Shown piece by piece: positions 1 to 64,000 of a stretch of 64,000 nucleotides of DNA; positions within the stretch are counted from its first letter, which is position 1; each line of letters begins with the position of its first letter. This DNA is from Globisporangium splendens (lineage: Eukaryota > Oomycota > Peronosporomycetes > Pythiales > Pythiaceae): contig VFIW01000006.1 of the NCBI GenBank assembly GCA_006386115.1, positions 1,651,060 to 1,715,059 on the forward strand, in the 5' to 3' direction. Both the position numbers and the translations under genes were made by a program. The notes under the pieces are model-generated. The model saw only the letters and a list, made by a program, of their open reading frames with translations, was not told the DNA's origin and searched no databases.

Positions 1-2192
1 AATCTCTGAGGCGCCAAAGATGCATTTCTTCAGGTTGCAATACAGACTGTTGTCTCGTAAGCACTGCAACACTGAGCGCAAATGTCTCTTGTGCACGTCA
101 ACGGCACTGAGACCTCCTTCGGCACGACTGTGCACGAAGATGTCATCGAAATAGCTCGGTGCATACGCACGATGAGGACGCAGAAGATGCGTTACCAGAC
201 GATTGAACGTCGCTGGTGCATTCTTCAAACCTTGCGGCATAACGAGCCACTCCCACAGCATCCCGCTGGGTGTGCTTACTGCCGTCAAGGGAACGTCACT
301 CTCTCGCATGAGGATCTGATAGAACCCATCCATCAGATCCAGTGCGGAGAACACTGTCGAGCCGCCCATGGAGTCGATCAAGACATCCTTCCTTGGGATC
401 GGCGTTTGTGCCGGAATGGTGGCGGCGTTCAGCTTGTTGAAAGCGTGAACAATGCGCCATCCACCAGTCGCTTTCCGCACACAAAACGTGGGTGAGCTGT
501 GTGGAGACTTGCTTTCTCTCACATGACCGGCGAGGGCTCGTTTCGCGAAGAACTCGTCGATTGCCTCAACCTGCTCGCGGGGCAGCGGCCATTGTCTGGT
601 CACGCAATATTTGCTCCCGGGCTCGAGGTCAATCTCGTGCCGTACGCCACGATCAACGGGCAGGGCACTTGGCACTTTGTCGGGGAACACATCTTTGAAC
701 TCCCACAACAAGTCAAAGTATGGACTGCCTTTCACGGCGTCCCAATCCTGAGCAGCAAACCGTTTCTGTTTGTCTGGCTCCAAAACACTCTCATCCGCAG
801 TGGACGAGGTGCATAGTTCGCTACGCGTGAACGCAGTCGGAACGACGATCTCGCGGATCTGATCACGCTCTAGATCCGTAAGAAAGAGCTCATAGCTCAT
901 TTCTTCGAGGGATACAATCGCCTCAGCGGTACTCGGCAGCTCATGGAGCGCCGCAAATTCAGCGAAGAACACTTCGTCTGATGCGTTTGCTTCCGGACTG
1001 CGTGTCGCGCGTCTGAGCGCCACGTCAACGTGAGCGCGATCTATCGACGGATCCGAGATCCTGTCGAAGGCGCGCAGCGAAGTTGCAGCTGCATTGAGAG
1101 ATGGGGCAATCATATGCGAGGCGGCCGTTTCCTCAGCAACAGATGCCAATGTACTGTCTCTCTCGCGAGCTGACAACTTGCGTCGCCCTCGTCGGTTGAT
1201 GCGAACACGCGACCTCGCGGTTCTGAGCTCCAGTACTGCACCGTCAGGGTGGTACGAGCTGGTTGACGCGTGTACACCTGTACTGTCGCTGTCACTTGCG
1301 GGGGCTGGCTCGGGTGCTCTGGAGCCGCACACTTGCGCACCAGTGTCCACGTCTGGACTTTCTGGCGCTTCCGCACAAACTGGGCTACCTGCCGCAGTTG
1401 ATCTCTTTGCTGGGCTCCCTGCCTCAGCGCATCTTCTAGCTGGGCTCCCTGCCACAGCGTGAGTGTTTTGAGCGGGGCTCGCTGCCGCCGCATGTCTTCC
1501 TGCTGGGCTCCCTGCCACAGCGTGTTCAAAGCTCGCATCCATTGCGTGGAAATTTTCCCGCAACCTTCGCTCTTCATCAGAGGAAGGGGCGGAGCTTCCG
1601 ATTGTGCGTGCTCGCCAATCGATCCAAGGCTGATGTTTCGCCAGCCAAGGCATCCCTAGGATGAGGTCGTACCTCGACCCCATCGCTAGTACCACGAACG
1701 TTTCTTTGCAGACAAAGTCGCAAAAACTGAAAGAGAGTTCGACTTGAACCCCTTCAGTGTGTACTGTCGACCCATCGGCCAGACGTACGATCATCTTCTC
1801 GCGCTTGCCACTGTGGACAAGTCGCTCATACGCTTGCAGACTCTGTTCCAGAGCTCCTTCGAGACGAAGTTCTGTGACGCACCGCAGTCAACAAGAACCG
1901 TCATTTTCTTCCCATAGCCCTTCACATCGGCGCTATATACCAACATCTCACTCGGAGCCTTGTTGCCAAGAGCTCCTGGGACTAAGCTTCCCATCTGCAC
2001 GACTCTAGTAGTCGGCGACGCCGAAGCTATAGAGTCTGTCTCAGTAGAGCGTCCCGCTTCTACTGAGACATTCCGTTTCCCTTTCTTGCCGCAGCGGATC
2101 TGCCACCTCGGTGAGCGTGGTTGCCGCGCGGCGGTTGGTAGTCCCTCGCCTGATTTCCAGTGCGAGGAGCGGGCTGCCTTGGAGCGGGACAC
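1..2192 (-). pseudogene. Ty3 pol of copy A: protease and start of reverse transcriptase, frameshifted
   Basis: Homologous to the protease ORF and 5' half of pol in copy B. The protease active site DCGAS is present, but near position 1854 one G is missing relative to copy B (10282), which shifts the frame just after the active site and gives a stop at 1791. Downstream, copy A lacks the extra C that copy B has at 9428, so here protease and reverse transcriptase share one frame; this is probably the ancestral arrangement. The RT region continues past the left edge, so completeness cannot be judged. Confidence 0.85.
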
Positions 2193-3220
2193 TTCGACTG
2201 ATAGTGTCCCCGCTTGCCACAGTTAAAGCAGGTCACTTCGGCGCTGCTGAGATCCATTGGTGTCGGACCATGGAAGCGCCGCTCATTCGTGACTGCTCGG
2301 TGGCTGTGATGCGCACCGTTGTGGCGGCCAGCGTTCCAATCAGGTCGGCTGACTCTGAACGATTGCTGCTCAACGAGCGCAATGCGGATCGCATCTTCCA
2401 TCGTGGCCGGCAAGCGTCGGTACAACTCCTGACGCGCTGGTCCACTGTTGAGGCCGTTGAGAAACGCAGGCACTTTCACAGACTCAGGCAAAGGGCTGGT
2501 CGTGATCGCCGCGCACAGGCTTCTCATCTCCTGGATGTATCGTTCCAGTGAGAGCTTCCCTTGTCTCAAGGAGAAGAAACGACCTTGCAACAGCACTTCG
2601 TTGTTCGGAGGCTGATACATGGCGGTGATTCTCGCACGGAAAATATCCCACGTGTCGAATGCACACTCATCGGCGAGCAGCGTCGAGAATGCCCATTCCG
2701 ACGCTCGACCGCGCAGGTTCGAGATGGCGTAAGACACCATCTGCTCGTTGCTGTCGATGAGCTGAGCCTTGGCGCAACGCTCCACGGCGAGTAGCCAGTG
2801 GATGAGCTTGTCGCCATCCGCACCATCGAATTTCGGAGCGTCGATCTTGACAGCTCTCGGGCGGGGAGTTTGGGACGCGGGTGTCTGAGGCGCAGAAGCC
2901 GCACTCGACAAAGACGTGGCTGCACCAGCAACCACAGATACCACTCGCTCGAGCGCTTCGCGCGACTCAGCAGCTGAGCGCAGCATCTCTGCGGTCAAGC
3001 TTGCGGTGGCTTGCATTTGTGCTTGCGCACTTCGTTCTCCTTCGAGGCGCTGAGCGTTCGAGAAGTTCTCGAACTGCTCGAGTCGAAAGATTTGCTGTTC
3101 CGGCGACGCCGAGAGCACGTCTAGAGCGACTTGGTCGCCTAGCGCTTGTGCCATTCGGGTCAGCACACTCCGGTGTTCAGCCGAGATGTGCGGGAACTGC
3201 GCAGGGTCAATTGACGCCAT
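2060..3220 (-). CDS. gag: Ty3 Gag polyprotein (copy A)
   Basis: 386-aa capsid/nucleocapsid precursor that packages element RNA. The N-terminal two thirds is helical retrotransposon Gag. Near residues 330-345 lies a CCHC zinc knuckle, CFNCGKRGHYQSKC, followed by a basic RG-rich tail. The ATG (3220) is 54 nt inside the primer-binding site, as usual for such elements. The next ORF (protease) overlaps the 3' end by about 130 nt in the -1 frame, so Gag-Pol would need a -1 frameshift. Nearly identical to copy B Gag (a few substitutions). Intact. Confidence 0.93.
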   Translation of the reverse strand: MASIDPAQFPHISAEHRSVLTRMAQALGDQVALDVLSASPEQQIFRLEQFENFSNAQRLEGERSAQAQMQATASLTAEMLRSAAESREALERVVSVVAGAATSLSSAASAPQTPASQTPRPRAVKIDAPKFDGADGDKLIHWLLAVERCAKAQLIDSNEQMVSYAISNLRGRASEWAFSTLLADECAFDTWDIFRARITAMYQPPNNEVLLQGRFFSLRQGKLSLERYIQEMRSLCAAITTSPLPESVKVPAFLNGLNSGPARQELYRRLPATMEDAIRIALVEQQSFRVSRPDWNAGRHNGAHHSHRAVTNERRFHGPTPMDLSSAEVTCFNCGKRGHYQSKCPAPRQPAPRTGNQARDYQPPRGNHAHRGGRSAAARKGNGMSQ

Positions 3221-3273
3221 TATGAATCCTTGAGGAAGCGATTCAGGCAGTCACCTCTGCCGGGTCGTAGATT

Positions 3274-3290
3274 GACTACAAGTGCTACCA
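3274..3290 (-). promoter_or_regulatory. Primer-binding site of copy A
   Basis: Read on the minus strand, 2 nt after the LTR end (GTTACA) comes TGGTAGCACTTGTAGTC, which begins with the TGG expected for pairing to a tRNA CCA 3' end. I could not assign the primer tRNA. Copy B has CGG at the same place. Confidence 0.7.
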
Positions 3291-3292
3291 GT

Positions 3293-4235
3293 TGTAACCG
3301 GACACTTCCGAGTTACGCAGCACGGTACGTGTGTGAGGAAGCGTATGCAACGCTTCTCTCAAGGACTCCGTTCCGAGAGCTGTTGCCTGCTTCCTGCAGT
3401 GCAACAATCGGTTACCTATAGGTCTCTATAGAGTAACCGTCGATAACCAAAGGCTTTAGTTAACGGTAAAAATGGAACTGTTTATTCGTTGGGGGTTGCC
3501 CTCTGCAGGACACCCTGAGTTATCTTTAGTTCACTATCTAGCATAGTGAACTTCCGCTCATTTCAATGTGAACATAAGTGAATGGCTCTGAATTGCCGTG
3601 TTATTCAATTGGTCTAAAAGCATATAGTTTTAGCCTATGAGAGTCGTGTCTGTGACCGACCTCTAATCAGAGTAGCTTGGCTACCTTTGTGGTTCGAGTA
3701 AGTGCGGCGAACCTAGTGGCTCGGCTGCTTTGGTGTTTCTCGTAACTAAGTACGGAAACTTTAGTTGCATGCGGACTTAGTCCAATGTCAACGGATTGAG
3801 CTAAGTTGCTGTGGTGCAACTTAGCGTGTGACCCCGTTACAGTAACCGTCGATAACCAAAGACTCAGTTAACGGTAAAAATGGAACTGTTTATTTGTTGG
3901 AGGTTGCCCTCTGTAGGACAACCTGGATTATCTTTATGTAACTATGAACAATAGCAATCTCAAGTGTAATTACTCCCCATGGGGAAATGAGTGGCTATGA
4001 AAGACTAACGCTAGTTGTCTTATGTGATTGGGTGAAATGCATGTTCAATTATGTCCAATCGGAGGCGCCGTCACTCAGACTGGCTGCCGGCTCCACCGTG
4101 AAGGTTCGAGCAAGTACGACGAACCTCATGGTTCGGTCTTAAACTTGTTGCGCGTACTCTACGTACCGCAAGGTTCGGTTTGGTTGTGTGGCACAACACA
4201 AGTGCGTAACCATGTTACAGTGTAACCCCGTTACA
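3293..4235 (-). repeat. Ty3 LTR shared by copies A (5' LTR) and B (3' LTR)
   Basis: 943 bp, bounded by the inverted ends TGTAAC...GTTACA, and the same length as the right LTR (11720-12662). A purine-rich tract precedes it on the copy B side and a primer-binding site follows on the copy A side, which fixes both borders. It contains two diverged repeats of about 400 bp (about 3430-3838 and 3839-4235), each starting with AGTAACCGTCGATAACCAAAG and each holding an AATAAA motif on the minus strand (near 3481 and 3892). Confidence 0.92.
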
Positions 4236-4248
4236 CCACCCCCCACTT
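4236..4248 (-). promoter_or_regulatory. Polypurine tract of copy B
   Basis: On the minus strand AAGTGGGGGGTGG abuts the first TG of the 3' LTR, the standard plus-strand priming position of an LTR retrotransposon. Confidence 0.8.
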
Positions 4249-4419
4249 AAAGTGCGAAACACTCGAAGGGTCGGTGTGAGAAACGTGTGGATCTCGCGCG
4301 TGTGCGCCGAGAAAGGGGAACATTCGTGTATTCCTCGGGAAAGAGCACAGCGGCGACGCGTGCGTTAATTTCACCGAGTGTTGGCACATATAGTCACTGT
4401 GCTCGCGCACGTGAGTATC

Positions 4420-5964
4420 ATGGCCACCAACAAAGCTGTCCGCGAGAAGCTCGCGCGACAAAAAGGGGAAGGCGTCGGCACTCTCGTCGAAACTCTGCGC
4501 AAGCGCGAGGAAGACAGAGAGGTCGCGTCGAGCGCAAGACGAACGACGGTCACCGCGGATGCGGTCGACGTGCCTGCGGAGAGCGACGGCAGGTCTGCTC
4601 CCACATCTGATAGCGCTCCTGCTATAAGCAGTGAGCTGCGATTCGGAGATCTCCCTTCCGTGAAGCCGCTGTTCGCGCGTGCTTTGGAAGAGGAGGAAGC
4701 GACTGAGGAATTCCTCGTCGTTGACAATGACGGGAGCTCGCTTGAAGACGAGGGAGCGCTCACCGTGAAGCTCGGCTCCATCGACGAGTGGGTCGAGTAC
4801 GAGGAGTTGCAAAGCGAGCGACACGCCGCTTATCTCCACGAGCTCGAGCGAGATCCATCCGCTGACGTCTCGATGTATCGGACGAAGGAGGAAAATGACG
4901 CCGTTGAGGCTGTCAACAATCGTAAGAGGAAGCACGAAGTCCTCATTACAAACGAAGAGGCAGGAGTGCGAGCCATCGTTCACGATGAGCTCAAGTACTC
5001 ACTGCCCGAAATGCCGCCGCCAGAACTATGGCCGGCTGGCAAGACCGCATCGAATCTGCTCGCGAGAGCTAGACTTTGTGCGCGGGACTATGACGCTCAA
5101 TTTAAAAATTGGCGTGAAAAGCGATTGCGGGGTGAAAATGGGGAATTGCGTATTCACCCGATCCCAGTCGTCCTCTTTGTTGGAGAGACGGAAGAAGAGT
5201 ACGATGCCGACTTCATGTCGTGCATCAGTAAAATTAAGGGAGGTAGCACTCGCACAGTGTCTACCGATCCGACAGCGCAACGCAGTCAACGCATGCAATT
5301 TGCAGTTGACCGTGTTCGTCTGTTTCGCTCCAAGCAGGGCGGTGGCACGCCTCTGCGAGCGGGTGGTCGCGCTGGTAACAGGCGACAAATTACTCGCGCG
5401 AATGACAGTCCCTCAGTTGCGCCTCAAAGGCGTCAACAAGATCCGGGACGTCTTCGCGAAGACGCTCAGCAGGCTCCCACGAGCTCTGCGACACATCGTA
5501 CCCACGCCACTTCACAAGGTAGTGGGTGTTCCCCTTACGCCGCTGCACACGCAGCAGGCGCTCAACATGGTAGTGGCGCTGTCCCTGCTTGTCAATCAGC
5601 GGGACAGGTGGCGCCCTACTTCGCTTCAGCATCGGTGGTTGCACCAGATGCGATGGTTCAGATGGTTCACGCGAACGCATCGTCTTTGGGGGCGCTACAG
5701 CAAGACGTCCGTACCCTTCGCCAGCAATATCTGGACGAAACCTCGCTGTTGAAGCAGAGGGTGACAGCGCTTGAGACGGAGCTGAAGGAAGCTCGTCAGA
5801 TGCTGGAGGAGTACCATGTCCGCGGGAAGCACTTCCACGCGAGGTACGCTCCGCGAGTGAAGACGCTTTGGGAGAGGCACAACGCGCTCGTGTCTCGATG
5901 GGCGGCGTCTGAGCCCCCTGATGAGACCGACGTTCTCCCGGACTGGGATAAAAATCCACAGTAG
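4420..5964 (+). CDS. Antisense ORF between Ty3 pol and 3' LTR, coiled-coil C-terminus
   Basis: 514-codon ORF on the strand opposite to gag-pol. It starts at the ATG at 4420 (context atcATGG) and the frame is open upstream to 4378. The first 323 codons lie outside pol; the last 575 nt overlap the pol 3' end antisense, including the chromodomain. The product is rich in Glu, Lys and Arg with an acidic middle. The C-terminal 90 residues (from about 5686) look like a long coiled coil (heptad-like LKQRVTALETELKEARQMLE). No family recognised. It reads away from the adjacent LTR, so an antisense LTR promoter could drive it. Alternatives: a captured host gene, or a chance antisense ORF in the overlapped part. 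Extra antisense ORFs at this position are known in plant Tat/Grande elements. Confidence 0.55.
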   Translation: MATNKAVREKLARQKGEGVGTLVETLRKREEDREVASSARRTTVTADAVDVPAESDGRSAPTSDSAPAISSELRFGDLPSVKPLFARALEEEEATEEFLVVDNDGSSLEDEGALTVKLGSIDEWVEYEELQSERHAAYLHELERDPSADVSMYRTKEENDAVEAVNNRKRKHEVLITNEEAGVRAIVHDELKYSLPEMPPPELWPAGKTASNLLARARLCARDYDAQFKNWREKRLRGENGELRIHPIPVVLFVGETEEEYDADFMSCISKIKGGSTRTVSTDPTAQRSQRMQFAVDRVRLFRSKQGGGTPLRAGGRAGNRRQITRANDSPSVAPQRRQQDPGRLREDAQQAPTSSATHRTHATSQGSGCSPYAAAHAAGAQHGSGAVPACQSAGQVAPYFASASVVAPDAMVQMVHANASSLGALQQDVRTLRQQYLDETSLLKQRVTALETELKEARQMLEEYHVRGKHFHARYAPRVKTLWERHNALVSRWAASEPPDETDVLPDWDKNPQ

Positions 5965-8900
5965 CGTCATGGTAGCGCTTAAGCAAACCCACGTAGAACA
6001 CGGGGTGCGTTGCCATTCTCGTTGGGAGATCGAGCTTGTAATTCAAGTCTCCAATCTTCTCCACAACAGTGTATGGCCCGATGAATCGTGGCAACAACTT
6101 ACTCCCGCTGGGGAGCGTTGTGACTGCATCGTTTGGTAGGTTTTTAATGCTTAAAAGCACTTTATCACCCACACAAAACGTTTGTTTGTTCTTTCTACCC
6201 GATTTATCGGCGTAGAGCTTTTGCTTGTCTTGCGCAGCAGCTAGTTGGTCGCGTACGCGACGCAACAATGCTGCGCGCTCATCGACAAATTGCCGCGCTG
6301 CCGCGACGGCTTTGTCTTGCTTTTTCGTTGCTCTCGCAGCGCGTGCTGCAGAGAGATCTATTTCTGCGCCGGTGTGTGACACCGCGCGTCCTTCCATTCG
6401 TGGCTGACGCTCACACGAGCAGTCGCCTGATTCCGTCTGAGACTGGCTATTTTTAGCACGAGTACCGTAACTCGGTACCGTGGGTGATCCATCTTTAGGG
6501 ACACGAGTACCGTAACTCAGTACCGTGGGTGATCCATCTTTAGGGACACGAGTACCGTAACTCAGTACCGTGCCCGACATGTCAATACTCTGCGTGCTGT
6601 CCGGTAAGACCGTGACAGATTCGGAACGCGATCGCACAGGCGGCGCATCGCGCGCGTCCACGTGAGCGGTCGACGCCACGTCCGGTGACGGAGATCGCGC
6701 GCTCGCATCGAGCGCAGCGAGTTGCCCTCCCACCGCAGAACGTTCGACGCCCTCGAACAGAGTGGCGGGTACGCGCGGGTGCCGCAGCGAGTTAAAATAG
6801 AACGGAGTCACGGCCGTAGAGGCGTGCTCGCTGCTATTTATAGCAAACTCGGCGTACGGCAGCCAGCGGCTCCAGTCGCGGGGATGATCGACAGCGATGC
6901 TGCGAAGAATATCCTCGACGACACGGTTCACGCGCTCGGTTTGCCCGTCTGTCTCGGGGTGATCGGCAGTGGACAACGCCAGATCTGTGCCGAGCAGGCG
7001 AAAGAGTTCGCGCCAAAAGGCAGCGGTAAAACGCGGGTCCCGGTCTGATACAATAGACTCGGGCAAGCCGTGATAGCGGAACACGTGCTCTAAAAATAGG
7101 CACGCCGTCTCTTGCGCAGTGACATGCTTGCGCACGGGTGCAACGTGCACCATTTTGCTCAGTCGGTCGACGAACACGACGACGCCTGTGTTGCGCGCCT
7201 TGTCTTCCGGGAAACCGAAGACGAAATCCATGCTGACCGACTTCCAGCAATCTTGCGGAATCGGCAGCGGATGCAGCGGCGCTTTGTTCTTGCCCGCAGG
7301 CTTCACGCGCTGGCACTGCTCGCATGAGCGTACATAATTGGCCACCCATTTGTATTGGTGTGGCCACCAAAACACATTAGACACTTGCAAGAAGGTCTTT
7401 TCACGCCCGAGATGCCCACTCGCTGGTGCATCGTGAAACTCATGCAGGATCGAAAGTTTCAGATCCTGGTCATGCGGTACATACACACGCGGGTAATCAA
7501 AGTTGGACAGTCGATGCCACAACAACCCGTCGTGGTAACTAAACCGAGCAAGCTTTGACTCGAGTTTGGCAGGCAATGACTCTTTGGACGAGCCGTCAAA
7601 GTGAGCAATCAACAAGCGACATTCATCGTCCTTTGCATAAAGCGACTGAATGTTGTCCTTGAGCTTTGTTTGCACTCGACTGATGCTCAGATGCATGAGA
7701 TCAGGAGTGCGCTCCAAACACAGGGCGTCAGAGCTGTCGTCAACGCTCGACTCGTAATCTGGACGGCGCGAGAGCGCGTCCGCCAGAACATTTTCCTTTC
7801 CCGGCTTGTATTCGACCCGAAAGTTGAACTCGGAGAAGAATGCAAGCCATCGCGCCATTCGCTGCGATAAATGGGGGGAATTAATCGCGGTCCGCAAGGA
7901 CGCGTGATCCGTGTACACAACGAACGGTGTCGCACCCAAAAGGTGGACCCTGAACTTCAAGAGAGCGTACTTGATCGCAAGCAGCTCCTTGTCGTGCACA
8001 GGATAATTCTTTTCAGCTGCCTTAAGCAGTCTGCTTTGGTATGACACGACGCGCTCATGGCCGTCATCATCCTTCTGCATCAGCGCACAGCCGATTGCAA
8101 AATCGCTGGCATCGCACACGACACTGAAGGCTTTCGTGTGGTCCGGCAACGCCAGGACAGGAGCGCGAACGAGCGACTCCTTCACGTCAATGAATGCATT
8201 CATGACATCATTCGTCCAGTCCCACTCGACATCCTTTTTCAAGAGATGCGTGAGCGGACGGACTCTTGCCGCATAGTTGTGGCTGTACTTGTGCAAGTAA
8301 TTTGCCAAGCCAAGCCACTTGCGCAAGTCCTTGACATTCTTTGGGATCGGCCAGTCGGCGATCGCCTTGATCTTCTCTGGGTCCGCGCGGACGCCAGCTT
8401 TGCCAACATAGCAGCCCAGGATCGGTATCTCTGAGGCGCCAAAGATGCATTTCTTCAGGTTGCAATACAGACTGTTGTCTCGTAAGCACTGCAACACTGA
8501 GCGCAAATGTCTCTTGTGCACGTCAACGGCACTGAGACCTCCTTCGGCACGACTGTGCACGAAGATGTCATCGAAATAGCTCGGTGCATACGCACGATGA
8601 GGACGCAGAAGATGCGTTACCAGACGATTGAACGTCGCTGGTGCATTCTTCAAACCTTGTGGCATAACGAGCCACTCCCACAGCATCCCGCTGGGTGTGC
8701 TTACTGCCGTCAAGGGAACGTCACTCTCTCGCATGAGGATCTGATAGAACCCATCCATCAGATCCAGTGCGGAGAACACTGTCGAGCCGCCCATGGAGTC
8801 GATCAAGACATCCTTCCTTGGGATCGGCGTTTGTGCCGGAATGGTGGCGGCGTTCAGCTTGTTGAAAGCGTGAACAATGCGCCAGCCACCAGTCGCTTTC

Positions 8901-9454
8901 CGCACACAAAACGTGGGTGAGCTATGTGGAGACTTGCTTTCTCTCACATGACCGGCGAGGGCTCGTTTCGCGAAGAACTCGTCGATTGCCTCAACCTGCT
9001 CGCGGGGCAGCGGCCATTGTCTGGTCACGCAATATTTGCTCCCGGGCTCGAGGTCAATCTCGTGCCGTACGCCACGATCAACGGGCAGGGCACTTGGCAC
9101 TTTGTCGGGGAAGACATCTTTGAACTCCCACAATAAGTCAAAGTATGGACTGCCTTTCACGGCGTCCCAATCCTGAGCAGCAAACCGTTTCTGTTTGTCT
9201 GGCTCCAAAACACTCTCATCCGCAGTGGACGAGGTGCATAGTTCGCTACGCGTGAACGCAGTCGGAACGACGATCTCGCGGATCTGATCACGCTCTAGAT
9301 CCGTAAGAAAGAGCTCATAGCTCATTTCTTCGAGGGATACAATCGCCTCAACGGTACTCGGCAGCTCATGGAGCGCCGCAAATTCAGCGAAGAACACTTC
9401 GTCTGATGCGTTTGCTTCCGGACTGCGCTGTCGCGCGTCTGAGCGCCACGTCAA
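5390..9454 (-). CDS. pol: Ty3 Pol: reverse transcriptase, RNase H, integrase, chromodomain
   Basis: 1354 codons from the first in-frame ATG. Order: RT with active site YFDD near residue 292; RNase H (VCDASDFAIG, TDHASL); integrase zinc finger of HHCC type (GHLGREKT ... CEQCQRVK); catalytic DDE core (SMDF near residue 740, VSDRDPRF, ETDGQTER); a long low-complexity linker holding three 15-aa repeats; GPY/F module (FIGPYTVVEKIG, HPVFYVGLLKRYHD); chromodomain at about 1285-1345 (HYLVKWRGYDVSQSSWEP). The polyprotein copies element RNA into DNA and integrates it; the chromodomain is known in this family to guide integration to modified histones. Protease lies in the preceding ORF, split off by an extra C at 9428. 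The last 575 nt are overlapped by the antisense ORF. Confidence 0.95.
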   Translation of the reverse strand: MTWRSDARQRSPEANASDEVFFAEFAALHELPSTVEAIVSLEEMSYELFLTDLERDQIREIVVPTAFTRSELCTSSTADESVLEPDKQKRFAAQDWDAVKGSPYFDLLWEFKDVFPDKVPSALPVDRGVRHEIDLEPGSKYCVTRQWPLPREQVEAIDEFFAKRALAGHVRESKSPHSSPTFCVRKATGGWRIVHAFNKLNAATIPAQTPIPRKDVLIDSMGGSTVFSALDLMDGFYQILMRESDVPLTAVSTPSGMLWEWLVMPQGLKNAPATFNRLVTHLLRPHRAYAPSYFDDIFVHSRAEGGLSAVDVHKRHLRSVLQCLRDNSLYCNLKKCIFGASEIPILGCYVGKAGVRADPEKIKAIADWPIPKNVKDLRKWLGLANYLHKYSHNYAARVRPLTHLLKKDVEWDWTNDVMNAFIDVKESLVRAPVLALPDHTKAFSVVCDASDFAIGCALMQKDDDGHERVVSYQSRLLKAAEKNYPVHDKELLAIKYALLKFRVHLLGATPFVVYTDHASLRTAINSPHLSQRMARWLAFFSEFNFRVEYKPGKENVLADALSRRPDYESSVDDSSDALCLERTPDLMHLSISRVQTKLKDNIQSLYAKDDECRLLIAHFDGSSKESLPAKLESKLARFSYHDGLLWHRLSNFDYPRVYVPHDQDLKLSILHEFHDAPASGHLGREKTFLQVSNVFWWPHQYKWVANYVRSCEQCQRVKPAGKNKAPLHPLPIPQDCWKSVSMDFVFGFPEDKARNTGVVVFVDRLSKMVHVAPVRKHVTAQETACLFLEHVFRYHGLPESIVSDRDPRFTAAFWRELFRLLGTDLALSTADHPETDGQTERVNRVVEDILRSIAVDHPRDWSRWLPYAEFAINSSEHASTAVTPFYFNSLRHPRVPATLFEGVERSAVGGQLAALDASARSPSPDVASTAHVDARDAPPVRSRSESVTVLPDSTQSIDMSGTVLSYGTRVPKDGSPTVLSYGTRVPKDGSPTVPSYGTRAKNSQSQTESGDCSCERQPRMEGRAVSHTGAEIDLSAARAARATKKQDKAVAAARQFVDERAALLRRVRDQLAAAQDKQKLYADKSGRKNKQTFCVGDKVLLSIKNLPNDAVTTLPSGSKLLPRFIGPYTVVEKIGDLNYKLDLPTRMATHPVFYVGLLKRYHDATVDFYPSPGERRSHQGAQTPPIETRARCASPKASSLAERTSRGSASRGHGTPPASDELPSAPSQALSPSASTARFRPDIAGEGYGRLAVAPPKTMRSREPSEPSHLVQPPMLKRSRAPPVPLIDKQGQRHYHVERLLRVQRRKGNTHYLVKWRGYDVSQSSWEPAERLREDVPDLVDAFEAQLRDCHSRE
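6451..6590 (-). repeat. 45-bp in-frame tandem repeat in the integrase linker
   Basis: Three near-identical units built on acgagtaccgtaactc(a/g)gtaccg. They translate in the pol frame to the repeated peptide SYGTRVPKDGSPTV, between the DDE core and the GPY/F module. The length of 45 keeps the frame. Confidence 0.9.
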
Positions 9455-10619
9455 CGTGAGCGCGATCTATCGACGGATCCGAGATCCTGTCGAAGGCGCG
9501 CAGCGAAGTTGCAGCTGCATTGAGAGATGGGGCAATCATATGCGAGGCGGCCGTTTCCTCAGCAACAGATGCCAATGCACTGTCTCTCTCGCGAGCTGAC
9601 AACTTGCGTCGCCCTCGTCGGTTGATGCGAACACGCGACCTCGCGGTTCTGAGCTCCAGTACTGCACCGTCAGGGTGGTACGAGCTGGCTGACGCGTGTA
9701 CACCTGTACTGTCGCTGTCACTTGCGGGGGCTGGCTCGGGTGCTCTGGAGCCGCACACTTGCGCACCAGTGTCCACGTCTGGACTTTCTGGCGCTTCCGC
9801 ACAAACTGGGCTACCTGCCGCAGTTGATCTCTTTGCTGGGCTCCCTGCCTCAGCGCATCTTCTAGCTGGGCTCCCTGCCACAGCGTGAGTGTTTGAAGCG
9901 GGGCTCGCTGCCGCCGCATGTCTTCCTGCTGGGCTCCCTGCCACAGCGTGTTCAAAGCTCGCATCCATTGCGTGGAAATTTTCCCGCAACCTTCGCTCTT
10001 CATCAGAGGAAGGGGTGGAGCTTCCGATTGTGCGTGCTCGCCAATCGATCCAAGGCTGATGTTTCGCCAGCCAAGGCATCCCTAGGATGAGGTCGTACCT
10101 CGACCCCATCGCTAGTACCACGAACGTTTCTTTGCAGACAAAGTCGCAAAAACTGAAAGAGAGTTCGACTTGAACCCCTTCAGTGTGTACTGTCGACCCA
10201 TCGGCCAGACGTACGATCATCTTCTCGCGCTTGCCACTGTGGACAAGTCGGTCATACGCTTGCAGACTCTGTTTCAGAGCTGCCTTCGAGACGAAGTTCT
10301 GTGACGCACCGCAGTCAACAAGAACCGTCATTTTCTTCTCATAGCCCTTCACATCGGCGCTATATACCAACATCTCACTCGGAGCCTTGTTGCCAAGAGC
10401 TCCTGGGACTAAGCTTCCCATCTGCACAACTCTAGTAGTCGACGACGCCGAAGCTATAGAGTCTGTCTCAGTAGAGCGTCCCGCTTCTACTGAGACATTC
10501 CGTTTCCCTTTCTTGCCGCAGCGGATCTGCCACCTCGGTGAGCGTGGTTGCCGCGCGGCGGTTGGTAGTCCCTCGCCTGATTTCCAGTGCGAGGAGCGGG
10601 CTGCCTTGGAGCGGGACAC
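9384..10619 (-). CDS. Ty3 protease ORF with repetitive C-terminal linker
   Basis: 411 codons, overlapping the end of gag in the -1 frame. The retropepsin-type aspartic protease has active site LVDCGASQNFVS and the family-typical downstream LILGMPWLAKHQPWIDW. After the protease comes a linker with at least five imperfect AGSPA/AVAGSPA repeats (about 9810-9980). The ORF runs out of frame at 9428, where one extra C relative to copy A separates it from RT. The first ATG may be meaningless if expression depends on -1 frameshifting from gag. Confidence 0.88.
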   Translation of the reverse strand: MSRSKAARSSHWKSGEGLPTAARQPRSPRWQIRCGKKGKRNVSVEAGRSTETDSIASASSTTRVVQMGSLVPGALGNKAPSEMLVYSADVKGYEKKMTVLVDCGASQNFVSKAALKQSLQAYDRLVHSGKREKMIVRLADGSTVHTEGVQVELSFSFCDFVCKETFVVLAMGSRYDLILGMPWLAKHQPWIDWRARTIGSSTPSSDEERRLRENFHAMDASFEHAVAGSPAGRHAAAASPASNTHAVAGSPARRCAEAGSPAKRSTAAGSPVCAEAPESPDVDTGAQVCGSRAPEPAPASDSDSTGVHASASSYHPDGAVLELRTARSRVRINRRGRRKLSARERDSALASVAEETAASHMIAPSLNAAATSLRAFDRISDPSIDRAHVDVALRRATAQSGSKRIRRSVLR

Positions 10620-11647
10620 TTCGACTGATAGTGTCCTCGCTTGCCACAGTTAAAGCAGGTCACTTCGGCGCTGCTGAGATCCATTGGTGTCGGACCATGG
10701 AAGCGCCGCTCATTTGTGACTGCTCGGTGGCTGTGATGCGCACCGTTGTGGCGGCCAGCGTTCCAATCAGGTCGGCTGACTCTGAACGATTGCTGCTCAA
10801 CGAGCGCAATGCAGATCGCATCTTCCATCGTGGCCGGCAAGCGTCGGTACAACTCCTGACGCGCTGGTCCACTGTTGAGGCCGTTGAGAAACGCAGGCAC
10901 TTTCACAGACTCAGGCAAAGGGCTGGTCGTGATCGCCGCGCACAGGCTTCTCATCTCCTGGATGTATCGTTCCAGTGAGAGCTTCCCTTGTCTCAAGGTG
11001 AAGAAACGACCTTGCAACAGCACTTCGTTGTTCGGAGGCTGATACATGGCGGTGATTTCCGCACGGAAAATATCCCACGTGTCGAATGCACACTCATCGG
11101 CGAGCAGCGTCGAGAATGCCCATTCCGACGCTCGACCGCGCAGGTTCGAGATGGCGTAAGACACCATCTGCTCGTTGCTGTCGATGAGCTGAGCCTTGGC
11201 GCAACGCTCCACGGCGAGCAGCCAGTGGATGAGCTTGTCGCCATCCGCACCATCGAATTTCGGAGCGTCGATCTTGACAGCTCTCGGGCAGGGAGTTTGG
11301 GACGTGGGTGTCTGAGGCGCAGAAGCCGCACTCGACAAAGACGTGGCTGCGCCAGTAACCACAGATACCACTCGCTCGAGCGCTTCGCGCGACTCAGCAG
11401 CTGAGCGCAGCATCTCTGCGGTCAAGCTTGCGGTGGCTTGCATTTGTGCTTGCGCACTTCGCTCTCCTTCGAGGCGCTGAGCGTTCGAGAAGTTCTCGAA
11501 CTGCTCGAGTCGAAAGATTTGCTGTTCCGGCGACGCCGAGAGCACGTCTAGAGCGACTTGGTCGCCTAGCGCTTGTGCCATTCGGGTCAGCACACTCCGG
11601 TGCTCAGCCGAGAGGTGCGGGAACTGCGCAGGGTCAATTGACGCCAT
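10487..11647 (-). CDS. gag: Ty3 Gag polyprotein (copy B)
   Basis: 386 aa, colinear with copy A Gag. Capsid-like helical N-terminus, zinc knuckle CFNCGKRGHYQSKC, basic tail. ATG at 11647 lies 54 nt inside the PBS. Intact. The downstream protease ORF overlaps in the -1 frame. Confidence 0.94.
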   Translation of the reverse strand: MASIDPAQFPHLSAEHRSVLTRMAQALGDQVALDVLSASPEQQIFRLEQFENFSNAQRLEGERSAQAQMQATASLTAEMLRSAAESREALERVVSVVTGAATSLSSAASAPQTPTSQTPCPRAVKIDAPKFDGADGDKLIHWLLAVERCAKAQLIDSNEQMVSYAISNLRGRASEWAFSTLLADECAFDTWDIFRAEITAMYQPPNNEVLLQGRFFTLRQGKLSLERYIQEMRSLCAAITTSPLPESVKVPAFLNGLNSGPARQELYRRLPATMEDAICIALVEQQSFRVSRPDWNAGRHNGAHHSHRAVTNERRFHGPTPMDLSSAEVTCFNCGKRGHYQSKCPAPRQPAPRTGNQARDYQPPRGNHAHRGGRSAAARKGNGMSQ

Positions 11648-11700
11648 GATGAATCCTTGAGGAAGCGATTCAGGCAGTCACCTCTGCCGGGTTGTAGATT

Positions 11701-11717
11701 GACTACGAGTGCTACCG
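11701..11717 (-). promoter_or_regulatory. Primer-binding site of copy B, first base altered
   Basis: Same place and spacing as the copy A site but reads CGGTAGCACTCGTAGTC, two changes from copy A, one of them in the T that should pair with the terminal A of the tRNA CCA end. Confidence 0.6.
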
Positions 11718-11719
11718 GT

Positions 11720-12662
11720 TGTAACTGGACACTTCCGAGTTACGCAGCACGGTACGTGTGTGAGGAAGCGTATGCAACGCTTCTCTCAAGGACTCCGTTC
11801 CGAGAGCTGTTGCCTGCTTCCTGCAGTGCAACAATCGGTTACCTATAGGTCTCTATAGAGTAACCGTCGATAACCAAAGGCTTTAGTTAACGGTAAAAAT
11901 GGAACTGTTTATTCGTTGGGGGTTGCCCTCTGCAGGACACCCTGAGTTATCTTTAGTTCACTATCTAGCATAGTGAACTTCCGCTCATTTCAATGTGAAC
12001 ATAAGTGAATGGCTCTGAATTGCCGTGTTATTCAATTGGCCTAAAAGCATATAGTTTTAGCCTATGAGAGTCGTGTCTGTGACCGACCTCTAATCAGAGT
12101 AGCTTGGCTACCTTTGTGGTTCGAGTAAGTGCGGCGAACCTAGTGGCTCGGCTGCTTTGGTGTTTCTCGTAACTAAGTACGGAAACTTTAGTTGCATGCG
12201 GACTTAGTCCAATGTCAACGGATTGAGCTAAGTTGCTGTGGTGCAACTTAGCGTGTGACCCCGTTACAGTAACCGTCGATAACCAAAGACTCAGTTAACG
12301 GTAAAAATGGAACTGTTTATTTGTTGGAGGTTGCCCTCTGTAGGACAACCTGGATTATCTTTATGTAACTATGAATAATAGCAATCTCAAGTGTAATTAC
12401 TCCCCATGGGGCAATGAGTGGCTATGAAAGACTAACGCTAGTTGTCTTATGTGATTGAGTGAAATGCATGTTCAATTATATCCAATCGGAGGCGCCGTCA
12501 CTCAGACTGGCTGCCGGCTCCACCGTGAAGGTTCGAGCAAGTACGACGAATCTCATGGTTCGGTCTTAAACTTGTTGCGCGTACTCTACGTACCGCAAGG
12601 TTCGGTTTGGTTGTGTGGTACAACACAAGTGCGTAACCATGTTACAGTGTAACCCCGTTACA
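11720..12662 (-). repeat. Ty3 right LTR (5' LTR of copy B)
   Basis: 943 bp, TGTAAC...GTTACA ends, colinear with the shared LTR at an offset of 8427 and differing at only a few bases, including the same internal pair of about 400-bp repeats. Confidence 0.94.
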
Positions 12663-12965
12663 ACGTGGATAAGGTTCCATGCCCCATGATATAAATCGTC
12701 GGCTTTCTTCAGTGACAGAATCCATGTCACATAATCGCGAGAAGTGTTTTAATCGAAGTAGCAGGAGCCGACAAGAGCGCTACAACGATAGACCTGGTGG
12801 TCTCTCTTCTGTCCAAGTCGATAACGAGGGCAGTGTAGTACGCCGTAGAAACTGACGCCTTTGGGGAATCTGGTGCTTCCTGGCAAACCTTCCAGCATTG
12901 AGCTTCTTGCAGTAGATTGTTTGAGTGAATGCTTGCTGAGTTTCCTCCAGCAAGCCACTCATTCT
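12663..12965 (-). pseudogene. Degenerate coding remnant interrupted by the Ty3 insertion
   Basis: On the minus strand, protein-like segments occur in different frames: LEETQQAFTQTIYCKKLNAG and KHQIPQRRQFLRRT near 12962-12830, then TSRDYVTWILSLKKADDLYH, which ends close to the LTR border at 12662. Frame changes and a stop between them suggest an old broken gene or transposon ORF. Family not recognised. Confidence 0.3.
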
Positions 12966-13463
12966 GCTTCTGCGTAAGAGTACCTAACGTCGATCTAAAT
13001 GTTCAACATTCTTAGCCAGCTCAGCTCCACGCGACGTGGAGCTCGATGAGTGGCCAGGTTCTCGACTCACGACAGTCATCGATCTACTTTTAACAACCTT
13101 TTTCGCGACTACCACCATCTGTGTCGCTGAGGTTAAGGCGTGAGCTGAGTTGCCATTTTAAAGGACTACAGCATCAAGTGGTAGAGGTTGTAAGCAGGTG
13201 GAAATGACTTAATCAAGATCAGCAAGGATCATACAACTATCGGTATTTGCCGTCGCGTTGCGAAGGAAATGCAACACAGCGCATCTCGAGAAATGATTAT
13301 TGCCCGCACATTCATGATACTGTCGTGGAACAAGGTGTAACGAGCTGCCGTCACCATGTCCGCTTGCGAAAGCCACCAGGAGTGGAGTGAAGGTGCACTA
13401 TGAGTATACCTCAATCACATGAAGTATGTTCAGCGAGGACCTGCGCACAAACAAACGTCACGT
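12966..13463. other. Unassigned spacer between coding remnant and tRNA array
   Basis: About 500 bp with no ORF that looks like protein, no RNA gene and no match to the repeats elsewhere in the window. It is the left flank of the tRNA array; homology to the array starts abruptly at about 13464. Confidence 0.5.
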
Positions 13464-14049
13464 CATATTCACACACAACACCACGCGCGTCGCCACCCCC
13501 GCGACCTCCCACAGCCTCCGACAACCCCCTCTGCGCACACATGTTCATACCATGCATGTCGCCCCTCCACGAACCGAACCGAACCGAACCGAACCGAACC
13601 GAACCGAACCGCACGCGCGCACAACACAACACAACACAACACGGATCGCGTCTCTTGACCCCGTGTCCTGTCCTTGCGCTCGTCCTCCAGCTTCGCTCCA
13701 GACATCGCCCACACTCCACAAAAGCGGCTACACGGTCCACTGAGCGACGTCCGGTACGAAACCTACTCGCTTCAACATACATACATGCTTGATTGCTTGA
13801 TTGCGTTATTGTGGAGGCGGCGTCGGAGAGGCAAGAGCACCCCGACGAACTCACAAAGCACCTGGGAAGCATCCTCGACACCTGCCAAAGCACACATCCA
13901 TCTGTCCATCGTGTGCGCTCGTTCAGCATCCAAAAGCATCCAAAAGCATTCAAAAGCATCCAAAACGAAAAGGATTGCTCCCTACCAGGATCGAACTGGT
14001 GACCTTCAGATTATGAGACTAACGCTCTACCGACTGAGCCAAAGGAGCA
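13464..14049. repeat. tRNA-Met array unit U1 (5'-truncated)
   Basis: Starts inside the unit at catattcacacacaac. It lacks the roughly 110-bp AC-rich beginning present in U2-U9 and otherwise matches them through a (GAACC) tract, a 10-11 bp AAAAGCATCC-type minisatellite and the tRNA at its right end. It marks the left border of the array. Confidence 0.9.
13976..14048 (-). tRNA. tRNA-Met(CAT), elongator, copy 1
   Basis: 73-nt cloverleaf: 7-bp acceptor GCTCCTT/AGGGAGC (one G-U), D-stem GCTC/GAGC, anticodon loop CTCATAA giving CAT, T-arm ACCAG-TTCGATC-CTGGT, discriminator A. No intron. Box A (TGGCTCAGTCGG) and box B (GGTCACCAGTTCGATCC region) are intact. Downstream on the minus strand come two TTTT runs (13968-13971 and 13962-13965), a Pol III terminator. 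tRL-1 is inserted 1 bp upstream of the 5' end. Confidence 0.97.
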
Positions 14050-14131
14050 CTTCTCAATTTGCCGGCTACCCCTCAAGTTGAATCCAAGACCTCTCAGTCA
14101 CCTCCCCCGCCTCTCAACCTCCGACTTTCCC

Positions 14132-16742
14132 ATGGAAAATCCAGCTCCTCCCTCCACCCACCAGCTGCCAGCTGTCGACACTGGCTCGAAATCTGGGTCC
14201 ATACCCTCTGTCGTGCCTCGTCCAACTGTCAGCCCATCCCCCCTCCAAAAATTTGGAAGGGTCCGAACCCACCCAAACGGGAAACCTGGTGGCGCCACCT
14301 GGGGTCAACCGCCATGTCTCTCCCACGACGAGCAACTTGAATGCAACAACTGGTGTCGCTGGCCAAGCCCCTGCTCCTCCAACCCACGCAACTGCTCCGC
14401 CTCCCGCTGATCCCGCTCCTGTCGCTGACCCCGCCGCCATGGTGGACGATCCGATGGAGTCTGGCGGGAATGCTCAAGTGACGACCCTCGATCTCTCTGG
14501 CGACGACCCGATGGATCCTGCTGTCGCTGTCGCTCCTGCGAACGTGGACACTCGACTGTCCATGGCTGAGCTTCTGCGGCAACAAGAACATCTTCGTCGA
14601 GACCGAGCTGTGATCGAAGCAACTCGCAGACGCGTCGAGACTCCGAAGCCTCTCGCTGTCGACATCGAAGCGATTGAGCGCCAGTATGCTGCTGGAGGTG
14701 ACTGGTCGCACATCGCGTCGCGAATGGAGCAAGCGCGTCCCTACCAGCTCCCGACCGCCAAGTACGACATGGTGATCGAGACTGGAAGAGCGCTCGCGAA
14801 GACTCCGCTCCAAAAGATCATGGCGTCGTTGGCCGGCACGAGCCACGGAAACGCGACACTCGATGAGCTGTACCAGCGCTTCGAGATCGGTCAGATCTCC
14901 AAGCTCCCCGGCGGCAACCTCCGAGTCAAGGTCAAGACGAAGGAAGCCTGTGTGCGCTTGGAACGCACCAAGGTGAACATCCTCGGTGGTACGTTCACGT
15001 TCAAGGAGTTCGACATCCTTGGCGACAGGTATTTCATCGACATTGTCAACGTCGATCCCGACGTGGACATTCGAGTGATCGTGCACCGACTGTTCCTCCT
15101 CGGGTGCCAGCCGGTGTACCACACCTTTCGCGAAGTAAACCTCGCGACGGGGATGACATCGGCGACCTGGCGAGTGTACTTCTTGTCCAGCTCGTGTCCA
15201 AGCGCGTTGGTCGTGAACGGGTCTGTGTGCGACCAGGTGTTGTTTGACAACAAGCTGCACCCGGCACATGGAAAGAATGCTCCGTTCCAGTCGGAGCGAC
15301 AGCCGTATGGGTATCGCTCGCACCATGGAATCGATCTCGGGTCTCCAGACAGTGTGTTCCCTCCCTCGAAGCCAGCTCCAGAGCAACCCCAGCAGCAACG
15401 ACAACAGCCGCTGAGAACCTACGCTCAAGCTGCGAATGCGATGCCGAAGCAAACCTCGCTGCAGAAGGCAGTCGAGGAAGGAAAGAGACGGGAAGCCCAG
15501 CTCCAGCAGAGAGCTCAGTATGGCAAGTCGTCAGCTGAAACAGCACTGGCCAAGCCGCGAAGCAACTCCGATGTGCTGTCGATCTCCACGTTCGACGACT
15601 CGCAAGGCAAGGTGACTCCACCAGGAAGTCCCAAACCGCCAATGAAGTCCCCGACGCTGCTCTTGACGAATGGAAACGACGGTTCCTCCACCGTGACAAA
15701 CAAGAAGAAGCGCTCGAGAAACGGAGTCGACTTCTCCAACATGCTGGTGAAACAGCAACCGCAGCCTCTGGATGGTGTTGCCACCACCAACTACTTCCAG
15801 GTGCTGCAGTCGATGGAAGTGTCCTTCGAAGTGAAGAATGTGGTTGCGGACAAGAAGTATGGTCCTCGGTACCAAGTGATCCCTGTCGATGTGAAGCGTC
15901 CCGAGGCGCTCAAGACATCGACCGAGTCGGCTTTCTTCGTCGAGAAGCACCACACGAAGATCAGGAAAGCGTCGAAGGCGTCTCCGATCTTGGAGGTGTC
16001 CGAGTCGATGCTGAACGACGAGAACACGGCGTTGCTCAACACCCTCCCGGATCGTCTTGTGCTCGCAGACACTCAGGTCGAGGGTGCGAGCAAACTCATC
16101 GACAACGCCACGAACCCCGACCACGTCATCAAGAAGGCAGTGGACTCGCCGTTGGCTTTCAACAGCGCTCTGTCGCTCAAGATGGCAGGAAGTGGACGCG
16201 AGATCGCCGAGATTGCCCAGCTGCATGTGATCAACCGCGTGTTGAGTGCGACCCAGCCGAGCGAAGACACGACGTTCAGTGCGAAGTGGAAGAAGCTGAT
16301 GAAGACGACGGTCCCGTCGAAGCGAGAAGAGTTGTTCAGAGCTTGCGCCAATTGGTGGACATCGTCGAACGAGATGAAGGAACTATCGCGAGCGGCGAAG
16401 GCTCTTGGGTTCTTCGAACTCATGCTGATGTCGATCGCGCCGACGATCTTCAGCAACGACCACTGGATCCACTACATCACTGGTCAGCCGGTCGAGTGGA
16501 TCCCCGCACACCACACGAGACTCCTCCACCCCAACACTCTCCTCATGCTCTTGCGGTCGGACCTTGGTGCGCACTGCTTGAGTCAATGTAACGAAGTGCA
16601 GTGGCAGGGGTACTTGTTCGACGACCTGGAAGAGCTTCGCAAGCTCGATGGGTACTACCCGGTCGACGAGTCGGTGTTGCAGCTCCGAGTTGTCGAGGGA
16701 GAGGTGGTGATGGTAGCGGGAGGCTTGGCCACTCGCTGCTAA
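14132..16742 (+). pseudogene. LINE ORF1 protein (tRL-1), one-base frameshift near N-terminus
   Basis: ATG at 14132 matches the starts in tRL-4 and tRL-5, but about 110 nt downstream (near 14240) one base too many compared with tRL-4 (ccctccaaaaattt versus ccttgaaaaattt) moves the frame. The rest, 14253-16742, is open. Product of about 870 aa: Pro/Ser-rich N-terminus; conserved VETPKPLAVDIEAIERQYAA block; a block resembling an RNA-binding fold (GGNLRVKVK ... CDQVLFDNKLHPAHGKNAP); basic KKKRSRNG segment; KHHTKIRKASK block; C-terminal Trp-rich region (QPVEWIPAHHTRLLHP). Family known to me only as a LINE ORF1-type nucleic-acid-binding protein; the RNA-binding role is inference. Confidence 0.8.
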
Positions 16743-16782
16743 ACCAACCTCGACTCAGCCCTCGTGGAGCAACATTAGTGCC

Positions 16783-19700
16783 TTGTCCGTCAACACTAAC
16801 GGCATCAAGAAGAACGGTCACTTATTTATCGACAGCGTGCTATCGAAACACTCGGTGGCATGCGTCCAGGAAACCAAGTTCAGCGACAAGCAACACCTCT
16901 TGACCTTCAAGTTTCACCTCGACTCAAGCTTCAAACACCAAGTCTTCGTGAACGACCCGAACTCCCAGTTGGATCGACCCACACGCGGGCGTAGTGGCGG
17001 TGTTCTCACTGTTCTTCGCTCTGACGTGCCGGGTTTCGAAACGGCTGCGGAACAACCAAGCCTCGCCGTCCCAGGTCGGTACCTCGTTGTGAAGCTGATG
17101 GTGAGCGACGCTCCCGTCTACATTCACAACGTGTACGCGCCAGTGGACCGACAAGAAAAGCAACAATTCTTCTCGAGTCTCTCGACCGAAGACTTTGAAG
17201 ATCAAGCGACACACCTTGTGTTGGGAGATCTGAACACGCCTTTGGATCCCAGACTCGACTCGTCGTCTCCAGATCTGCGCTACGACCCGGCGCGGTCGAG
17301 CTGCCTTGCGTGGCTTGCTTGTCTTGGCGTTGTGGATGCGTGGCGTGTCCACCATGACACGAGGCGAGTCTTCACTGGTCCCTTGCCTCGCAAGAACCGG
17401 TTGGACTATATCCTTCTCTCGGAGGCGTTCTACGAACGCTTCTACGATGACTCCAAGTACTTCGTTCCCCAGAACGCTGGTGACCACCTTGCTCACTGTG
17501 TGAGTTTCAAGACTGGCTCCCAGCTGCATGGACGCGGGTACTGGAAGTTTCCCCGTTACCTGCTGGAGTACCCAGTGGTTGTTTCCGCGGTCGAGAAGGA
17601 AGCGGAAGCAGTCCGAGATCAGCTCCGTGGCTCTATCAATCCTGGCCAAATCTGGGAGAGGTGGAAGACGAGAATCAAGACCCAGCTCCAAGACGTGCAG
17701 AAGAAACTGCGGATGCAAGACACTGCTGCGATCGAAGAGGCTCAAGCTGCGTTGGGCCAAGCGGCTGCTCGCTATCGAGATGCGTCGACCGAGAACAACC
17801 GCAGCGAGTTCGAAGAAGCCATGAAGATGTACAAGGAGACGGTCACGAGGACAAGTCAATACAACCAGGACAGTGCGTTTGACTTCCAAGCGGCCAACTC
17901 CGAAAAGTCCACCAAGCACTTCTTCCGTCCGCTGGACACGAGCTTGCGAAGGGTCTCGATCGAGGAGGTGATGACACCGAGTGGAAGTGTCTCAACAAAC
18001 CCTCACGAGATCTCTCTCCGCTTCCTGGAACACTGGGGGTCCGAGATGGGAGATCCCGATAGTCCAGCAGGAAGAGCTCCTCCACCCGACGATGGCATGC
18101 AACGCAAGCTTCTCGACTCGATCGTCCGCTTCGTCTCGGAGGTCGACCGTGCCATCCTGGATGCGCCGGTCACCGCTGCAGATATGGCAAGCGCGATCCG
18201 CCACATGAAGGCGACGTCGGCACCAGGCATGGACGGATTGTCGGCTGGTTTCTACCAGGTCGCTCCGGACGTGTTTGGCGAGTGCTTGAGCATCGTGTTC
18301 AACGATCGGCTTCGACGCGGCGTGCTGCTTCCATCTCAACGCAAGTCGGCAGTGGTGCTGCTGCACAAGAAGGGTTCGCGAGCGCAGCCTGGCAACTACC
18401 GACCCATCGCACTCGTGCAGGTCGATGTGAAGGTGCTGTCGAAGGCGCTGACGTACCGACTGCAACAAGTGATCCTCGACTTGATCCACCCCGACCAAAA
18501 GGGCTTCGTCAAGGGTCGCTCGATTCACCACCACGTTCGGTTCCTCGCGGATCTGCAAGACTTGGTGACCAGCCTGGATGAAGAAGCGTACGCGCTGTTC
18601 TTGGACTTCGAGAAGGCGTTCGACCGAGTCAACTGGGACTACATGTTCCGGCTGCTCGAGCGAATGGGGTTCGGCTCGGAGTTTACTCAGTGGATAAAGC
18701 TCCTGTATACTGACCCGCAAGCGCATCTTCTCATCAACCAGAACATCCAACCCGCGCTACATCCGACGCGAGGAGTGAAGCAAGGCGATCCGTTGTCCGC
18801 GCTGCTCTTCGTCTTGACCATCGAGCCGCTCGGCAACCTGCTGCGGTCCCACGAAGAGTATGGAGTGTGTCTCAACGCAGACCACACCGCCACGAGCACG
18901 TTCTTCGCGGACGACTCGACTCTCCTGGGCAGCTCGATACCGAACCTGCAGGCGCAGCTAGGACTCGTGGAAGAGTACTGCAGAGGCTCCGGCGCGAAGC
19001 TGAACCTGTCCAAGTCGATGCTGCTGGCGCTCAACCGGAACCAAGACTGCCCCACGCTGCCTGGCGTCCAAGTGCTCGGTCGCACGGAGACAGTGAAGTA
19101 CCTCGGCATCCCGTTTGGACAGTCGCCCGTTAACGACAACATCGTCGAGTTCCTCGACCAGCGCTTCTACGACGGCTTCAAGATGTGGTACCGACGTGCA
19201 AGGACACTTCGTGGTCGGCTCTTGGTAGCTCAAACGATGGTGCTCTCGCGTCTGTGGCACTACACACAGCACGTAGCGATTCCAGCGACAGTGGTGAAGC
19301 GGTGGCAGTCGATGCTGAATCGATTCGTGCTGAGTCGAAAGTATGATCGAGACGCGTCGCACATCCAGCTCATTCCACGCGAGTTCTTGTTCCATCGCAA
19401 GAGAGACGGCGGTCTGGGGATCCCAAGTCTAGACGCACAGCTCAAGAGACAGCGTCTTGCACTGCTGCTACAGTTCATGCGTGCGGCAAACAACGCAAGT
19501 GCTCGGAACTGGACGACAGCGAGCGTCGAGTTGCTGACGTCAGTGCTCCCTCGTTACGGAGAACGACAAGCCTTGGACTTCCTTGCGATCTCCCCGCTTC
19601 GACATGGCGACATGATCAAGTGGAGTCTGACCTCGGCGTGGTGGCGAGCGACTTGGGTCTGGTGGTACAAGATTCGCTGGGAAGTCACGTGGCGGGACCT

Positions 19701-20865
19701 TCCTTTGGATAAGCACGCTGCGTACGGTCTTCGACAGCCGATCTGGTTCCACTCGGACGCTAAACTGCACTACGAGCAGACTGCAAGGACGCACACCAGC
19801 TCAGCACATCGACGATGTATTGGGATGGTTCCCGAACCGCAACGCAGCTTTCGACTACACGTGTCGAGAGTCTTCGGCGTGCGTTCACTGGCTGACTTCA
19901 TGCGCGAAGGTTGTGCTTGGCCGACGCAGCAAGACTTCGTGGAGCGACACATCGACTTCACGCTCGTGTCTACGACTCCTGGACAACAGGTGAAGTGGCT
20001 GCGAGTGCTGTACAACGAAGCCACGCACATCGTCGAGCGTCTGAATGCACGAGATTTTGTGCTACAGACCCCGCACACTGAAAGACGAGCACTACCACAC
20101 CTGGGATGCAAGAGCGACGTCAAAGTGTGCTTGATTCCTGCGATTCCACGGTCAGCTATGCTTCGCGTGGTGTGGACACCAACACTGCCGACGAAACCAC
20201 ACCCGATGACTATACACTCGCGGAGTGTGCGTGAAGAGCAGATCAAGTCGTTTGTGAAATACAGCAAGCATCTGCGCAAGATCTTGCTTCCAGTCTTTGA
20301 AGACCTGCAGTTTCGTCTCGCGTTCCGTCTTCTGCCTGTGCGCGCTCGGTTCTGGTTCCTCGAAGCTGTACACCCACGCATCCAGTATTGCGTGCGTGAC
20401 GGATGCGACGCAATCGAGACGGAGGAACACTTGTTCTTCGAGTGCACTCTTGCAGCACAGCTGTGGAGTCACTTGAACCAACTGGTGTCGCCGCTCTTCC
20501 GTACGCGACCGACTTGGCATGACATCGCCTTGGCGACGAAGATGCACGTGCGTGATGAGTGGGGAGACTGTGAAGAAGTAGTCCATGACGCTTGGCACAC
20601 ACTCCGCGCTGTAACGCTTCATTTCATTTGGACAGATCGAAATCGGTGCCTGTTCGACGGAAGACAGCCCACACCGTCGCTCCCTGCGCTCCAAGTGGTC
20701 TTCACGACATTTGCGGCGCACATCTGGTTCTTCGAAAGACGGTTGTACGAGAGCGAAGACAAGCTAGCCTTGGCCACGGTTGTGCGCGCGATGAAGTCTC
20801 AGCCGGCTTTCGGCAGGTTTACCGACCTCCACCCTGGTATCACCAGTGTCCGCCAAACTGTCTAA
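16783..20865 (+). CDS. LINE ORF2: APE endonuclease and reverse transcriptase (tRL-1)
   Basis: 1360 codons, intact. APE-type endonuclease at residues 1-235 (VNTNGIKKNG, CVQETKF, YAPVD, LGDLNTPLD, RLDYILLS, GDHLAH). RT at about 500-790 (NYRPIALVQVDVKVLSKALTY, FLDFEKAFDRVNWDYM, GVKQGDPLSALLF, active site FFADDS near 706, YLGIPF). C-terminal zinc-binding region CVRDGCDAIETEEHLFFEC near 1205-1223, then DRNRCLFDGRQP. It nicks the tRNA target and primes reverse transcription there. There is no ATG near the start: the first codon here is TTG, and the frame is open back to 16717, overlapping the end of ORF1 in the +1 frame. Belongs to the L1/Tx1-like APE group by domain order. Confidence 0.93.
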   Translation: MSVNTNGIKKNGHLFIDSVLSKHSVACVQETKFSDKQHLLTFKFHLDSSFKHQVFVNDPNSQLDRPTRGRSGGVLTVLRSDVPGFETAAEQPSLAVPGRYLVVKLMVSDAPVYIHNVYAPVDRQEKQQFFSSLSTEDFEDQATHLVLGDLNTPLDPRLDSSSPDLRYDPARSSCLAWLACLGVVDAWRVHHDTRRVFTGPLPRKNRLDYILLSEAFYERFYDDSKYFVPQNAGDHLAHCVSFKTGSQLHGRGYWKFPRYLLEYPVVVSAVEKEAEAVRDQLRGSINPGQIWERWKTRIKTQLQDVQKKLRMQDTAAIEEAQAALGQAAARYRDASTENNRSEFEEAMKMYKETVTRTSQYNQDSAFDFQAANSEKSTKHFFRPLDTSLRRVSIEEVMTPSGSVSTNPHEISLRFLEHWGSEMGDPDSPAGRAPPPDDGMQRKLLDSIVRFVSEVDRAILDAPVTAADMASAIRHMKATSAPGMDGLSAGFYQVAPDVFGECLSIVFNDRLRRGVLLPSQRKSAVVLLHKKGSRAQPGNYRPIALVQVDVKVLSKALTYRLQQVILDLIHPDQKGFVKGRSIHHHVRFLADLQDLVTSLDEEAYALFLDFEKAFDRVNWDYMFRLLERMGFGSEFTQWIKLLYTDPQAHLLINQNIQPALHPTRGVKQGDPLSALLFVLTIEPLGNLLRSHEEYGVCLNADHTATSTFFADDSTLLGSSIPNLQAQLGLVEEYCRGSGAKLNLSKSMLLALNRNQDCPTLPGVQVLGRTETVKYLGIPFGQSPVNDNIVEFLDQRFYDGFKMWYRRARTLRGRLLVAQTMVLSRLWHYTQHVAIPATVVKRWQSMLNRFVLSRKYDRDASHIQLIPREFLFHRKRDGGLGIPSLDAQLKRQRLALLLQFMRAANNASARNWTTASVELLTSVLPRYGERQALDFLAISPLRHGDMIKWSLTSAWWRATWVWWYKIRWEVTWRDLPLDKHAAYGLRQPIWFHSDAKLHYEQTARTHTSSAHRRCIGMVPEPQRSFRLHVSRVFGVRSLADFMREGCAWPTQQDFVERHIDFTLVSTTPGQQVKWLRVLYNEATHIVERLNARDFVLQTPHTERRALPHLGCKSDVKVCLIPAIPRSAMLRVVWTPTLPTKPHPMTIHSRSVREEQIKSFVKYSKHLRKILLPVFEDLQFRLAFRLLPVRARFWFLEAVHPRIQYCVRDGCDAIETEEHLFFECTLAAQLWSHLNQLVSPLFRTRPTWHDIALATKMHVRDEWGDCEEVVHDAWHTLRAVTLHFIWTDRNRCLFDGRQPTPSLPALQVVFTTFAAHIWFFERRLYESEDKLALATVVRAMKSQPAFGRFTDLHPGITSVRQTV

Positions 20866-21019
20866 CCGAATGACCCAAAATTTCGAACTGTCGAATAGCA
20901 TGGCATGCTATTTGGAAGGGTTTTTCTCCCGATGCTGTCCGCCACGCGTTCGACAAGCTCATTTTCAAATTTTCCGGCTCCAGCTCAAGCGACTCAAGCG
21001 ACGACCCCAGCAACTGAAG
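20866..21019 (+). other. ORF2-ORF3 spacer of tRL-1
   Basis: Short link. An in-frame ATG at 20870, 4 nt after the ORF2 stop, would add 50 residues to ORF3, but the matching codon in tRL-3 is ATA. The second half (gctcattttcaaattttcc and what follows) is conserved with tRL-3 at the DNA level and is open in frame with ORF3. Confidence 0.6.
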
Positions 21020-22321
21020 ATGGCTCCAGAACAAGTTCCAGCTCTCCTCCCAACTGAATCTCTACTCGCCGGCTCGAAGGCGGGCTCTCCTCTGCGGACT
21101 GTGTTGTCTCCGGCTGCACCCGAAAGGGAGACGGGGGGCATGAGCCCTGAGGTGTGCCCAACTGAAAGCCAGGCTGAGGAAGGTGACGGAATTGAGGCGG
21201 AGTCTGGCAACTGCGAATCAGCGTCCATGGACACGGGCAGCGCGAACGACACTGAAAACCCTGCATCGGCGGATCTGTCAGTGCTTCTACCAGAGAGCCA
21301 AGAAGCTGATGCGGCGACGTCCGACGGCGACAACGTGAAAGATCGTGGCAGTGAAGGCAACAAAAGCGATGATGATGGCGACAGCGACGACAATGACAGC
21401 GACGGCATGGAGTCAACTGCCCAGCCGAATCCGACCGCCATTCAAGCATCCGCGGCGCCTGCAGTGGAGAACCCGCGTACAGTGGACACTGTACGCCGGT
21501 ACACCTTACGGAAGCGGACTGCAGAGCAACTTGAAGCGATGCGTCCAGTCAAGCGTACCCGGCGATCAGTAATGACGGAGGAGACGGGTGAAATTGACTG
21601 CATCGACAACCGAAGGACCGTGGCGACTGGGCTCGAGTATCGCGTGACATGGGTCGACGACTCGGACCCGATTTGGCTACCGCGAGACCAGTTGATCGAG
21701 GATGGCAATGCGAATCTCGTCGAGACGCTCGACGCATACCTACTCCGGTACCCGAACCGTGAGCTGACGTACCAAGCATACATCAGCAGAAACGCGAGAG
21801 CCTTCAGTGCGGTCGCCGACGGGGAGGACAATGCGTGCTTGCCTCACGCTGTCCAGATGGCACTCGAGCTCCTCGGCCACCAGCAGGAGAGCGCACGACT
21901 CCCGGAGATTTGGACGGAGTACCTACAGAACGCGGTCGACGCCAAGGTTCCGCTCTACGAAGGTTTTCACAAGCTCGGCGAGATTGTGAGGTACTGCTCC
22001 AACGCGGTCCCAAGGTGCGGTGTGGAGCTCAACATCAAGACTCTCCGCAAGAACCTCTATGATGGGGAAGGTGCCGGTCCTATGGCGATTGTGCGCCGTG
22101 TACTTCCTGAGGACAAGGGAGATCGTGTGCTCAAGCCAGGCGTGTACCTTGTCGGGGGGTACAAACGCAACATGCGGGCTCACTGCTTCGCAATGGAAGT
22201 CACTACGGACGAAGACATCATCGTACGCGAGAACGGGATTGACTCAGGCATCGGCGACCAGACGTGGCTTCGCATGATCAAGTTCATCCGCAGGATCAAG
22301 GTGCAGCATAACGAAGACTGA
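21020..22321 (+). CDS. LINE ORF3: chromodomain-like plus cysteine-peptidase-like protein (tRL-1)
   Basis: 433 aa from ATG 21020, chosen because tRL-3 has the matching ATG (40642). N-terminal half is disordered and very acidic (Asp/Ser/Glu runs at residues 90-140). Residues about 190-240 resemble a chromodomain (LEYRVTWVDDSDPIWLPRDQ). The C-terminal part has a papain/OTU-like pattern: EDNACLPHAVQMALELL with candidate nucleophile Cys273, and MRAHCFAMEV with candidate His388, 115 residues later, followed by an acidic/Asn position. Such proteins cut peptide or isopeptide (ubiquitin-like) bonds; here activity is inferred only. It lies 154 nt after ORF2. The 3' UTR contains the inverted repeat GGGTACAATGTACCC (22372-22386). 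tRL-2 and tRL-5 lack it. Confidence 0.75.
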   Translation: MAPEQVPALLPTESLLAGSKAGSPLRTVLSPAAPERETGGMSPEVCPTESQAEEGDGIEAESGNCESASMDTGSANDTENPASADLSVLLPESQEADAATSDGDNVKDRGSEGNKSDDDGDSDDNDSDGMESTAQPNPTAIQASAAPAVENPRTVDTVRRYTLRKRTAEQLEAMRPVKRTRRSVMTEETGEIDCIDNRRTVATGLEYRVTWVDDSDPIWLPRDQLIEDGNANLVETLDAYLLRYPNRELTYQAYISRNARAFSAVADGEDNACLPHAVQMALELLGHQQESARLPEIWTEYLQNAVDAKVPLYEGFHKLGEIVRYCSNAVPRCGVELNIKTLRKNLYDGEGAGPMAIVRRVLPEDKGDRVLKPGVYLVGGYKRNMRAHCFAMEVTTDEDIIVRENGIDSGIGDQTWLRMIKFIRRIKVQHNED

Positions 22322-22546
22322 TGAGTGACGCCACCTCTGTATACCTGGAGCCGTTGTGTCAGCGCCTCATGGGGTACAATGTACCCGGAGACTGGACAGA
22401 AGGAACTCCGCCATTTGGACTTAGTATACTCGCGGTGGATCTTTCTCACCCTTTCCAAGTTTGTTCGGCTAGGGTTATCTAACCCATATCGGCCATTCTA
22501 CGTTATGGAGGAGCGGTTAAGAACAGGCTGGCTCGAAATCAAATGT

Positions 22547-22618
22547 GGACCACGGCGGGATTTGAACCCGTGTCTCCTGAGTGGAGAGATGGACCTCAGA
22601 CAACTGAGCCAAAGTGAC
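22547..22618 (-). pseudogene. tRNA-like sequence in the 3' region of tRL-1
   Basis: On the minus strand it has box A TGGCTCAGTTG and box B GGTTCAAATCC at tRNA spacing, a T-arm and a 3' side CGTGGTC. The 5' acceptor side (GTCACTT) does not pair with it and the anticodon loop is irregular, so isotype is unclear. The right end (actgagccaaagtgac) resembles the LINE target duplication. Between ORF3 and the element 3' tail. Confidence 0.5.
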
Positions 22619-22729
22619 AATACGCAAATATCAGGGAGTATGTACAATAGTATTTATATCAGTTTCAGTCATTTTGCTAGGTAGATTGAGTAGTCACCCG
22701 GTCTATTCTAGTAATATAGACAACTTTCA

Positions 22730-22746
22730 ACTGAGCCAAAGGAGCA
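22730..22746. repeat. Target-site duplication, example (right end of tRL-1)
   Basis: actgagccaaaggagca: tRNA-Met bases 1-16 plus one upstream base, in antisense. The left copy is the end of the intact tRNA (14033-14049). The same 17 bp follow inserts at 24151, 32117, 33531, 42536, 42679, 44714, 54075, 62859 and 63128. Confidence 0.95.
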
Positions 22747-23426
22747 ATATACTCGCCCTACCCCACACGCTCACAACACATTCAAAACAACACACACAAC
22801 ACACGCGCTCCACACGCCACACCTCGCACACAACACACAACATCACACCATATTCACACACAACACCACGCGCGTCGCCACCCCCGCGACCTCCCACAGC
22901 CTCCGACAACCCCCTCTGCGCACACATGTCCATACCATGCATGTCGCCCCGAACCGAACCGAACCGAACCGAACCGAACCGAACCGAACACGCGCGCACA
23001 ACACAACACAACACAACACGGATCGCGTCTCTTGACCCCGTGTCCTGTCCTTGCGCTCGTCCTCCAGCTTCGCTCCAGACATCGCCCACACTCCACAAAA
23101 GCGGCTACACGGTCCACTGAGCGACGTCCGGTACGAAACCTACTCGCTTCAACATACATACATGCTTGATTGCTTGATTGCGTTATTGTGGAGGCGGCGT
23201 CGGAGAGGCAAGAGCACCCCGACGAACTCACAAAGCACCTGGGAAGCATCCTCGACACCTGCCAAAGCACACATCCATCTGTCCATCGTGTGCGCTCGTT
23301 CAGCATCCAAAAGCATCCAAAAGCATTCAAAAGCATCCAAAACGAAAAGGATTGCTCCCTACCAGGATCGAACTGGTGACCTTCAGATTATGAGACTAAC
23401 GCTCTACCGACTGAGCCAAAGGAGCA
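22747..23426. repeat. tRNA-Met array unit U2
   Basis: 680-bp unit: AC-rich start (atatactcgccctacccc), (GAACC) tract of about 7 repeats, conserved middle, AAAAGCATCC minisatellite, tRNA-Met at its right end. Nearly identical to the other units. Confidence 0.95.
23353..23425 (-). tRNA. tRNA-Met(CAT), copy 2
   Basis: Identical to copy 1 with the same TTTT terminator. Short element tS-a is inserted 1 bp upstream. Confidence 0.97.
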
Positions 23427-24150
23427 CTTCTCAATTTGCTCGCTACCCCACAAGTCGACTCTTCAGAAGTACCCAAGCCCATCACCACTCCACTTCCTCC
23501 ACCTCTCTCTCCCACCCACTCTGCCTGCAGTATGGGTGTAGGGAGAACGAAGAAGAAGCGCAAGAAGACGCGCGTTTGGAGTCTGCATCGACATCGCCTT
23601 CCAGTTCGCCTCGCAACTGTCCGTCGATCGGCTCCGTCGGTAGAGCCGATGCACTTCGCTGAGCGAAGCGACCCGCATTGCGCGTGAGCAACTGCAAGAC
23701 GACCGAGAGAGGTCGCGCTTGTGCGAGCGGGGAGTGCTCCGATCGCCAGCACGATCTCGAAGAATCAACCCAGAAGTGAAGAATCAACCCACAAGACAAG
23801 AATCAACCCACAAGCGAAGAATCAACCCACAAGACAAGAATCAACCCACAAGTCAAGAAATCAACCCACAAGACATGGTTCAACCCACAAGGGAAGAATC
23901 AACCCAGAATACATCCTCGAGTGTCTCACACCGACACTCACACCTCAAAACAGCAAGGTTTAAAGACCTGACACACAAGCAACCTTCACCAAGCCGACAC
24001 AAACGACTGCATAGCACAACCAAAATCTCACCCCAACAGAATTAAAGAGAAGCCTTAGTGCTAGCATCATAGAATACGCAATGGCATAGCGAGCAAGTAG
24101 AAGTCAGTTTGCCGTACTATTTATTAACAACAATATACGGACACCTTTCA
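23427..24150 (+). mobile_element. Short non-autonomous element tS-a
   Basis: 724 bp between duplications at 23410-23426 and 24151-24167. The first 40-odd bp (cttctcaatttgctcgctacc and onward) match the LINE 5' end, so LINE machinery probably mobilises it. The middle holds a small basic ORF and a perfect hairpin (cttcgc-tga-gcgaag). Then come tandem 15-19 bp units of the aagaatcaacccacaag type (about 23759-23910). The 3' tail has a hairpin ccgta...tacgg (24112-24140) and ends ACACCTTTC. Confidence 0.88.
23532..23687 (+). CDS. Small basic ORF of tS-a
   Basis: 51 aa from ATG 23532. Starts MGVGRTKKKRKKTRVW, strongly basic, then LHRHRLPVRLATVRRS. Colinear copies: 51 aa in tS-d and tS-e, cut to 35 aa in tS-b by a stop. 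Could be a nucleic-acid-binding peptide or simply non-coding body sequence. No family recognised. Confidence 0.3.
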   Translation: MGVGRTKKKRKKTRVWSLHRHRLPVRLATVRRSAPSVEPMHFAERSDPHCA

Positions 24151-24167
24151 ACTGAGCCAAAGGAGCA

Positions 24168-24973
24168 ATATACTCGCCCTACCCCACACGCTCACAACAC
24201 ATTCAAAACAACACACACAACACACGCGCTCCACACGCCACACCTCGCACACAACACACAACATCACACCATATTCACACACAACACCACGCGCGTCGCC
24301 ACTCCCGCGACCTCCCACAGCCTCCGACAACCCCCTCTGCGCACACATGTTCATACCATGCATGTCGCCCCTCCACGAACCGAACCGAACCGAACCGAAC
24401 CGAACCGAACCGAACAGAACCGAACCCGAACGAACCGAACCGAACCGAACCGACCGAACCGAACCGAACCGAACGACCGAACCTAACCCGAACCGAACCG
24501 AACCGAACTGAACCGAACCAAACCGAACCGAACCGCACGCGCGCACAACACAACACGGATCGCGTCTCTTGACCCCGTGTCCTGTCCTTGCGCTCGTCCT
24601 CCAGCTTCGCTCCAGACATCGCCCACACTCCACAAAAGCGGCTACACGGTCCACTGAGCGACGTCCGGTACGAAACCTACTCGCTTCAACATACATACAT
24701 GCTTGATTGCTTGATTGCGTTATTGTGGAGGCGGCGTCGGAGAGGCAAGAGCACCCCGACGAACTCACAAAGCACCTGGGAAGCATCCTCGACACCTGCC
24801 AAAGCACACATCCATCTGTCCATCGTGTGCGCTCGTTCAGCATCCAAAAGCATCCAAAAGCATTCAAAAGCATTCAAAAGCATCCAAAACGAAAAGGATT
24901 GCTCCCTACCAGGATCGAACTGGTGACCTTCAGATTATGAGACTAACGCTCTACCGACTGAGCCAAAGGAGCA
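24168..24973. repeat. tRNA-Met array unit U3 with expanded GAACC tract
   Basis: 806 bp, longer than the others because the pentanucleotide tract (about 24377-24535) is expanded to about 160 bp and is irregular (interruptions such as gaacag, gaccgaac, gaacta). The rest matches U2. Confidence 0.94.
24900..24972 (-). tRNA. tRNA-Met(CAT), copy 3
   Basis: Identical to copy 1; TTTT runs follow on the minus strand. tRL-2 is inserted 1 bp upstream. Confidence 0.97.
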
Positions 24974-25072
24974 CTTCTCAATTTGCCGGCTACCCCACAA
25001 GTCGACTTGAGAAATACCAAGCCAACCGCCGCCTCCACGCCGCCGCCTTCCTACCCTCAAGCTTCTTTCGCA

Positions 25073-27970
25073 ATGGTCTCTCCCAAGAATCCAGCTTCGA
25101 CCGTAGCTGCCAACCCAGCTAACGCCACTCGTCGCCCTGGATCCGGGAAAGAATCCAGTGAGAAGCCTGCCTCGTCTGCTCTTCCATCCTCCTCAACCCA
25201 TGCTTCTGGCCAATCAGAGGCGCGGATTTGTGGAACGGGAGGGAACGGTTCCGTGTCGCAAGACTCTGAACCCACCCCAAGTTCAACTTCAAGGAACGAA
25301 AATTTGGGATCTGGTTTTCAACCCACCCCAAGTTCAAGTTCAAGGAACAAAAATTTGGGATCTGGGTACGAACTCATCCCAAGTTCAACTGCAAGATCAA
25401 GCCGACCGAAGCTGGGATCCAGTTCCGAATCCACACCAAATGCAAGTTCAACTTGCAAATATTTGGGAAGTGGGCTCGAGACTGGAGAACATTCCAGCTC
25501 CGACCCATCTTCGGAGGGACTTCCAGGATTGGATGAAGCGACCACCACAGGTGGTACTTCAACCGAGAATCCGCCTGACACCACCATTGACGACGGGGAT
25601 GTCGTCATGGGGGAAGGAGGTACTGTGGAAGCGCCAGCCGAAGACACGCGTCCGACCATGGCCGACGTGATCATGCAACAAGAGCACCTCCGACGCGACC
25701 GAGCTGCGGTCGAAGCAACCCGCAAGCGCGTCGAGACCCCGAAGCCCCTTGCTGTGGACATCGAGGCGATTGAGCGCCAGTATGCTGCTGGTCACGACTG
25801 GTCGCTCATCGCTTCGAGAATGGAACAAGCGCGACCCTACCAGCTGCCGAGAGCCAAGTACGACATGGTGATCGAGACTGGCAGAGCGCTCGCGAAGACT
25901 TCTGTCCACAAGATATTGGCGTCCCTTGCCGGTCCGGAACACGGAAACAGCGCGCTCGAAGAGCTGTACAAGCAATTCGAGATTGGCCAGATCTCCAAGA
26001 TGCCGGGCGGCAACTTGCGCGTCAAGGTCAAGTCGAAAGAAGCCTGTGTGCGCTTGGAGCGCACCAAGGTGAATATCCTTGGAGGTGTCTTCACTTTCAA
26101 GGAGTTCGACAGCCTTGGCGACAAGTACTACTTGGATATTGCCAATGTAGACTGCGACATGGACACGGACGTGATCCTGCACCGACTCTTCCTTCTTGGA
26201 TGCAAGCCGGTGTACGACACGTTCCGTGAAGTAAACTTGACGACGGGGATGACGTCCGCGACGTGGCGGGTGTACTTCCTGTCGAGGTCGTGTCCTCCCG
26301 CTCTGATCATCAACAACTCGGTGTGTGATCAGCTGGTCTTCGACAACAAGCTCCATCCCGTTCACGGGAAGAATGCGCCGTTCAGTTCAGAGCGAATGCC
26401 GTTTGGCTATCGCTCACTGCATGCGCTCGAGCTTGGTGTTCCGGGTGACGTGTTCCCACCGCCACTCGACTACACCCCTGCTACGACGCAGAATCATCCA
26501 CAGCAGCCAAGGACCTACGCACAAGCTGCGACAGCGAAGACTTTCAACTCGTCCCTGCAGAGATCGATCGACGCAGGCAAGAAGAAGGAAGTGCAGCTCA
26601 CGCTCAGAGCTCAGCATGACCAAGCACCAGTGGTGACAACGCTGGCAAAGCCACGAAGCAACTCGTTGGTGTCGCTCGAGACGCTGAAGAACTCGACCGG
26701 TCCGATCACGCCTCCAGGGAGTCCGAAGCCTCAAGCAAAGCCGGCTCTGTTGACGAATGGTGATGGGTTCACCACAGTGAGAAACAAGAAGAAGCGATCC
26801 CGAAATGGCATCGACTTTTTCAATTTGATGGTCAAGGATCAACCTTCCCAACCACTCGACGGCATCGCCACGACCAACTACTTCCAAGCGCTACAGACGA
26901 TGGAAGTTGCGTTCGAAGCGAAGGATGTGAGTGCTGATGCGAAGTTCGGTCCCCGATACCAGATCCTCCCCACAGAAGTGAAGCGTCCTGAAGCACTCAA
27001 GACCTCACCAGAGTCTGCGTTCTTCGTGGAAAAGCACCACACGAAGATTCGCAAGGCATCGAAGGCGTCCTCGCTTGCCGAGGTAGCGGAGTCGATGCTC
27101 AACGACGAGAACACGGCACTTCTCAGCATCCTCCCTGACTGTCTTGCGACTGCAGACACGAAGGTCGCGAGCGTACTCAACATCGTCGAGAACGCCACGA
27201 ATCCTGACCACGTCATCAAGAAGGCAGTGGACTCGCCGTTGGCTTTCAACAGCGCTCTGTCGCTCAAGATGGCAGGAAGTGGACGCGAGATCGCCGAGAT
27301 TGCCCAGCTTCATGTGATCAACCGCGTGTTGTGTGCGTCTCAGCCGAGCGAAGACACGACGTTCAGTGCGAAGTGGAAGAAGCTGATGAAGACGACGGTC
27401 CCGTCGAAGCGAGAAGAGTTGTTCAGAGCTTGCGCCAATTGGTGGACGTCGTCCAACGAGATGAAGGAACTATCGCGAGCGACGAAAGCACTCGGGTTCT
27501 TCGAACTCATGCTGATGTCGATCGCGCCGACGATCTTCAGCAACGACCACTGGATCCACTACATCACTGGTCAGCCGGTCGAGTGGATCCCCGCGCACCA
27601 CACGAGACTCCTCCACCCCAACACTCTCCTCATGCTCTTGCGGTCGGACCTTGGTGCGCACTGCTTGAGTCAATGGAACGAAGTGCAGTGGCAGGGGTAC
27701 TTGTTCGACGACCTGGAAGAGCTTCGCAAGCTCGATGGGTACTACCCGGTCGACGAGTCGGTGTTGCAGCTCCGAGTTGTCGAGGGAGAGGTGGTGACTG
27801 GTAGCGGGAGGCTTGGCCACTCGTTGCTAAACCAACTCCAACCCAGACAACGTGGAGCAACGTTAGTGTCGTGTCCGTCAACACTAACGGCATCAAGAAG
27901 AACGGTCACCTATTTATCGACAGCGTGCTATCGAAACACTCGGTGGCATGCGTCCAAGAAACCAAGTTGA
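25073..27970 (+). CDS. LINE ORF1 protein (tRL-2), shifted C-terminus
   Basis: 965 codons from ATG 25073. Same block order as in tRL-1. The N-terminus holds about four copies of a 19-aa repeat (PTPSSxSRNxNLGSG, 25265-25470). One extra C at about 27797 (gtgactggtagc versus gtgatggtagc) makes it miss the usual stop (near 27831) and read 46 codons further over the ORF2 start. The last 640 nt before this are almost identical to tRL-1, while the N-terminal half is much more diverged. Confidence 0.85.
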   Translation: MVSPKNPASTVAANPANATRRPGSGKESSEKPASSALPSSSTHASGQSEARICGTGGNGSVSQDSEPTPSSTSRNENLGSGFQPTPSSSSRNKNLGSGYELIPSSTARSSRPKLGSSSESTPNASSTCKYLGSGLETGEHSSSDPSSEGLPGLDEATTTGGTSTENPPDTTIDDGDVVMGEGGTVEAPAEDTRPTMADVIMQQEHLRRDRAAVEATRKRVETPKPLAVDIEAIERQYAAGHDWSLIASRMEQARPYQLPRAKYDMVIETGRALAKTSVHKILASLAGPEHGNSALEELYKQFEIGQISKMPGGNLRVKVKSKEACVRLERTKVNILGGVFTFKEFDSLGDKYYLDIANVDCDMDTDVILHRLFLLGCKPVYDTFREVNLTTGMTSATWRVYFLSRSCPPALIINNSVCDQLVFDNKLHPVHGKNAPFSSERMPFGYRSLHALELGVPGDVFPPPLDYTPATTQNHPQQPRTYAQAATAKTFNSSLQRSIDAGKKKEVQLTLRAQHDQAPVVTTLAKPRSNSLVSLETLKNSTGPITPPGSPKPQAKPALLTNGDGFTTVRNKKKRSRNGIDFFNLMVKDQPSQPLDGIATTNYFQALQTMEVAFEAKDVSADAKFGPRYQILPTEVKRPEALKTSPESAFFVEKHHTKIRKASKASSLAEVAESMLNDENTALLSILPDCLATADTKVASVLNIVENATNPDHVIKKAVDSPLAFNSALSLKMAGSGREIAEIAQLHVINRVLCASQPSEDTTFSAKWKKLMKTTVPSKREELFRACANWWTSSNEMKELSRATKALGFFELMLMSIAPTIFSNDHWIHYITGQPVEWIPAHHTRLLHPNTLLMLLRSDLGAHCLSQWNEVQWQGYLFDDLEELRKLDGYYPVDESVLQLRVVEGEVVTGSGRLGHSLLNQLQPRQRGATLVSCPSTLTASRRTVTYLSTACYRNTRWHASKKPS

Positions 27971-30900
27971 GCGACAGAACGCATCTGTCCAAGTTCAAGT
28001 TCCACCTCGACTCGAGCTTCAAGCACCGAGTCTTTGTGAACGACCCGAACTGCCAGCTCGATCGACCGACGCGAGGAAGGAGCAATGGAGTTCTCACGGT
28101 GCTCCGCTCCGACTTCCCTGGCTTCGACACGGCTGTTGAGCTTCCTGGTCTGTCGATCTCCGGTCGCTATCTGGTCGTGAAGGTGATGGTCGAGTGTGCT
28201 CCCATCTACATCCACAACGTGTACGCGCCAGTGGACCAGCAAGAGAAACAACAATTCTTCTCGAGTCTGGACACCGAAGGGTTCGAGGATCAAGCGACGC
28301 ATTTTGTGTTGGGAGATCTGAACACTCCGTTGGACCCGAGACTCGATTCGTCGTCTCCAGATCTACGCTACGACCCCGGTCGGTCCAGCTGCTTGGAGTG
28401 GTTGGCGAAACTGAGTGTGGTCGATGCGTGGCGGATCCACTACGACACCAAGCGAGTCTTCACCGGTCCCCTTCCTCGGAAGAACCGACTCGACTACATC
28501 TTGATGTCGGAGGACTTCTACGAACGCTTCTACGACGACTCCAAGTACTTCCTGCCGAAGCATGCTGGAGACCACCTCGCACACAGTGTGAGCTTCCGGT
28601 CTGGTTCGCAGCTCCACGGTCGAGGGTACTGGAAGTTCCCTCGCTACCTCCTCGAGTACCCACTCGTGGTCTCGGCGATCGAGAAGGAGGCAGAGATGGT
28701 GCTCGACAAGCTTCGCACTTCTACATACCCTGGCAAGGTGTGGGAGAAGTGGAAGGAGAGCATCAAGTCCCAGCTCCAAGACGTGCAGAAGAAACTGCGG
28801 ATGCAAGACACTGCTGCGATCAAAGAGGCTCAAGCGGCGTTGGACCAAGCGGCTGCTCGCTATCGAGATGCGTCGACCGAGAACAACCGCAGCGAGTTCG
28901 AAGAAGCCATGAAGATGTACAAGGAGACGGTCACACGGACAAGTCAATACAACCAGGACAGTGCGTTTGACTTCCAAGCGGCCAACTCTGAAAAGTCGAC
29001 CAAGCACTTCTTCCGTCCGCTGGATACGAGTCTGAGGAAGGTATCGATTGAAGAGGTCGTGACACCGAGTGGAAGTGTCTCATCGAATCCTCAAGAGATA
29101 TCGCTTCGCTTCCTGGAACACTGGGGGTCCGAGATGGGAGATCCCGACAGTCCAGCAGGAAGAGCTCCTCCACCCGACGAAACCATGCAACGCAACCTTC
29201 TCGACTCCATCGTCCGGTTCACATCGGAAACGGATCGAGACATCCTGAATGCACCAGTCACATCTCACGATCTGGCGGATGCGATTCGACACATGAAGGC
29301 GACGTCGGCTCCTGGCATGGACGGCTTGACTGCTGGTTTCTATCAGGTGGCACCGGACGTCTTCGGTGAGTGTCTCAGTCTTGTCTTCAACGACCAACTC
29401 CGACGCGGGGTTCTGCTCCCTTCTCAGCGCAAGTCTGCCGTCGTGCTTCTCCACAAGAAAGGCTCGAGAGCACAACCAGGCAACTACCGACCGATCGCAC
29501 TCATCCCGGTCGACGTCAAGGTTCTCTCGAAGGCTCTCACCTATCGACTGCAAAGTGTCGTACCGGACCTGGTCCACACGGATCAGAAAGGGTTCGTCAA
29601 AGGTCGATCGATCCACCACCATGTGCGGTTCCTCGCGGATCTGCAGGACTTGGTGACGAGTCGAGACGAAGAAGCGTATGCGCTGTTCTTGGACTTCGAG
29701 AAGGCGTTCGACCGAGTGAACTGGGACTACATGTTCCGTGTGCTCGAGCGAATGGGGTGTGGTTCGGACTTTGTGCAGTGGGTGAGACTGCTGTACACCG
29801 AGCCGCAAGCGCATCTTCTCATCAACCAGAACATCCAGCCTGCGCTGTTCCCGACACGGGGAGTGAAGCAAGGCGACCCGCTCTCTGCGCTTCTCTTCCT
29901 TCTCACGATCGAGCCACTAGGAAACCTGCTGCGGTCCCACAAAGAGTTCGGAGTGTGCCTCACCGAGGATCACACATCCACCAGTGTCTTCTTCGCGGAC
30001 GACACGACTCTCCTGGGAGGCTCCATTGCGAGTGTGCAAGCGCAGCTTGAGCTCGTGGAGGAGTACTGCAACGGGTCTGGCGCGAAATTAAACCTTGGCA
30101 AGTCGAACCTGATGGCACTGAATCGGAACGAGATCTGTCCCCAGCTCCCTGGTGTGCATGTGCTTGGTCGAGCCGAGTCGGTCAAGTTCCTCGGGATCCC
30201 CTTCAGTCAGTCGCCAGTCAACGACGACATCGTCAACTTCCTCGAGCAACGCTTCTACGACGGCTTCAAGATGTGGTACAGACGAGCAAGGACTCTTCGC
30301 GGTCGTCTTCTTGTGGCGCAAACGATGGTCTTGTCTCGCTTGTGGCACTACACCCAGCACGTGTCGATTCCACCCTCGGTCGTGAAGAGGTGGCAGTCGA
30401 TGCTGAATCGGTTCGTCTTGAGTCGGAAGCACGATCGAGACGCAAGCCACATCCAGCTCATTCCGAAGGAGTTCTTGTATCTCCCGAGGAGTGAGGGTGG
30501 TCTGCAGATCCCAAGCATCGAAGCGCAACTGAAGCGACAACGCCTCCAGCATCTGCTCCAGTTCATGCGAGCAGTGAGCAAGCCAGACGAGCGAAGCTGG
30601 ACGACACCGAGTGCGGAGCTGCTCACAGCGGTTCTTCCTCGAGTCGGTCGACGCACGGCGCTCGACTTCCTCACGGTCTCTCCTCTTCGACATGGCACGA
30701 TGATCAAGTGGGAGTTGATCTCTGGTTGGTGGGAGGAGACGTGGGTCTGGTGGTACAAGATCCGATGGGAGATCTCGTGGCACGACCTTCCGACGGACAA
30801 GCGTGTCTGGTATGGTCTGAACCAGCCGATCTGGTTCCACTCGGATCCAGACCTCCACTACGAGCAGACTCCGAGGTCGCAAACCACCGCTGCACACCGT

Positions 30901-31959
30901 CGGTGCATCGGGATGGTGCCAGAACCCCAGCGCGGGTTCCGTCTGCACATCTCGAGGGTCTTCGGCTTGCGCTCGCTGGTCGACTTCATGAGCAATGGTG
31001 CTTCCTGGCCGAGCGAGTCCGACTTCGTCCAACGGCACCTCGACCTCACTCTCGCGTCTGTGGCTCTCGGCGTGCAATCCCAGTGGTTGCGTTCTCTGTA
31101 CCGAGAGGCGACACAGATCGCGGTCCGACTTGGAGTGCGTGAGCTTGCACCTTTGTCTTCGGACACATGGAGTGAGTGTGCATTCCCTCACCTGGGATGC
31201 AAAAGTGGCTCGAAGGTGTGTCTGGTCCCAGCGATCCCGAGGAGCGCGCTTCTTCGTGTCGTGTGGGAACCGAAGACACCGAGCAAGTCCCATCCGATAT
31301 CGCTGCACTCGCAAAGTGTCGGTGACGAAGAAGTCAAGTCGTTCGTGAAGTACGGGAAGCATCTTCGCAAGATCCTGCTCCCCGTGTTCGAAGACCTACA
31401 GTTCCGCCTCGCGTTTCGGCTTCTCCCCGTGCGCTCGCGGTTCTGGTTCCTGCAACACTCGAACCCGCGCATCATCTACTGCATCCGCGACGGGTGTGAC
31501 GCAGTCGAGACGGAGCAGCACTTGTTCTTCGAGTGTGCTCTCGCAACAAGACTGTGGGAGCACATACGGAACATCATGGCGCCATTTGTCCGATCCCAGT
31601 TGACATGGACCATGATTGCGACAGCAAGGAAACCAGTCGTGCGAGATGAATGGAAGGAGTGTGAGGACGTCATCGGAGACGTGTGGCACACGTTCCGCGC
31701 TGTGACCCTCCACTTCATCTGGTCGGACCGCAATCGGTGTCTGTTCGATGGAAGACAGCCCACACCGACGACGCCAGCACTGCTGGTCATCTTCACCACT
31801 GCCAGTGCGCACTTCCGGTACAACCTGAGGTGTCGATACGACGACGATGAGAGAGCATCACTCGAGAAGGCGCTTACCAAGATGAGGAAGTATCCGCCTT
31901 TCGGTGACTTTGCGACGACCCACCCAGCAATGTTCCAAGTTCGTCACCTCCAGCACTAG
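27871..31959 (+). CDS. LINE ORF2: APE endonuclease and reverse transcriptase (tRL-2)
   Basis: 1362 codons, intact. Endonuclease motifs VNTNGIKKNG, CVQETKL, YAPVD, LGDLNTPLD, RLDYILMS, GDHLAH. RT active site FFADDT (the other copies have FFADDS). C-terminal CIRDGCDAVETEQHLFFEC and DRNRCLFDGRQP. The start is a GTG codon in a conserved context; no ATG occurs before the endonuclease motifs. Confidence 0.93.
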   Translation: MSVNTNGIKKNGHLFIDSVLSKHSVACVQETKLSDRTHLSKFKFHLDSSFKHRVFVNDPNCQLDRPTRGRSNGVLTVLRSDFPGFDTAVELPGLSISGRYLVVKVMVECAPIYIHNVYAPVDQQEKQQFFSSLDTEGFEDQATHFVLGDLNTPLDPRLDSSSPDLRYDPGRSSCLEWLAKLSVVDAWRIHYDTKRVFTGPLPRKNRLDYILMSEDFYERFYDDSKYFLPKHAGDHLAHSVSFRSGSQLHGRGYWKFPRYLLEYPLVVSAIEKEAEMVLDKLRTSTYPGKVWEKWKESIKSQLQDVQKKLRMQDTAAIKEAQAALDQAAARYRDASTENNRSEFEEAMKMYKETVTRTSQYNQDSAFDFQAANSEKSTKHFFRPLDTSLRKVSIEEVVTPSGSVSSNPQEISLRFLEHWGSEMGDPDSPAGRAPPPDETMQRNLLDSIVRFTSETDRDILNAPVTSHDLADAIRHMKATSAPGMDGLTAGFYQVAPDVFGECLSLVFNDQLRRGVLLPSQRKSAVVLLHKKGSRAQPGNYRPIALIPVDVKVLSKALTYRLQSVVPDLVHTDQKGFVKGRSIHHHVRFLADLQDLVTSRDEEAYALFLDFEKAFDRVNWDYMFRVLERMGCGSDFVQWVRLLYTEPQAHLLINQNIQPALFPTRGVKQGDPLSALLFLLTIEPLGNLLRSHKEFGVCLTEDHTSTSVFFADDTTLLGGSIASVQAQLELVEEYCNGSGAKLNLGKSNLMALNRNEICPQLPGVHVLGRAESVKFLGIPFSQSPVNDDIVNFLEQRFYDGFKMWYRRARTLRGRLLVAQTMVLSRLWHYTQHVSIPPSVVKRWQSMLNRFVLSRKHDRDASHIQLIPKEFLYLPRSEGGLQIPSIEAQLKRQRLQHLLQFMRAVSKPDERSWTTPSAELLTAVLPRVGRRTALDFLTVSPLRHGTMIKWELISGWWEETWVWWYKIRWEISWHDLPTDKRVWYGLNQPIWFHSDPDLHYEQTPRSQTTAAHRRCIGMVPEPQRGFRLHISRVFGLRSLVDFMSNGASWPSESDFVQRHLDLTLASVALGVQSQWLRSLYREATQIAVRLGVRELAPLSSDTWSECAFPHLGCKSGSKVCLVPAIPRSALLRVVWEPKTPSKSHPISLHSQSVGDEEVKSFVKYGKHLRKILLPVFEDLQFRLAFRLLPVRSRFWFLQHSNPRIIYCIRDGCDAVETEQHLFFECALATRLWEHIRNIMAPFVRSQLTWTMIATARKPVVRDEWKECEDVIGDVWHTFRAVTLHFIWSDRNRCLFDGRQPTPTTPALLVIFTTASAHFRYNLRCRYDDDERASLEKALTKMRKYPPFGDFATTHPAMFQVRHLQH

Positions 31960-32133
31960 TCTCTAGTCAGAAGATCTTTGACCAGAACGCAACTCGCAAG
32001 ATCCTGTACCATACCAAGTGTAGAGTATATTTATTCGAAAAGTAGTAGTATCTATATGTAGCTAGGCAGATTGAGTCGTCACCCGGTCTTATTCTAGTAA
32101 TATAGACAACCTTTCAACTGAGCCAAAGGAGCA

Positions 32134-32806
32134 ATATACTCGCCCTACCCCACACGCTCACAACACATTCAAAACAACACACACAACACACGCGCTCCAC
32201 ACGCCACACCTCGCACACAACACACAACATCACACCATATTCACACACAACACCACGCGCGTCGCCACCTCCGCGACCTCCCACAGCCTCCGACAACCCC
32301 CTCTGCGCACACATGTCCATACCATGCATGTCGCCCCTCCACGAACCGAACCGAACCGAACCGAACCGCACGCGCGCACAACACAACACAACACAACACG
32401 GATCGCGTCTCTTGACCCCGTGTCCTGTCCTTGCGCTCGTCCTCCAGCTTCGCTCCAGACATCGCCCACACTCCACAAAAGCGGCTACACGGTCCACTGA
32501 GCGACGTCCGGTACGAAACCTACTCGCTTCAACATACATACATGCTTGATTGCTTGATTGCGTTATTGTGGAGGCGGCGTCGGAGAGGCAAGAGCACCCC
32601 GACGAACTCACAAAGCACCTGGGAAGCATCCTCGACACCTGCCAAAGCACACATCCATCTGTCCATCGTGTGCGCTCGTTCAGCATCCAAAAGCATCCAA
32701 AAGCATTCAAAAGCATCCAAAACGAAAAGGATTGCTCCCTACCAGGATCGAACTGGTGACCTTCAGATTATGAGACTAACGCTCTACCGACTGAGCCAAA
32801 GGAGCA
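32134..32806. repeat. tRNA-Met array unit U4
   Basis: 673-bp unit with a short (GAACC) tract of about 4-5 repeats; otherwise as U2. Confidence 0.95.
32733..32805 (-). tRNA. tRNA-Met(CAT), copy 4
   Basis: Identical to copy 1, same terminator. tS-b is inserted 1 bp upstream. Confidence 0.97.
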
Positions 32807-33530
32807 CTTCTCAATTTGCTCGCTACCCCACAAGTCGACTCTTCAGAAGTACCCAAGCCCAGCACCACTCCACTTCCTCCACCTCTCTCTCCCACCCACT
32901 CTGCCTGCAGTATGGGTGTAGGGAGAACGAAGAAGAAGCGCAAGAAGACGCGCGTTTGGAGTCTGCATCGACATCGCCTTCCAGTTCGCCTCGCAACTGT
33001 CCGTCGATCGGCTCCGTAGGTAGAGCCGATGCACTTCGCTGAGCGAAGCGACCCGCATTGCGCGTGAGCAACTGCAAGACGACCGAGAGAGGTCGCGCTT
33101 GTGCGAGCGGGGAGTGCTCCGATCGTCAGCACGATCTCGAAGAATCAACCCAGAAGCGAAGAATGAACCCACAAGACAAGAATCAACCCACAAGCGAAGA
33201 ATCAACCCACAAGTCAAGAAATCAACCCACAAGACAAGAATCAACCCACAAGACATGGTTCAACCCACAAGGGAAGAATCAACCCAGAATACATCCTCGA
33301 GTGTCTCACACCGACACTCACACCTCAAAACAGCAAGGTTTAAAGACCTGACGCACAAGCAACCTTCACCAAGCCGACACAAACGACTGTATAGCACAAC
33401 CAAAATCTCACCCCAACAGAATTAAAGAGAAGCCTTAGTGCTAGCATCATAGAATACGCAAGGGCGTAGCGAGCAATTAGAAGTCAGTTTGCCGTACTAT
33501 TTATTAACAACAATATACGGACACCTTTCA
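32807..33530 (+). mobile_element. Short non-autonomous element tS-b
   Basis: 724 bp, nearly identical to tS-a, ending in the ccgta...tacgg hairpin and ACACCTTTC. The small ORF (32912-33019) is cut short at 35 codons by gtaggtag. Its right target duplication (33531-33547) is used directly as the landing site of tRL-3, so two elements are stacked at one target. Confidence 0.88.
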
Positions 33531-33646
33531 ACTGAGCCAAAGGAGCACTTCTCATTTTGCCGGCTACCCCACAAGTCGACTCTTCGGAAGGACCCATCCC
33601 CCTCCAGCTCCAAGCTTCTCTCTCCGGTCGCTGTCCCTTCTCTGTC

Positions 33647-36370
33647 ATGGAGAATCCAGTTGCCGCCCAGTCGCTCCGCCCAGCCGCCTCGACCTCCCCT
33701 GTCACTCCGGCCCCGGCTCCAGTGATCGCTCCTGACCACTCTTCTGGCCAAGCGATCGCTCTCTCCCACATGGACCCTGTCGTTGCTCCCGCCGATGGCT
33801 TCCGTGCCGTGCCCTCCGACGACATCGAAGACCCTGCGCCGCTGGTCGTGCTGTCTTCCCCGTCGTCCGTGCTCGTGCCGCCGCCGCCGTCGTCGTCTGC
33901 GCTTCCTGTTCCTCCTGCTGCTATCGCACCGCTGGTGGACCTGACGGGAGCAATCGATAGCGACCAAAGCGACGCAACCGCTGCGCTGCCCTCACCTCCT
34001 GACTCCTCCGGCGACGAAGACGACGCGATGCCTCCTCCGCCTCCTGCTGATGTCGAGCCTGACGTCAACGAGGTGATGCCGTCTGCTGGTGTCGGTGCTG
34101 CTGCTGCCGCTGCTGATGCTGCTGAAGATCCACGTCCGACGATGGCTATGCTGCTCAGCCAGCAAGAAGCCATTCGTCGCGACAACGCCGAAGTCGATGC
34201 TGCTCGTCGCCGCGTGGAGACCCCGAAGCCTCTCGCGATCGACATCGAAGCGATCGAGCGCCAGTACGCTGCCGGCGGTGACTGGTCTGCCATCGCCTCC
34301 AGCATCCACCAGTCTCGCCCGTACCACCTTCCCCGTGCCAAGTACGACATGGTGATCGAGACGGGCAAGACGTTCGCCAAGACACCGCTGACGAAGATCA
34401 TGGCCGCGCTCGTGTGAACGAACTACGACAACCGCGCGCTCGACCGTCTGTACGAACAGAAGCTCGTCGGCCAAGTGTCGAAGCTGCCGGGTGGCAATCT
34501 GCGCCTCAAGCTCAAGTCTCGTGAAGCGTGCCTGAAGCTCGAGCGCACGACTGTGAGCATCCTCGGTGGTGTCTTCCCGTTCAAGCCGTTCGACGTTCTG
34601 GCGAGCAAGTTCTACTTGGATGTCTCGAACGTCGACTCGGACACGAACACGGACCTCATGCTGCGTCGGCTGTACCTGCTCGGATGCGAACCGGTGTACG
34701 ACACGTTCCGCGATGTGAACCTGGCGACGGGTCTCACGTCCGCGACGTGGCGTGTGTACTTCCGGTCGAGCGAGTGTCCGCCTCCGCTGGTGGTGAACGG
34801 CTCGGTCTGCGACCAGATCGTCTTCAACAACAAGCTGTACCCCGCGCACGGCAAGGACGTGCCGTTCCAGTCGGAGCGTCTCCCCTTCGGCTTTCGCTCG
34901 CATCACGGCATCGACTTGAAGTCGTCCGAATCGTCGAATGCTGCGTTCGCTCGCTCTGCTTCAGCGTCGGTTGCAACTCCCGCTGCCAAGTCGAACTCGT
35001 CGAAGAACCAAGAGAAAGCACTTCCCGCTCCGCCGAAGACGTACGCGCAAGCTGCTCAAGCCGGACCGGTCTTCTCCTCGCTCCGCAACGCGCTCGAGGA
35101 CGAAGAGAAGAAAGAGGATGGCCAGCTCCAGTCTGGAGCTCAGCATGGCCAGCGATCTGCGGCCAGTCAACTCGCGAAGAGAATCATCGACATCGACGAC
35201 GCGCTCTCGATCTCGACGTTCACTGGATCCGGTGGTCGTATCTCGCCGCCTGCGAGTCCGAAGGCTCCGCCCAAGCCGGTGCTGCTGCTGACAAATGGTT
35301 CGGACGGCTTCACCACCGTCGAGAACAAGAAGAAGCGCTCGCGCGGAGGTGTCGACTTCAGCAACATGCTGACGAAGCAGATGCCAAAGCCGCTCGATGG
35401 CGTCGCGACCGCGAACTACTTCCAGGTGCTCCAGACGATGGAAGTCAGGTTCGAGTCGATCGACGCGACCGTGGACAAGAAGTACGGCGTCCGTCACCAC
35501 GTGCGTCCGGTCGACGTGAAGCGTCCCGGCGCGCTCAAGGCGTCGACCGAGTCTGCGTTCTTCGTCGAGAAGCATCACACGAAGATCCGCAAGGCATCAA
35601 AGCCGTCGCCTGTCGTCGAGGTGACCGAGTCGATGATCAGCGACGAGAACACGGCGCTTCTGAACACGCTTGCCGACCGTCTCGAGGATGCGGACAAGAA
35701 GGTCGACGGCATCGCCACGATCCTCGGGAACGCGACGAACCCCGACCACATCCTGAAGAAGGCGGTCGAGTCCCCACTCGCGTTCAACAGCGCGCTGTCG
35801 CTCAAGATGGCTGCTAGTGGCAACGAGATCGAGGAACTCGTGCAGCTGCACATGATCAACCGTGTGCTGAGCGCGACGAAGCCGGATGAAGACACGACGT
35901 TTGCTGCGAAGTGGAAGAAATTCATGGGAGCGTCGGTTCCGTCCAAGCGCCAAGACATCTTCGTCACATGCGGCAAGTGGTGGAAGGTGACCCCGAAGAT
36001 CTTCGAGCTCACGCGCTCCACCAAGGCGCTGAGCGCGTTCGAGCTCTCGCTCATGTCGATCGCGCCGACGCTGTTCGCGAACGATCACTGGATCCAGTTC
36101 GTGACGGGACATCCGGTCGAATGGATTCCCGCTCACCACGCGCGTCTGCTGCACCCGAACACGCTGCTGAGTCTCCTGCGGTCGGAGCTTGGCGAGTTGT
36201 GTATGACGCACTGGCGTGAGATCCAGTGGCAAGGCCACATGCTCGATGAACTTGAAGAGCTGCGCACACTCGAGGGACACTACCCAGCGGACGAGTCGGT
36301 TCTTCAGCTCCAGGTCGCGGACGACGGCTCGGTGACGCCAGTGGCGGGAGGCGTAGCCACTCGCTGCTAA
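33647..36370 (+). pseudogene. LINE ORF1 (tRL-3), premature stop
   Basis: ATG 33647. The N-terminus is rich in Pro, Ala, Ser and Val. A TGA at 34415-34417 interrupts it after TKIMAALV, where tRL-1 has KIMASLAG. The frame continues open to 36370 with all downstream blocks (GGNLRLKLK, CDQIVFNNKLYPAHGK, KKKRSRGGVDF, PVEWIPAHHARLLHP). Confidence 0.85.
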
Positions 36371-36410
36371 GACGGTCCCGACGTCGCAACCGACTTGGAA
36401 CAACGCCAGC

Positions 36411-39400
36411 GTGTTGACCGTGAACACGAACGGCGTCAAGAAGAACGGACACCTCCTGATCGAAAACCTGCTGTCGAAGTACGCGATGTCGTGCGTCCAA
36501 GAAACCAAGTTCGCGGACCGCTCGCACCTCGCAAGCTTCAAGTTCCACCTCGAGTCCGCATTCGAGCACAAGCTGTTCGTGAGCGACTCGAACTCGCTGC
36601 TGGATCGGCCGACGCGCGGTCGGAGCAATGGAGTGCTGACAGTGCTCCGCTCCGACTTCCCCGGCTTCGACACGGTGCTGGAGATGACCCGAATGACCGT
36701 CCCTGGCCGGTACCTCGTCGTGCGTGTGACGGTTGAGCTCGCTCCCGTCTACATCCACAACGTGTACGCGCCGGTGGACAAGCAAGAGAAACAAGCGTTC
36801 TTCTCAAGCCTGCCGACGGAGGAGTTCGAAGATGGCGCGACGCACTTGGTGCTTGGCGACCTCAACACTCCGCTGGACCTGAGCTTGGACTGTTCGACAC
36901 CAGATCTGCGCTACGACCCGAGTCGTTCGTGCTGCCTTGAGTGGCTGGCACGTCTTGGAGTCGTCGACGCCTGGCGGATCCATCACGACTCGGCACGCGT
37001 GTTCACCGGTCCGATGCCTCGCAAGAACCGTCTTGACTACATTCTGGTCTCGGACGCGTTCTGCAACAGCTTCTACGGCGACGCCAAGTACTTCCTGCCG
37101 AGGCACGCTGGAGACCACCTGGCGCACAGTGTGTCGTTCAAGCCGGGCTCGCAACTGCACGGTCGAGGATACTGGAAGTTCCCGCGCTATCTGCTCGACT
37201 ACCCGTTGGTGGTGTCGGCGATCCAGCGCGAAGCTGAAGATGTCTTGGCACAGCTCCGCTCCGCGTCAAACCCCGGTAAGACGTGGGAGCAGTGGAAGTC
37301 GAGCATCAAGGCGCAGCTGCAGGACCTCCAGAAGAAGCTCCGCGCACAAGACACGCAAGCTGTCGAAGACGCTCGTGTCGCGCTGGATCAAGCTGCTGCT
37401 CGGTACCGAGTCTCTGCTGACGACGCCAACCGAGAACTGTACGAGGAAGCTATGCGCGACTACAAGGAGACGGTGACGCGGTCGAGCCAGTATCACCAAG
37501 ACACTGCGTTCGACTTCCAAGCCGCGAACTCCGAGAAGTCGACGAAACACTTCTTCCGACCGCTGGACACGACCTTGAGGCGGGTCTCGATCGAGGGAGT
37601 CGCGACACCGAGTGGAAGTGTCTCGACGAGCCCTCACGAGATCTGTCTTCGCTTCCTGGAGCACTGGGGGTCCGAGATGGGTGACCCAAACAGTCCGACA
37701 GGAAGAGCTCCTCCATCCGATAACGCTGTGCAGCGCAAGCTTCTCGACTCGGTCGTCCGCGTCCTGTCAGAGCTCGACAGGGAGGCTCTCGACATGGACG
37801 TGACCGCTCTCGACTTGACCGAAGCCATCAAGCACATGAAGGCAACGTCGTCTCCCGGCATGGACGGCTTGACAGCGGGATTCTACCAAGTCGCGCCGGA
37901 CGTGTTCGGACAGTGCCTTGAACTGGTCTTCAACGATCGTCTTGAACGTGGCAAACTTCTCGCGTCGCAGCGCAAGTCGGCTGTCGTGCTGTTGCACAAG
38001 AAGGGTTCGCGTGCAGACCCAGGCAACTACCGACCGATCGCGCTCGTCCAAGTCGACGTGAAGGTGTTATCGAAGGCGCTGACGTATCGGCTGCAGTCTG
38101 CCATACCGAAGCTCATCCACCCGGACCAGAAAGGTTTCGTCCGCGGTCGCTCGATCCATCACCACGTGCGCTTCCTCGCTGATCTCCAAGACCTCGTCAC
38201 CAGTCGCGACGAAGAGGCGTACGCGCTGTTCTTGGATTTCCAGAAAGCGTTCGACCGGGTCAACTGGGACTACATGTTCCGGCTGCTCGAGCGCATGGGG
38301 ATCGGGGACGGCTTCACGCGCTGGGTCAAGCTGCTGTACACGGATCCACAGGCGCATTTGCTGATCAACGGTGACATCCAGCCAGCGCTGCATCCAACGC
38401 GAGGCGTGAAGCAAGGCGATCCGCTGTCCGCGCTGCTCTTTATTCTAACGATCGAGCCGCTCGGCAACATGCTTCGATCGCACGAGGAGTACGGTGTGTG
38501 TCTGAATGACGACCACACTGCGACGAGCATCTTCTTCGCGGACGACTCGACGCTTCTCGGCAGCTCCATCGTGAACCTTCAGGCGCAGCTTGGGCTCGTG
38601 GAGGAGTACTGCCAAGGCTCCGGCGCGAAGTTGAACCTGTCCAAGTCGGTGCTGCTGGCGCTGAACCGGAGTCACGACTGTCCGTCGATGCCTGGTGTCC
38701 AAGTGCTCGGTCGCTCGGAGTCGGTCAAATACCTCGGTATCCCATTCAGCCAGTCGGCTGTCGACGATCGCATCCTTGAGTCGCTTGACCAGCGTTTCTA
38801 CGACGGCTTCAAGTCGTGGTATCGCCGCGCTCGGACACTCCGCGGACGCCTCTTGGTCGCGCAGACCATGGTGCTCTCGCGCTTGTGGCACTACACGCAG
38901 CACGTCTCGGTTCCGTCGGCGGTCGTCCGGCGATGGCAGTCGATGTTGAACCGGTTCGTGCTGAGTCGCAAGCACGATCGCGACGCGACGCACGTCCAGT
39001 TGATCCCGAGTGAGTTCCTGTATCTGCGGCGCGCAGACGGCGGTCTTGGTGTCCCGTGTCTCGACGCGCAGCTCAAGCGACAGCGACTCGTTCTCTCGAT
39101 GCAGTTTGTGGCGCAGGCTCGCGCGTCGAGCGGACGCTGGTGGACGACTGCGAGCACGGAGTTGCTGCGGTCGATACTTCCTCGATACAGCGGCAGTCAC
39201 GCGCTCGACTTGCTGACGATATCACCGCAGCGACACGGCGAGATGATCAAGTGGCGACACGTGTCGACATGGTGGAAGACGACTTGGACGTGGTGGCATC
39301 GGACGCGATGGGAGAAGACGTGGCGCGACCTGCCGTCCGATGATCGCGTCGAGTACGCGCTTCACCAGCCGATCTGGTTCCACTCCGACGCCGATCTTCA

Positions 39401-40499
39401 CTACGAGCAGCGCATGCGCGGCGGCACGACCGCTGCACATCGACGCTGCATCGGCATGGTGCCTGAGCCGCAACGAAGCTTCCGTCTTCACGTCTCTCGT
39501 GTCTTCGGTCTTCGGTCGCTCGCGGACTTCATGCGCGATGGAAGCGCGTGGCCGACGCAAGTCGACTTCGTGAATCGGCACATCGACTTCACACTTGTGG
39601 ACATCACGCCAGCGAAGCAAGCCAAGTGGCTGCGCACGCTATACCGCGAAGCGACGCAGATCGTGGAGCGGCTTGGTGCACTTGCTGTTGTTCTGCAGGC
39701 GACCGACGGAGGTAGCCCGAGGTTGGTACCGTACGTTGGCGTCACGAGCAACGAGAAGCTGTGCTTGTTCCCGGAGATCCCGCGCTCGGCCGCCATGTGC
39801 ATCGTGTGGACGCCGAAGTCGCCGACGAAGCCACACCCGATGAAGATCCACTGGGATCGCGTCGACGAGGACACCATCAAGGCGCATGTGAAGCTTGGCA
39901 AGCGTCTGCGCAAGGTGCTGCTCCCGATCTTCGACGACCTTCAGTTCCGCCTGGCGTTCCGTCTTCTGCCGGTCCGGTCGCGCTTCTAGTTCCTGGAAGC
40001 CGCGAACCCGGGGATACGCAAGTGTGTGCGTGACGGCTGCGACGCGATCGAGTCCGAGCAGCACTTGTTCTTCGACTGCACGCTCGCATCCGGACTGTGG
40101 CGACAGGTGCTCAGCATCACGACGAAGCTCTTCGCGACACGGCCGACGTGGCTTGACATCGCGCTAGCGAGGCAGCTGCGTGTGCGCGACGAGTGGATGG
40201 ACCACGAGACGATCATAGCCGACGTGTGGCATGTCCTTCGCGCGGTGACGCTTCACTTCGTGTGGTCGGATCGCCATCGGTGCCTGTTTGATGGAAGACA
40301 GCCGACACCGACGCTCGCTGCGCTTCATGTGGTGCTGACGACGTCCGCTGCGCACATCCGGTACTTCCAGCGACGCCTGTATTCAGCAGATCAGCAGAAT
40401 CTGCTACGTGAAGCACTCCGGTGTCTGGGCACGCAGTCGGGTTTTGGCGGTTTTGTTGAACACCATCCCGGTATTACCAGTGTCCGTACAACTGCCTAA
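36411..40499 (+). pseudogene. LINE ORF2 (tRL-3), premature stop before the zinc region
   Basis: Endonuclease and RT are open for 1192 codons (FFADDS active site, GVKQGDPLSALLF). TAG at 39987-39989 replaces the Trp codon of the conserved RSRFWFLE. The frame continues to 40499 with CVRDGCDAIESEQHLFFDC. Starts at GTG in the conserved non-ATG context. Confidence 0.88.
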
Positions 40500-40641
40500 C
40501 CGAATACCGGTGGAGGGGTACCAGTCAACACTGGCGATATGCAGTTTGGCAGTTTGCGGTCCCTGCTCTCCATGCCGAGGAGCTCATTTTCAAATTTTCC
40601 AGGTCCAGCTCAAGCAACTCAAGCACCCCAAGCAACTCAAG

Positions 40642-42021
40642 ATGGCCCCGCAGCAGGTCCCCGTACCCAAGCGATCTGACTCTCCCGTCGCCAACTCGAA
40701 GTCGGGCTCCCCTCTGCGGACTGTAATGTCTCCGGCTGCACCTGAAAAGGGGACGGGGGGCATGAGCCCTGAGGGGGGCTCGGCTGACGGCTCAGGCGAC
40801 GAAGAGGATGATGTCGATGCTGCGGTCGAGGACCACGCCCAGCCGAGGACGGGCGAGGGAGACGACCTCGCAGCGACCGATCTCTCCGATCTCCTGCCGG
40901 AGGGGGTGAATGCCAACGTCGAGCTTGATGACGGCGACCGCGTGAGCACTAACGACCTTCCGAGCACCAGCGTGGGCGACAGCGAGAGCGACGACTCCAG
41001 CGCCAGCGAGGACGACGCCAACGGTGATGTCGACCGTACCGAGCATGAAGAGGGCGAGCGCGAGGAGGAGAGTGAAAGCGGGGAGAGCGACGACGAGGAC
41101 TCTGACCCGGAGATTGCGACCCCGCCTCCACTGACCACGGCGCAGCCAGCATCGGCGACGGCGACGAGGACCCTGACAACTGTGACTGGGTACCATCTTC
41201 GAAAGCGGACTGCTGAACAGCTCGAGGCTCTGCGTCCAGTCAAGCGCGCTCGGAAGTCTCGCGTGTGGGAAGGCGAAGGCGAGATCGACACCATAGACAA
41301 GCGGCGAACGACTGCCACGGGACTCGAGTATCGTGTAACGTGGATCGACGGCTCCGACCCGGTGTGGCTGCCGAGAGACCAGCTCATCGAAGATGGCAAC
41401 CTCAACCTGATCGAGACGCTCGACGCGTACTACCTCCGGTACCCGAACCGAGAAGTCAGCTACCAAGAGTACGTCAGCAGGAACGCGCGAGCTTACGCGG
41501 CAATCGCGGACAACGTGGACAACTCGTGCCTGCCCCACGCCATCCAAATGGCACTCGAACTGCTGGGGTATCAGCAGGAGAGCGATCGGCTTCCGGACAT
41601 CTGGGTGAAGTACCTGCAAGACGCGATCGAGGCAAAGGTCCCGCTCAACGAAGGGTTCCACAAGATCAGCGAGATCGTTCGCTACTGTGCAAAGGGCGTG
41701 CCAGAGTGCGGAGTTGAGATCAGCATCAAGACCCTCCGAGTCAACCTCTTCGACGGTGAGGGCGCCGGCCCCATGGCTATCGCCAAGCGCGTTCTTCCCG
41801 ACGAGGACGGTGGTCGCGTGCTCAAGCCCGGTGTATACATCGTCGGCGCGTACAAGCGCAACATGAGGGCGCACTGCTTCGCGATGCAAGTGACCGAGGA
41901 CGAGGACATCATCGTGCGCGAAGAAGGCGTGGACTCTGGCATCGGCGACCAGACGTGGCTGCGCATGATCAAGTTCATCCGCAAGGTGGAAGTGAGGCAA
42001 AAGATTATCTCTGATGAGTGA
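40642..42021 (+). CDS. LINE ORF3: chromodomain-like plus cysteine-peptidase-like protein (tRL-3)
   Basis: 459 aa, intact although ORF1 and ORF2 of this copy are broken. Acidic disordered N-terminus, then HLRKRTAEQLEALRPVKRAR, chromodomain-like segment near 226 (LEYRVTWIDGSDPVWLPRDQ), candidate Cys296 in VDNSCLPHAIQMALELLG, candidate His411 in MRAHCFAMQV. The Cys-His spacing of 115 equals that of tRL-1. The 3' UTR is conserved with tRL-1 for about 200 bp, including the inverted repeat GGGTACATTGTACCC (42065-42079). Confidence 0.75.
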   Translation: MAPQQVPVPKRSDSPVANSKSGSPLRTVMSPAAPEKGTGGMSPEGGSADGSGDEEDDVDAAVEDHAQPRTGEGDDLAATDLSDLLPEGVNANVELDDGDRVSTNDLPSTSVGDSESDDSSASEDDANGDVDRTEHEEGEREEESESGESDDEDSDPEIATPPPLTTAQPASATATRTLTTVTGYHLRKRTAEQLEALRPVKRARKSRVWEGEGEIDTIDKRRTTATGLEYRVTWIDGSDPVWLPRDQLIEDGNLNLIETLDAYYLRYPNREVSYQEYVSRNARAYAAIADNVDNSCLPHAIQMALELLGYQQESDRLPDIWVKYLQDAIEAKVPLNEGFHKISEIVRYCAKGVPECGVEISIKTLRVNLFDGEGAGPMAIAKRVLPDEDGGRVLKPGVYIVGAYKRNMRAHCFAMQVTEDEDIIVREEGVDSGIGDQTWLRMIKFIRKVEVRQKIISDE

Positions 42022-42225
42022 TCCTACCTCTGTACACCTGGAGCCGTTGTGTCAGCGTCTCTTGGGGTACATTGTACCCGCGGGACAGGACAGAAGGGAC
42101 TCCGCCATTCGGACTAAGCATACTCGCGGTGGATCTTTCTCACCCTTTCCAAGTCTGTTCGGCTAGGGTTACATAACCCATATCGGCCATTCTACATTAT
42201 GGAGGAGCGATCGAGAACCGGGTGC

Positions 42226-42298
42226 TGCGCGCTGTGGGGATCGAACCCACGACCTGCTGCTTACAAAGCAGCTGCTCTACCATTTGAGCAAACGAAGA
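42226..42298 (-). pseudogene. tRNA-Thr(TGT)-like sequence in the 3' region of tRL-3
   Basis: D-stem GCTC/GAGC, anticodon stem-loop with TTTGTAA giving TGT, T-arm GTGGG-TTCGATC-CCCAC and discriminator A are good. The 5' acceptor strand (TCTTCGT) does not pair with the 3' strand (AGCGCGC), so it cannot form a normal tRNA; probably chimeric or truncated. It lies between the ORF3 3' UTR and the LINE tail. Confidence 0.6.
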
Positions 42299-42552
42299 TT
42301 GTCGACAAGAAGGCGAAGCGACTCCAACCTGACACAATCGGCACGGACACAACTTCAAGCAACATCGCATACCTGATTCAAGTAACATTCAAGCAACCGT
42401 AGAGCAATATTCAAGAAAAACGACCTTAAAAGTCGAAGATGAGATAGTATGTACGATAGTATTTATATCAGTGAGGTTAGTCATTACCCGGTAGATTGAG
42501 AAGCCACTCAGTCTATTGTAATAGACAAACTTTCAACTGAGCCAAAGGAGCA

Positions 42553-42678
42553 CTCACCCCAACACAGAATTAAAGAGAAGCCTTAGTGCTAGCATCATAG
42601 AATACGCAAGGGCGTAGCGAGCAATTAGAAGTCAGTTTGCCGTACTATTTATTAACAAAAATATACGGACACCTTTCA
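42553..42678 (+). mobile_element. Short element tS-c (5'-truncated)
   Basis: 126 bp: only the 3' part of the tS family (accccaacacagaattaaag to ccgta...tacgg, ACACCTTTC) between target duplications at 42536 and 42679. 5' truncation is typical of target-primed reverse transcription. Confidence 0.85.
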
Positions 42679-42695
42679 ACTGAGCCAAAGGAGCA

Positions 42696-43378
42696 ATATA
42701 CTCGCCCTACCCCACACGCTCACAACACATTCAAAACAACACACACAACACACGCGCTCCACACGCCACACCTCGCACACAACACACAACATCACACCAT
42801 ATTCACACACAACACCACGCGCGTCGCCACCTCCGCGACCTCCCACAGCCTCCGACAACCCCCTCTGCGCACACATGTCCATACCATGCATGTCGCCCCT
42901 CCACGAACCGAACCGAACCGAACCGAACCGAACCGAACCGCACGCGCGCACAACACAACACAACACAACACGGATCGCGTCTCTTGACCCCGTGTCCTGT
43001 CCTTGCGCTCGTCCTCCAGCTTCGCTCCAGACATCGCCCACACTCCACAAAAGCGGCTACACGGTCCACTGAGCGACGTCCGGTACGAAACCTACTCGCT
43101 TCAACATACATACATGCTTGATTGCTTGATTGCGTTATTGTGGAGGCGGCGTCGGAGAGGCAAGAGCACCCCGACGAACTCACAAAGCACCTGGGAAGCA
43201 TCCTCGACACCTGCCAAAGCACACATCCATCTGTCCATCGTGTGCGCTCGTTCAGCATCCAAAAGCATCCAAAAGCATTCAAAAGCATCCAAAACGAAAA
43301 GGATTGCTCCCTACCAGGATCGAACTGGTGACCTTCAGATTATGAGACTAACGCTCTACCGACTGAGCCAAAGGAGCA
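42696..43378. repeat. tRNA-Met array unit U5
   Basis: 683 bp, about 6-7 GAACC repeats, otherwise as U2. Confidence 0.95.
43305..43377 (-). tRNA. tRNA-Met(CAT), copy 5
   Basis: Identical to copy 1, same terminator. tS-d is inserted 1 bp upstream. Confidence 0.97.
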
Positions 43379-44033
43379 CTTCTCAATTTGCTCGCTACCC
43401 CACAAGTCGACTCTTCAGAAGTACCCAAGCCCAGCACCACTCCACTTCCTCCACCTCTCTCTCCCACCCACTCTGCCTGCAGTATGGGTGTAGGGAGAAC
43501 GAAGAAGAAGCGCAAGAAGACGCGCGTTTGGAGTCTGCATCGACATCGCCTTCCAGTTCGCCTCGCAACTGTCCGTCGATCGGCTCCGTCGGTAGAGCTG
43601 ATGCACTTCGCTGAGCGAAGCGACCCGCATTGCGCGTGAGCAACTGCAAGACGACCGAGAGAGGTCGCGCTTGTGCGAGCGGGGAGTGCTCCGATCGCCA
43701 GCACGATCTCGAAGAATCAACCCACAAAACAAGAATCAACCCACAACACAAGAATCAACCCACAACACAAGAATCAACCCAGAATCAAGTTACAACCCAA
43801 CAATCCAGCCTCAAGTGTCGCAACACCAACACTCACAGTTATAGGCCATGACACAAATGCAAACTTCACCAAGCCAACACCAACGATCGCAAAGCAACAA
43901 ACAACATCTCACCCCAACACAGAATTAAAGAGAAGCACTAGTGCTAGCATCACAGAGTACGCAAGGGCGTAGCGAGCAAGTAGAAGTCAGTTTGCCGTAC
44001 TATTTATTAACAACAATATACGGACACCTTTCA
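43379..44033 (+). mobile_element. Short non-autonomous element tS-d
   Basis: 655 bp. LINE-like 5' end, 51-aa basic ORF (43484-43639), a diverged body with aagaatcaacccacaac repeats (43711-43790), and the common 3' tail. Its right duplication is actgagctatcgaggca (44034-44050), not the tRNA-Met version, so the right end came from an insertion at another tRNA gene. Confidence 0.85.
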
Positions 44034-44050
44034 ACTGAGCTATCGAGGCA

Positions 44051-44713
44051 CTTCTCAATTTGCTCGCTACCCCACAAGTCGACTCTTCAGAAGTACCCAA
44101 GCCCATCACCACTCCACTTCCTCCATCTCTCTCTCCCACCCACTCTGCCTGCAGTATGGGTGTAGGGAGAACCAAGAAGAAGCGCAAGAAGACGCGCGTT
44201 TGGAGTCTGCATCGACATCGCCTTCCAGTTCGCCTCGCAACTGTCCGTCGATCGGCTCCGTCGGTAGAGCTGATGCACTTCGCTGAGCGAAGCGACCCGC
44301 ATTGCGCGTGAGCAACTGCAAGACGACCGAGAGAGGTCGCGCTTGTGCGAGCGGGGAGTGCTCCGATCGCCAGCACGATCTCGAAGAATGAACCCACAAG
44401 ACAAGAATGAACCCACAAGTCAAGAAATCAACCCACAAGACAAGAATCAACCCTCAAGGGAAGAATCAACCCAGAATACATCCTCGAGTGTCTCACACCG
44501 ACACTCACACCTCAAAACAGCAAGGTTCAAAGACCTGACGCACAAGCAACCTTCACCAAGTCAACACAAACGACTGCATAGCACAACCAAAATCTCACCC
44601 CAACAGAATTAAAGAGAAGCCTTAGTGCTAGCATCATAGAATACGCAAGGGCGTAGCAAGTAGAAGTCAGTTTGCCGTAGTATTTATTAACAACAATATA
44701 CGGACACCTTTCA
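44051..44713 (+). mobile_element. Short non-autonomous element tS-e
   Basis: 663 bp, tS-a like; basic ORF 44156-44311; tail hairpin and ACACCTTTC. The left duplication is the foreign actgagctatcgaggca, the right one (44714-44730) is of tRNA-Met type: the mirror image of tS-d. Confidence 0.85.
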
Positions 44714-44730
44714 ACTGAGCCAAAGGAGCA

Positions 44731-45416
44731 ATATACTCGCCCTACCCCACACGCTCACAACACATTCAAAACAACACACACAACACACGCGCTCCACACG
44801 CCACACCTCGCACACAACACACAACATCACACCATATTCACACACAACACCACGCGCGTCGCCACCTCCGCGACCTCCCACAGCCTCCGACAACCCCCTC
44901 TGCGCACACATGTCCATACCATGCATGTCGCCCCTCCACGAACCGAACCGAACCGAACCGAACCGAACCGCACGCGCGCACAACACAACACAACACAACA
45001 CGGATCGCGTCTCTTGACCCCGTGTCCTGTCCTTGCGCTCGTCCTCCAGCTTCGCTCCAGACATCGCCCACACTCCACAAAAGCGGCTACACGGTCCACT
45101 GAGCGACGTCCGGTACGAAACCTACTCGCTTCAACATACATACATGCTTGATTGCTTGATTGCGTTATTGTGGAGGCGGCGTCGGAGAGGCAAGAGCACC
45201 CCGACGAACTCACAAAGCACCTGGGAAGCATCCTCGACACCTGCCAAAGCACACATCCATCTGTCCATCGTGTGCGCTCGTTCAGCATCCAAAAGCATTC
45301 AAAAGCATCCAAAACATTCAAAGCATCCAAAACGAAAAGGATTGCTCCCTACCAGGATCGAACTGGTGACCTTCAGATTATGAGACTAACGCTCTACCAA
45401 CTGAGCTATAGGAGAA
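44731..45416. repeat. tRNA-Met array unit U6 with altered tRNA end
   Basis: 686 bp, as other units, but the minisatellite before the tRNA is rearranged and the last 20 bp differ (accaactgagctataggagaa). Confidence 0.93.
45343..45415 (-). pseudogene. Chimeric tRNA-Met copy 6 with a foreign 5' end
   Basis: From the D-stem onward identical to tRNA-Met(CAT), but the first bases read TCTCCTATAGCTCAGTTGG instead of GCTCCTTTGGCTCAGTCGG. Pairs 1-72 and 7-66 are lost. The 5' end looks like that of a different tRNA gene, joined in the shared GGTAGAGC D-arm. Probably not functional, though box A is still usable. Confidence 0.75.
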
Positions 45417-45509
45417 CTTCTCAATTTGCTCGCTACCCCACAAGTCGACTTCCAGAAGAACCCCTCTCCCACCCCGCCCGCCGCTCCCGCCGCCGTCTCG
45501 ACCTTCCCC

Positions 45510-48182
45510 ATGGAACCTCCGACTGCCGCCTCTGCTCCTCTCGTCGTCCCCTCGTCTCCGCCTGTCGTGCCTCCACGTGTCGCACCTGGCCAAGAATCTG
45601 GGTCCACACCCAGTATCCAGCCTGGTTCCAAGGTCGGCCCATCCCCCTTGAAAAATTTGGAGCGATCCGAATCTCCGATGGGTGGCTCTCCGGTCGCCAC
45701 GCCACGCGTTCTCCTGTCCCCTCCCTCCGCTGCGCCTCCGTCGCCACCGGCTTCCGCGTCCCCTTCTCTCCCGGTCTCTGCGCCGATGGGATCGAGTGAC
45801 TTTGGACTCGATGTGCATATGAGCACACCGCCTGATGTTCCTGACTCGCCGTCCAATGCGCCTGCGCTCGATGATGGGTCGATCCCCCCACCCGCTGTGC
45901 CCGATTCGCCGTCCGATGACGAGTCGATGGAGCCCCCGCAAGCGCCTGACGCCGCCTCGCTTCCTCGCGTGGACCCGCGTCCGACGATGGCGGACGTGCT
46001 CTCGCAGCAAGAACACCTCCGCCGCGACCAAGCCGAAGCTGAAACTGTGCGCCGTCGTGTGGAGACCCCGAAGCCTCTCGCTTGCGACATCGAAGCGATC
46101 GAGCGCCAGTACGCCGCTGGCGGTGACTGGTCGTTCATCGCGTCTCGCATGGAGCAAGCGCGTCCGTACGCGCTCCCACGAGCCAAGTTTGACATGGTGA
46201 TCGACACCGGACGGACGTTCGCAAAGACTCCGCTCCACAAGATCATGGGGTCGCTGTCCGGCAAGAGCCACGGAAACAAGGTTCTCGAGGAGCTGTATCA
46301 GCTCTACGAGATCGGCCAAGTCTCCAAGCTCCCCGGTGGCAATCTCCGCATCAAGGTCAAATCGAAGGACGCGTGTATGCGCCTCGAGCGGACGCGCGTG
46401 AACATCCTCGGCGGCGTCTTCATGTTCAAGGAGTTCGACATCCTTGGCCCGAAGTACTTCGTCGACATCTCCAACGTCGACTCGGACACGGACACGGATG
46501 TAATCCTGCACCGCTTGTTCCTTCTTGGGTGCCAGCCGGTATATGACACCTTCCGCGAAGTGAACCTCGCGACCGGTATCACGTCCGCGACTTGGCGCGT
46601 GTACTTCATGTCGAAGTCATGTCCGAGCGCGCTGATGATCAACGGCTCCGTCTGCGACCAGTTGTTGTTCGACAACAAGCTGCACCCGACGCATGGCAAG
46701 AATGCGCCATACCAGTCCGAGCGTCTCCCGTTCGGCTACCGCTCGCACCACGGTCTCGATCTCGGCACTCCCAACAGCATCTTCCCTCCCGCTGCACCGG
46801 CGTCTGAGCTTGCTCCGCCGCAGCAACAACAACAGTCATCGTCGAAGACGTACGCGCAAGCTGCGAGTCCGAACTCGAAGCCGTACCAATCCTCGCTGCA
46901 GAAGTCACTCGAGGATGCGAAGAAACGGGATGGCCAGCTCCAGAAAGGAGCTCAGCATGGTCAGCCACCAGCTGCCAACCAACTCGCCAAGCAACCGAGC
47001 AAGCCCGACAGCACGCTCTCGATTTCGGTCTATAGCGGATCGAACGGCAAGTTGACTCCACCTGGAAGTCCGAAACCCCCGACGACGAAGCCTCTCTTGC
47101 TGACCAGCGGACCCGACGACGGCTTCAAAACCGTCTCGAACAAGAAGAAGCGCTCGCGCAACGGAGTCGACTTCTCCAACCTCATGGTAAAGCAGCAGCC
47201 TCAGCCTCTCAACGGCGTCGCCACCTCCAACTACTTCCAAGCGCTTCAGTCGATGGAGGTCACGTTCAAGTCGAAGAAAGTGACGGCTGACAAGAAGTAC
47301 GGAGTGCGCTACCAAGTGGTCCCCGTCGATGTGAAGCGTCCGGACGCGGTGAAGTCCTCGACTGAGTCTGCTTTCTTCGTCGAGAAACACCACACGAAGA
47401 TCAAGAAGGCGGTGAAGGCGTCGCTCGTCATGGAGGTGACCGAGGCGATGCTCAATGACGAGAACACGGCGCTTCTCAACACCCTCCCGGACTGTCTCGC
47501 GGAAGCGGACAAGAAGGTCGACGGTGTGTGCAAGCTGCTCGAGAACGCGACGAATCCCGACCACATCACGAAGAAAGCGGTCGAGTGTCCACTCGCCTTC
47601 AACAGCGCATTGGCGTTGAAGATGGCTGGAAGCGGACAGGTGATCGAAGAACTGGCGCAGCTGCACGCGATCAACCGCGTGTTCTGTGCGACGCAGCCGA
47701 GCGAAGACGTGACGTTCAGCGCGAAGTGGAAGAAACTGATGAAGACGACGGTCCCGTCGAAGCGAAGCGAGATCTTCAAGACGTGTGCGAAGTGGTGGAC
47801 GTCGTCTGACTCGATCAAGGAGTTGTCGCGAGCGTCCAAGGCTTTGGGCTTGTTCGAGCTCATGCTCATGTCGATCGCGCCGACGATCTTTGCGAACGAC
47901 CACTGGATCCAGTACCTCACGGGTCAGCCGGTGGAGTGGATCCCCGCGCACCACACGCGACTTCTCCACCCCAACACCCTCCTTCGTCTCTTGCGGTCGC
48001 AGCTCGGAGCTCACTGCATGCAGCAATGGAGTGAAGTGCAGTGGCAAGGCTTCCTGCTTGAAGACCTCGAAGCGTTGCAGAAGCTTGACGGGTGCTACCC
48101 AGCCGACGCTTCTGTGCTGCAGCTTCAAGTCGTTGACGGTGGGGTTGTGATGGTAGCGGGAGGCTTGGCCACTCGCTGCTAA
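45510..48182 (+). CDS. LINE ORF1 protein (tRL-4)
   Basis: 890 aa, intact, ATG 45510. Pro/Ser-rich N-terminus of about 180 residues, then the conserved blocks VETPKPLACDIEAIERQYAA, GGNLRIKVKSKDACMRLERT, CDQLLFDNKLHPTHGKNAP, SNKKKRSRNGVDFSNLM, KHHTKIKKAVK and PVEWIPAHHTRLLHP, ending GGLATRC. Probably the RNA-binding partner of ORF2; no catalytic motif seen. Confidence 0.88.
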   Translation: MEPPTAASAPLVVPSSPPVVPPRVAPGQESGSTPSIQPGSKVGPSPLKNLERSESPMGGSPVATPRVLLSPPSAAPPSPPASASPSLPVSAPMGSSDFGLDVHMSTPPDVPDSPSNAPALDDGSIPPPAVPDSPSDDESMEPPQAPDAASLPRVDPRPTMADVLSQQEHLRRDQAEAETVRRRVETPKPLACDIEAIERQYAAGGDWSFIASRMEQARPYALPRAKFDMVIDTGRTFAKTPLHKIMGSLSGKSHGNKVLEELYQLYEIGQVSKLPGGNLRIKVKSKDACMRLERTRVNILGGVFMFKEFDILGPKYFVDISNVDSDTDTDVILHRLFLLGCQPVYDTFREVNLATGITSATWRVYFMSKSCPSALMINGSVCDQLLFDNKLHPTHGKNAPYQSERLPFGYRSHHGLDLGTPNSIFPPAAPASELAPPQQQQQSSSKTYAQAASPNSKPYQSSLQKSLEDAKKRDGQLQKGAQHGQPPAANQLAKQPSKPDSTLSISVYSGSNGKLTPPGSPKPPTTKPLLLTSGPDDGFKTVSNKKKRSRNGVDFSNLMVKQQPQPLNGVATSNYFQALQSMEVTFKSKKVTADKKYGVRYQVVPVDVKRPDAVKSSTESAFFVEKHHTKIKKAVKASLVMEVTEAMLNDENTALLNTLPDCLAEADKKVDGVCKLLENATNPDHITKKAVECPLAFNSALALKMAGSGQVIEELAQLHAINRVFCATQPSEDVTFSAKWKKLMKTTVPSKRSEIFKTCAKWWTSSDSIKELSRASKALGLFELMLMSIAPTIFANDHWIQYLTGQPVEWIPAHHTRLLHPNTLLRLLRSQLGAHCMQQWSEVQWQGFLLEDLEALQKLDGCYPADASVLQLQVVDGGVVMVAGGLATRC

Positions 48183-48228
48183 ACCATCCTCGCCCACAAC
48201 CACATGGAGCAACGTCAGTGTTCTGACC

Positions 48229-51200
48229 GTGAACACCAATGGCATCAAGAAGAACGGCCACCTATTTATCGAAAGCATGCTCTCCAAGTACTCGGTGTCG
48301 TGTGTCCAAGAAACCAAGTTCGGCGACAACACGCACCTTTCCAATTTCAAGTTCCACCTCGACTCGAGCTTCAAGCACAAGGTCTTCGTGGACGATCCCA
48401 ACTCCCAGCTGCATCGACCGACGCGAGGAAGGAGCAATGGAGTGCTCACGGTGCTCCGCTCCGACTTCCCTGGCTTCGACTCGGCTGTCGAGCTTCCCAG
48501 TCTGTCGGTCGCGGGACGGTACATCGTCGTGAAGGTGATGGTCGAGTGTGCTCCCATCTACATCCACAACGTGTACGCGCCTGTCGACAGGCAGGAAAAG
48601 CAACAATTCTTCTCGAGTCTGGACACCGAAGGGTTCGAGGATCAAGCGACGCACATGGTGTTGGGAGATCTGAACACGCCTCTGGACCCCAGACTCGACT
48701 CGTCGTCCCCGGACTTGCGCTACGACCCCGGTCGATCCAGCTGCTTGGAGTGGTTGGCGAAGCTGGGTGTTGTCGACGCGTGGCGAGTCCACTACGACAC
48801 CAAGCGAGTCTTCACCGGTCCCCTTCCTCGCAAGAACCGACTCGACTACATCTTGATGTCGGAAGACATCTACACACGCTTCTACGACGACTCCAAGTAC
48901 TTCCTGCCGAAGCATGCCGGCGACCACCTCGCTCACAGTGTGAGCTTCCGGTCTGGCTCGCAGCTCCACGGTCGAGGGTACTGGAAGTTCCCACGCTACC
49001 TGCTGGAGTATCCAGTGGTGGTGTCTGCGATCGAAAAGGAAGCTGAACTGGTTCGAGATGAGCTGCGCACCGCGTCGAACCCAGGCAAGATCTGGGAGCA
49101 GTGGAAAGCAAGCATCAAGACCCAGCTGCAAGACGTGCAGAAGAAGCTTCGGCAACAAGACTCGCAGGCTGTCGAAGAGGCTCGGATCCAACTCGATCAA
49201 GCTGCTGCTCGGTATCGCGTCGCTTCCAGTGACTCGAACCGTGAGCATTTCGACGAAGCCATGCGCAACTACAAGGAGACGGTCACGAGGACAAGTCAAT
49301 ACAACCAGGACAGTGCGTTTGACTTCCAAGCGGCCAACTCTGAAAAGTCGACCAAGCACTTCTTCCGTCCGCTGGACACGAGCTTGAGAAGGGTCTCGAT
49401 CGAGGAGGTGGTGACACCGAGTGGCAGTGTCTCATCGAATCCTCAAGAGATATCGCTTCGCTTCCTGGAACACTGGGGGTCCGAAATGGGAGATCCCGAC
49501 AGTCCAGCAGGAAGAGCTCCTCCACCCGACGAAACCATGCAACGCAAGCTTCTCGACTCCATCGTCCGGTTCACATCGGAGATGGATCGAGACATCCTGA
49601 ATGCACCAGTCACATCTCACGATCTGGCGGAAGCGATTCGACACATGAAGGCGACGTCGGCTCCTGGCATGGACGGCTTGACTGCTGGTTTCTACCAGGT
49701 CGCCCGGACGTCTTCGGTGAGTGTCTCAGTCTGGTCTTCAACGACCAACTCCGACGCGGGGTTCTGCTCCCTTCTCAGCGCAAGTCTGCCGTCGTGCTTC
49801 TCCACAAGAAAGGCTCGAGAGCACAACCAGGCAACTACCGACCGATCGCACTCATCCCGGTCGACGTCAAGGTTCTCTCGAAGGCTCTCACCTATCGACT
49901 GCAAAGTGTCGTACCGGACCTGGTCCACACGGATCAGAAAGGGTTCGTCAAAGGTCGATCGATCCACCACCATGTGCGGTTCCTCGCGGATCTGCAGGAC
50001 TTGGTGACGAGTCGAGACGAAGAAGCGTATGCTCTGTTCTTGGACTTCGAGAAGGCGTTCGACCGAGTGAACTGGGACTACATGTTCCGGGTGCTCGAGC
50101 GAATGGGGTGTGGTTCGGAGTTTGTGCAGTGGGTGAGACTGCTGTACACCGAGCCTCAAGCGCATCTTCTCATCAACCAGAACATCCAGCCCGCGCTGCA
50201 TCCGACGAGAGGAGTGAAGCAAGGCGACCCGTTGTCCGCGCTGCTCTTCATCTTGACCATCGAGCCACTGGGCAACCTGCTGCGGTCCCACGAAGAGTTC
50301 GGAGTGTGTCTCAACGCAGACCACACCGCCACGAGCACGTTCTTCGCGGACGACTCGACTCTTCTCGGCAGCTCGATACCGAACCTGCAAGCACAGCTCG
50401 GGATCGTGGAAGAATACTGCAGAGGCTCTGGTGCGAAGCTCAACCTGTCCAAGTCGATGCTGCTGGCGCTCAACCGGAACCAAGACTGTCCGCTGCTCCC
50501 CGGAGTGCATGTGCTCGGTCGCACGGAGACGGTCAAGTACCTCGGCATCCCGTTCAGCCAGTCACCCATGGACGGCAACATCGTCGAGTTTCTCGAGCAG
50601 CGCTTCTACGACGGCTTCAAGGCTTGGTACAGACGCGCGAGAACGCTTCGCGGTCGGCTCTTGGTAGCCCAAACGATGGTGCTCTCCCGGCTGTGGCACT
50701 ACACACAACACGTGTCGATACCGTCCGCGATTGTGAGGAGGTGGCAGTCGATGCTGAATCGGTTCGTGCTGAGTCGGAAGCACGACCGCGACGCATCGCA
50801 CATCCAGCTCACCCCTCGCGAGTTCCTGTATCAACGACGGAGTGACGGTGGACTGCAGATCCCAAGCCTGGAAGCGCACCTCAAGCGGCAACGTCTTCAG
50901 CTTGTGCTGCAGTTTATGCGAGCTGCGACTGCAGATGGTGTGCGGAACTGGACGACAGCGAGCACGGAGCTGCTCAAGTTGGTTCTTCCACGCACTGGCG
51001 GCTGCAACGCGCTTGACTTTCTCGTGATCTCTCCGCTCCGACATGGCGACATGATCCAGTGGAGACTGACTTCAGCATGGTGGCGAGCGACTTGGGTCTG
51101 GTGGTACAAGATTCGCTGGGAGATCAATTGGCACGACCTTCCTTCGGACGAGCGCGCTTGGTACGGTCTTCAACAGCCGATTTGGTTCCACTCGGACGCG

Positions 51201-52301
51201 GAGCTCCACTTCGAGCAAGCCGCGCGGACTCACACCAGCTCAGCGCACCGTCGGTGCATTGGGATGGGGCCTGAACCACAGCGCAGCTTCCGTTTGCATG
51301 TGTCGAGACTCTTCGGTGTGCGGTCGCTCGCCGACTTCATGCTCGAAGGTTGTGCTTGGCCATCCCAGCAAGAGTTCGTCCAGCGTCACATGGACTTCAT
51401 GCTCGCGTCTGTCACGCCTGGTCAACAGGTGAAGTGGCTGCGAGTGCTGTACAACGAGGCAACGCAGATCGTCGAGCGTCTGGGTGCGCGTGAGCTTGTG
51501 TGGCAGACTACGCGTGCTGCGAGACGACTGCTGCCGCACCTGGGCTGCAAGAGCGGTGTGAAAGTGTGCTTGGTCCCAGCGATCCCAAGGTCAGCGCTTC
51601 TCCGCGTGGTGTGGACGCCAGCGATGCCGACAAAGTCCCATCCGATGACGATACACTCCCAGCGAGTGGGCGACGAGCAGATCAAAGCGTACGTCAAGCA
51701 CAGCAAGCATCTGCGCAAGATCCTGCTCCCCGTCTTCGAAGACCTGCAGTTCCGCCTCGCGTTCCGTCTTCTGCCGGTGCGCTCGCGGTTCTGGTTTCTG
51801 GAGGCGTCACATCCGGGCATCCAACGCTGTGTTCGCGTCGGATGCGAAGCAATCGAGACGGAGAAGCACTTGTTCTTCGAATGTGTGCTTGCGGCTCAGC
51901 TGTGGGAGTACATGCGGAGACTGATGGCTCCGCTTCTCCGATCCGAGTTGACGTGGGCGATGGTGGCGACAGCGAGGAAACCAGTGGTGCGAGACGAGTG
52001 GAATGAGTGTGAGGACATTGTCTACGATGTGTGGCACACGCTCCGCGCGGTGACGCTCCACTTCATCTGGTCGGATCGTAACCGGTGTCTGTTCGATGGA
52101 AGACAGCCCACAACGGTGACCCCTGCAATAGCAGTCCTCCATACAACTATGAGTGCTCATCTTCGCTATTGGAAGAGGCGGTTGTATTGTGAGGAGAAAG
52201 TGAAAGATCTATCCAGCGTGATCGAGAAGATGAAGGGCGATCGACTCTTTGTGGACTTCTTGGACCACCACCCCAACATTGCTTGTGTTCGCTCACTGTA
52301 G
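48229..52301 (+). pseudogene. LINE ORF2 (tRL-4), one-base deletion
   Basis: Endonuclease and the region up to GFYQVA are in one frame. At about 49703 a single T present in tRL-5 (gtcgctccgg) is missing (gtcgcccgg), so the RT core and C-terminus follow in another frame (open to 52301, with FFADDS and CVRVGCEAIETEKHLFFEC). A fresh-looking inactivation. Confidence 0.9.
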
Positions 52302-52428
52302 AGGTGCGCAGGTTTTTCAACCACTTGGTCGTCCACCTCCTCAACAGAGAGAACCAATCCTTGGTTTGTCGAACCAAATTGCATCTTCGTCAACTTGCAG
52401 TTTATTACCGAACTTAGAGATGCACGAC

Positions 52429-53724
52429 CTACTTCGAAGCAAAAGTAGGGATCAGACGAAGACGTCTCACAAAGCTGATGCTGCGAATCCAATCGTGTTG
52501 CATTATTCCAGCGGTGACCCCATCTTCACGAGCAAGCATTTCTTCGTCCTTCACTTGGATTGCGACACAGTGGTGAAACTTGGATGGCTTCTGCGCTCGA
52601 ACCAAGTATACTCCGTCGTCCAACTGCTTCTTCTCCCACAACAACGTCAGTGCGCTAGGTCCAATTCCCTGGCCATTGAACAGATTCTTGCCGAACGTAT
52701 CCAGATCGACCAACCACCCAGTTGTCGGCACCTCCTCACGAAGAAATTTCACCAATTGTGGAGTCTTCAAGCCACCACCCCTCTTCGAGTCGAAGTGCCC
52801 CATCGAAGCAAGAAACTCTTTTCCGAGTATCTTAAGCGTCCGAGCTTCCGTGTCGAGCTCCATCAACTCAAACGCCATTACAACTGCGTGGACTGCGCAG
52901 TCATCCTTACTGTTGTCCGCCATCAGTCGAATAGTTGGGAGGTCGCGAGAGGCAAATTCAGCAAACGTGATCCCACCGTTTGGATACTTGTCGAGATATC
53001 GATCACAACTCTCAACCAACTTCATGCAGTTACTAAGCGCTGGGAGAGATTTCCATTCGGAGGTTCCATCGTCCCACACCACCAAGTACTGCCTGTCGTT
53101 CCCTCTCCCCCGACGGTTAATCACCTGTCGAACGCCAAACTCTTCCTCGTCATCGGCACCTTCTTCGCGTTCGTCTGTGCACTCAGCTCCAGTCGCGTCT
53201 TCTTCCTCCTCGTCACCCTCCTCGATAGCAGCCGCACGACGCTTCTTTCGGGGACGAAGGTTGTAATCGGACTTCGACTCTTCATCTTCGTCGTCTTCAC
53301 CGGAACTCGAGTTCTCGCTCTGCTGGGCTTTTGAGGGCGACGCATCCATGTTGTCACTATCTTCTCCAGATGCAGACTCTTCTTCTTCCGAAGATGCACC
53401 ATCCGATGATTCGCTCCCCGACGATACGCCTCCAGACTCGCTCACAACGTCATTGTCACCATCAGCCCCCTCGTGCTCTTTCTCCGCTGCCTCAGGAAGT
53501 TGGTCTGCTGACGCGGTGGTGCTCTCTCCTCCCGTCGGTGCGTCACTCTGCTCGGCAACACTGGTCTCATCTGTTGATTCCACCAAACTCTCCCCTTCAT
53601 GGCGGATAATCACTCCATCCGGTCCTGTACCCCCCGGAACCCCTAAGGGCTCTGCCGGTTGCACTGTGGTCCCGGTGGAGTGATCTCCCACGCATGCGGT
53701 TTGTTGTTCAGCAGGATCAGACAT
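52429..53724 (-). CDS. ORF3-type chromodomain/cysteine-peptidase-like protein, inverted inside tRL-4
   Basis: 431 aa, intact, ATG 53724. Clearly related to the ORF3 proteins of tRL-1 and tRL-3 but much diverged. Acidic Ser/Glu-rich N-terminus; chromodomain-like segment near 206 (RQYLVVWDDGTSEWKSLPAL); candidate Cys276 in KDDCAVHAVVMAFELM; candidate His385 in FHHCVAIQV, spacing 109, followed by an acidic residue. An OTU-like Asp three before Cys is absent here (Lys). It lies between the tRL-4 ORF2 and 3' tail but on the opposite strand, so it needs its own promoter. It could be a separate mobile cassette or a recombination product. Confidence 0.72.
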   Translation of the reverse strand: MSDPAEQQTACVGDHSTGTTVQPAEPLGVPGGTGPDGVIIRHEGESLVESTDETSVAEQSDAPTGGESTTASADQLPEAAEKEHEGADGDNDVVSESGGVSSGSESSDGASSEEEESASGEDSDNMDASPSKAQQSENSSSGEDDEDEESKSDYNLRPRKKRRAAAIEEGDEEEEDATGAECTDEREEGADDEEEFGVRQVINRRGRGNDRQYLVVWDDGTSEWKSLPALSNCMKLVESCDRYLDKYPNGGITFAEFASRDLPTIRLMADNSKDDCAVHAVVMAFELMELDTEARTLKILGKEFLASMGHFDSKRGGGLKTPQLVKFLREEVPTTGWLVDLDTFGKNLFNGQGIGPSALTLLWEKKQLDDGVYLVRAQKPSKFHHCVAIQVKDEEMLAREDGVTAGIMQHDWIRSISFVRRLRLIPTFASK

Positions 53725-53778
53725 TTTCGACCAGACCGCTACATGGAAAGAAGACGAAAGAGAAGAGAAATCGACATT

Positions 53779-53851
53779 CAGCAACAGCGGTATTCGAACC
53801 CACGACCTTCAGGTATCAAACCCACCACTTACCCAATCGAGCTGCGCACCG
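53779..53851 (-). pseudogene. tRNA-like sequence beside the inverted ORF3
   Basis: Minus-strand sequence with box B GGTTCGAATAC, a GATTGGGTAAGT D-loop-like part and an anticodon-like loop that could be read as GAT. Acceptor and T-stems are imperfect. Third tRNA-like sequence accompanying an ORF3. Confidence 0.4.
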
Positions 53852-54091
53852 TATCAACTTGGAAGACTCGGAGAACTCCCAATATAAGGGAAAAGAGTTC
53901 CAACGGTATACATTTTTTTGGTCCATACGGACCATTGCGACAAAAATTCTCAAAACTTATATAAATTAAAAAATTGTAGAATAGGAGTAGGAATATATTT
54001 ATGATAGATACTGTCCATGCTAGGTAGATTGAGTAGTCACTCTGTCTAATTCTAGTAATATAGACAACCTTTCAACTGAGCCAAAGGAGCA

Positions 54092-54759
54092 ATATACTCG
54101 CCCTACCCCACACGCTCACAACACATTCAAAACAACACACACAACACACGCGCTCCACACGCCACACCTCGCACACAACACACAACATCACACCATATTC
54201 ACACACAACACCACGCGCGTCGCCACCTCCGCGACCTCCCACAGCCTCCGACAACCCCCTCTGCGCACACATGTTCATACCATGCATGTCGCCCCTCCAC
54301 GAACCGAACCGAACCGAACCGAACCGCACGCGCGCACAACACAACACAACACGGATCGCGTCTCTTGACCCCGTGTCCTGTCCTTGCGCTCGTCCTCCAG
54401 CTTCGCTCCAGACATCGCCCACACTCCACAAAAGCGGCTACACGGTCCACTGAGCGACGTCCGGTACGAAACCTACTCGCTTCAACATACATACATGCTT
54501 GATTGCTTGATTGCGTTATTGTGGAGGCGGCGTCGGAGAGGCAAGAGCACCCCGACGAACTCACAAAGCACCTGGGAAGCATCCTCGACACCTGCCAAAG
54601 CACACATCCATCTGTCCATCGTGTGCGCTCGTTCAGCATCCAAAAGCATCCAAAAGCATTCAAAAGCATCCAAAACGAAAAGGATTGCTCCCTACCAGGA
54701 TCGAACTGGTGACCTTCAGATTATGAGACTAACGCTCTACCGACTGAGCCAAAGGAGCA
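54092..54759. repeat. tRNA-Met array unit U7
   Basis: 668 bp. Directly followed by U8 with no insert, which gives the empty insertion site ...ccgactgagccaaaggagca/atatactcg at 54759/54760. Confidence 0.95.
54686..54758 (-). tRNA. tRNA-Met(CAT), copy 7
   Basis: Identical to copy 1, same terminator. The only copy with a full natural 5' flank in the window (U8 start). Confidence 0.97.
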
Positions 54760-55455
54760 ATATACTCGCCCTACCCCACACGCTCACAACACATTCAAAA
54801 CAACACACACAACACACGCGCTCCACACGCCACACCTCGCACACAACACACAACATCACACCATATTCACACACAACACCACGCGCGTCGCCACCTCCGC
54901 GACCTCCCACAGCCTCCGACAACCCCCTCTGCGCACACATGTCCATACCATGCATGTCGCCCCTCCACGAACCGAACCGAACCGAACCGAACCGAACCGC
55001 ACGCGCACAACACAACACAACACAACACAACACAACACGGATCGCGTCTCTTGACCCCGTGTCCTGTCCTTGCGCTCGTCCTCCAGCTTCGCTCCAGACA
55101 TCGCCCACACTCCACAAAAGCGGCTACACGGTCCACTGAGCGACGTCCGGTACGAAACCTACTCGCTTCAACATACATACATGCTTGATTGCTTGATTGC
55201 GTTATTGTGGAGGCGGCGTCGGAGAGGCAAGAGCACCCCGACGAACTCACAAAGCACCTGGGAAGCATCCTCGACACCTGCCAAAGCACACATCCATCTG
55301 TCCATCGTGTGCGCTCGTTCAGCATCCAAAAGCATCCAAAAGCATTCAAAAGCATTCAAAAGCATCCAAAACGAAAAGGATTGCTCCCTACCAGGATCGA
55401 ACTGGTGACCTTCAGATTATGAGACTAACGCTCTACCGACTGAGCCAAAGGAGCA
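54760..55455. repeat. tRNA-Met array unit U8
   Basis: 696 bp; one extra minisatellite repeat before the tRNA, as in U3, and a longer (CAACA) tract (55010-55038). Confidence 0.95.
55382..55454 (-). tRNA. tRNA-Met(CAT), copy 8
   Basis: Identical to copy 1, same terminator. tRL-5 is inserted 1 bp upstream. Confidence 0.97.
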
Positions 55456-55538
55456 CTTCTCAATTTGCCGGCTACCCCTCAAGTTGAATCCAAGAACCCC
55501 CTCCAAGCTCTCTAGCCCCCTCAGCCTCAAGTTTCCCC

Positions 55539-58157
55539 ATGGAAAGCCCAGCTACCCCAACCCTCCCCCAACCCTCGACTGTCGCACCAGCCTCGATTTC
55601 TGGGTTCACACCCAGTACCTCGACTGGTACCACTGTTGCCCCATCCCCGTCCGAAAATTTGGATCCCGCCGATCCTCGCCCAAGCGAAAACGTGCTTGCG
55701 CTCCTGGCGACGGATCCTGTTTCTGGCGACCATCCTCCTGTGACCGACCCAGCCGCCGGCGCTTCCACTGATTCGGAAGAAATAGTGGACGAGCCGATGG
55801 ATCCTGCGGTGAATGCAAGAGGGTCGAACGACGACGGCTCTGGCGATGTCCCGATGTTGCCTCCGCCTGCGAACTCGACTGGTGCCGACAGCCATGCCGG
55901 CAATTCGGTGCCGCCGCCTCCTGCATCCTCGGCTCCTGTTACGGACACGCGCTTGAGCATGGCCGACATCCTTCGCCTGCAAGAAGACATCTGCCGCGAC
56001 CGAGCCGTCGTTGACGCTTCTCGTCGCCGCGTGGAAACTCCGAAGCCCCTCGCTGTCGACATCGAGGCCATTGAACGCCAGTATGCTGCTGGTGGCGACT
56101 GGTCCAACATTGCGTCACGATTGGAGCAAGCGCGTCCTTACCAGCTTCCGAGAGCCAAGTATGATATGGTGATCGAGACTGGTAGGGCCCTCGCGAAGAC
56201 TCCAGTGCAAAAGATCTTGGCGTCGCTTGCGAGTTCCGGTCACGGCAACGCAGCGCTCGAAGAGCTTTACAAGCGATTCGAGATCGGTCAGATCTCCAAG
56301 CTTCCTGGTGGCAACTTGCGCGTCAAGGTCAAGTCGAAGGATGCCTGCGTGCGCTTGGAGCGCACCAAGGTGAACATCCTTGGAGGTGTCTTCACCTTCA
56401 AGGAGTTCGACATCCTCGGCGACAAGTACTACCTCGACATCTCGAACGTCGACTCGGACACGAACACAGACCTCATCCTTGAACGTCTGTTCATTCTCGG
56501 ATGCAAGCCTGTGTACGACACCTTCCGCGAAGTGAACCTCGCAACGGGTGTAACGTCAGCGACGTGGCGTGTCTACTTCTTGTCAAGCTCGTGTCCAAGT
56601 GCGCTGATCATCAACAGCGGTGTCTGCGATCAAGTGATCTTCGACAACAAGCTTCACCCTGCCCACGGCAAAAATGCGCCGTTCCGCTCGGAGCGTCTGC
56701 CTTTCGGCTATCGCTCTACACAGGCTCTTGAGCTTGGAGTGCCAGGTGGCGTGTTTCCGTTCCCTGGCTCGTTGTCTGAGCCAGCCCTCAGAAGTCAGAA
56801 GCCAAACCAGCACGGTTCTGCGAAGTCGTACGCCCAAGCCGCAGCAGCTACTCTGAAGCAACCTTCGCCGCCGAGTGCGACCAAGGGACAAGTGAATGGA
56901 GATTCTCAGCCCCAGCGAGGAGCCCAGCATGGCCAGATTTCTGGTCTAATTGTGCCGAGAAAACCTGGCAGTACTGCCTCGGGTTTATCCGTGGGTACCT
57001 TCAACGGATCAACGGGGAAGATCACACCGCCTGCCAGCCCTCGAGTTGGTCCGCAGAAGCCTCTTCTCTTGACCAACGGCGACAGTGATGGGTTCCAACC
57101 CGTGACCAAGAAGAGCAACAAGAAGCGATCGAGGAACGGCGCCGACTTCGCCAACATGGTTGCCAAGCAACAGCCGCAGCCTCTTGACGGAATCGCGACG
57201 TCCAACTACTTCGACGTACTCCAATCGGTGGAGGTGGCTTTCGAAGCGAAGAAAGTGACCGCGGACAAGAAGTACGGCATTCGATACCAAGTTCTGCCGA
57301 CTGAAGTCAAGCGACCAGAGGCGTTGAAGGAGTCCAAGGAATCGGCTTTCTTCATCGAGAAGCACCACACGAAAGTGAGGAAGTCGCCGAAAGCTTCTCA
57401 CATCGTGGAAGTGGCCGAGTCGATGGCGAACGATGAGAACACTGCTCTTCTCAGCGTTCTCCCAGACCGATTGACTCACGCCGACACGAAGGTTGACGCT
57501 GCGTGCAAGATCGTTGCGAACGCCACCAACGCTGATCATGTGACCAAACACGCTGTCGAGAACCCGCTCGCGTTCAACAGTGCTCTGTCGCTCAAGATGG
57601 CAGGGACTGGACACGAGATGCAGGAGCTCGCTCAGCTTCACATGATCAACCGCGTCTTGAGTGCTTCCGACCCAAGTGAAGACACGACATTCAGTACGAA
57701 GTGGAAGAAGTTTATGAAAACCAAGGTTCCGTCGACGCGAGGGGATCTGTTCCACACCGCTGCAAAGTGGTGGACAACGTCGGAGCCAGTCCGAGAACTG
57801 TCGCGAGCGACGAAGGCACTGAGTCTCTTTGAACTCATGCTGATGTCCATCGCCCCGACAATCTTCGCGAATGACCACTGGATCCAGTACCTGACTGGGA
57901 TGCCGGTGCCGTGGATCCCTGCACACCACACCCGTCTGCTGCATCCCAACACGCTGCTGATGCTGCTGCGCTCAGAGCTTGGAGCGTTGTGCATGAAGCA
58001 ATGGGCCGAAGTGCAGTGGCAAGGACGCATTCTTGAGGACCTGGAAGCTCTTCGCGACCTCGAAGACTACTACCCAGATGACGCGTCGGTCTTGAAGCTC
58101 CAGGTGGTCGATGGAAGCGTGGTGATGGCAGCGGGCAGCCTCGCTGTCAGTTGCTAA
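55539..58157 (+). CDS. LINE ORF1 protein (tRL-5)
   Basis: 872 aa, intact, ATG 55539 (ccccATGG). N-terminal 150 residues Pro/Ser/Thr-rich. Then VETPKPLAVDIEAIERQYAA, GGNLRVKVKSKDACVRLERT, CDQVIFDNKLHPAHGKNAP, KKSNKKRSRNGADFANMV, KHHTKVRKSPK and PVPWIPAHHTRLLHP, ending AVSC and TAA. ORF2 follows in the +1 frame with no ATG. Confidence 0.9.
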   Translation: MESPATPTLPQPSTVAPASISGFTPSTSTGTTVAPSPSENLDPADPRPSENVLALLATDPVSGDHPPVTDPAAGASTDSEEIVDEPMDPAVNARGSNDDGSGDVPMLPPPANSTGADSHAGNSVPPPPASSAPVTDTRLSMADILRLQEDICRDRAVVDASRRRVETPKPLAVDIEAIERQYAAGGDWSNIASRLEQARPYQLPRAKYDMVIETGRALAKTPVQKILASLASSGHGNAALEELYKRFEIGQISKLPGGNLRVKVKSKDACVRLERTKVNILGGVFTFKEFDILGDKYYLDISNVDSDTNTDLILERLFILGCKPVYDTFREVNLATGVTSATWRVYFLSSSCPSALIINSGVCDQVIFDNKLHPAHGKNAPFRSERLPFGYRSTQALELGVPGGVFPFPGSLSEPALRSQKPNQHGSAKSYAQAAAATLKQPSPPSATKGQVNGDSQPQRGAQHGQISGLIVPRKPGSTASGLSVGTFNGSTGKITPPASPRVGPQKPLLLTNGDSDGFQPVTKKSNKKRSRNGADFANMVAKQQPQPLDGIATSNYFDVLQSVEVAFEAKKVTADKKYGIRYQVLPTEVKRPEALKESKESAFFIEKHHTKVRKSPKASHIVEVAESMANDENTALLSVLPDRLTHADTKVDAACKIVANATNADHVTKHAVENPLAFNSALSLKMAGTGHEMQELAQLHMINRVLSASDPSEDTTFSTKWKKFMKTKVPSTRGDLFHTAAKWWTTSEPVRELSRATKALSLFELMLMSIAPTIFANDHWIQYLTGMPVPWIPAHHTRLLHPNTLLMLLRSELGALCMKQWAEVQWQGRILEDLEALRDLEDYYPDDASVLKLQVVDGSVVMAAGSLAVSC

Positions 58158-58203
58158 ACCAACCTCGACTCAGCCCTCGTGGAGCAACATTAGTGTCCTA
58201 ACC

Positions 58204-61200
58204 GTGAACACTAATGGCATCAAAGACAACGGTCACTTATTTATCGACAACATGGTATCGAAGCACTCGATATCGTGTGTCCAGGAAACCAAGTTCAGCG
58301 ACAAGCAACACCTCTCGACCTTCAAGTTTCACCTCGACTCAAGCTTCAAGCACCAAGTCTTCGTGAACGATCCGAACTCCCAGTTGGATCGACCCACACG
58401 CGGACGTAGTGGCGGTGTTCTCACTGTTCTTCGCTCTGACGTGCCGGGTTTCGAAACGGCTGCGGAACAATCAAGCCTCGCCGTCCCAGGTCGGTACCTC
58501 GTTGTGAAGCTGATGGTGAGCGACGCTCCCGTCTACATTCACAACGTGTACGCTCCAGTGGACCGACAGGAAAAGCAACAATTCTTCTCGAGTCTCTCGA
58601 CCGAAGGCTTTGAAGATCAAGCGACACACCTTGTGTTGGGGGATCTGAATACGCCTTTGGATCCCAGACTCGACTCCTCATCTCCAGATCTACGCTACGA
58701 CCCCGGTCGGTCCAGCTGTCTCGAGTGGTTGGCGAAGCTGGGTGTTGTCGATGCGTGGCGGATCCACTACGACACCAAGCGAGTCTTCACCGGTCCCCTT
58801 CCGCGGAAGAACCGACTCGACTACATCTTGCTGTCGGAGGACTTCTACACACGCTTCTATGACGACTCCAAGTACTTCCTGCCGAAGCATGCTGGCGACC
58901 ACCTCGCTCACAGTGTGAGCTTCCGGTCTGGTTCGCAGCTCCACGGTCGGGGATACTGGAAGTTCCCTCGCTACCTGCTGGAGTATCCAGTGGTGGTGTC
59001 TGCGATCGAGAAAGAAGCTGAACTGGTTCGAGATGAGCTGCGCACCTCGACGAACCCAGGTAAAATCTGGGAACAGTGGAAGGCGAGCATCAAGACCCAA
59101 CTCCAAGACGTGCAGAAGAAGCTTCGGCAACAAGACACGCAGGCTGTCGAAGAGGCTCGGATCGCGCTCGATCACGCTGCTGCTCGGTATCGCGTCGCTT
59201 CCAGTGACTCGAACCGAGAGCATTTCGACGAAGCCATGAGGAACTACAAGGAGACGGTCACGCGGACAAGTCAGTACAACCAGGACAGTGCGTTTGACTT
59301 CCAAGCGGCCAACTCTGAAAAGTCGACCAAGCACTTCTTCCGTCCGCTGGACACGAGCTTGAGAAGGGTCTCGATCGAGGGGGTGGTGACACCGAGTGGC
59401 AGTGTCTCATCGAATCCTCAAGAGATATCGCTTCGCTTCCTGGAACACTGGGGGTCCGAGATGGGAGATCCCGACAATCCAGCAGGGAGAGCTCCTCCAC
59501 CCGACGAAACCATGCAACGCAAGCTTCTCGACTCCATCGTCCGGTTCGCATCGGAAACGGATCGAGACATCCTGAATGCACCAGTCACATCTCACGATCT
59601 GGCGGATGCGATTCGACACATGAAGGCGACGTCGGCTCCTGGCATGGACGGCTTGACTGCTGGTTTCTACCAGGTCGCTCCGGACGTCTTCGGCGAGTGT
59701 CTGAGCATCGTGTTCAATGATCGACTCCAACGAGGAGTGCTTTTGCCATCTCAGCGCAAGTCTGCCGTCGTGCTGCTGCACAAGAAGGGTTCGCGAGCAC
59801 AACCAGGCAACTACCGACCTATCGCACTTGTGCAGGTCGATGTGAAGGTGTTGTCGAAGGCGCTGACGTATCGACTTCAGCAAGTCATCCTCGACTTGAT
59901 CCACCCCGACCAAAAGGGCTTCGTCAAAGGTCGCTCGATTCATCACCACGTTCGGTTCCTCGCAGATCTCCAAGATCTGGTGACTAGCCTGGGCGAAGAA
60001 GCGTACGCGCTGTTCTTGGACTTCGAGAAGGCGTTCGACCGAGTGAACTGGGACTACATGTTCCGGGTGCTCGAGCGAATGGGGTTCGGCTCGGAGTTTG
60101 CTCAGTGGATCAAGCTCCTGTACACCGAGCCGCAAGCGCATCTTCTCATCAACCAGAACATCCAGCCTGCGCTGCATCCGACGAGAGGCGTGAAGCAGGG
60201 CGACCCGTTGTCTGCGCTGCTATTTATCTTGACCATCGAGCCGCTAGGCAACCTGCTGCGGTCCCACGAAGAGTTCGGAGTGTGTCTCAACGCAGACCAC
60301 ACCGCCACGAGCACGTTCTTCGCGGACGACTCGACTCTTCTCGGCAGCTCGATTGCAAACCTGCAGGCGCAGCTCGGGATCGTGGAAGAGTACTGCAGAG
60401 GCTCCGGCGCGAAGCTCAACCTGTCCAAGTCGATGCTGCTGGCGCTGAACCGGAACCAAGACTGCCCGCTGCTCCCCGGAGTGCATGTGCTCGGTCGCAC
60501 GGAGACGGTGAAGTACCTCGGCATCCCGTTCAGCCAGTCACCCGTCGGTGACAACATCGTCGAGTTCCTCGAGCAGCGCTTCTACGACGGCTTCAAGGCT
60601 TGGTACAGACGCGCGAGAACGCTTCGTGGCAGGCTCTTGGTAGCTCAAACGATGGTGCTCTCCCGTCTATGGCACTACACACAACATGTGTCGATCCCCC
60701 CGGCAGTCGTGAGGAGGTGGCAGTCGATGCTGAATCGGTTCGTGCTGAGTCGGAAGCACGACCGCGACGCATCGCACATCCAGCTCATCCCTCGCGAGTT
60801 CCTGTATCAACGACGGAGTGACGGTGGACTGCAGATCCCAAGCCTGGAAGCACACCTCAAGCGGCAACGTCTTCAGCTTGTGCTGCAGTTTATGCGAGCT
60901 GTGACTGCAGATGGTGTGCTGAACTGGACGACAGCGAGCACAGAGCTGCTCAAGCTCGTCCTTCCACGCACAGGTGGCTGCAACGCGCTCGACTTCCTCA
61001 CGATCTCTCCGCTCCGACATGGCGACATGATCCAGTGGAAACTGACTTCAGCGTGGTGGCGAGCGACGTGGAAATCGTGGTACACGATTCGCTGGGAGAT
61101 CACTTGGCACGACCTTCCTTCGGACGAGCGCGCTTGGTACGGTCTTCAACAGCCGATTTGGTTCCACTCGGACGCAGCGCTTCACTTCGAGCAAGCCGCG

Positions 61201-62277
61201 CGGACTCACACCAGCTCAGCGCACCGTCGGTGCATTGGGATGGTGTCTGAACCACAGCGCAGCTTTCGGTTGCACGTGTCAAGAGTCTTCAGTGTGCGGT
61301 CACTCGCTGACTTCATGCTCGAAGGTTGTGCTTGGCCGTCGCAGCAAGAGTTCGTCCAGCGCCATCTCGACTTCACGCTCGTGTCTACGACACCTGGTCA
61401 ACAGGTGAAGTGGCTGCGAGTGCTGTACAACGAGGCAACGCAGATCGTCGAGCGTCTGGGCGCGGTGCAGCTTGTTCTACAGCCCCCTGGTGGCGTGAGA
61501 CGACTGCTGCCGCATCTCGGTTGCAAGAGTGGGGTGAAGGCGTGCTTGGTCCCAGCGATCCCAAGGTCAGCGCTTCTCCGCGTGGTGTGGACGCCAGCAA
61601 TGCCGACAAAGCCGCACCCGATGACGATACACTCCCAGCGAGTGGGCGACGAGCAGATCAAAGCGTACGTCAAGCACAGCAAGCATCTGCGCAAGATCCT
61701 ACTCCCCGTCTTCGAAGACCTGCAGTTCCGACTGGCGTTCCGTCTTCTGCCGGTGCGCTCGCGGTTCTGGTTTCTTGAAGCGTCGACTCCTGGCATCCAA
61801 CGCTGTGTTCGAGACGGATGCGACGCAATCGAGACGGAGCAGCACTTGTTCTTCGAGTGTATGCTGGCAGCGCAGCTGTGGGAGCACATGCGGAGACTGA
61901 TGGCTCCGCTTCTCCGATCCGAGTTGACGTGGGCGATGGTGGTGACAGCGAGGAAACCAGCGGTGCGAGACGAGTGGAAGGAGTGTGAGGACATTGTCTA
62001 CGATGTGTGGCACACGCTCCGCGCTGTGACGCTCCACTTCCTCTGGTCCGATCGCAATCGGTGCTTGTTCGACGGAAGACAGCCGACACCAGCGACCCCC
62101 GCGCTCTCTGTGATCTTCTCGACGTTCTGTGCGCATGCTCGGTTCTTCCAGCGGCGCCTGTACAAGCAAGAAGACCAGCAAGCGTTACACAAAGTGGTGA
62201 GCGCGTTGAAGACAAATGTGGCGTTCGGTAACTTCGTCGGCACGCATACGACGTTACTCCATGTGCGCACCTTGTGA
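58204..62277 (+). CDS. LINE ORF2: APE endonuclease and reverse transcriptase (tRL-5)
   Basis: 1357 codons counted from GTG 58204, intact. Endonuclease: VNTNGIKDNG, CVQETKF, YAPVD, LGDLNTPLD, RLDYILLS, GDHLAH. RT: KVLSKALTYRLQQV, FLDFEKAFDRVNWDYM, GVKQGDPLSALLF, FFADDS, YLGIPF. C-terminus: CVRDGCDAIETEQHLFFEC, DRNRCLFDGRQP. The conserved in-frame codons just upstream (SWSNISVLTVNTNG) suggest that translation enters from before 58204. The first 500 nt are nearly identical to tRL-1, later parts to tRL-4, so the copy is mosaic. Confidence 0.95.
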   Translation: MNTNGIKDNGHLFIDNMVSKHSISCVQETKFSDKQHLSTFKFHLDSSFKHQVFVNDPNSQLDRPTRGRSGGVLTVLRSDVPGFETAAEQSSLAVPGRYLVVKLMVSDAPVYIHNVYAPVDRQEKQQFFSSLSTEGFEDQATHLVLGDLNTPLDPRLDSSSPDLRYDPGRSSCLEWLAKLGVVDAWRIHYDTKRVFTGPLPRKNRLDYILLSEDFYTRFYDDSKYFLPKHAGDHLAHSVSFRSGSQLHGRGYWKFPRYLLEYPVVVSAIEKEAELVRDELRTSTNPGKIWEQWKASIKTQLQDVQKKLRQQDTQAVEEARIALDHAAARYRVASSDSNREHFDEAMRNYKETVTRTSQYNQDSAFDFQAANSEKSTKHFFRPLDTSLRRVSIEGVVTPSGSVSSNPQEISLRFLEHWGSEMGDPDNPAGRAPPPDETMQRKLLDSIVRFASETDRDILNAPVTSHDLADAIRHMKATSAPGMDGLTAGFYQVAPDVFGECLSIVFNDRLQRGVLLPSQRKSAVVLLHKKGSRAQPGNYRPIALVQVDVKVLSKALTYRLQQVILDLIHPDQKGFVKGRSIHHHVRFLADLQDLVTSLGEEAYALFLDFEKAFDRVNWDYMFRVLERMGFGSEFAQWIKLLYTEPQAHLLINQNIQPALHPTRGVKQGDPLSALLFILTIEPLGNLLRSHEEFGVCLNADHTATSTFFADDSTLLGSSIANLQAQLGIVEEYCRGSGAKLNLSKSMLLALNRNQDCPLLPGVHVLGRTETVKYLGIPFSQSPVGDNIVEFLEQRFYDGFKAWYRRARTLRGRLLVAQTMVLSRLWHYTQHVSIPPAVVRRWQSMLNRFVLSRKHDRDASHIQLIPREFLYQRRSDGGLQIPSLEAHLKRQRLQLVLQFMRAVTADGVLNWTTASTELLKLVLPRTGGCNALDFLTISPLRHGDMIQWKLTSAWWRATWKSWYTIRWEITWHDLPSDERAWYGLQQPIWFHSDAALHFEQAARTHTSSAHRRCIGMVSEPQRSFRLHVSRVFSVRSLADFMLEGCAWPSQQEFVQRHLDFTLVSTTPGQQVKWLRVLYNEATQIVERLGAVQLVLQPPGGVRRLLPHLGCKSGVKACLVPAIPRSALLRVVWTPAMPTKPHPMTIHSQRVGDEQIKAYVKHSKHLRKILLPVFEDLQFRLAFRLLPVRSRFWFLEASTPGIQRCVRDGCDAIETEQHLFFECMLAAQLWEHMRRLMAPLLRSELTWAMVVTARKPAVRDEWKECEDIVYDVWHTLRAVTLHFLWSDRNRCLFDGRQPTPATPALSVIFSTFCAHARFFQRRLYKQEDQQALHKVVSALKTNVAFGNFVGTHTTLLHVRTL

Positions 62278-62858
62278 TCTCCTCCACTTGATTGACTAGC
62301 CCTGCACACTATCACCACATATTTTGCGCGCAAGAAAACAACACAACACATGCGTTGGTCAAAGCAGTCCCAGCACTTGCACCAAACGCACACAGCAAAC
62401 ATTACCTTGCGACGATGGCGCTCAGCAGCACCACTTCACGTCCACGAGTGCCTGGCCAGCCCCAGCGACCGCTGAACAGGACGACGCCTCGACTTCCACC
62501 GCTCCACGCGCTCAAGCCTCTCCAGTTGGTCTTTTGCCCCTAGACACCCTTTCAGGGCTCATGCAGTGACAATATAGCCCCAACCAAATTGGCCAAGCAC
62601 GCTTCGCGACTGCAGTCGGGATCCGACCCGCTCTTACAGCCCCTGGAGCCGTCCCTGCAGAACTGGACTTGAAGACGACAATACTATACATGTATACCGG
62701 ACTCAAACTGTATACCAGTACACACTTCCACATGGACATTTGTTACAAAAAAACAAAACAAAATGTATACTAGAGTAGTATAGTAAGTGTATACCTCTAT
62801 TTTGCTAGGTAGATTGAGTAGTCACTCTGTCTAATTCTAGTAATATAGACAACTTTCA
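62278..62858 (+). other. 3' region of tRL-5
   Basis: 581 bp after ORF2 without ORF3 or a convincing tRNA-like sequence. About 500 bp is unlike the other LINE 3' regions; only the final 55 bp are the family tail. No coding sign. Confidence 0.6.
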
Positions 62859-62875
62859 ACTGAGCCAAAGGAGCA

Positions 62876-63127
62876 CCCGGTGGCGTGGGTTAGTCGGATA
62901 AGCTTCTGGTCCTTACGGTGTGTGTTGCGGGTTCGAGCCCCACACCGGACACTTTCGTAATCGAACCAAACTTGGAGAACGGTCGGCTCCAAGCGAAATA
63001 TTACCGACCCCAGCCTCTGCGCACGACTTTCAGAAATAAATAACCCTTCGGTAGAATGCAGTGTATTGTCTTAGCCATAGCCGAGAAGGTATAAGGTTGT
63101 GTCAACGGTAATATACAGCCACTTTCA
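62876..63127 (+). mobile_element. tRNA-derived SINE at the same target
   Basis: 252 bp between duplications 62859-62875 and 63128-63144. The first 75 bp form a tRNA-like head on the + strand: acceptor-like cccggtg/caccgga, box A-like tggcgtgggttagtcgg, box B ggttcgagccc. Anticodon not clear. An unrelated body follows, ending cagccactttc, the same CTTTC end as the LINEs. It has internal Pol III promoter elements and no ORF. Confidence 0.75.
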
Positions 63128-63144
63128 ACTGAGCCAAAGGAGCA

Positions 63145-63812
63145 ATATACTCGCCCTACCCCACACGCTCACAACACATTCAAAACAACACACACAACAC
63201 ACGCGCTCCACACGCCACACCTCGCACACAACACACAACATCACACCATATTCACACACAACACCACGCGCGTCGCCACCTCCGCGACCTCCCACAGCCT
63301 CCGACAACCCCCTCTGCGCACACATGTTCATACCATGCATGTCGCCCCTCCACGAACCGAACCGAACCGAACCGAACCGCACGCGCGCACAACACAACAC
63401 AACACGGATCGCGTCTCTTGACCCCGTGTCCTGTCCTTGCGCTCGTCCTCCAGCTTCGCTCCAGACATCGCCCACACTCCACAAAAGCGGCTACACGGTC
63501 CACTGAGCGACGTCCGGTACGAAACCTACTCGCTTCAACATACATACATGCTTGATTGCTTGATTGCGTTATTGTGGAGGCGGCGTCGGAGAGGCAAGAG
63601 CACCCCGACGAACTCACAAAGCACCTGGGAAGCATCCTCGACACCTGCCAAAGCACACATCCATCTGTCCATCGTGTGCGCTCGTTCAGCATCCAAAAGC
63701 ATCCAAAAGCATTCAAAAGCATCCAAAACGAAAAGGATTGCTCCCTACCAGGATCGAACTGGTGACCTTCAGATTATGAGACTAACGCTCTACCGACTGA
63801 GCCAAAGGAGCA
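63145..63812. repeat. tRNA-Met array unit U9
   Basis: 668 bp, matches U7; joined directly to U10 (second empty site, 63812/63813). Confidence 0.95.
63739..63811 (-). tRNA. tRNA-Met(CAT), copy 9
   Basis: Identical to copy 1, same terminator. Confidence 0.97.
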
Positions 63813-64000
63813 ATATACTCGCTCTACCCCACACGCTCACAACACATTCAAAACCACACACACAACACACGCGCTACACACGCCACACCTCGCACACAAC
63901 ACACAACATCACACCATATTCACACACAACACCACGCGCGTCGCCACCTCCGCGACCTCCCACAGCCTCCGACAACCCCCTCTGCGCACACATGTCCATA
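63813..64000. repeat. tRNA-Met array unit U10 (cut by window end)
   Basis: First 188 bp of another unit with a few substitutions (ctcgctctacc, aaccacacac). The array therefore continues to the right. Confidence 0.93.

Follow-up and report, generated by a model that had tools for sequence, protein, structure and literature searches.

Known retrotransposons at tRNA genes

In behaviour, the closest described elements to those reported here are the tRNA-targeting LINEs of dictyostelids, NLTR-A (−2 to −6) and TRE5 (near −50), as portrayed in the sections of PMC5006619 and PMC5911963 on which we draw. NLTR-A of Dictyostelium purpureum is, like the LINE of the plant-pathogenic oomycete Globisporangium splendens, a non-LTR retrotransposon hard by the 5′ end of tRNA genes (PMC5006619, PMC5911963). 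It inserts 2–6 bp upstream (PMC5006619), however, whereas the G. splendens LINE sits at +1, and it is described as having an RNase H domain after the reverse transcriptase (RT) (PMC5006619, PMC5911963), which has no Pfam match in the G. splendens ORF2 scanned. Dictyostelium TRE5 and TRE3 likewise bring an L1-type AP endonuclease (APE) and RT to tRNA genes, and TRE5 also lies upstream in the opposite orientation, but the windows given are about 40–54 bp upstream, with TRE5 at about 44–54 bp, or 40–150 bp downstream, and the elements end in oligo(A) (PMC5911963) rather than ...TTTCAAC. A first-pass annotation of this DNA named TRE5 as precedent; it is indeed tRNA-targeting L1-type kin, although NLTR-A is closer on the distances in PMC5006619.

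Other systems share fewer features, again as far as the cited sections describe them. Planarian LIN15_SM and LIN25_SM are also non-LTR elements, reported to be specific for tRNA-Arg and tRNA-Glu genes, but they belong to the R5/LIN lineage near NeSL and use one isotype each (PMC4640811), whereas the G. splendens family occupies 14 anticodons. Oomycete Utopia is also a target-specific LINE in small-RNA gene arrays; its target is the U2 snRNA gene, a fragment of which (from nucleotide 39) then follows the element, and it has a restriction-like endonuclease and RNase H (PMC4640811) where the G. splendens ORF2 has an AP endonuclease. Ty3 and other LTR elements also insert a few bases upstream of tRNA genes, but by an integrase at the Pol III start site rather than by target-primed reverse transcription (PMC5911963).

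A single APE-type LINE family that inserts, exact to the base, at +1 of tRNA genes with 14 different anticodons offers a natural system for deducing target choice, nick position and second cut from the DNA letters. That a LINE can enter a gene, keep its sequence whole and use the site again also bears on the persistence of selfish DNA in compact genomes. Dada elements, reportedly targeting tRNA and snRNA genes, are DNA transposons, unlike the G. splendens LINE.

An occupied tRNA-Met array

In the 64,000-nt stretch of DNA analysed (the window), ARAGORN found nine tRNA-Met genes, all on the minus strand. Eight score 64 bits with Rfam and the ninth, U6 (45343–45415), 48.3 bits; U6 is a chimaera of a Met body and Asn-type 5′ nucleotides, so the count of eight intact genes and one chimaera made from the letters alone was right. 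Inserts adjoin the 5′ ends of seven, as first described: U1 (13976–14048), U2 (23353–23425), U3 (24900–24972), U4 (32733–32805), U5 (43305–43377), U6 and U8 (55382–55454). U7 (54686–54758) and U9 (63739–63811) have empty junctions, at 54759/54760 and 63812/63813, and both are real. The sequence ACTGAGCCAAAGGAGCA occurs 18 times in the window (shuffle mean, 0), and CTTCTCAATTTGC nine times, one with a mismatch; seven of the nine adjoin a tRNA and two sit behind another insert.

All inserts lie on the plus strand. LINE 1 at U1 (14049–22731; 8,683 bp) has three frames open from stop to stop, ORF1 (14082–16742), ORF2 (16717–20865; AP endonuclease and RT) and ORF3 (20795–22321), and is followed by the 3′ copy of a 14-bp duplication (22732–22745), the complement of tRNA nucleotides 1–14. 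A short element of 727 bp (23426–24152) has the first bases and tail common to the LINEs, and LINE 2 (24973–32118; 7,146 bp) has open frames of 1,002 and 1,384 codons. Three inserts are stacked at U4: nearest the tRNA a 727-bp short element (32806–33532), then LINE 3 (33547–42537; 8,991 bp) and finally a 5′-truncated short element (42553–42680). The frames of LINE 3 are interrupted; it retains an ORF3-like frame (40339–42021), and its 3′ untranslated region holds an antisense tRNA-like gene (42226–42297, minus strand; Rfam, 46.3 bits). At U5, two short elements of 658 bp (43378–44035) and 666 bp (44050–44715) are separated by the 14-mer TGAGCTATCGAGGC (44036–44049, plus strand), which is of tRNA-Phe type rather than Met as first annotated, with Met-type repeats on the outer sides. 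LINE 4 (45416–54076; 8,661 bp) has an ORF2 split over frames and unlike flanking 14-mers, Asn on the 5′ side and Met on the 3′ side. LINE 5 (55455–62860; 7,406 bp) has open frames of 889 and 1,383 codons; stacked behind it is a SINE (62876–63129) whose tail reads ACTTTCAAC.

The stacking noted earlier behind the elements ending at 33532, 42537, 44035 and 62860 is thus real, and LINEs, short elements and a SINE do share one site at an intact tRNA, although two pieces change identity: 42553–42680 is the truncated short element and the SINE is 62876–63129. Among 12 LINEs compared over the best aligned stretch, the five in the window are just 72–86% identical and are therefore separate insertions, whereas there is 97% identity between copies at Ile and those at Phe genes, indicating that lineages move between isotypes.

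Element class and proteins

Judged from its predicted proteins, the machinery is that of an L1-type LINE with AP endonuclease and RT in one ORF2. In the one ORF2 scanned with Pfam, RVT_1 (2.7e-35) and Exo_endo_phos (8.1e-08) were the only matches at E values up to 0.01, with no RNase H domain. Its best PDB match is human L1 ORF2p (1.9e-56, residues 20–904), R2 being weaker, and from this similarity we call the family L1-like. The lineage of the planarian LIN15_SM and LIN25_SM uses a restriction-like endonuclease. In place of the poly(A) typical of L1, the LINEs terminate in ...GACAAC(C)TTTCAAC or a near variant of it.

Pfam gave nothing convincing for ORF3 (best E, 0.055), and a chromodomain plus peptidase suspected by eye is unsupported by this search, by the protein model (pLDDT, 46.8) or by Foldseek (best E, 1.3, to a chromodomain). 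ORF2 has relatives at the protein level, for instance in Peronospora matthiolae (71% over 82% of the query). Relatives with DNA context outside G. splendens comprised two distant loci in bacterial records and none in viral contigs.

Insertion sites across the genome

We searched the whole G. splendens assembly for the family 5′ end (≤2 mismatches; reversed-pattern control, 0), which returned 91 ends, and read the flanks of all 91. Seventy-two adjoin a tRNA 5′ end, a further 14 follow an insert already at such a site and 5 are elsewhere or unplaced; one site (C182) not established as a tRNA is counted outside the tRNA class. ARAGORN placed a tRNA 0–6 nt from the junction in 67 of the 91 and 19 nt away in one, and five further junction tRNAs were recognized by Rfam or by sequence. 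A genome-wide Rfam tRNA census (63 of 1,890 candidates scored) was kept out of all counts. Most copies do not lie away from tRNA genes, the distribution that the first-pass annotation had set against its own reading: in 86 of 91 cases the copy is at a tRNA gene or follows an insert that is.

The tRNA genes occupied represent fourteen anticodons. The target is therefore tRNA genes generally; tRNA-Met, as originally named, is too narrow, and we dropped Met-specific targeting. The suggested genome probe, CTTCTCAATTTGC, proved unspecific, with 440 matches at ≤1 mismatch (control, 50). Among 30 such loci read, 9 were the LINE family, 3 were others and 18 were an unrelated LTR-like repeat, which occurs in pairs about 7.2 kb apart.

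Junction geometry

At the 5′ junctions, a tRNA-type 14-mer is followed by A and the element in 71 of 91 cases, with extra nucleotides in 11 and no exact 14-mer in 9; the A is present in all 91. On the element strand, the base after the 3′ repeat is T in 6 of 6 Ile and G in 4 of 4 Tyr cases, G in 3 of 4 Thr(TGT) and G or T in 13 of 17 Phe cases. Because this base varies by isotype while the A is constant, the insert starts at +1, not 1 bp upstream of the tRNA as proposed earlier, and the A is the element's own. Ala-repeat 3′ ends read AAC-TGAGC (10 of 10) and Ala 5′ flanks ATT-TGAGC (12 of 12), which is best fitted by a first nick after A14 rather than, as previously placed, after T16. On these letters, the element is best read as beginning with A and ending with AAC, with a duplication of 14 bp (tRNA nucleotides 1–14); the 17-mer seen at first would comprise these 14 bp, AC of the element 3′ end and A of its 5′ end. 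Met sites alone cannot reveal this, because Met carries the same letters there. Thus, a duplication built from the tRNA 5′ end that leaves the tRNA intact holds, but its length is best read as 14 bp and not 17 (tRNA bases 1–16 plus one flanking base).

Pairing each 5′ end with its nearest 3′ end gave 58 elements, whose two repeats we compared over 14 nt (13 at three non-tRNA sites). The repeat is identical on both sides in 45, and such duplications, with AP endonuclease and RT in one ORF2, characterize APE-type non-LTR retrotransposons. The 13 discordant pairs comprise 5 variants within one isotype and 8 outright differences, a pattern that suggests recombination, composite RNAs or errors in the assembly. 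Away from tRNA genes, duplications measure 13–14 bp at three sites (C164, C46 and C151) and 17–18 bp for one SINE; the length of the stagger is therefore not strictly constant. No exact tRNA 14-mer from the list used follows 14 of 78 LINE 3′ ends. The sequence around nucleotide 14 varies by target: GCTCA-GT, GCTCA-AA (Ala), CCGA-GT (Leu) and CCCA-AT (Arg, 5′ side only).

Proposed insertion mechanism and alternatives

We consider it very probable that tRNA genes are the landing site of an L1-type LINE family in G. splendens, which nicks at A14, inserts at +1 and stacks. The AP endonuclease would nick the tRNA-sense strand next to box A, immediately after the conserved A14, and the 3′ end of the nicked strand would prime reverse transcription of an RNA with the last encoded letters ...TTTCAAC. 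The second strand would be cut 14 bp away, which falls exactly at +1 because the length of the acceptor arm is fixed. Inserts are oriented head to head with the tRNA, begin with ACTTCTC at +1 and have a copy of tRNA nucleotides 1–14 behind them. As the tRNA is left whole, later inserts would displace earlier ones outward and build a stack; it is fair to see such an array as a renewable safe haven. We also considered the RNA tail base-pairing to box A as a guide, because, of 78 3′ ends, 4 with the tail GACACTTTAAC are followed by the TCGG of Leu/Ser-type repeats and 70 by TGA, but did not adopt it because off-tRNA sites share only T to TGA with the tail.

Alternatively, the LINE could find its targets by being tethered to Pol III machinery on tRNA genes, the endonuclease needing only a short motif such as TCA and box A being unread as sequence; we judge the chances of this evenly balanced. 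One LINE is inserted not at A14 but at a TGATCC site (with TCA on the nicked strand), 19 nt upstream of a tRNA-Leu gene, the targets differ near nucleotide 14 as listed above, and in Dictyostelium TFIIIB proteins contact TRE5-A ORF1p, according to the part of PMC5911963 used here. This near-miss is single, however, and Rfam found no RNA family except tRNA in the 20 loci scanned, off-tRNA ones included. Exact tRNA targets also have A14 and the box A layout in common, so sequence reading would serve equally well. The mix of isotypes makes the two directly testable against each other.

The earlier geometry, a 17-bp duplication with a nick after T16 and insertion at −1, agrees with the Met sites of the window but is contradicted by the Ala 3′ ends (10 of 10) and by the 5′ junctions of Ile, Tyr and most Thr and Phe sites. 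A nick at T16 is tenable only if the primer were later trimmed back, and we regard this geometry as improbable. Less credible still is that unequal crossing-over within the tRNA array amplified a small number of insertions. Some units do look duplicated, such as a pair at C115 with identical 150-base flanks, and crossing-over could add copies, yet it leaves their spread unexplained; the 72–86% identity of the window LINEs and inserts at 14 anticodons indicate many separate events, and 45 of the 58 pairs have the same repeat at either end. Misassembly of unrelated repeats is barely conceivable: although the assembly is an Illumina/PacBio hybrid (PMC7163027) with 8 outright discordant pairs, 45 of 58 are concordant and one junction recurs across many isotypes and contigs with isotype-particular spacers.

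Short elements, SINE and LINE-borne tRNA-like genes

In the favoured reading, the short elements and the SINE, which have tail letters and insertion site in common with the LINEs, would borrow the LINE machinery, and we infer that they use its proteins. Six near-complete SINE copies were found, of which three adjoin a tRNA, two lie behind another insert at a tRNA and one is elsewhere with its own duplication; five of six are thus on the target of the LINE. The 3′ sequence shared by SINE and LINE is only the last nine letters, ACTTTCAAC. A 3′ stem common to LINE, short element and SINE is suggested by structure prediction, appearing in the predicted fold of 19 of 32 distinct LINE tails.

LINEs carry an antisense tRNA-like gene about 120–310 bp before their 3′ end. 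The family might thereby carry its own target, a portable landing pad with which each insertion adds a site, but we think this unlikely. In two like units at C115, a short element starts exactly at +1 of a LINE-borne tRNA. The far side of the one readable unit has an Ala-type repeat, so the event is rearranged and is no proof of a landing pad, a claim that we dropped once the far junctions were read. The LINE-borne genes differ in type: at least 12 copies have a Gly(CCC)-like gene, whereas window LINE 3 has another kind and LINE 1 a degenerate one.

Genome-wide insertion at tRNA genes

We searched the whole G. splendens assembly (53,310,241 bases in 195 contigs; the published assembly comprises 53.3 Mb in 195 scaffolds >10 kb, PMC7163027) for the family 5′-end pattern CTTCTCAATTTGCYSGCTAYCCC. 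It occurs at 91 places with up to two mismatches, against 0 for a reversed-pattern control, and the 5′ flank was read at all 91, window included. Tabulating these flanks bears out the tRNA association that the first-pass annotation had claimed from the window: 72 adjoin a tRNA gene, 14 stand behind a different insert at such a gene, and five are elsewhere or unassigned.

ARAGORN placed a tRNA 0–6 nt from the junction at 67 of the 91 sites, and 19 nt away at one. Five further tRNA genes were missed by this program: C35:84330 and C35:85845 are tRNAs by Rfam (37.1 and 51.2 bits), as is the C115 site that was scanned (52 bits), whose flank is identical to that of the other C115 site; C153:39881, which has no Rfam match, is recognized by its sequence alone. 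The anticodons 0–6 nt away by ARAGORN are Met, Ala (AGC, CGC), Phe, Ile, Thr (TGT, AGT, CGT), Asn, Tyr, Lys, Leu (TAA), Ser (GCT) and Arg (ACG); C153:13933 is labelled Phe by the program, but its 14-mer (the copy of tRNA nucleotides 1–14) is that of Tyr. In fourteen flanks, the sequence is that of a further insert's 3′ end with its repeat. The repeat can be assigned to a known tRNA type in 13 of them, all but the one on C182. The element at C111:1854 was placed behind a SINE at tRNA-Lys. Among the remaining sites, C164 lies 19 nt from a tRNA-Leu, C182:148635 has no assigned site, and no tRNA was found at those on C46 and C151. Counting only tRNAs with the D-arm GCTCARTNGGTAGAGC, 35 of 82 nuclear genes are occupied at the 5′ end; three more matches to this D-arm are on C48, apparently an organelle contig.

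In the window, whose minus strand carries nine tRNA-Met genes (U1–U9), a plus-strand element directly abuts seven of the nine, inserts are stacked two or three deep behind U4, U5 and U8, and two units are empty. U7 and U8, 696 bp apart, are the sole adjacent pair without an insert between them. Phytophthora infestans is known to have large tandem arrays of tRNA genes (PMC9584435).

Junction geometry and target-site duplication

At 71 of the 91 5′ junctions, the complement of tRNA nucleotides 1–14 is followed by one A and then by the element. Another 11 carry extra nucleotides within the junction, and nine lack an exact 14-mer (four close variants, C164, C46, C151 and two at C182). An A precedes the element at all 91. 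The first-pass annotation took this base as flanking sequence, with inserts 1 bp upstream of the tRNA. The A is instead the element's own, because the base after the 3′ repeat differs: T in 6/6 Ile and G in 4/4 Tyr ends, G in three of four Thr(TGT), T in three of four Thr(AGT/CGT), and G or T in 13 of 17 Phe ends.

The 3′ ends that carry an Ala repeat read AAC then TGAGCTACATCCCC in ten of ten cases, whereas Ala 5′ flanks read ATT-TGAGC in 12 of 12; nine of the ten ends pair with an Ala 5′ flank. AAC therefore belongs to the element, and the duplication comprises nucleotides 1–14, with the first nick most likely after A14 rather than after T16. Thus, a copy of the tRNA 5′ end is indeed duplicated, but not to the extent of the 17-mer (tRNA bases 1–16 plus one flanking base) proposed earlier, which occurs 18 times in the window (shuffle mean, 0). 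Duplications away from tRNA genes (13–14 bp at C164, C46 and C151; 17–18 bp at a SINE site on C25) agree roughly with this geometry. The R1 element likewise makes a 14-bp duplication. We infer that a second cut made 14 bp from A14 falls at +1, given the fixed length of the acceptor stem and the two linker bases; landing at +1 would then need no reading of the mature tRNA 5′ end.

Insertion 3′ ends and discordant repeats

The LINE tail pattern occurs at 97 places, of which the 78 with up to two mismatches were read and the 19 with three (control, 13) were dropped. A listed tRNA-type 14-mer follows 64 of the 78. The other 14 comprise C164, C46 and C151; C16 and C145, whose repeats look Leu/Ser-type by eye; C119:645307, also by eye a one-base Thr variant; and C182 with seven more that are off tRNA genes or unassigned. 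Rfam called no tRNA in the stretches at these seven, except an Ala gene just past C114:29855. In a LINE subfamily with the tail GACACTTTAAC (C16:63575, C129:1224833, C129:1240559 and C145:131170; loci L155–L158), TCGG of Leu/Ser-type repeats follows in four of four copies (C16 and C145 by eye).

When every 5′ end was matched to whichever 3′ end lay nearest, 58 pairs resulted, and in 45 of them the repeats agree. Of the 13 disagreeing pairs, five combine variants of a single isotype, and the other eight, three of them in the window, differ altogether. Two short elements within a tRNA-Met unit (window 43378–44715) have a tRNA-Phe repeat inside and Met repeats outside, and have the appearance of a composite that was moved or recombined in one piece. 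Some tRNAs are themselves chimeric, their 5′ end being that of a different isotype: U6 has a Met body and an Asn-type 5′ end, and the gene at C35:84330 an Ile body and a Met-type 5′ end. The chimeras at window 45343–45415 (U6) and L002 1445–1516 both adjoin an insert. Recombination, a composite RNA or assembly error may account for these discordant repeats and chimeras.

LINE coding capacity and relatives

ORF2 of LINE 1 (1382 codons) encodes an AP endonuclease and reverse transcriptase, and its best PDB matches are to human L1 ORF2p. In the genome, 34 of 603 candidate loci were scored, giving 35 ORF2 matches; 27 of the 34 have no stop (among them C29, in two pieces), and ORF2 is uninterrupted over the matched part at 26. 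Except for C29, the other copies are 77–95% identical to LINE 1, and a listed 5′ end lies 2.6–2.9 kb upstream of the match in 29 of 34. Many of the protein relatives listed (the best 83 of 7988 candidates) are from G. splendens itself; others include Peronospora matthiolae (71% over 82%) and Lagenidium giganteum (52% over 36%). We compared twelve full LINEs. Those of the window are 72.5–86.0% identical over the best aligned 5–6 kb, copies at Ile and Phe are 97.0% and 95.7% identical, and the copy near Leu is 95.8% identical to one at Asn.

ORF3-like frames were aligned for LINEs 1 and 3 (window 20795–22321 and 40339–42021), and LINE 4 possibly has one too. The 16 relatives listed, the window's own included, name the oomycetes Phytophthora cactorum and Plasmopara halstedii. 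A resemblance to a chromodomain in the middle of ORF3, seen by eye, found no support from tools, and no domain is assigned. The open-licence literature on tRNA-targeting LINEs and oomycetes yielded no report of this G. splendens family among the matches listed.

Short elements, the SINE and LINE-borne tRNAs

Short elements and the LINE have their first bases and tail in common; in the SINE, only the terminal ACTTTCAAC is shared. The SINE head has what we read as a putative box-B-like GGTTCGAGCC, and Rfam called no tRNA there. The genome holds eight SINE matches, two of them 66-base pieces. Of the six near-complete copies, three are directly at a tRNA, two of these at Phe and one at Lys. Two more follow another insert, at Met for the copy in the window and at Phe for the other; the sixth has landed elsewhere and is flanked by a duplication of its own. 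Outside the window, extra nucleotides are present at the junctions on the tRNA side.

LINE 3′ UTRs carry antisense tRNA-like genes (window 42226–42297, L040 2499–2571, L041 7549–7621 and L042 7547–7619). A Gly(CCC)-like tRNA has 13 genomic matches: ten lie about 160–190 bp short of a listed LINE 3′ end, two follow LINE 3′ UTR sequence on C115, and one, on C157, is unassigned. LINE 3 of the window has a different one (42226–42297; 46.3 bits). LINE 1 has a degenerate version, seen by eye and below threshold; scans inside LINEs 2, 4 and 5 called no tRNA. On C115, position +1 of the LINE-borne tRNA is the exact start of a short element. The far side, however, is an Ala repeat and spacer in the unit at 519247, and a garbled form of these in that at 509687; the expected junction has no match in the genome when two mismatches are allowed. 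The two units have identical 5′ flanks and are likely to be one event.

Other repeats

A Ty3/gypsy element with a chromodomain lies on the minus strand (window 2060–11677); it has several open frames, and Pfam recognized gag, reverse transcriptase, RNase H, integrase and chromo in two frames scanned. Another repeat, starting CTTCTCAATTTGCACG, is often paired about 7.2 kb apart (L010, L011, L013–L023, L029, L030 and L032–L034) and is probably an LTR element. It has 13 bases in common with the 5′ end of the tRNA LINE.
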